Part shown: piece after piece, positions 1-23,925 of the stretch
How the letters are laid out: each line of letters starts with the position of its first letter
Numbering within the stretch: position 1 is the stretch's first letter
From: a virus
Virus record (IMG/VR): IMGVR_UViG_3300009788_000299
Span: 1-23,925 of that record
Length of the DNA stretch: 23,925 bases
Direction: 5' to 3' (one strand)
Position numbers and translations under genes: made by a program
The notes under the pieces: generated by a model
What the model saw: the letters and a program-made list of their open reading frames with translations, nothing else
Told to the model about the DNA's origin: nothing
Databases searched by the model: none

Positions 1-1
1 G

Positions 2-28
2 CCAGAAGGTGGTGGACGAGCCAGATAA
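2..28 (+). CDS. possible C-terminal end of an upstream gene (partial)
   Basis: One frame reads a Gly/Arg-rich end (PEGGGRAR) and stops with TAA at 26-28, shortly before promoter-like elements. Its G-rich composition differs from the following spacer. Another frame is open to position 108 and cannot be excluded, so this is only a weak suggestion that the preceding gene ends here. Confidence 0.2.
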   Translation, partial: PEGGGRAR

Positions 29-47
29 TGTCTATTGTCAGCGATCA

Positions 48-79
48 TTGTCAAGTGACGTTTTATGTTATGCTATTGC
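48..79 (+). promoter_or_regulatory. possible promoter for the HTH gene
   Basis: TTGTCA lies at 48-53 and a TATGCTATTGC stretch at 69-79. The GCTAT core also occurs at the promoters at 447, 6097, 13914 and 17598 (minus strand). Spacing is not canonical: 15 bp to TATGCT, 20 bp to TATTGC. Initiation here would leave a leader of about 30 nt. A second possible -10 is TATAGC at 103-108, just upstream of the ATG at 113. Confidence 0.35.
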
Positions 80-112
80 TTTTGTAGAAAACTCTAGTAT
101 TTTATAGCATAT

Positions 113-406
113 ATGTCGAAGATTCAAGACGCTATCTCTGGTATCAAAAATTGTGCAGATATAATAAAGCCAAAAGCCGTTCATAAGATTCTTGGAGTAT
201 CGCTTGCTTGGGTTTATAAGGATGGCAATGTCCCAATCGAAGAAAGTTGTAGGGCATCTAGTGGCAATAGGAAAAAGAAATATTATGTTTTTAGAAAACA
301 AGTACTTCTTAAATGGTTAAACGAAGAGGAAAATCAGGACACGCTTGTTAAGGTATGGATAAGAGCTGGGGCGATGAGTGATCTCAGAAAAAGTCGTAAT
401 GGCTAA
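113..406 (+). CDS. small helix-turn-helix DNA-binding protein (excisionase/MerR-like)
   Basis: The product has 97 residues. Residues about 20-70 follow the layout of small MerR/excisionase (HTH_17-like) domains: a helix-turn-helix (KAVHKILGVSLAWVYKDG), a short basic wing (NRKKKYYVFRK) and a final helix ending in WL. Such proteins act as excisionases, regulators or small terminase (Nu1-type) subunits. The sequence does not decide between these, and no terminase large subunit is present to support the last. The gene stands alone and is followed by the promoter for the 459 gene. The DNA-binding fold is likely; the role is unknown. Confidence 0.6.
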   Translation: MSKIQDAISGIKNCADIIKPKAVHKILGVSLAWVYKDGNVPIEESCRASSGNRKKKYYVFRKQVLLKWLNEEENQDTLVKVWIRAGAMSDLRKSRNG

Positions 407-423
407 TGGATGCTAAAATAGTA

Positions 424-452
424 TTGATTTTTCTGTAAATGTATGCTATACT
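424..452 (+). promoter_or_regulatory. sigma70-type promoter, predicted leaderless start at 459
   Basis: TTGATT (424-429), a 17-bp spacer and TATACT (447-452) preceded by an extended -10 TGC. Exactly 6 nt separate the hexamer from the ATG at 459, so the predicted +1 is the A of the start codon. Confidence 0.75.
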
Positions 453-458
453 GGTTGC

Positions 459-1271
459 ATGTCTAAAGTTAAATTATCTACAAAGGATCTAAATAAGATG
501 TGGACAGATATGCTCTCGCATAGGTCTATTATACGTGATAGTATGATAAAGTATGCGGCTGGGATGGAGATTGATGAATGCGCAGAGTGGGAGAATCCAT
601 TTAGGATTCATCTAGATAATTATGATGATTCTATTCTGGCTTTGCAGAGTAAGCTCACCAATAACCTTGTATTATCAATCATATATGAGAAGGCACCTAA
701 TCTTGATATAGATCCAGAGTTTGTTTTATCTAGGATGGTAGATGCACTAACAGATCAAGATACTGAGACGACAGTACATGATAAGCCATTAGTATTTGAT
801 GCACAGTGGGTGATTGATTACGTAGATAAGAATTATCTAAGGCAAAAAAACAAGTTGTGTCTTTTCCAGATGCTCACCAAAATCAATCACTTGGCTAGCA
901 ATATAACTTTTGATGTAAAGAACGCTACAGTCACATTGCCATTCTATACTGGCAAATGGTTCAGAAAATCATATATTGTTTCTAAGGGTACAGAAAAATT
1001 AATGCTTGAATTCGATAAGCTGATACAAACACATCTACTTGGTCGTGATCCTTTTGATGTCTCACCAAAAATATTCATTAAATATTTAGATGAGTGGTCT
1101 CGCACGAAGCCCTATGCACAATATATATTTAGAGAGATATTTTTAGATAATGAATATGATGCGGTTCGCTCCATAAAGATAGATAAGGGCAAATCAAAAA
1201 TAACTCTTAATTTCAGAGAGGAACAGGACGTACAAATGCTAATGGATACAATCAATCAAAACACAAATTAA
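459..1271 (+). CDS. hypothetical protein, 270 aa
   Basis: I do not recognise this protein. It is a soluble, mixed-charge product with no membrane segment, cysteine cluster or obvious catalytic motif. It has an aromatic-rich middle (FYTGKWFRKSYIV, about residues 166-178) and a mixed alpha/beta look. The start is fixed by a strong promoter whose -10 ends 6 nt upstream, giving a leaderless mRNA. It is the first gene after that promoter and may share a transcript with the endolysin gene at 1295, which has its own CCCC leader. No function is proposed. Confidence 0.75.
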   Translation: MSKVKLSTKDLNKMWTDMLSHRSIIRDSMIKYAAGMEIDECAEWENPFRIHLDNYDDSILALQSKLTNNLVLSIIYEKAPNLDIDPEFVLSRMVDALTDQDTETTVHDKPLVFDAQWVIDYVDKNYLRQKNKLCLFQMLTKINHLASNITFDVKNATVTLPFYTGKWFRKSYIVSKGTEKLMLEFDKLIQTHLLGRDPFDVSPKIFIKYLDEWSRTKPYAQYIFREIFLDNEYDAVRSIKIDKGKSKITLNFREEQDVQMLMDTINQNTN

Positions 1272-1282
1272 TATTTTATTTT

Positions 1283-1286
1283 CCCC
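1283..1286 (+). promoter_or_regulatory. U-rich/CCCC translation-leader element (type example)
   Basis: A CCCC run preceded by TTTTATTTT ends 8 nt before the ATG at 1295, in the place of a Shine-Dalgarno. Equivalent C runs precede the starts at 4313 (ccc 4301-4303, gap 9), 4749 (4737-4739, gap 9), 5155 (5143-5146, gap 8), 6417 (6404-6407, gap 9), 9143 (9131-9133, gap 9), 11601 (11589-11593, gap 7), 13597 (13586-13588, gap 8) and 14704 (14691-14693, gap 10). CC-only versions precede 6154 (gap 9), 10596 (gap 11) and 15490 (gap 10). Confidence 0.6.
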
Positions 1287-1294
1287 AATCTTTT

Positions 1295-2334
1295 ATGTTT
1301 CACCCATCTCGTAAGTTTAAGAAATGGTCTGGAAGAATAGCTTTAATAGCTACATCAGTAGGTATGACAATCAGTGTAATGTTACTAGCTCTACAGGTTC
1401 AGGCGATGTTCACACCAGAGGCTCAAAAGACCATGGATGAGTTATATGATCTTAAAAAGGCAAATAGCGTTACACTCCGCTCTCTAAATACGGTAAAGAT
1501 GAGAAAAGAGTTAGAGCTTGCAAAAATTGATAGTCAGCTTGCACTCATTCGTGAGATAAATTTACGTGCCGATATTTGTATCGACAAATTGCAACAGGGC
1601 AGCGAAGAGACTTGTGATATCGAAAAACTAGAAGCTAATAATTCTCATTCATCAGCGCCCCCACAGGCGGATAATCAGGATTTTCAGTAGAGCAATCAGT
1701 TGAAAGTTCTCCCTCACTTGAGGAACTGGTTGCTCAACGTCGAGAAAGACGTGAAGAGAACAATGCTACGACACCACAGCCTGGTACAGAAAAATTCTGT
1801 GTGGGTAGAGAATTCAAACATATGACACCAGAGTTCCTAGATAGGATCAAGCAGGACTATCCAGCATACTATGATATATATAAGGTTCAGCGCTTAAATG
1901 AAATGGCGTGTATGTGGGAAGGAAAGAAGTTCGAGCCATACACGGTGCGCATGCTTGCGATGCTTTATGCAGAGAACAATGCGTTAGATCCACGCATTAG
2001 GGGCGACTATGGTTTTGCGTTTGGTCTCTCGCAAGAACATATCTGCAATAGGGGTCTTAATATGTATTATCTAGGCATAGGTTATGGTGTAAAGCGCTAT
2101 TGTTATTCAAGGAATGGTATGACACCAACGCAGCAGGTAGAAAAGGAATTCCCAGAATTCTCTTTTAGTTGGACATCTCAATTCTATTATTTTAGCAACT
2201 TCATAAGTCCAAAAATAGATGAGGGTAAAACTCCTAATGCTATCGTAACATTATGGAATAGCAATGAGATTGGTCGGCAAGCAATAGTAGATAGGCATGA
2301 GCCATTTATAAAAGCAGTACTCAATATCAAATGA
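1295..2334 (+). CDS. membrane-anchored lytic transglycosylase-like endolysin, split by a -1 frameshift
   Basis: Two ORFs appear to form one gene. The first (1295-1690, 131 aa) has a basic N-terminus, one membrane segment (about residues 15-38), a coiled coil and a Ser/Pro linker, ending at TAG 1688-1690. The -1 frame is open from 1675 to 2334. It continues the linker with no start codon for over 100 nt and leads into a lysozyme-like domain: MLAMLYAENNALDP has the catalytic Glu context of soluble lytic transglycosylases, and GDYGFAFGLSQ is their conserved G-x-GL-Q segment. Joining at TTTT 1681-1684 gives about 346 residues: a signal-anchored muralytic enzyme acting outside the inner membrane. 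The break could be programmed slippage on T-TTT, a real mutation or a missing T in the assembly. If the second ORF is separate, it would start at GTG 1801 or ATG 1822, with no leader element. Confidence 0.65.
1679..1690 (+). other. candidate frameshift point in the endolysin gene
   Basis: The end of the first ORF reads GAT TTT CAG TAG. Slipping the Phe codon back one base on T-TTT (1681-1684) enters the open lysozyme frame two codons before the stop. It is not a canonical tandem slippery heptamer, because the following CAG cannot re-pair in the -1 frame. Confidence 0.4.
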
Positions 2335-2852
2335 ACCAAGATTGCGTACATGAATTGGCAACACTTAATAGGACTGTTGGTCGTCAGTTCGTTCTGTACC
2401 GCTATAAGGACTTAAGTGGAGTCAGTGGCGAGGGGACAGTCGCAGAAGGTATAGAATTTGCCAATGGACAGGTGGCGTTGCGATGGTACCCAAAGACGTA
2501 CAATTCCAAAAAAAGGGAGGCAAGGGAAGCTGGGTTCACCTTTAGGGGAAGCATATCTGTATTCCAGTCTATAGATGAGATAATAGCAATACATGGTCAT
2601 CATGGGAATACTAAGGTGCTATATCTCGATGAGATGGCTGGTGTACCATCTAATAAAAGGATCTATGATCCGCCTTGGGAAAATCGTAAGATAATGAAAT
2701 TTATTACCAAATTATTGAAAAAGTTAATACTAGATTATAGTGATAGTACTTTTAATAAGACAATGGGTTCCATAGTTGGAATGATAAGGGTCGCTGAAAA
2801 GAATGCATATCGTAGGGGCTGGAATGATTCTGTCCTTAAGAATAAGCTATAG
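2331..2852 (+). CDS. hypothetical phage protein, 173 aa
   Basis: The ATG overlaps the TGA of the endolysin gene (ATGA, 2331-2334), so translation is probably coupled. The first half (about residues 26-95) carries a pattern I associate with small conserved phage proteins: a DLSGVSGEGTVAEGIEF-like strand pair, ALRW, then SIDEIIAIHGHHG. The function of that group is unknown. The second half is helical and basic (KFITKLLKKLIL, then NAYRRGWND). No membrane segment is evident. Its position beside the endolysin may indicate lysis-related or simply late expression. Confidence 0.7.
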   Translation: MNQDCVHELATLNRTVGRQFVLYRYKDLSGVSGEGTVAEGIEFANGQVALRWYPKTYNSKKREAREAGFTFRGSISVFQSIDEIIAIHGHHGNTKVLYLDEMAGVPSNKRIYDPPWENRKIMKFITKLLKKLILDYSDSTFNKTMGSIVGMIRVAEKNAYRRGWNDSVLKNKL

Positions 2853-2858
2853 GCATTT

Positions 2859-3365
2859 ATGTATGACATAATTAGATCAGAGGTCAGAGAAGAATGTAGG
2901 AAAAGAGATAATTATCTTTGTGTTAATCCAAAATGCAAAGTTGCCAATGAGGTTAAAGTTTTAAACAATGGGAAAAAGGTATGGAAAAATAAGAGATGGA
3001 GCACAGTTTATGGAGTGTGGATTCAGAATGTACATTTGCATCATTGTATATTTAGATCTAGATATTTTGGTGAGGATAGGGATGAGCCTTGGAATCTCGC
3101 GTCACTTTGCAAAATGTGTCATAATAATCTGCATAATTTTGATATAGAATTAGAAAATATGTTTATTCATATCGCGTTAGAAAGAAGAGCAGCCGCTGGG
3201 ATGCCAGCCATAGATTATTCCAATATAGATATAAAGGATAAAAAGAAAAAGACGAATGCCTATAAGGAAAAATACAAAAGAGACAAGGAAAAGTTCATGG
3301 AAACGCATGATGGGCTTACGCCATTGCAATATAATTATCGTAGAAAAAAAAGCTTGAATTCTTAG
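2859..3365 (+). CDS. HNH endonuclease-like protein
   Basis: The product has 168 residues. CVNPKC near residue 21 and CKMCHNNLH near residue 86 form a likely zinc-binding pair. VHLHHCIF at about residues 54-61 supplies the first His of the HNH site, and PWNLASLC the central Asn. The C-terminus is lysine-rich and may bind DNA. HNH proteins in phages serve as homing nucleases or as packaging or anti-competitor nucleases; the context does not separate these. A weak promoter (ATGATT, 18 bp, GC-TATAGG at 2848-2853) ends 5 nt before the ATG, so expression may be independent of the upstream gene. Confidence 0.75.
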   Translation: MYDIIRSEVREECRKRDNYLCVNPKCKVANEVKVLNNGKKVWKNKRWSTVYGVWIQNVHLHHCIFRSRYFGEDRDEPWNLASLCKMCHNNLHNFDIELENMFIHIALERRAAAGMPAIDYSNIDIKDKKKKTNAYKEKYKRDKEKFMETHDGLTPLQYNYRRKKSLNS

Positions 3366-3382
3366 CCACCATCTGCTAACCT
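3354..3382 (+). promoter_or_regulatory. promoter, predicted leaderless start at 3389
   Basis: TTGAAT (3354-3359), a 17-bp spacer and TAACCT (3377-3382) with extended TGC upstream. Six nt follow before the ATG at 3389. The -10 is weak (TA---T), but both spacings match the other leaderless promoters here. Confidence 0.5.
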
Positions 3383-3388
3383 AAAAAT

Positions 3389-3868
3389 ATGACTACACAA
3401 TCAATAGCAGAAGATCTTAGTGCAGCACTCGAAAAAGCGGAGGCTTCCAAGGAAGCAGAAATAGCGCTTTTAGAATTTCTAGAGCGGACAGATGCATTCA
3501 AAAAATATACCATAGCCAAGCAGGAGGCTGAAATAGCAAAGAGCGAATCAGATACTGTTAAAGCGACTCTATTAGAGGATATGAAAGAAAATGATGAGAA
3601 GTCAATAAGCGCTGGTGGATATAGAATGCATACATCTGAGAAGGAGAATGTAACGGTAATGGATGATGAAAAGATGGAGAAATGGCTCAAGAAGAATAAA
3701 AAGTATGATGATGTATTTAAGATGGAACCAAAATTAGATAAGAAAGGTCTCAATAAATATATCCTTGATCTACGTAATGATAGGCAGATGCCAGATGTAG
3801 AAGATTGTGGTATAGAGATAGTTCCAAATATTTTTATCACAGTAAACAAGATAGACGATGAGCAATAG
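3389..3868 (+). CDS. Gp157-like coiled-coil phage protein
   Basis: The product has 159 residues. The N-terminal half is a charged coiled coil (repeated Ala/Glu/Lys, about residues 5-75). A small domain follows (SAGGYRMHTSEKENVTVMDD, then PKLDKKGLNKYILDL and a final beta segment). This helical-arm-plus-small-domain order resembles the siphovirus Gp157 family, often found near phage recombination genes; a RusA resolvase lies 4.4 kb downstream. The assignment rests on overall pattern only. A promoter-like element makes the start codon the predicted transcript end. The next gene overlaps by 11 nt. Confidence 0.5.
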   Translation: MTTQSIAEDLSAALEKAEASKEAEIALLEFLERTDAFKKYTIAKQEAEIAKSESDTVKATLLEDMKENDEKSISAGGYRMHTSEKENVTVMDDEKMEKWLKKNKKYDDVFKMEPKLDKKGLNKYILDLRNDRQMPDVEDCGIEIVPNIFITVNKIDDEQ

Positions 3869-4292
3869 CAAGACGTATTATATCCGTACTGATTTGGGAG
3901 AATTTAAAGTCTCTACAGATCCAGAAAAAATGCAAAATGCATTAGAAAATCCAAATGATAATCTCATCCAATTGGAAACACTGACTGGGTTCAAGTGCCA
4001 GATAAGGAATAGAGACATAAAGATATGTGGGCTTTTAGATAATTATATGTCTGTATTGGATAGCAATGAGAATGCAGATGGCGTGGCTCAATTATCTGGA
4101 ATAGCAGATTTAAAATTTTTCTTCTCTAGAGATAAAGGGGATATATCTATAGTATTCTTAGATGATAAAGGTGATGAATTAGCTAGAAAAAGATATGATA
4201 GTGAGGAATTTGTATCTAAGATTGTAAATGAATTGCCAAATGCAGTGTTAGATGCGATAATAGAGGAGCAAGATAGAAGATCATTCTCTTAA
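3858..4292 (+). CDS. hypothetical protein, 144 aa
   Basis: I do not recognise this protein. It is acidic, with beta-rich ends: the N-terminal KTYYIRTDLGEFKVSTDPE and later GDISIVFLDDKGDELARK look like sheet strands. It has no membrane segment, zinc ligands or nuclease motif. The start codon lies inside the end of the Gp157-like gene (11-nt overlap, different frame), so translational coupling is likely. Confidence 0.65.
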   Translation: MSNSKTYYIRTDLGEFKVSTDPEKMQNALENPNDNLIQLETLTGFKCQIRNRDIKICGLLDNYMSVLDSNENADGVAQLSGIADLKFFFSRDKGDISIVFLDDKGDELARKRYDSEEFVSKIVNELPNAVLDAIIEEQDRRSFS

Positions 4293-4312
4293 ATTAATTA
4301 CCCATTCGATTC

Positions 4313-4777
4313 ATGAGATCAAATTATTATTACAGCGATAGGGGGATAAAATTATTCCTCAAAGATGCAGATGGCAAAATGTACTTTAGGGCAATACGTA
4401 ATCCCGATTTATTGGACAGAAATTCTAGAGAAGAGCGTTGTATCACATATGATACAAGCGATGTGATGAACTTGCCGAATGATACGGTACTCGTATTGTA
4501 TGATATGCAAGAGGGAATACTATTATTCCAAGAGAAGTGGCGATTGTATTTTATAGATCCAGTAAATATATTAATAGATAAGCGGAATATCACTCTCCAA
4601 GTCCCTTATAATACTTTTAAGAGTATAGGAGGAGGTTATTCTTGGATGGATGTTCATGCAACAAATGTAACATGGGATTCCATTAAGGATAATATCTCAG
4701 CAGAACCAGTGCCAGATCTTATTTCTGACCAAATTTCCCTTTATAATCATGCCATCAAAGAAAAAAAAAGTTCCTAA
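4313..4777 (+). CDS. hypothetical protein, 154 aa
   Basis: I do not recognise this protein. It is rich in Asp and Tyr, with an N-terminal RSNYYYSDRG and alternating hydrophobic strands (VLVLYDMQEGILLFQEKWRL) suggesting a beta-rich fold. There is no signal peptide or catalytic motif. A CCC element ends 9 nt before the ATG. Its 3' end overlaps the next gene by 29 nt in another frame. Confidence 0.65.
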   Translation: MRSNYYYSDRGIKLFLKDADGKMYFRAIRNPDLLDRNSREERCITYDTSDVMNLPNDTVLVLYDMQEGILLFQEKWRLYFIDPVNILIDKRNITLQVPYNTFKSIGGGYSWMDVHATNVTWDSIKDNISAEPVPDLISDQISLYNHAIKEKKSS

Positions 4778-5150
4778 GAAGGATGTAAAGACCATAGGCA
4801 AGACGGAAAGAGATATTGATAAAACTATAAATGATATCCTAAATGCCGTTGATAGTGCATTCATGGATAAGCATTTTGATGATGTAGTTGCACTCGTATA
4901 TTACAAGGGCAGATTTAATGATGGTGAAGAAGCTAAGATAAAAACAGTTATGGGTCTCAGGAAGTCGGATAAGAATATAAGCGAGACTTCAGAAACATTA
5001 ATATTTATGTTTATGTTCCTATGTAAAAAATTAAACTTTAGAGAAGAGGCTGCAAAGAATTTTATTGCAGAACAAATATTAGCGGTTAACCCAGAAGCCA
5101 AAGACGTATCGGAGGCTCTTGACCAACTTTTAGATCCAAATTCCCCTTAA
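4749..5150 (+). CDS. hypothetical protein, 133 aa
   Basis: I do not recognise this protein. The N-terminus is very basic (SKKKKVPKKDVK) and the rest looks all-helical, with a hydrophobic helix LIFMFMFLCKKL near residues 84-95 that is amphipathic rather than clearly membrane-spanning. The gene starts within the previous one (29-nt overlap) and is also preceded by a TTTCCC leader ending 9 nt upstream. The basic tail would suit binding of nucleic acid or of an acidic partner, but nothing identifies one. Confidence 0.65.
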   Translation: MPSKKKKVPKKDVKTIGKTERDIDKTINDILNAVDSAFMDKHFDDVVALVYYKGRFNDGEEAKIKTVMGLRKSDKNISETSETLIFMFMFLCKKLNFREEAAKNFIAEQILAVNPEAKDVSEALDQLLDPNSP

Positions 5151-5154
5151 TATT

Positions 5155-5700
5155 ATGGCTTACCAGAAAAAATCAAATGATTTAGGCGCAGCATGGCAGA
5201 AGATTAGTAACCAAGGCAACACATTTCTGTCTGTGCGTCTAGATTGTACGCACTCACCAGAGACCGCTAAGGCTCTAGCAAATATGCTTATGAGTGGTCA
5301 GCCGATATCGCTGATGGCTTCTGAGAATAGTAGTTTTGATCCTAACAATCCTAAGGTGCCAAGGTATTCATTGTATATGTCACAACAACAGCATACATGG
5401 ACTTTGCAAGCATATAATCAAGTATATAACCCAACTGATGCTCCACAATTTGATTACAAGAATCCAATTTATCAGCCAGCAGATAATCAGCAGAGTAATT
5501 ATAGTGCTCCTCCAAGTGCTCCAGCTCCAGTCCAACCAGCTCCTACACCTCCAGCAGCTCCAGTAGCTCCTCCAGCAGCTCAAGTAGAGACAGTAGCCCA
5601 GCCACCCTACCCACCAGCTCCAGTGGCTCCAGAGGCTCCAGCAGAGCAAGCCACTATGCCAAGTTCTCCTCCTGTACCGCAGAATCCGTTCGGGGCATAA
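5155..5700 (+). CDS. protein with small N-terminal domain and long Pro/Ala-rich tail
   Basis: The product has 181 residues. The N-terminal part (about 1-90) has a DLGAAWQKISNQGNTFLSVRL opening that weakly resembles small DUF736-like or OB-like beta proteins of phages and plasmids. From about residue 100 it is low complexity: Gln/Asn/Tyr-rich, then Pro/Ala/Val repeats (APVAPPAAQ-like), ending in PQNPFGA. A disordered linker with a short conserved-looking tip recalls SSB proteins, but the tip is not acidic. The start follows a CCCC element with an 8-nt gap, 4 nt after the previous stop. A DNA-processing or structural role is equally possible. Confidence 0.6.
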   Translation: MAYQKKSNDLGAAWQKISNQGNTFLSVRLDCTHSPETAKALANMLMSGQPISLMASENSSFDPNNPKVPRYSLYMSQQQHTWTLQAYNQVYNPTDAPQFDYKNPIYQPADNQQSNYSAPPSAPAPVQPAPTPPAAPVAPPAAQVETVAQPPYPPAPVAPEAPAEQATMPSSPPVPQNPFGA

Positions 5701-5708
5701 TAGCCCAT

Positions 5709-6077
5709 ATGAAAAGGAGGCTAATTAAGCCAGTGCATTCAGTAGCATTAAAGCACGATAGGTATCGTGGTAGGATTGCATGGGATGCGACAGATCCAGA
5801 AAAAATAACTTTTACTATAGTTATTGCTAGCAAAGATAAACCTATAAAAACGAAAATGGCTATACCTATAATTTCAGATGGCATGGTCGGCATGTATGAT
5901 TTGGGCAGTTCTTCACAATTAGTCGTGGCAACAATCAATTTGGTAAAGAAGCATGAGGTTTTTAGTAATAATTTTTATCATCCAGATTTTCCAAAAGATG
6001 TTCAAAAATATATAAAAGATTTATTGAAAGATGATATATCTTTAAAGCAGCAATTGGAGCAAGCATTAAACGCTTGA
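5709..6077 (+). CDS. hypothetical protein, 122 aa
   Basis: I do not recognise this protein. A basic N-terminus (MKRRLIKPVHS) precedes beta-strand-like segments (GRIAWDAT, ITFTIVIASKD) and a helical C-terminus (DVQKYIKDLLKDD). It has no cysteines, membrane segment or known motif. The gene follows the Pro/Ala-rich gene by 8 nt and is the last of this block: a strong promoter begins just inside its stop codon region (TTGACT at 6074). Confidence 0.65.
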   Translation: MKRRLIKPVHSVALKHDRYRGRIAWDATDPEKITFTIVIASKDKPIKTKMAIPIISDGMVGMYDLGSSSQLVVATINLVKKHEVFSNNFYHPDFPKDVQKYIKDLLKDDISLKQQLEQALNA

Positions 6078-6102
6078 CTTTTACACGCTGATCTGCTATA
6101 CT
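6074..6102 (+). promoter_or_regulatory. strong sigma70-type promoter
   Basis: TTGACT (6074-6079), a 17-bp spacer and TATACT (6097-6102) with extended -10 TGC. It has the best overall match in the window. The predicted +1 near 6109 leaves a leader of about 45 nt before the ATG at 6154; the leader is U-rich and ends with TTTCC 9 nt before the start. It begins the membrane protein/flotillin segment. Confidence 0.8.
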
Positions 6103-6153
6103 TTATAGAAGAACAAATAAATATTCTTCATTATATTTCTTTCCAACATATTT

Positions 6154-6345
6154 ATGTTCAAGAAAATTTTATACTCCATATTAGGCATTGTTTTATTCTT
6201 CACGAATATAGCATTCATATTATGGATAGGCATGCTAGCAGCAATAATGGTAGCAACTCTAATAGTAGGTAGGGTTATACAAGAATACCTATCGACTAAA
6301 GAGAAGAAACTTGAGGACATTATGACGAGCGCAATAGATTCGTAG
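6154..6345 (+). CDS. small two-helix membrane protein (63 aa)
   Basis: Two hydrophobic segments (about residues 5-21 and 23-42) lie close together, followed by a charged tail (QEYLSTKEKKLEDIM). Size and topology would fit a holin or a small membrane partner. The endolysin is nearly 4 kb upstream, whereas the next gene is a flotillin-like membrane protein, so a role with the flotillin is as plausible as a holin role. It is the first gene after the strong promoter at 6074. Its stop overlaps a 9-bp hairpin (6342-6364). Confidence 0.65.
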   Translation: MFKKILYSILGIVLFFTNIAFILWIGMLAAIMVATLIVGRVIQEYLSTKEKKLEDIMTSAIDS

Positions 6346-6364
6346 AAAAGTATTGCTTTTCTAC
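6342..6364 (+). terminator. AT-rich hairpin between membrane protein and flotillin genes
   Basis: GTAGAAAAG and CTTTTCTAC form a perfect 9-bp stem around a TATTG loop, overlapping the stop of the 63-aa gene. No U tract follows, so it may be an attenuator or processing site rather than a full terminator. TATTGCTTTT also occurs at 74-83 upstream of the HTH gene. Confidence 0.45.
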
Positions 6365-6416
6365 TTCATATATGATACTGTTCAGGAACTTTCGATTAAT
6401 TTTCCCCAAATCATAT

Positions 6417-7829
6417 ATGTTTTATATATTTATAGGACTAATAGCTATCGTAGCTATAATATTTATTGCCGCAATGATGTGGCGATCAATAGTACCGCAA
6501 GACGAGGTGCATATTGTTAATACTGCTAAAAAGTCTAAGCCATATGGAGACTCTAAAATAGTAGATATAGACAGCCAAGATGATGGAACAAAAGAATTAC
6601 AATCATATGGTAATGTGTATTATGAGTTCCCATATTGGTTGCCAAAACTCGGTGTTATTGTAAAGAAATTAACATTGAATGTTTTTCAGGTCAATCTCGA
6701 CACATACCCAGCATACGATAAGGACAAGGTTCCTTTCGTAGTAGATTTCAAGTCATGGTTTGTTATTTCAAATCCAATAGTAGCTGCAAAGCGTATTAAG
6801 GATATGGATGAGCTTGAGAGACAATTGCAAGAAATGCTTCAGGGTATTGTCCGTAAGACAATGGCTGGAAAGACAATTAAAGAAATCATGGAAAGCCGAT
6901 CAGAACTCAGAGAGATTTTTGTAAAAGAGGTTGGCGCTCAGTGCAAAGACTGGGGTGTAAAATTGAATTCTATAGAGTTCACAGATATCCGTGATATGGA
7001 GGGCGATGAGTTCAGTGTTATTGATGATATAAAGCAGGTAAAATCTTCTGCCATTGAGAAAGAAAGGCGTATCGCTGTTGCAGAAAATGATAGAGATTCA
7101 CGTCTATCAGAGATTCAAAGTAAAAGGGAGGCTGATCTTGAGGACGTTATTGCCAAAGAGAGCGTTGAGACTCGTGATGCGGACAGAACAAAGCAAGTCG
7201 GTATCGCAAAAGAGCATGCTTTACAAGAAATTAAAGAGCAAGCGAAGGTAACAACTGAAAAAGAAGTTGCAGTTAATCGTACAGAAAAAGTTGGTACTGC
7301 CGAGTACCAGAAAGAGGTGATCGTCGTTGAAGCTAACGCAAAGAAAGAATTCGAGATCATCGAATCAGAAGCACAGCAAAGAACAATGGAAATTGAGGCT
7401 GATGGTTATAAGGCAAAACAGATAAGAGAAGGAGAAGGTAATGCAGATAAAACAGAGAGAGAAGGTTTTGCCGAGGCTAGTGTCATACAAAAGAAAGGTG
7501 AAGCTCATGCTGTTGCCCTTGAGAAAGAGGCTGAAGCTAAGAAGAAACTCCAAGAGGCTCTTAAGGTTGAGTTGGGTGCTCTAGCTATTGAAGCACAGAA
7601 AGACGTTGGTATAGCTAATGCGAAGGCGCTTAGCGATGCGGATATCCGTATAATTTCTGGAGACGGTAATAGTGGTAAGATGGCTAAGTTCATTGAGGGG
7701 CTGGCTCAGAATTCAACTGTAATGGGCAATTTGCTCAGTAAGCTAGGAATTGAAGGCTTCGAATCTGCCGAAAATGACGAAGAAGATCCTAATAATAATG
7801 AGGATAGAATGGCAGATGAACAGGCTTAG
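6417..7829 (+). CDS. flotillin/SPFH (band 7)-like membrane protein
   Basis: The product has about 470 residues: one N-terminal membrane segment (about 2-22), an SPFH-like beta/alpha domain (about 45-210, with VVDFKSWFVISNP and MAGKTIKEIMESRSELR), a long Glu/Ala/Lys coiled coil (about 215-410) and an acidic Asn-rich tail. The membrane segment, SPFH domain and EA-rich coil in this order are those of flotillins, which form membrane-bound oligomeric scaffolds. I chose ATG 6417 because TTTTCCCCAAATC precedes it, nearly identical to the leader at 1295; the frame also extends back to ATG 6372 (485 aa). Structural phage gene sets rarely carry this family, so it may act on the host membrane. That role is inference. 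Confidence 0.8.
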   Translation: MFYIFIGLIAIVAIIFIAAMMWRSIVPQDEVHIVNTAKKSKPYGDSKIVDIDSQDDGTKELQSYGNVYYEFPYWLPKLGVIVKKLTLNVFQVNLDTYPAYDKDKVPFVVDFKSWFVISNPIVAAKRIKDMDELERQLQEMLQGIVRKTMAGKTIKEIMESRSELREIFVKEVGAQCKDWGVKLNSIEFTDIRDMEGDEFSVIDDIKQVKSSAIEKERRIAVAENDRDSRLSEIQSKREADLEDVIAKESVETRDADRTKQVGIAKEHALQEIKEQAKVTTEKEVAVNRTEKVGTAEYQKEVIVVEANAKKEFEIIESEAQQRTMEIEADGYKAKQIREGEGNADKTEREGFAEASVIQKKGEAHAVALEKEAEAKKKLQEALKVELGALAIEAQKDVGIANAKALSDADIRIISGDGNSGKMAKFIEGLAQNSTVMGNLLSKLGIEGFESAENDEEDPNNNEDRMADEQA

Positions 7830-7839
7830 TAAAATGGAT

Positions 7840-7865
7840 GGAGGCTCTCTGAGAGGGGAGCCTCC
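7840..7865 (+). terminator. hairpin after the flotillin gene
   Basis: GGAGGCTC and GAGCCTCC form a perfect 8-bp GC-rich stem around a 10-nt loop, 10 nt after the flotillin stop. GAAATTATTT follows, with no clean U run. It may be a weak terminator or a 3' stabilising structure. Confidence 0.6.
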
Positions 7866-7893
7866 GAAATTATTTATATAACTACTCTCGATT

Positions 7894-8277
7894 ATGAAAA
7901 AAGAAGGATTCCCAGGACTAGGCGGAAAATCTGAAAGCATAGGTGATAAATTAAAAAAAGCAGCTAATGCTCCTGATATCAGAATGATGCCACATAAAAA
8001 TATGAATGTTAGAGAACACATGGCATTGCAAATGTATATCGGTATGTTAAAAGCTTCACAGTGGTCATATTTTAATGTTGGAGAAGTGTATGGAGAAGAG
8101 AGATACGCAGTAGATGCCGTAATAGGTGCGGATGCTCTTATACATACTTTGGGCAAAACACCAAAGCAAGTAATGGATAGGCATGAAGAGATTTCTGAGT
8201 ATATTTCTGAATTCGAAAAGGACAATGAAGAAGAGGAATCTGAAGAAGAAAAGACTGATGATGAAGAAGAAGCATAG
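7894..8277 (+). CDS. small protein with acidic tail matching the prohead protease
   Basis: The product has 127 residues. The globular part (about 1-105) has a Gly/Lys-rich start, then helical segments (MALQMYIGMLKASQW; YAVDAVIGADALIHTLG). The C-terminus is a Glu/Asp run, EEEESEEEKTDDEEEA, encoded by DNA identical over 44 nt, in the same frame, to part of the acidic region of the prohead protease gene. No family is recognised. Position between flotillin and RusA and the shared tail suggest either a link to capsid assembly, such as a scaffold or decoration partner, or recombination between low-complexity tails. Confidence 0.65.
   Translation: MKKEGFPGLGGKSESIGDKLKKAANAPDIRMMPHKNMNVREHMALQMYIGMLKASQWSYFNVGEVYGEERYAVDAVIGADALIHTLGKTPKQVMDRHEEISEYISEFEKDNEEEESEEEKTDDEEEA
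8227..8270 (+). repeat. 44-nt direct repeat, copy 1
   Basis: This stretch is identical to 10226-10269 and in the same reading frame, encoding EEEESEEEKTDDEE plus the first two bases of another Glu codon. The bases on both sides differ. Confidence 0.9.
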
Positions 8278-8302
8278 ATTTATATAGCACATAAAGTATA
8301 AT
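8275..8302 (+). promoter_or_regulatory. promoter, predicted leaderless GTG start at 8309
   Basis: TAGATT (8275-8280), a 16-bp spacer and a perfect TATAAT (8297-8302). Six nt follow before GTG 8309. The -35 is weak. An ATG at 8307 lies out of frame. Confidence 0.5.
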
Positions 8303-8308
8303 AATCAT

Positions 8309-8737
8309 GTGGTACAACAGATTAAAACATCGTTTTCAATAATCGGAGACCCTATAGGTAAGCCGAGAATGACACAGCGGGATGTTTGGGATAAGAGAAA
8401 GGCAGTAATGAAATATAGAGATTGGTGTGATAATGCCAGAGAGACTGCTGGGCTAGAGCCGATGCAAAAGATAGATGCTAATTCGTTTTTTGGTGTTATA
8501 GCATTTGCGCATTTTCGTATACCAAAATCATATTCCAAGAAAAAGAGAGAGGCTATCGCAGGGAAATTATGTACGGTTAAGCCAGATACAGATAATGTAT
8601 TAAAGGCTATTTGCGATGCGCTGTTTGAGAATGATGAAAGATTATCTATTATGCAGTGCTATAAATATTGGTCTTATGATGATGAGGAGCCGCGTGTAGA
8701 TATATTTTTTCTACAGAAAGACGATATGAAAATATAA
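8309..8737 (+). CDS. rusA: RusA-family Holliday junction resolvase
   Basis: The product has 142 residues, close to the usual RusA length. An early GDPIGKPRMTQRD segment (residues 12-24) and the central KPDTDNVLKAICDALFENDERL match the RusA pattern, where Asp residues bind the catalytic metal. The enzyme cuts four-way DNA junctions and in phages resolves recombination or replication intermediates before packaging. The frame begins at GTG 8309; no in-frame ATG precedes the conserved motif. A perfect TATAAT ends 6 nt upstream, making a leaderless GTG start likely. Its placement just ahead of the capsid genes is unusual. Confidence 0.85.
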   Translation: MVQQIKTSFSIIGDPIGKPRMTQRDVWDKRKAVMKYRDWCDNARETAGLEPMQKIDANSFFGVIAFAHFRIPKSYSKKKREAIAGKLCTVKPDTDNVLKAICDALFENDERLSIMQCYKYWSYDDEEPRVDIFFLQKDDMKI

Positions 8738-8742
8738 TATGG

Positions 8743-8771
8743 TCAAGTTTATTACGGCAAGTTCAACTTGA
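8743..8771 (+). repeat. inverted repeats, possible operator
   Basis: TCAAGTT (8743-8749) pairs with AACTTGA (8765-8771), and within it CAAGTT-C-AACTTG (8758-8770) is a compact palindrome. They lie in the 69-nt gap before the 8807 gene, upstream of an AT-rich promoter-like stretch with TATAAT at 8799-8804. The arrangement suits a repressor site, but no cognate regulator is identified. Confidence 0.4.
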
Positions 8772-8806
8772 TGACTTATGTTATTATATATGGTTCAATA
8801 TAATAT

Positions 8807-9112
8807 ATGAGTAATGATTCTAGCCAAAAAAAATATATAAATTTGTCAAAGATTGGCAAAAATGGTTTTAGAAAAGTCGTAGAAGATTCTAAGTTTTTGC
8901 GCATTACGTTACGTAAATCATCTGATTTTCATGGGGACACAATGACTCAAGTTCCTATAAGCAGATCGGATGGAATAATGGCTATTGTTGGTATAATTAA
9001 AGCCAATAAAGCAGAATGCCACGTCTCAGCAATCAGATTCCCAAAGTCCCAATTCTCTACAGAAAAAGCACAGAAATGGCTTGCAGAGAATTTTTCGATT
9101 AATAATAATTAA
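8807..9112 (+). CDS. hypothetical protein upstream of prohead protease, 101 aa
   Basis: I do not recognise this protein. It is basic and beta-rich, with a final IRFPKSQFSTEKAQKWLAEN segment. That K-x-W helix pattern appears to me similar to short segments in phage head-assembly proteins, but this is impression only. Its place directly before the protease suggests a head-related role. The start lacks both a CCC element and the 6-nt promoter spacing: TATAAT ends only 2 nt before the ATG. How it is initiated is unclear. Confidence 0.6.
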   Translation: MSNDSSQKKYINLSKIGKNGFRKVVEDSKFLRITLRKSSDFHGDTMTQVPISRSDGIMAIVGIIKANKAECHVSAIRFPKSQFSTEKAQKWLAENFSINNN

Positions 9113-9142
9113 TAATTTTTATTTATTCTTCCCGCTATTTAT

Positions 9143-10558
9143 ATGTCAAAAACAGTAAAGACACTCTCAAAGGCTGAGAGTGTAGACAAAAAAGGTGAGA
9201 AAATTGCGTATTATTCGCCGTTTCTCAGGATAGCCGAGGATGAACAAATCGTTGAGGGAATTGCTTCTTCTGAGGCTCTAGATTCATACGGCGATATTGT
9301 GCGCATCACGGCTATCAAAGAAGCACTCCCTGAATACATGGAGTTCGCTAATCTCCGAGCAATGCATTCAAACATTGCGGCAGGTATCATCACTGATACT
9401 AAAATTGATGATACAGAAAAAATATTTTATATCACCGCCAAAGTAGTCGATAAAGCAGAATGGGAAAAGGTAAAAGAGAAGGTCTATAAGGGATTCTCTA
9501 TAGGAGGAATTATCGAAGAGTGGGAGCCTATAATGGTAGAAGTAGAAGACAAAGATGGTAATAAATATGAGGTATTTGCTGGTGGTTATGAAATCACCAA
9601 AATAAAATTGGTAGAAATTTCACTTGTTGATAGACCAGCAAATCCAGATTCACTTATATCTAGTTATAAAGCGGCAAATCTAAAGAAGTTTGACACGAAA
9701 GATGGAGAGGTTGTTCAAAAAGAAGGCTTTGTGCCAAGTGTAGTTTTGCAGCCAGACTTGACTAGGATAGGGAAGGTGTTAGATACTAAATCACGCCTAT
9801 CTTCGATGAAAGCGCTAGCGAAGCGCAACCCATTATCCATTTTAGCCCCTCGCACTATGAGTAAAATTACTAAAGCTCAGTTAGAAAAAGTTGCAGATGA
9901 TGCGATTAAGGCAGCATATAAAGCTGCTGGAATCACTGACGACATTGATAACGAAGAGTTAAAGACTCTCAGTCGTGGCGAAATTCTTGAAGCTGCTAAG
10001 GAATTAGTGGCGGATGTTGTTACAGACATCGCGAAGTTCGTTAAGGCAGAAGGAGTCGAAAAACCTGAGGGTGATGATGACGCAGAAGAGGAATCTTCTA
10101 AAGAAGAAGAGACCGAAGAGACTGCTGATGAGGCATCCGAAGATGATAACACAGGCACTGAGGAGGAAAAAACTTCCGAAGAGGAAGAAAAATCCGAAGA
10201 AGAGGAATCCGAAGAAGAGGAATCCGAAGAAGAGGAATCTGAAGAAGAAAAGACTGATGATGAAGAAGAGGAAGAGGAGACTGAAGACGATAAAGAAGAA
10301 GCGGAGAAATCCGAAGATTCTAATGCTATCGTTGATGCTCTTAAGACTCTTGGAAAAACTATCAGTAAGGGCAATGCTGACACGCTTGCCGAGATCAAAA
10401 AATCTAATAAGGCTGTTGTTAATTCTGTTAACAAATTCGCAAAGAAAGCTGGCGGATCTGCTCAACATGACGAACAAGAGGTTAATGAAGACGACGAAGA
10501 GAAGAAAACGAAAAAGGGAGCGTTTTCAGAAGACCCTTGGGGTAAACGAGTAGCCTAG
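9143..10558 (+). CDS. prohead protease (XkdF-like, S78/HK97 family) with acidic scaffold-like C-terminus
   Basis: The product has 471 residues. Residues about 35-170 form a phage capsid-maturation protease domain: VEGIASSEALDSYGDIV, His75 in LRAMHSN, Ser119 in KGFSIGG, then LVEISLVDRPANPDS (Glu158, Asp163). These are the expected catalytic region and the typical end of the domain. Residues about 230-300 are helical. Residues about 310-395 are a Glu/Ser/Asp run with three 15-nt repeats (10196-10240), and the C-terminus is basic and helical. No separate scaffold gene is seen before the capsid gene, so the tail probably acts as a fused scaffold removed at maturation. TTCCC ends 9 nt before the ATG. 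Confidence 0.88.
   Translation: MSKTVKTLSKAESVDKKGEKIAYYSPFLRIAEDEQIVEGIASSEALDSYGDIVRITAIKEALPEYMEFANLRAMHSNIAAGIITDTKIDDTEKIFYITAKVVDKAEWEKVKEKVYKGFSIGGIIEEWEPIMVEVEDKDGNKYEVFAGGYEITKIKLVEISLVDRPANPDSLISSYKAANLKKFDTKDGEVVQKEGFVPSVVLQPDLTRIGKVLDTKSRLSSMKALAKRNPLSILAPRTMSKITKAQLEKVADDAIKAAYKAAGITDDIDNEELKTLSRGEILEAAKELVADVVTDIAKFVKAEGVEKPEGDDDAEEESSKEEETEETADEASEDDNTGTEEEKTSEEEEKSEEEESEEEESEEEESEEEKTDDEEEEEETEDDKEEAEKSEDSNAIVDALKTLGKTISKGNADTLAEIKKSNKAVVNSVNKFAKKAGGSAQHDEQEVNEDDEEKKTKKGAFSEDPWGKRVA
10196..10240 (+). repeat. tandem 15-nt repeat, three copies
   Basis: GAAGAAGAGGAATCC occurs three times, the last ending TCT, and encodes EEEES units in the acidic region of the prohead protease. 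Such arrays vary easily in copy number by slippage. Confidence 0.85.
10226..10269 (+). repeat. 44-nt direct repeat, copy 2
   Basis: This stretch is identical to 8227-8270, in frame within the prohead protease gene. It overlaps the last of the 15-nt repeats, so the array may have been the donor of copy 1. Confidence 0.9.
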
Positions 10559-10595
10559 TGTTAATATTTTATTTCGCTTTTTCCACTAAGAATTT

Positions 10596-11516
10596 ATGGC
10601 AAACTCACCAAAAAAAGTCCTAGAAAAAATTGGGACTCAGGACTTCCAAGGAGGTGGTCTGCTCAATCCAAAGCAACGTAAGGAATTCATCACAAATGTT
10701 GTAGATGAATCTCGATTCGTACAAGAATTTGGACGCATAGTCCAAATGGCTGCGCCAGTAGAGCAGATTGATCGCCTTAACCTCGGCGAGCGTGTACTAC
10801 ATCACGCTCAAGAAGAGGTGTCTCCAGGTGATGACAAGCTCGTGCAGATCACATCTGACAAGATTGAGATCAGCACACAAGAGTATATGATCATCTGGAA
10901 TGAATCAGACCGTATCGCAGAAGATACCATTGAAGGAGACGGCACTAACCGTACCATCGCAGAGATGATTGCGGCACAGGCTGGAAACGATTTGGAGGAC
11001 TTTGCGCTCGAATCTGATTCGACATCAGCAGATGTAGATCTTAACAAGCAAGAAGGTTTCTTGCGCCTTATCCAGCTCCAAACACCAGGTTCTAACTATG
11101 TTACTAGCTCTGGTAATTTTGGAACAACAGTAGCCAATAACATGATTAAGGCTATGCCAACAAAATATCGTGGTACTCGCTATAGCGATCTTCGCTTCGC
11201 GGTTTCCATGAATCAAATGCAGAACTACCGTAATACTATCTCGCAGCGTGAAACAATGCTTGGAGATAGCCAGTTGCAGTCTTCTAGTTTGATTAAGGTG
11301 TTTGGTATTCCTGTTGTTGGAATCCCACGTCTTGATGACAACCTTTGTTTCCTTACATTCAGACAGAACTTTATTGTAGGTTATCACCGTGATATCCGCA
11401 GAGAGTCTGAGCGTAACCCACGTCGCAGACGTACAGAGTGGACTATCTCACTCCGTATAGGTTTCGGTTTGGAAAACTCAGAGGCTGTTGTTTGGACTGA
11501 TGGTCTAACATCTTAA
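10596..11516 (+). CDS. major capsid protein (HK97 fold)
   Basis: The product has 306 residues and follows the prohead protease directly, as expected. The N-terminal helix region (about 1-60) is followed by the long E-loop/spine-like segment with repeated Glu/Asp, then a C-terminal half with DLRFAVSMNQMQNYR, KVFGIPVVGIPRL and a final FRQNFIVGYHRDIRRESER stretch leading to WTISLRIGFG. That end is characteristic of HK97-fold capsid proteins. No long N-terminal scaffold domain is present, consistent with scaffold function residing in the protease tail. Codon use looks more optimised than in neighbours. The U-rich leader has TTTTTCC ending 11 nt before the ATG; a strong hairpin follows the stop. 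Confidence 0.88.
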   Translation: MANSPKKVLEKIGTQDFQGGGLLNPKQRKEFITNVVDESRFVQEFGRIVQMAAPVEQIDRLNLGERVLHHAQEEVSPGDDKLVQITSDKIEISTQEYMIIWNESDRIAEDTIEGDGTNRTIAEMIAAQAGNDLEDFALESDSTSADVDLNKQEGFLRLIQLQTPGSNYVTSSGNFGTTVANNMIKAMPTKYRGTRYSDLRFAVSMNQMQNYRNTISQRETMLGDSQLQSSSLIKVFGIPVVGIPRLDDNLCFLTFRQNFIVGYHRDIRRESERNPRRRRTEWTISLRIGFGLENSEAVVWTDGLTS

Positions 11517-11532
11517 GCAGAACATTGACGCT

Positions 11533-11556
11533 GAGGGGCGGCTTCCGCCGCCCTTC
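11533..11556 (+). terminator. GC-rich hairpin after major capsid gene
   Basis: GGGCGGC-TTCC-GCCGCCC (11536-11553) is a perfect 7-bp GC stem with a tetraloop, extendable to 10 bp including one G-T pair. TTCTCG follows rather than a U run. It is probably a partial terminator or a 3' stabilising hairpin for capsid mRNA. Confidence 0.65.
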
Positions 11557-11600
11557 TCGTGAGCGCTCCGCTCTACACTCAATTAATTCCCCCTATTAAT

Positions 11601-12338
11601 ATGTCAAAAGACACCGTACAAAAAGTAGATCTCGCCAAGGCATCAAAAGAAGAGTTGCTAGATTTTATTGAAAAATCTAATACTACTATCGACCCATCAT
11701 TATCGACACCTGTGCTTAGAGAGAAAGCCATGGAAATCCAGCAATCTTTTGTGGCTCTTAAGGACAGTGATGATCTAGATAGTAGGGCAAAAGCAGCTTC
11801 TGATGTCATTTTAGGCAATGACTCCGAAGAAACATCAAGTGACTCCGAAGAAACATCAAAAGATATTTCTAATATTAAGTCCACTATCAGTAAAGCATCT
11901 AATACAGATATAGATTCTACTAATGTGCAGCCACATGATGGAGAGTCCTCATCTATCAATAGCATAATTGATGAAAGTCGAACAAATAAGGATGGAAATC
12001 TAGATGAGACTATTGAAGAAAAAATCCTTAGAGAGCAGAAACAGAAGAAGGATGATTTTAGAACTGCGCGATTCGTAGTGGCAGCAGATGCAGAAATCCG
12101 TGAGTATCATATTGATGCTAAAGAGAAGCATAAGGCAAAAATTACAGACGTATGTTTCTTCTTGCTTAAAGGGACAAACCTTAATACTTTCACGACACCT
12201 TATACGAAAATTCCCGGTGTGCGTTTACGAAAGGAAACTCCATATAGGTCACTTGATTTAGAGTTAAAATACTTCCGTAGGAAACGAGGAATGTTTGGAG
12301 AATGTGCTTATCAAGGCATTGACAAGGTAGGAGCCTGA
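11601..12338 (+). CDS. neck-region protein with HeH/SAP-like N-terminus, Ser/Glu-rich linker
   Basis: The product has about 245 residues. Residues about 11-48 (ASKEELLDFIEKSNTTIDPS, then TPVLREKAMEI) resemble the short HeH/SAP-type helical motif common in phage neck and head proteins. A disordered Ser/Glu/Asp region follows, with a 21-nt tandem duplication (DSEETSS units), then a basic domain of about 95 residues ending the protein. The function is not recognised; position suggests a head completion or decoration protein. I chose ATG 11601, which has a CCCCC element 7 nt upstream, over the in-frame GTG at 11559 inside the spacer. Confidence 0.7.
   Translation: MSKDTVQKVDLAKASKEELLDFIEKSNTTIDPSLSTPVLREKAMEIQQSFVALKDSDDLDSRAKAASDVILGNDSEETSSDSEETSKDISNIKSTISKASNTDIDSTNVQPHDGESSSINSIIDESRTNKDGNLDETIEEKILREQKQKKDDFRTARFVVAADAEIREYHIDAKEKHKAKITDVCFFLLKGTNLNTFTTPYTKIPGVRLRKETPYRSLDLELKYFRRKRGMFGECAYQGIDKVGA
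11820..11861 (+). repeat. 21-nt tandem duplication
   Basis: Two adjacent copies of GACTCCGAAGAAACATCA plus a final codon (AGT, then AAA) encode DSEETSS-DSEETSK in the linker of the 11601 gene. Confidence 0.8.
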
Positions 12339-12344
12339 AAGAAG

Positions 12345-12373
12345 TAGTCATTTTTATATCATAGCTGTACAAT
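12345..12373 (+). promoter_or_regulatory. promoter, predicted leaderless start at 12380
   Basis: TAGTCA (12345-12350), a 17-bp spacer and TACAAT (12368-12373). Exactly 6 nt follow before ATG 12380. This argues against the in-frame GTG at 12374, which would lie at -6. Confidence 0.6.
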
Positions 12374-12379
12374 GTGCTT

Positions 12380-13585
12380 ATGCAGATAATAAGAGTACCA
12401 ACATACGACTTTAGAAAGATAAGCACTGGACAGCTACTCTCAACGAGGGCAGTAGAAGCAGCCACAACTCTAGAATTAGAGTCCGTGGTCGGCTTCTCTG
12501 TGGATGAGTTTGCAGTGCTTGGATATGATAGTGACAGAGAAAATAATGAAATAGCGGAGATATCAGCTATAGCATCACCTGATCTAACGGTAGGTGCATT
12601 GGCATATGAACATCAGCCTGAGATATTAGTATATCCTTGTCCATATGATCAAGTAGAGCTTTATAAGAAAAGATCTGGGGGTTCAATGCAGCTAATGGAA
12701 AGAAAGGATCTAGATGTAGACGGTGTATTTACGGTATTCTTTGATATAACTGCTGAGAAGGATGATACGTATGAATATAAATATAGAAATTCTGTGTCTG
12801 AAGATGCATCTACTGCTTCAACAGATAGGATGGAATATTTCAAATCTAAAGATCCATATATTACGCCAGCGCAAGTTATTCAATATATGAATAATCCATC
12901 TGGGATAGATGCTAATGATCCGAACATCATAATGCTTTGCAATGCCTATAGTGATCAACTAGACCATCTAGTTGGTCGTTATCAGAAAGAGAGGTTATGG
13001 TATCATTATGAGAAAGTAATTATCCCCATAGATCAAATAAATAGTACTAATAAAGCTAGGCTTAGAAATGTTAATGACAAGCCACTTCTAGAGGTGCTAG
13101 AGGCATATATAGTTGATCCAGATACAGGAAGAGTAACTAATATCGAGAAGCCATATGAGGTGGCTACAACTTCTGCTGCTTATCTACCAGGCTTGGCTGA
13201 TATATCCAATCTATATGACACAGATAGGCTTCACATGATGATTCGTGTAGGATTCTTTGAGTCTGATAATGTACCTCAGGATATAAGGGCGATGCTTTGT
13301 AATGCTGTTGCGATGCATATTCGTAAAGAAGATATGATGAGACGATATGTTCATCATTCTGGTCAATTAGTATCTGGTGAGGCAACTTCTGATGCATTTG
13401 TAAGATCAGTAACCGTAGGAAAATATACGAAAATGTACTTTGAATCAGCGGCTGAAAGTAATGGGCAGAGGGTGAACTCCAAGGCTCTAGAAACAGTTGG
13501 GGTTGCTTTTGATCAGGCTATGCTCCATAATTACAAAGACGTTTTACGACCATACAAACAAACGTTCTCGATGAGTTTTATTTAA
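12380..13585 (+). CDS. probable head-tail adaptor protein
   Basis: The product has about 401 residues. The N-terminal half is beta-rich (ATTLELESVVGFSVDEFAVLG, SPDLTVGALAYEH), and the middle has an interaction-like domain with strands and turns. The C-terminal helices (VPQDIRAMLCNAVAMHIRKEDMMRRYVHH) resemble the helical bundle of gp6/gp15-type adaptors that bind below the portal. It is larger than a usual adaptor (100-200 aa), so an extra domain is fused. Position after the capsid gene and before the head-closure gene supports the call; the portal itself is not in the window. Confidence 0.55.
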   Translation: MQIIRVPTYDFRKISTGQLLSTRAVEAATTLELESVVGFSVDEFAVLGYDSDRENNEIAEISAIASPDLTVGALAYEHQPEILVYPCPYDQVELYKKRSGGSMQLMERKDLDVDGVFTVFFDITAEKDDTYEYKYRNSVSEDASTASTDRMEYFKSKDPYITPAQVIQYMNNPSGIDANDPNIIMLCNAYSDQLDHLVGRYQKERLWYHYEKVIIPIDQINSTNKARLRNVNDKPLLEVLEAYIVDPDTGRVTNIEKPYEVATTSAAYLPGLADISNLYDTDRLHMMIRVGFFESDNVPQDIRAMLCNAVAMHIRKEDMMRRYVHHSGQLVSGEATSDAFVRSVTVGKYTKMYFESAAESNGQRVNSKALETVGVAFDQAMLHNYKDVLRPYKQTFSMSFI

Positions 13586-13596
13586 CCCTTATTAAG

Positions 13597-13911
13597 ATGC
13601 CAAAGACAGAAGCAGGAAAAAGCGTAAGAAAAAAGTTACCTACTGTGCTAGTAGAAGACATATCTATGCAGCCATATGTAACGACTGATATAAATGTTGT
13701 CGCTTATTTGAGTATGAAAGCGTATCATGTGCATAGTCTTGCAAGAGAAGAAGGCAGTAATCGTGCTGCATTTTGTTTTATGTTGCCAACACCAGAAGAG
13801 AAAAAAGAGCTACAACAGCATGTAAGAGACTATCACAATAACATTGGCAATTTCCGTTTGTATTCAGATTGCTGGAGGAATGCTAAGGGATTTGTCCACA
13901 ACGTTAAGTAG
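13597..13911 (+). CDS. small DUF5659-like protein
   Basis: The product has 104 residues. The segment from residue about 28 (VTTDINVVAYLSMKAYHVHSL), then AAFCFMLP, a charged helix and a final helix near residues 85-103 follows the pattern I associate with DUF5659: a short TxD-hAAYL strand-helix start, an F-x-F strand, and a C-terminal helix. The function of that family is unknown. It sits between the adaptor and head-closure genes, with a CCC element 8 nt before the ATG, so it is presumably co-transcribed with the adaptor. Confidence 0.6.
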   Translation: MPKTEAGKSVRKKLPTVLVEDISMQPYVTTDINVVAYLSMKAYHVHSLAREEGSNRAAFCFMLPTPEEKKELQQHVRDYHNNIGNFRLYSDCWRNAKGFVHNVK

Positions 13912-13919
13912 GCTATAAT
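13892..13919 (+). promoter_or_regulatory. promoter, predicted leaderless start at 13926
   Basis: TTGTCC (13892-13897), a 16-bp spacer and a perfect TATAAT (13914-13919) preceded by GC. Six nt follow before the ATG at 13926. It overlaps the end of the DUF5659-like gene. Confidence 0.7.
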
Positions 13920-13925
13920 GTCTAC

Positions 13926-14333
13926 ATGGAAGGACTAAATACTATACCAGCAGATGAGCTAAAGCACAAAGTAACCGTTCGCCATATCACTGCTGATGGT
14001 ACTCAGGATGGTTTTGGTCAATATGTTCCTACGACTGAAGATCATATAGAGAATTGCCATTTTGAATTTCACATATTTAATGATGAATCTGAGCGTGTAA
14101 AGAATAAGGAATATATTGTGGATTATGATTTACTATTAATATTACTGCCAACGGCATCAGTAAGACAAGGCGATAAGATCATGTTATTGGCTGATAGTGA
14201 TGGCAATGCGATATTCGAAGATGAAGAAGGTAATCCTATGACGATTACGAGAGTATTTAAAATAGCAGCAAATAAAGGAGTCCATCACATAGAGGCTTAC
14301 TGTAAGTTCCATTTGCCACAATTTAATAACTAA
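13926..14333 (+). CDS. head closure (head-tail joining) protein
   Basis: The product has 135 residues. An N-terminal IPADELKHKVTVRHITADGTQDGFGQ matches the start of head-tail joining proteins of the SPP1 gp16/HK97 gp7-like type. Beta strands follow (DYDLLLILL, GDKIMLLA, GNPMTITRVFKIAA) and a His-rich end, giving the small beta-barrel expected of a stopper. These proteins close the portal channel and connect to the tail. Size and position between adaptor and tail-completion genes fit. Its own promoter gives a predicted leaderless mRNA, and its stop overlaps the next start. Confidence 0.72.
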   Translation: MEGLNTIPADELKHKVTVRHITADGTQDGFGQYVPTTEDHIENCHFEFHIFNDESERVKNKEYIVDYDLLLILLPTASVRQGDKIMLLADSDGNAIFEDEEGNPMTITRVFKIAANKGVHHIEAYCKFHLPQFNN

Positions 14334-14701
14334 TGCTTTTAAAAACCGTTGCCATCATGCAGATGAATCCACGCTTTAAACCAGCGCTGAAGGGTGCTAT
14401 GCGCGAAACTTTAAAGACTGTTGGTATCGCATATAGAGAAAAAGCTAAGCGATTGACTACTGATGAAGGGCATGTTGTTACAGGAAGATTCAGAAATTCT
14501 ATCGGTAATATGAAATCTAATGATGGTATATTCGAATTCAGTAAAAACAATAAATACCTTGACGTTGGAACTAATGTACCTTACTCAATTTTACTAGAAA
14601 GTCGATATAGTCTATTGGTTAGATCTCTTGATTTAACAGTAGATTTGGCTAAAGCTAGGGCAGGAGTCGTTTTTGCAAAATATCTTAATTCCCATTCATA
14701 A
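14333..14701 (+). CDS. HK97 gp10-like tail completion/neck protein
   Basis: The product has 122 residues. A helical N-terminus (ALKGAMRETLKTVGIAYREKAKRLT) leads to GHVVTGRFRNSIG, then DVGTNVPYSILLE. The TGxLRxSI and VGTxxxYxxxxE motifs are hallmarks of the HK97 gp10/SPP1 gp16.1-like family at the head-tail interface. The start ATG 14333 overlaps the last base of the upstream TAA; a downstream ATG at 14357 would also preserve the domain. Confidence 0.75.
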   Translation: MLLKTVAIMQMNPRFKPALKGAMRETLKTVGIAYREKAKRLTTDEGHVVTGRFRNSIGNMKSNDGIFEFSKNNKYLDVGTNVPYSILLESRYSLLVRSLDLTVDLAKARAGVVFAKYLNSHS

Positions 14702-14703
14702 TT

Positions 14704-15111
14704 ATGGCGCAATTTGAAAGAATGCCAGAGATTGCCAAGTCAATTAGAACTTTCCTGCTTGATTATGCTGAACTAAAAGCTATAGTCGATACAAGGATTT
14801 TTTACTTTCGGACAGCCATGCCATCTGGCAAGGAACCAAAAGTACCGTTCATTTTCTTTCGTAGGGCTGGTGGGGTTTATGGGAGCTATCGTTATTATTT
14901 CTCTGTTAGAGCAAAGAATGCGACAGATCTCAGCAATCTCAGACGAATGGTTATACGCCGTTTGTTATCCCCCGTTAACCTAACTACAGAAGAAAATGTC
15001 CTAGAATCTCGTTTAGATGGGCAATTATCAGACGGGGGCGATGAAGGCACGGGTTGGTACGAGTCCAACTTCTACATTATATTCGAACTTCTCGAAGCTC
15101 AATATGGCTAA
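14704..15111 (+). CDS. tail terminator protein
   Basis: The product has 135 residues. A helical N-terminus (EIAKSIRTFLLDYAELKAIVDTRIFYFRTAMP) is followed by PFIFFRRAGG, strands and a C-terminal YESNFYIIFELLE. This matches the DUF3168/gpU-like tail terminator pattern, which caps the tail tube and joins it to the neck. A CCC element ends 10 nt before the ATG. The next gene starts inside its last codons. Confidence 0.68.
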   Translation: MAQFERMPEIAKSIRTFLLDYAELKAIVDTRIFYFRTAMPSGKEPKVPFIFFRRAGGVYGSYRYYFSVRAKNATDLSNLRRMVIRRLLSPVNLTTEENVLESRLDGQLSDGGDEGTGWYESNFYIIFELLEAQYG

Positions 15112-15457
15112 AAGAAAGAACTATCGAAAAACAAAGGCGTATAGTAGATCACCTAAAAAGCGTGGTGTAAAAACTGATGCAGTTACTCTTGAGCATCAGA
15201 GTAATGATACTAGCGAAGCTAAGGCTAAGCCAAAGGTCGTTCTCTCTGCTTCGGATAGCAAGTCGCTCAGCAATAGAACTTACCCATCCAATATCGTCTT
15301 AGTACGATATTCAAAGGGCAAAGATCACCTACAAGCTATAGATAAAATTTCTTTAAAAGAAATTATTCTAATACCCGGTGACACACGTCCAGTCCATATG
15401 GACAAGTCGTTAGTAGCTCAGCTTGAAAGCCTTGGCTTTGAATTCGAAATTATGTAG
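15104..15457 (+). CDS. basic protein of unknown function, 117 aa
   Basis: I do not recognise this protein. The N-terminus is strongly basic (AKRKNYRKTKAYSRSPKKRG). A Ser/Lys-rich linker follows, and then a small beta-rich domain (NIVLVRYSKGKDHLQ, KEIILIPGDTRPVHM) from about residue 60. I chose ATG 15104 rather than the longer frame from 15017, because the extra 29 residues lie within the tail-terminator gene, and ATGGCTAA makes an 8-nt overlap with its stop. It lies between tail terminator and tail tube, so a tail-related role is likely. Confidence 0.6.
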   Translation: MAKRKNYRKTKAYSRSPKKRGVKTDAVTLEHQSNDTSEAKAKPKVVLSASDSKSLSNRTYPSNIVLVRYSKGKDHLQAIDKISLKEIILIPGDTRPVHMDKSLVAQLESLGFEFEIM

Positions 15458-15489
15458 GGAATTTTTTAACCGTTTTTCCATCGTTCCCT

Positions 15490-16140
15490 ATGGCATACTA
15501 CAAATCAGGAAAAAAAGTAATCTCCCGCGATAATATTTTCGGGGGATCAGGTCGTCTAGTATATGCAGATAATGGCACGGCAGAACCTACTGATATCTCT
15601 GATATCTTAGATATTGCTACATCGCCATATGCTCTAGAGACTGGTTGGAATGATTTCGGAGGAACTGAAGGTGGCGCTACGCTGAGCCGTTCATATGAAA
15701 TGAATGAAATTTCTGTGGATCAGGTGGCTGGTGTTTTCGATAAAGAGGTTACTGACTGGACAATGTCTGTGCAAACAGAACTTGCCGAGACAACTCTTGA
15801 AAACATCCAGATCGCTTGGGTCGGTTCATCAGCCATCACGACTGTTACTGGAGTTCCATCTGGTTATCCAGTAGAACGAAAGTTAGGTCTTGGTGCTCCT
15901 ACCTGTCTGCCTGAGCGCATGATTGCTCTTATCGTAGATAAAAAGGAGGATTGTGCTGCTGGAGAATCACGAGTTCGCGCTCATGTTTTCTGGATTGCAC
16001 AAATAGATGGTGCAGAGTCTGCTCAACCTTACGTTAAGGGGGATAAGACTGTGGTACCAGTTACCTTCAACATTTTGCCTGATCCTTCAAAGGATGAAGG
16101 TGAAGAGTTCGGAATTATTCTTGACCAAGCTAACGCTTAA
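15490..16140 (+). CDS. major tail (tube) protein
   Basis: The product has 216 residues. The sequence is strand-rich with the tail-tube layout: ETGWNDFGGTEGGATLSRSYEMNEISVDQVAG near the start, DWTMSVQTELAETTLENIQIAW in the middle and KTVVPVTFNILPD near the end. ISVDQVAG followed by ETTLENI is a pattern I know from Siphoviridae tail tube proteins. Position before the G/GT chaperones is canonical. The leader is long and U-rich, with CC ending 10 nt before the ATG and a second CCC next to it. A strong intrinsic terminator follows the stop. Confidence 0.8.
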   Translation: MAYYKSGKKVISRDNIFGGSGRLVYADNGTAEPTDISDILDIATSPYALETGWNDFGGTEGGATLSRSYEMNEISVDQVAGVFDKEVTDWTMSVQTELAETTLENIQIAWVGSSAITTVTGVPSGYPVERKLGLGAPTCLPERMIALIVDKKEDCAAGESRVRAHVFWIAQIDGAESAQPYVKGDKTVVPVTFNILPDPSKDEGEEFGIILDQANA

Positions 16141-16179
16141 TAATCGACTTGATTGTTGATTATTTTGGTGTAAGATTAG

Positions 16180-16208
16180 GAGTAGAGACTTAGTTCTCTA
16201 CTCTTTTT
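16180..16208 (+). terminator. intrinsic terminator after the tail tube gene
   Basis: GAGTAGAGA (16180-16188) and TCTCTACTC (16195-16203) form a perfect 9-bp stem with a 6-nt loop, followed by TTTTT. It should lower expression of the tail chaperones relative to the tube protein. Confidence 0.88.
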
Positions 16209-16234
16209 CGATTCGATTATTACAACTAACTATC

Positions 16235-16735
16235 ATGGTAACTACTAAAAGTGGCGATACGCCCAAAAAAGATCCTGTAACAGATGAGAAAGACAAAAAA
16301 GACGATGCTACCGAGTATAAAGCAGAAGATATTTTACTAGATGAGGAAATAAGTAGAGTAAAGTTCGGTTCTAAGGAGATCGTCATTAAGCCAATGAGTC
16401 TTAAGACTGCGCTTAAGATTGGGAAGTTCATTACGAATAATTTTGGGCGTGCATTCAATAGTGAATCATTCAAGAGGGCAAAAGAGGGAGAGAATATAAC
16501 AGAAGTAGAAATGTGGTCTGGTGTAGCAAATGATTTCCTTAGCGAATTAGATGATAATGAGATCATAAGTCTTTTATCTAATATAACTGGAGAAGACGAA
16601 AAGTTTATCGAAGAAAATTTCTCACTTGTTGGTCTTACTGGAGTGATTCGTGCTTTAATTCTTACCGAGGATTTTGAGCAAATTTTTTTAGAAGTAAGGA
16701 GAATATCGAACGCGAGGAAAAGTCAGACTCAATAG
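16235..16735 (+). CDS. tail assembly chaperone, short form (G)
   Basis: The product has 166 residues: a Lys/Asp-rich start, then a folded part (VKFGSKEIVIKPMSLKTALKIGKFI) and helices ending in LTGVIRALILTEDFEQIF. Size, acidic helical nature and position between the tube protein and the tape measure match phage lambda gpG-type chaperones, which coat the tape measure during tail assembly. The normal stop is TAG at 16733-16735; slippage at 16684-16690 makes the longer GT form. No CCC element or close promoter precedes the ATG, and the terminator lies just upstream, so readthrough may drive it. Confidence 0.8.
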   Translation: MVTTKSGDTPKKDPVTDEKDKKDDATEYKAEDILLDEEISRVKFGSKEIVIKPMSLKTALKIGKFITNNFGRAFNSESFKRAKEGENITEVEMWSGVANDFLSELDDNEIISLLSNITGEDEKFIEENFSLVGLTGVIRALILTEDFEQIFLEVRRISNARKSQTQ

Positions 16736-17073
16736 ACCCCGATCCAATCCTTGAAATGGTCAACATCATTAGAACCTCATGCCATTATACGGATGAGTAC
16801 ATTATCAATAAGCCTATTAAATGGGTTAGAAGTACGTATGAACTATGTTTAAGAAGTCAACATGATAATAGCCTACAGTTAGCACAAATGGTTCTCCATT
16901 TGTATGCATCTGGGATGAGTAAAGATGTAGAACCACCAAAAACATTTGGTCAGATAATGAAGAATATTAAAGACAAAAAGGGTGGTGACTCTGATAACTG
17001 GATGGCTGATAAGAAGACATTATCTGGGCTTGGCATGAAGGTGAAGAAGGGCGCTCCGAAAAAAGATAAATGA
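16235..17073 (+). CDS. tail assembly chaperone, frameshifted long form (GT)
   Basis: A -1 slip at T TTT TTA (16684-16690) joins residue 152 of the short form to the -1 frame, which is open from 16678 to TGA 17071-17073. The product has about 279 residues. The added T domain (EYIINKPIKWVRSTYELCLRSQ and a Lys-rich end) should contact the tape measure protein. The -1 frame has an internal ATG at 16756 that could give a separate 105-aa protein, but the slippery heptamer, gene order and open overlap favour fusion. The last codons carry the A run and hairpin that terminate the opposing lipoprotein gene. Confidence 0.82.
16684..16690 (+). other. -1 programmed frameshift site T TTT TTA
   Basis: In the 0 frame the codons are ATT TTT TTA GAA, which makes a canonical X-XXY-YYZ heptamer (U UUU UUA). 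Both tRNAs can re-pair after slipping. The new frame is open for 127 codons. I see no clear downstream stem-loop or upstream SD-like stimulator. Confidence 0.85.
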
Positions 17074-17082
17074 TTATTTATC
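17059..17082 (-). terminator. intrinsic terminator of the lipoprotein gene
   Basis: GATAAAT (17065-17071), loop GATT and ATTTATC (17076-17082) form a perfect 7-bp stem. On the minus strand it is followed directly by six Ts (A59-A64 on the plus strand). It lies across the GT stop codon and encodes the end of GT on the other strand. Confidence 0.7.
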
Positions 17083-17586
17083 TAGATCATTTATAATCCT
17101 ATCTATTTCGTCCTCACCTCTTTTCCAAGCCCTAGAAGCAGATTTTCCAGATAGTTCTATGCTCTTAAGGTATTCCTTTTTTATAATATTCATTTCTAGC
17201 ACATCAAATATATATTGATTTAATATCTTCTGATGCTCTAGCGATGCCAGAAAGTATTTTCTTGTATATTTTAATTCATCTGGGATAACTATTAGATTAA
17301 CCATATCTATATATTTATCTATTGACTCAGGGAATCGTGTACCATCAGAAAATTCAAAATAGAAGTTGTCGTTTAATCTACCATTCTCATATATATGTTT
17401 TTTACTAGCTAGATCATATTCTATATTATCTGAATCTATCAAAATATAAATTTCCTCAATCCCATCCCTATAAGCTATCGCATTTTCTAGTGCATGATTT
17501 GTGTTATCAGCGCCTACACATCCAGAAAATATTATTGCAGCCAGTGCTATAATTACTGATTGTTTTATATCAACATTATTTTTCAT
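17074..17586 (-). CDS. predicted lipoprotein, antisense moron gene
   Basis: The product has 170 residues. Residues 1-23 form a lipoprotein signal: a Lys-bearing start, the hydrophobic VIIALAAIIF and a lipobox ending FSGC (Cys23). The mature part is acidic and helical with no recognised domain. It is the only clear minus-strand gene, inserted between the GT chaperone and tape measure genes, with its own promoter (17593-17621) and terminator (17059-17082); its stop abuts the GT stop. This is the pattern of a moron: an independently expressed lysogeny or accessory gene. A surface lipoprotein from a phage would suit superinfection exclusion or host-surface change, but nothing in the sequence shows which. 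Confidence 0.8.
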   Translation of the reverse strand: MKNNVDIKQSVIIALAAIIFSGCVGADNTNHALENAIAYRDGIEEIYILIDSDNIEYDLASKKHIYENGRLNDNFYFEFSDGTRFPESIDKYIDMVNLIVIPDELKYTRKYFLASLEHQKILNQYIFDVLEMNIIKKEYLKSIELSGKSASRAWKRGEDEIDRIINDLDK

Positions 17587-17592
17587 GTTTTA

Positions 17593-17621
17593 AACATAGC
17601 TTATATGACAATGAAAGTCAA
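17593..17621 (-). promoter_or_regulatory. promoter for the antisense lipoprotein gene, predicted leaderless
   Basis: Read on the minus strand: TTGACT (17621-17616), a 17-bp spacer and TATGTT (17598-17593) preceded by GC. Exactly 6 nt separate it from the ATG at 17586. Confidence 0.75.
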
Positions 17622-17668
17622 GTAGTTTTCTACGAAATAACATTGCAAGACATAATATACTACTAAGG

Positions 17669-17697
17669 ATGTCAAAATATATGTTTTAATATAAAAT
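17669..17697 (+). promoter_or_regulatory. promoter, predicted leaderless start at 17704
   Basis: ATGTCA (17669-17674), a 17-bp spacer and TAAAAT (17692-17697), then 6 nt to ATG 17704. The region is very AT-rich, so alternatives exist, such as TATACT at 17656-17661. A new promoter is needed here because the moron interrupts the operon. Confidence 0.5.
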
Positions 17698-17703
17698 ATA
17701 TGC

Positions 17704-20700
17704 ATGTCTATACTAGCAAATGCCTTCGTAAGATTCAACGCACAAGATAGTGGGCTAGTCCGTAAAATGATGAGAGTCGAACGCGGCTTTGGAACGATGA
17801 AAGGATCTTATATGAAATTTGCAGCAGCTACAGCAGGTGTGGCATTATTTGGCAAAGCAGTCAAGGATGCTATTAATTTCGAGGCTGAACTTTTTAATGT
17901 GCGCAAGACAACGAATCTCACAATAGCTCAAGTTAAAAAATTAGGTGATTCATTCATAGAGTTGTCTACAAAGACTGGTGTAGCTAGGACAAAATTAGCT
18001 GCGATTGGTGTAGTTGCTGGTCAACTTGGTATAGTATCTAAGGCTGGTGGTGGAGAGGCTGGTCTTAGGGCACTGGAGAAGTTCACGGAGGTAGTAGCAA
18101 AATCAAGATTAGCTATGCCAGATTTTGCAGATAGCGCAGAAGATGCATCTAAGAAAGTTGCGAAGCTCTTAAACATTATGAATTTAACGGTAGATGAGGC
18201 GGAGTCTCTAATGTCAGCTATTAATGAGCTTTCCAACACTACGGCAGCAGATGCAGATCAGATCGCAGAATTCACACGTAGGTTAGGTGGTACGGCAATT
18301 GCATTAGGGTCTACTGCTGATAAGGTAACGGCGCTATCCGCTACGATGGTTGAAGTAGGTATTAACGCCGAACTTGGAGGAACTGCTATCACACGTCTGT
18401 TGGTAAAAGTACAGAAAAATTTGGATGATTTTACAGAAGGGCTTGGAGCTTCTGGCGCAGCATTTAAGAAGGCATTCGTACAAGACCCAATCATTGGTCT
18501 ACAGATGCTATTTGAGCAAATGAGCAGAATGAACAAGGAGGATCAATTTAAATTTATGGATGCTCTAAGCATCAATAGTGTACGTTTGATTGGTGTAATG
18601 AATAAATTGTCTCAGACTAGGGGTGTAGAATCTCTGGCTAAGGCATTAAAAACTTCTAATAAGGCATTCAACGCTTCAGTATCTATTCAGAAGGAGTTTG
18701 AATTAAGGATGGAATCAACGCAATCTCATGTAGAGCGCCTAATGGCAGCTCTAGGATTTGTTGGTCAGACTCTTGCCGAACAGTTATTTCCAGTGATAAA
18801 AGATTTATCTCTGGCTATGGCGAAAATGTTCGCTAGTACAGATTTTCAAAATAATGTTAAAGCATTAGGTTCTGCGCTGGCTACCTTCTTCATGATTATC
18901 GGCGCTGGTATAAAGATAGTAATAGCATATAGAGAGGCTTTTATCGCATTAGGATCAGCAATGCTTTTGCTAAAGCTAAATGCTTTGATCATGCCATTGC
19001 AAAAAACAATGATTCTATTGGGTCTCGGCTCAAGTAGTTCTCTAGCTGCCGCAAGGGGTATTAAAACATTAGCTCTGGCATTTAGATTCCTTGGAACATC
19101 CGTAGGCACAGCAAATAAGGCATATACAGCCAGTGCAGTAATACAAGGTGTGCAAGCTCGCAACGCGGCAGGTCAATTTACATCTGGCTTAGGTATAGCC
19201 TTCGGCACTGGAACCAAAGGAGCTGGGGCATTTAAAACATTAGGAGCAGCAGCAAAAGGTGCAGTCGCATGGGTGGCGGCATTAGGTAGGGCTTTAGTTG
19301 GATTGGCTCTAGCTCATCCAGTGATAGCTATATTACTTGGCATAGGTGCTGCTATCATTTTCTTAGTGAAAAAGAATAGGGAGCTTAAGGAAGGATTAGA
19401 GCGTTTAAATAATTTTGGAAAAGATTTTGAATTTATTAAAGGATTCGGTGAAGCTGGTGATAAGGCGATAGAGCAGGTAGATAAAGTAAGTAATGCAGTA
19501 GAAAAATATAATGATGCATTAAAAAGCATATCACGCACTGAGAAACGTAAATTGATTTTTGATAAGGATTTCAAGTTTCCATCGTTGGAAAAAGCTAGGG
19601 AGGAGATAAATAAATTAAAGAAATCTTTAAAAAAACTTGAGGATATAGGAGAAATTGACATAGATTTATTCGATGTGTTATTCGAGAAAAAAGGTGATCT
19701 ATGGATTGTAAAAGAAGGAAAAGAGGCTGAGGCTGCAATGAAGAGCCTAAAGAAAGCAATGGAGGATTTTCAAAAGGAGTCTGAAAGATTCGTAGATGTT
19801 TTCGAGAATATTAGGTCTAACGTACCTGATCTTGGCATAAGTGAACTTTTAGAAGAAGCAGAAAGAGAATTCGATAAATTTGGAGAAAAGACTCAGGCTC
19901 AAATGGATGCGGTCAGAGAACAGCTTATAATCTCTCTCTCGAAGCAGGGTGAAGTAGGAACCGCATTTGGTGTTGGTCTAGCAAAAGGGATTACATCTAA
20001 TGAAGTAAAAACAATGCTCAAAAATGCGGCTGTTACTATTACTGATGTACAGCTACAGGCAATGCGTAACAATGCAGAAAAAGCAAAAGAACCAGCAACG
20101 ATGTTATATGCAGTATTCGCGCAAGAGCTTATCTCTTCAGAAAAAGCACGAGAATTGTTTGAAATGGGAGAGAAGCTGACAGTTAGTGTAATAAATGGTG
20201 CGCAACAAGAAAGCCTACAAGCAGCTATGAAAGATATCGGTAGAGGCTTAGGCGCTGGAATGATGGAAGGACTGGGGGAAGCAGTATCTGGAGGCGTAGC
20301 CGCATTAGAGGAGTTTTTAGGAATGAGTCTCGCCGAAAGCGCACCACTAAAAAAATTCGCACAAGCGGCAGATGCAGCGGCAAAAATTGCTGAGAGAGTT
20401 AGTTTCGATGGAGGTGGTAAGGGGTCAGATGCAGCGGCAAAAAAAGCAGCGAAGGAAAGAGAGGAGCAATTGAAGAGATTGCTTGAGCTTGAGAAGCAGA
20501 ATCTTGAAATCACTAAGAAGCGTGCAGAACTTGAAAAAGAGAGTATAAAAGCTGCTGCTGAAGGTAGGGATCTAACAGAAGAAGAAGCCGCAAAACTTAA
20601 AGAAATTAATGGGATAATGGCTAGGTTCCCAAGCCATCTCTATGATATTAATGAGAGAATTGATGGTGTTATAGAGAGCACAAAGGCTTGGGGTGAATCA

Positions 20701-22209
20701 TGGGAAGAGGCTCAAAAAAGAGTGGCAGACTTAAGAAAAGAATTAACTGATCTGGATGATGAAATGAAGAAAAACCGTGAGGAGTTTGAGAAATTATATG
20801 GTAAAGAACCTGGTAAAATTGGTGGTGAGGCTGCTTTGGCACTTGCTGGTGAAATGGGTAGAAAAGTTGCAGAGCTTGAGGCTGAGAGGGAGGCAATAAA
20901 AGATAGCATAGGTACTGATTCCTCTAGAAAAGACGCTGGTAAAAGATTAGAGGAAATTCAGAAAGAGATCCTATTTTTAAATGAAAAAAATAAGGCAGTA
21001 GGTAAATCTATTGTCGATTCATCTAGAGAGCTGGAAGCCCAAGAGGCTAAAATTTTTGCGTTAAGAGCGCAGAGCCTAATAATGCAGGACAAGGGTGCCG
21101 AGAGATACCAGCAGCATTTAGACAAAATAGATGAAGAACAGAAAAAACTTGAAAAGCTACAGTCACCAATAATAGCCGAAGATACCGCATCTGCGTTTGT
21201 AGCTGAGCTAGAGAGGGGAAGGCAGATCAATGAGGCTAATACAGAAGCAGAAAAAGAATATCTGAAGACATTATTTGATATACGAGATAAGAGAGCAGAA
21301 ATGAATAAAGAGGAGGAGGATCAAAAGAAGTCTATAAATGATGAGCTAAAAGAAGCAATATCTAATGAAAAAGAATTAGGTGCAGTGCAACAAGAAAGGA
21401 TGAGTAGGACAAGCCGCATGCTTGACAGATTGCAAACAAGGCTCTCTAAACTCACAGAGGCAGAGAGGGCTAAGATCACTGGAGAAAAGACCGAAGCCAT
21501 AGGATTTACTGAGGCGACAGGTATATCCGCCGATGGTGATGTCGGTATATCAGGAGATAAGGGCAACGCTGAAAATGATGAGATAGAAAACCAGCAGAGA
21601 ATTACTTCTAGGGGACAAGCGCTAGATAGGTTACTAAAATTAGAACAGGATCATCTAGCTACTTTAGCTGGCGAGAGGACATCCGCATGGTCTTTAATGA
21701 TCTCTGAGATGATGGAGAGTTATAAAGCAATTAGGAAAGAGACAAAAACACTTACTGATGCGTTAATAAAAATGTGGAATGCCGTATTCTCGGCGATGGT
21801 GAAGGCGGCTGGGGCAGCAAGTAGTGCAAGAAAAAGATCTGGCGGGGCTAAGGGTGGGAAGAGGGGTGGTTATGCTGATGATTTTATGAGAGGATTCCAA
21901 CCGGGAGGATTTACAGCGAATGTAGGCACATCCAGACCAGCGGGAATCGTGCATGGTGGCGAATGGGTTGCACCTAATTGGATGGTAAAGAGATTCCCTG
22001 GGTTGATTTCTGGGCTTGAGGCATTGCGTATGGGCAAGGCTATAAGACAGTTTGAGGCTGGTGGTTTAGTTGGCAATAGAGTCCCGCAATCTATTTCAAA
22101 GACCAATGAAATAAAAGTCGAGATGGTAAATCATATTAGAGACCAGCTTGACATGAGAGCAGTATCTGAACAATTAGGGTATTCTTTAAGCAATAGGATT
22201 CTAACCTAA
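17704..22209 (+). CDS. tape measure protein
   Basis: The product has 1501 residues. Residues about 55-360 form a TP901-type tape measure core (INFEAELFNVRKTTNLTIAQ, FTEVVAKSRLAMPDFADSAED, GGTAITRLLVKVQKNLDDF). Two hydrophobic stretches (about 394-430 and 519-555) are possible membrane segments used at DNA injection. Long Lys/Glu coiled coils cover about 560-1350, and a Gly-rich C-terminus carries EWVAPNWMVKRFPG-like sequence. It sets tail length and is packed inside the tube with the G/GT chaperones. The gene follows the moron and its own promoter. No peptidase domain is visible. Confidence 0.92.
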   Translation: MSILANAFVRFNAQDSGLVRKMMRVERGFGTMKGSYMKFAAATAGVALFGKAVKDAINFEAELFNVRKTTNLTIAQVKKLGDSFIELSTKTGVARTKLAAIGVVAGQLGIVSKAGGGEAGLRALEKFTEVVAKSRLAMPDFADSAEDASKKVAKLLNIMNLTVDEAESLMSAINELSNTTAADADQIAEFTRRLGGTAIALGSTADKVTALSATMVEVGINAELGGTAITRLLVKVQKNLDDFTEGLGASGAAFKKAFVQDPIIGLQMLFEQMSRMNKEDQFKFMDALSINSVRLIGVMNKLSQTRGVESLAKALKTSNKAFNASVSIQKEFELRMESTQSHVERLMAALGFVGQTLAEQLFPVIKDLSLAMAKMFASTDFQNNVKALGSALATFFMIIGAGIKIVIAYREAFIALGSAMLLLKLNALIMPLQKTMILLGLGSSSSLAAARGIKTLALAFRFLGTSVGTANKAYTASAVIQGVQARNAAGQFTSGLGIAFGTGTKGAGAFKTLGAAAKGAVAWVAALGRALVGLALAHPVIAILLGIGAAIIFLVKKNRELKEGLERLNNFGKDFEFIKGFGEAGDKAIEQVDKVSNAVEKYNDALKSISRTEKRKLIFDKDFKFPSLEKAREEINKLKKSLKKLEDIGEIDIDLFDVLFEKKGDLWIVKEGKEAEAAMKSLKKAMEDFQKESERFVDVFENIRSNVPDLGISELLEEAEREFDKFGEKTQAQMDAVREQLIISLSKQGEVGTAFGVGLAKGITSNEVKTMLKNAAVTITDVQLQAMRNNAEKAKEPATMLYAVFAQELISSEKARELFEMGEKLTVSVINGAQQESLQAAMKDIGRGLGAGMMEGLGEAVSGGVAALEEFLGMSLAESAPLKKFAQAADAAAKIAERVSFDGGGKGSDAAAKKAAKEREEQLKRLLELEKQNLEITKKRAELEKESIKAAAEGRDLTEEEAAKLKEINGIMARFPSHLYDINERIDGVIESTKAWGESWEEAQKRVADLRKELTDLDDEMKKNREEFEKLYGKEPGKIGGEAALALAGEMGRKVAELEAEREAIKDSIGTDSSRKDAGKRLEEIQKEILFLNEKNKAVGKSIVDSSRELEAQEAKIFALRAQSLIMQDKGAERYQQHLDKIDEEQKKLEKLQSPIIAEDTASAFVAELERGRQINEANTEAEKEYLKTLFDIRDKRAEMNKEEEDQKKSINDELKEAISNEKELGAVQQERMSRTSRMLDRLQTRLSKLTEAERAKITGEKTEAIGFTEATGISADGDVGISGDKGNAENDEIENQQRITSRGQALDRLLKLEQDHLATLAGERTSAWSLMISEMMESYKAIRKETKTLTDALIKMWNAVFSAMVKAAGAASSARKRSGGAKGGKRGGYADDFMRGFQPGGFTANVGTSRPAGIVHGGEWVAPNWMVKRFPGLISGLEALRMGKAIRQFEAGGLVGNRVPQSISKTNEIKVEMVNHIRDQLDMRAVSEQLGYSLSNRILT

Positions 22210-22211
22210 TA

Positions 22212-23144
22212 ATGCAAAGTTATGAATATGAATACAATGGCTTCACAATAAACTTTATTGATAGTAGAGATGGTTCCTCGTCTTCTACGGCGGCTTGTAG
22301 TTCCCCAAGGCGTAAGGCGACTATAGCAGTACAAAGGGCTTCTGGGTTTACTGCTCCAGAGATAAGACATAGCCAGAGTATAATTGCTGGAAATCATGGC
22401 ACGGTAGATCATTTATCATATGTGGGAGGAAGAATTATTACATTAGAGGGTGTTATACATGGTCAAAATGATGTAGAGACATTAGAGCTTATGGAGGATC
22501 TTAACCGTTATTGGAATCTACCATCAGTCCCAACTCCAGATAATCGTGGATATTCTCAGCTTGGTTTTGCAAAGGATGGTCAGGTTGCAAAATATGTAAA
22601 TGCTAAAATACATTCTCTTCCATCAATAGATAGAGATTTGCACACACGTAATACCTATAGATTTCAAGTCCAATTCAGATGCGAAGACCCACGTATCTAT
22701 TCAAAGATAGAGAAAACACAGTCATTAGTTAAGGCAGTTCCTAAGTCTGGTTTTCCGACCTATTTCCCAAAATTATTTGGTGTAACTGGGTATAATAATG
22801 AAAATACAATAGAGAATATAGGTAACTGGGCGGCTCCTTTAAATTATACGATTACAAATAATGGTATATTAGATGTAATTGTTCCACGATTGACAAATGT
22901 AACAAGTGGTACATATCAGGAATTTAATATGACTATTGCTCCTAGCGATAGCATAACAATAGATTCAGTCGCTGGAACTGCTGTAGATCAAGACGGAAAT
23001 AATATACTAAAATATGAAACTAATGATAGTAATTGGCTATATGTAAACCCAAGAAGTATAGATACATTTAGACTCACTTGTGATTACGGAAACCCAACTG
23101 TTGTATTGACATTCAATGACACTTGGATCTCGGCACCGAGGTAG
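22212..23144 (+). CDS. distal tail protein (Dit)
   Basis: The product has 310 residues and starts 2 nt after the tape measure stop. The N-terminal domain (about 1-160) has GRIITLEGVIHG and LMEDLNRYW, typical of the Dit ring domain. The C-terminal part contains GNWAAPLNYTITNNG and ends with DYGNPTVVLTFNDTWISAPR, the galectin-like closing pattern of siphovirus distal tail proteins. Dit joins the tail tube to the tip and hub, and the next tail gene begins at 23816. Its stop TAG is followed in the same frame by HNH-like sequence. Confidence 0.8.
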   Translation: MQSYEYEYNGFTINFIDSRDGSSSSTAACSSPRRKATIAVQRASGFTAPEIRHSQSIIAGNHGTVDHLSYVGGRIITLEGVIHGQNDVETLELMEDLNRYWNLPSVPTPDNRGYSQLGFAKDGQVAKYVNAKIHSLPSIDRDLHTRNTYRFQVQFRCEDPRIYSKIEKTQSLVKAVPKSGFPTYFPKLFGVTGYNNENTIENIGNWAAPLNYTITNNGILDVIVPRLTNVTSGTYQEFNMTIAPSDSITIDSVAGTAVDQDGNNILKYETNDSNWLYVNPRSIDTFRLTCDYGNPTVVLTFNDTWISAPR

Positions 23145-23444
23145 TGTATAATCCATAGAGAGTATTATACTCGAAATGCAGCTAGAGAGAGACAGAGAAA
23201 GCGTGATTATTATAAAAAATATCCAACAAAAGGAGCAGAGTCTTTCAGAAAAATGAAATTTAAAAGACCATATAGAGTTTGGGCGCATGGGACTTTAGCC
23301 AATCATAAAAGAAGAAAATTAGTGATTAATATCGCTGTAGATGATTTAGAGTTATTAGCAAAAAGTTCTGAGAGATGTCTATTCTGTGATATAAAACTAA
23401 GATATGGTGGTGGTAATCATAAAGTTGCTTCAAAGTATGGATAA
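23145..23444 (+). pseudogene. HNH endonuclease, central block (displaced)
   Basis: The frame that follows the Dit stop is open for about 100 codons without a usable start until ATG 23253. It encodes REYYTRNAARERQRKRDYYK, then RPYRVWAHGTLANHKRR and ERCLFCDIKLRYGGGNHK. In HNH homing nucleases of the Zn-ribbon type this is the middle part, after the N-terminal ribbon and before LDRINN. Here it lies ahead of the N-terminal block, whose ATG overlaps its stop (ATGGATAA). Confidence 0.6.
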
Positions 23445-23652
23445 GCTAAAAATATGTGTTAAGTGTAAGAAGCAAATGTTGCTAGATTGTTTCCACAAGC
23501 AATCTAATACTAAAGATGGTCATACTAATGATTGTAAAGAATGCCGTAATCGTAGCGGTAAATATTGGTATGAAAAAAACAAAAAAAGGCATGCTGAATC
23601 TGGTAAAATCTGGAGAAAGAATAATCCAGAGAAATCAAAAGAATACAGTTAG
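23440..23652 (+). pseudogene. HNH endonuclease, N-terminal zinc-ribbon block
   Basis: ATG 23440 begins a 70-residue piece, MDKLKICVKCKKQMLLDCFH, with CVKC and CKEC zinc pairs and the linker NKKRHAESGKIWRKNNPEKS typical of phage HNH nucleases. It then stops at TAG, just where the central block should follow. It may be expressed alone as a small zinc protein. Confidence 0.65.
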
Positions 23653-23806
23653 TGCGACTTTAGATCGTATTAACAATGAAAATCATATGAGCATTGACAA
23701 CGTGCAGATACTTTGTCATTCATGTAATACGGCAAAAGGGACTAAGCCTATGGAGGAGTATATTGACCACTGTAAGTTTATAGCCAATAAATTTGCTATG
23801 GTGTAG
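23645..23806 (+). pseudogene. HNH endonuclease, C-terminal block in the +1 frame
   Basis: The frame one base ahead of the N-terminal block reads SATLDRINNENHMSIDNVQILCHSCNTAKGTKP (as two adjoining halves SATLDRINNENHMSI and DNVQILCHSCNTAKG), which carries the Asn and His/Cys part of an HNH site. It ends at TAG 23804-23806. It has no start of its own and lacks the central block, so the nuclease is presumably inactive. Confidence 0.6.
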
Positions 23807-23809
23807 AAT
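23781..23809 (+). promoter_or_regulatory. possible promoter, leaderless start at 23816
   Basis: TAGCCA (23781-23786), a 17-bp spacer and TAGAAT (23804-23809), then 6 nt to ATG 23816. The hexamers are weak, but the spacing equals that of the other leaderless promoters. Confidence 0.4.
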
Positions 23810-23815
23810 AATAAT

Positions 23816-23925
23816 ATGGCTAATTCATCTTTCTTTCATGTCGAAATCTATGACCAAAGTGATTCAACACAGTTGGTTAGGATAGACAATTTTACATCTT
23901 TATGGTATGAAGATACAATTGATAA
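23816..23925 (+). CDS. tail hub/Tal-like protein, N-terminus (partial)
   Basis: The 36 residues visible (ANSSFFHVEIYDQSDSTQLV, then RIDNFTSLWYEDTID) run off the window. The pattern of an initial strand with IYD, a turn, a second strand and IDNFTSLWYEDTI resembles the start of siphovirus Gp37-like tail proteins that follow Dit. Assignment rests on this short piece and on gene order. Confidence 0.55.
   Translation, partial: MANSSFFHVEIYDQSDSTQLVRIDNFTSLWYEDTID

Follow-up and report, generated by a model that had tools for sequence, protein, structure and literature searches.

The hexamer UUUCCC, standing in leaders where a Shine-Dalgarno (SD) sequence would be expected, is likely a positioned translation-initiation element used by one order of Patescibacteria and by a phage (probability about 0.78). 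The data below show that the element is enriched at a set position, that it is confined to one order and shared by the phage, and that it lies in 5'UTRs; they also show the absence of SD enrichment and the degraded anti-SD in the same genomes. Its role in translation and the host of the phage are inferred, without support from expression measurements, ribosome profiling or mapped 5' ends.

The window, i.e., the whole stretch of DNA analysed, is one strand of IMG/VR virus record IMGVR_UViG_3300009788_000299, positions 1 to 23,925 (23,925 nucleotides). An earlier note on this DNA, made without database searches, had claimed that CC, CCC or CCCC ends 7-11 nt before the ATG of twelve genes, that no AGGAG-like sequence precedes any start, and that the leaders of the genes at 1295 and 6417 share TTTTCCCCAA. 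All three claims held, with the correction that at 6417 and 11601 the signal belongs to an ATG inside a longer ORF. GGAG, GAGG, AGGA or AAGG was found 3-12 nt upstream in none of the 33 mechanically called window starts, and SD membership, defined by a leader complementary to CCUCC of 16S rRNA, was not met. The elements are all on the plus strand. TTTTCCCC occurs at 1279..1286, 8 nt before ATG 1295, and at 6400..6407, 9 nt before ATG 6417 of an SPFH/Band 7 gene. TTACCC is found at 4298..4303 (9 nt before ATG 4313), TTTCCC at 4734..4739 within the end of the preceding gene (9 nt before ATG 4749), TTCCCC at 5141..5146 overlapping the last codons of the preceding gene (8 nt before ATG 5155), and TTTCC at 6140..6144 (9 nt before ATG 6154). 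TTCCC precedes the head maturation protease gene (9129..9133, 9 nt before ATG 9143) and the gene starting at ATG 14704 (14689..14693, a gap of 10 nt), while TTCCCCC at 11587..11593 lies 7 nt before ATG 11601 and TTTAACCC at 13581..13588 lies 8 nt before ATG 13597. TTTTTCC stands before the genes for the major capsid protein (10578..10584, 11 nt before ATG 10596) and the tail tube (15473..15479, 10 nt before ATG 15490). The tail tube gene also has a second TTCCC, 1 nt before its ATG.

CCC at a gap of 7-11 nt was present at 9 of the 32 window starts versus 4 of the 595 non-start plus-strand ATGs (p=4.5e-10), and TTCC at 10/32 versus 7/595 (p=4e-10). When purely mechanical starts were used, CCC at this gap was still found at 7/32 versus 6/598 (p=6e-7). 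Position -11 of the window leaders was C in 53%, and G was nearly missing from -12 to -7. Motif discovery on the leaders, which the earlier note had proposed, was run as a de novo EM search and recovered TTCC in a hexamer that ends 7-9 nt before the start (z=5.9 against shuffled leaders). The spacing was tight, with TTCC-N10-ATG at six starts and N9 or N11 at four. With a matrix trained on the hosts described next, 12 window starts scored higher than the 95th percentile for other ATGs; they are exactly the twelve genes listed above.

The same signal was found in a 74-genome order of Patescibacteria, which we infer is likely Peribacterales of the class Gracilibacteria. UUUCCC-N10-AUG was counted at 413 sites in this order versus 45 for the reversed pattern and was raised in 70 of the 74 genomes; the corresponding numbers were 121 versus 46 in another 74 genomes from this class (ratio 2.6) and 65 versus 62 in 74 genomes sampled from the phylum (ratio 1.0). 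Thus, lack of enrichment in the host, which would have refuted the idea, was checked for in this order and not observed. Single genomes gave TTCCC at 12/181 starts (G488; 12.6x control, p=4e-9), 8/123 (G543; p=8e-6) and 4/35 (G684; p=2e-4). Pooled TTTCCC amounted to 25 observed versus 2.6 expected in genomes with a UUCC-type 16S tail and to 7 versus 0.9 in those with a CUCC-type tail. The gap peaked at 9-11 nt in the hosts, compared with TTCC-N10 in the phage. Most 16S anti-SDs of the order are degraded (CUUCC, UUUCC, UCUCC), and upstream of starts GGAG was depleted in UUCC-type genomes (odds ratio 0.46) and not enriched in CUCC-type genomes (odds ratio 0.90). The proposed tie to operon-internal genes failed, since in the hosts the element was equally frequent before tightly packed internal genes (21/298) and first genes (31/490). 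The exact hexamer was present at a minority of host starts only, and it would therefore be one of several initiation routes.

Two readings would deprive the element of a role in translation. If UUUCCC served an alternative or phage polymerase as a -10-like box, so that transcripts were leaderless, the window Cs at -12/-11 would lie where TATAAT begins in the leaderless class, as they do. However, host first genes with the element carried a normal -10 box upstream of it, 18-45 nt and mostly 23-32 nt away (13/35 versus 72/534 without the element, p=7e-4), and almost none in the leaderless slot 5-9 nt before the AUG (1/35 versus 89/534, p=0.016), so that the criterion for leaderless initiation was not met by element-bearing starts. 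Since the element stands 23-32 nt downstream of -10 boxes, in short 5'UTRs of host first genes, it is transcribed and not a promoter. Phage sites also overlap the ends of upstream genes. The promoter reading, which we consider very unlikely, was rejected on the -10 box placement together with the equal frequency before internal and first genes in the hosts. A composition artefact, in which unstructured G-poor leaders contain C runs by chance, finds support in leaders that are indeed G-poor in phage and hosts, but it can be all but excluded by the sharp position in both, the reversed-pattern control (45 versus 413) and the taxonomic restriction of the signal. Neither CCCTTT nor TTTCCC at other gaps proved to be equally enriched when tested.

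Under the preferred reading of UUUCCC as an initiation element, phage and host would have at least two modes of starting. In the leaderless mode, a -10 promoter box would lie 6-9 nt before the AUG; candidates on the plus strand of the window are the extended -10-like box TGCTATACT at 444..452, 6 nt before ATG 459, and the -10-like box GGCTATAAT at 13911..13919, 6 nt before ATG 13926, and in the host order the same box peaked 6-9 nt before the ATG. In the leadered mode, UUUCCC would stand about 10 nt before the AUG on mRNAs or on genes inside operons. The element would span about -15 to -9 from the AUG, where an SD would stand, with UUCC, UUCCCC, UACCC and AACCC as putative phage variants, and the initiating 30S subunit may hold the mRNA through it on the platform, replacing the SD:anti-SD helix.

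As readers of the element, the earlier note had named S1 or a host factor and another rRNA site; none of these is proven. An rRNA reader remains no more than possible. Here the anti-SD would have been relocated: with the 16S trailer retained (3' end GGAACA-CUUCC-UUACCA-GGGAA), UUUCCC could base-pair to the GGGAA(A) that comes right after the degraded anti-SD. In its favour, GGGAAA occurs once in the 16S-plus-trailer of G655, at precisely this place; in UUCC-type genomes the anti-SD is followed by GGGAA, so that a complement exists in the 16S 3' region; the predicted duplex of 5-6 bp has -7 to -8 kcal/mol versus -2.7 for the same leaders on the canonical tail; UUACCAGGGA is kept in most 16S tails listed for the order, with variable bases after it; and the element occupies the SD slot of the mRNA. 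On the other hand, the covariation test was negative, as genomes with a GGGAG trailer did not shift to CUCCC (2 versus 1.7 expected) and still used UUUCCC (7 versus 0.9); a U-G pair would, however, be tolerated there. No bias to U was seen in the base that follows UUCCC (C 18, A 12, U 7, G 2), and therefore pairing does not extend to AGGGAA. The 16S trailer is normally trimmed. In addition, the trailer GGAR is already accounted for by a hairpin with the anti-SD, and the tails of G681 and G460 lack a complement of their own leader motif. Binding of the U-rich-then-C-rich pyrimidine tract by bS1 or another ribosomal protein, as in S1-dependent initiation, agrees with the pyrimidine-only element, with the lack of dependence on the following base and with S1-domain proteins in all 14 Patescibacteria genomes tested, several with multiple S1 repeats. 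Known S1 binding is, however, loosely placed and A/U-rich, while here the spacing varies by only about 3 nt and the Cs are essential, and G681, which uses TTAAT, also has multi-domain S1 proteins. Without binding data, we would not quite bet on a protein contact (bS1 or a platform protein), but we favour it over trailer pairing. As G681, belonging to other Patescibacteria, has a different motif (TTAA/TTAAT) in the same leader slot, either different readers must be at work or several low-structure motifs are acceptable in this slot.

With SD:anti-SD pairing the element shares shortness, fixed spacing and leader slot, but a U/C run cannot pair with CCUCC; the phage has no SDs, and the hosts, most of which have a degraded anti-SD, show no enrichment of them. 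C-rich ribosome-binding sites that can support initiation in the absence of an SD were selected in vitro with E. coli ribosomes by Barendt et al. 2012 (PMC3310771), who proposed 16S rRNA pairing; those sites did not depend on position, originated from a selected library and were poor in E. coli. The criterion of a C-rich leader before an SD-less AUG is met here, whereas position-independent cytosine richness is not, given the sharp peak at gap 9-11, and ours is a natural spaced hexamer conserved in a bacterial order and its putative phage. S1-dependent pyrimidine/U-rich leaders likewise have a pyrimidine tract without SD, along with S1-domain proteins, but are neither tightly spaced nor in need of Cs. 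An A bias close to the AUG marks the SD-less Bacteroidota starts (A-rich/Kozak-like; PMC6847099), which likewise belong to a phylum without SD that uses other bases near the AUG; UUUCCC instead lies at about -15 to -9. Leaderless, TA-led starts (Zheng 2011, PMC3160421) resemble the second start class, with TATACT/TATAAT 6-9 nt before the ATG, and differ from the UUUCCC class, which is leadered. Degraded anti-SDs and few SDs are known from related Patescibacteria among organisms without CCUCC (Amin 2018, PMC6107228; Estrada 2024, PMC10783764, whose list includes Peribacter riflensis and SR1); Amin 2018 found no variant SD matching a variant anti-SD, and the relevant sections of both papers contain no UUUCCC leader signal. 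The literature searched held no earlier description of such a gene-start motif, and those papers in it that link phages to Gracilibacteria or Patescibacteria mentioned neither Shine-Dalgarno nor ribosome-binding sites. The suggestion that this phage and its host share an undescribed initiation signal is supported by the 74-genome order, one related phage and the 5'UTR location.

Many bacteria lack SDs, and how start codons are chosen there is unsettled. Here a phage and a defined order, whose anti-SDs are partly degraded, share a concrete spaced element, which makes mutation, 30S binding and 16S 3'-end sequencing available as tests. The element is also a possible means of assigning phages to uncultured hosts, and, because it varies between lineages, gene-start prediction in Patescibacteria could improve. 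A bolder reading, on which we are undecided, is that the anti-SD was silenced in one order of Patescibacteria, where the new element UUUCCC marks starts and is read by the retained GGGAA trailer or a dedicated protein, and that the phages of the order adopted it. As sister lineages use other motifs (TTAAT) in the same slot, start recognition would then have diversified within one class.

That the phage infects the 74-genome order is very probable but inferred, the link resting on relatedness and the shared signal only. Window DNA gave only short repeat-like matches at two places in the 74 order genomes, with no spacer or provirus. No close relatives were found by exact capsid peptides, and an IMG/VR scan for TTTTCCCC-ATG patterns returned 21 matches, none in contigs enriched for the signal. 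A search of genome contigs with the capsid alignment gave 7 matches, none named as Patescibacteria. Among about 240 contigs with a related capsid, CCC at starts was at background (93/3690 versus 1416/47161) except in L202/L203, the only relative sharing the signal, in the form TAACCC; in 52 related contigs scored with the host-trained matrix, 0.4% of starts exceeded their own 99th percentile. L114, the relative with the closest capsid, translates TGA as glycine (38/76 aligned residues), which points to Gracilibacteria/Absconditabacteria hosts, and a capsid remnant of this phage family was found in G691, a genome of the same order.

The window is the entire IMG/VR record of 23,925 bases and carries a tailed-phage module with genes for a head maturation protease, the major capsid protein (MCP), the tail tube, the tape measure and Dit. 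It also codes for a phage SPFH/Band 7 membrane protein (6372-7829) with homologues 37% identical in Vibrio Thalassavirus phages, and two of its genes share an identical 44-base stretch (8227-8270 and 10226-10269) coding an acidic EEEESEEEKTDDEEE segment. None of 33 starts was preceded by a Shine-Dalgarno (SD) sequence. The observation in the earlier note that C runs precede these SD-less starts held: CCC ending 7-11 nt upstream was found at 9 of 32 starts versus 4 of 595 other ATGs (p=4.5e-10), and at 7/32 versus 6/598 (p=6e-7) when start calls were purely mechanical. A de novo EM motif search on the leaders returned TTCC at a single spacing (z=5.9 over shuffled leaders), at a distance to the ATG of 10 nt for six genes, with 9 or 11 nt for another four. 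The C-run element of the window is real and sharply placed.

The signal is not a general property of phages with related capsids, as CCC before starts was at background in about 240 contigs carrying such capsids (93/3690 starts versus 1416/47161 control ATGs). The top two contigs after the window, L203 and L202, represent one virus, syntenic with the window and with a tail tube 45% identical, whose leaders show TAACCC/AAACCC with a weak de novo signal (z=2.3). In a further syntenic relative, contig L168, almost the same position is taken by another element, TTCTAATTT, with TAATT in 9/19 leaders versus 0.5 expected (de novo z=4.5). Related phages thus vary the element at nearly one position. 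L168 also contains two tandem major-capsid-like paralogues (6210-7139 and 7925-8905) within a single phage.

The genes of the window's nearest capsid relative (42%), contig L114 (1-7920), are full of in-frame TGA. Residues aligned to these codons were Gly in 38/76 cases and never Trp, so L114 uses code 25, and Patescibacteria were therefore examined for the element. This code occurs in Gracilibacteria and Absconditabacteria. Some Patescibacteria 16S 3' tails lack CCUCC and read ...GGAACA-CUUCC-UUACCAGGGAA, UUUCC, or UCUCC...GGGAG, and genomes whose tails lost CCUCC carry the phage's element in their leaders. In one of them, G488, TTCCC was present in 9/116 leaders versus 18/2809 (p=5e-7), and in 12/181 (p=4e-9) with more sequence included. 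In pooled genomes, TTTCCC preceded 25 starts versus 2.6 expected with UUCC-type tails and 7 versus 0.9 with CUCC-type tails, while GGAG was depleted in the former (odds ratio 0.46) and neutral in the latter (0.90). Whole genomes were searched for TTTCCC-N10(not G)-ATG, with the reversed pattern as control. All 74 available genomes of the order that includes G488, the phage's probable host order (hereafter the host order), yielded 413 sites versus 45 reversed (motif above control in 70/74); 74 further genomes of the class gave 121 versus 46, and a 74-genome phylum sample 65 versus 62. Before starts in the host order, the gap between element and ATG was most often 9-11 nt. The suggestion that phage and host share the signal is supported by enrichment in this order. 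When a host-trained matrix was applied to the window, 12 starts scored higher than 95% of non-start ATGs, 11 of them higher than 99%; these 12 are exactly the genes picked in the earlier note (1295, 4313, 4749, 5155, 6154, 6417, 9143, 10596, 11601, 13597, 14704 and 15490). As the training sites were picked by TTCCC, the comparison is not fully blind; what it tests is whether spacing and flanks carry over from host to phage.

We infer that the host order is Peribacterales because the anti-SD of G562, a genome close to one 1.24-Mb contig, is degraded, and Peribacter riflensis is listed among SD-scarce organisms without CCUCC (Estrada et al., PMC10783764). G860, a TGA-recoded member of the same class, carries a capsid of the window's family, which fits Gracilibacteria as the class. 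Contig L424 (G691:C32), from a genome of the host order, retains a capsid-gene remnant of the phage family (short, ~26 aa, sharing 65% identity with L168). A search of this order for spacers or proviruses of the window itself came up empty.

The -10 hexamers of the host order are concentrated 6-9 nt before ATG; genes with such a hexamer are, judging from sequence, leaderless, like window starts 459 and 13926. Among host first genes with UUCCC or UCCCC, a -10 box lay 18-45 nt upstream, mostly 23-32, in 13/35 versus 72/534 (p=7e-4), and in the leaderless slot in only 1/35 versus 89/534 (p=0.016). The element was equally common before tightly packed internal genes and first genes, and therefore lies in the 5'UTR or intergenic transcript. 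A reading of the element as a promoter was rejected, given the farther upstream -10 box and the presence of the element before packed internal genes. Since it occupies the SD slot of a transcribed region without SD, a role in translation initiation is the simplest reading and a likely one, albeit without experimental proof.

As to what reads the element, the earlier note had named S1-type binding, another rRNA site or a host factor as candidates; we lean to a protein contact without excluding the 16S trailer, and neither is proven. Pairing with the 16S 3' trailer is supported by GGGAAA occurring once in the 16S-plus-trailer of the Patescibacteria genome G655, directly after UUACCA, and by a computed duplex of -7 to -8 kcal/mol. 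However, where the trailer is GGGAG, leaders remain UUUCCC and CUCCC is not enriched; the base after UUCCC has no U bias, so the helix does not extend into AGGGAA; and the leader motif TTAA/TTAAT (gap 9-12) of another genome, G681, has no complement in its own 16S tail. Pairing remains possible, but a protein contact is slightly favoured. S1-domain proteins, one candidate for that contact, were present in 14/14 genomes tested, several with multiple repeats.

No earlier report of a spaced UUUCCC element was found in the literature searched. Degraded anti-SDs have already been described (PMC6107228, PMC10783764), and an in vitro selection that used E. coli ribosomes yielded C-rich ribosome-binding sites (Barendt 2012, PMC3310771); unlike the sharply spaced UUUCCC element, those sites showed no position dependence and poor activity in vivo.

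Within the order of G488, the anti-SD of the 16S 3' end drifts among CCUCC, CUUCC, UUUCC and UCUCC, and the trailer (GGAA or GGAG) varies together with it, a 4-bp hairpin being kept. In the G681 leaders (L297, L336-L340) this slot is filled by another element, TTAA/TTAAT 9-12 nt before ATG, with TTAAT in 17/100 leaders versus 7/1867 in the control (p=7e-18), and this element resembles that of phage L168.
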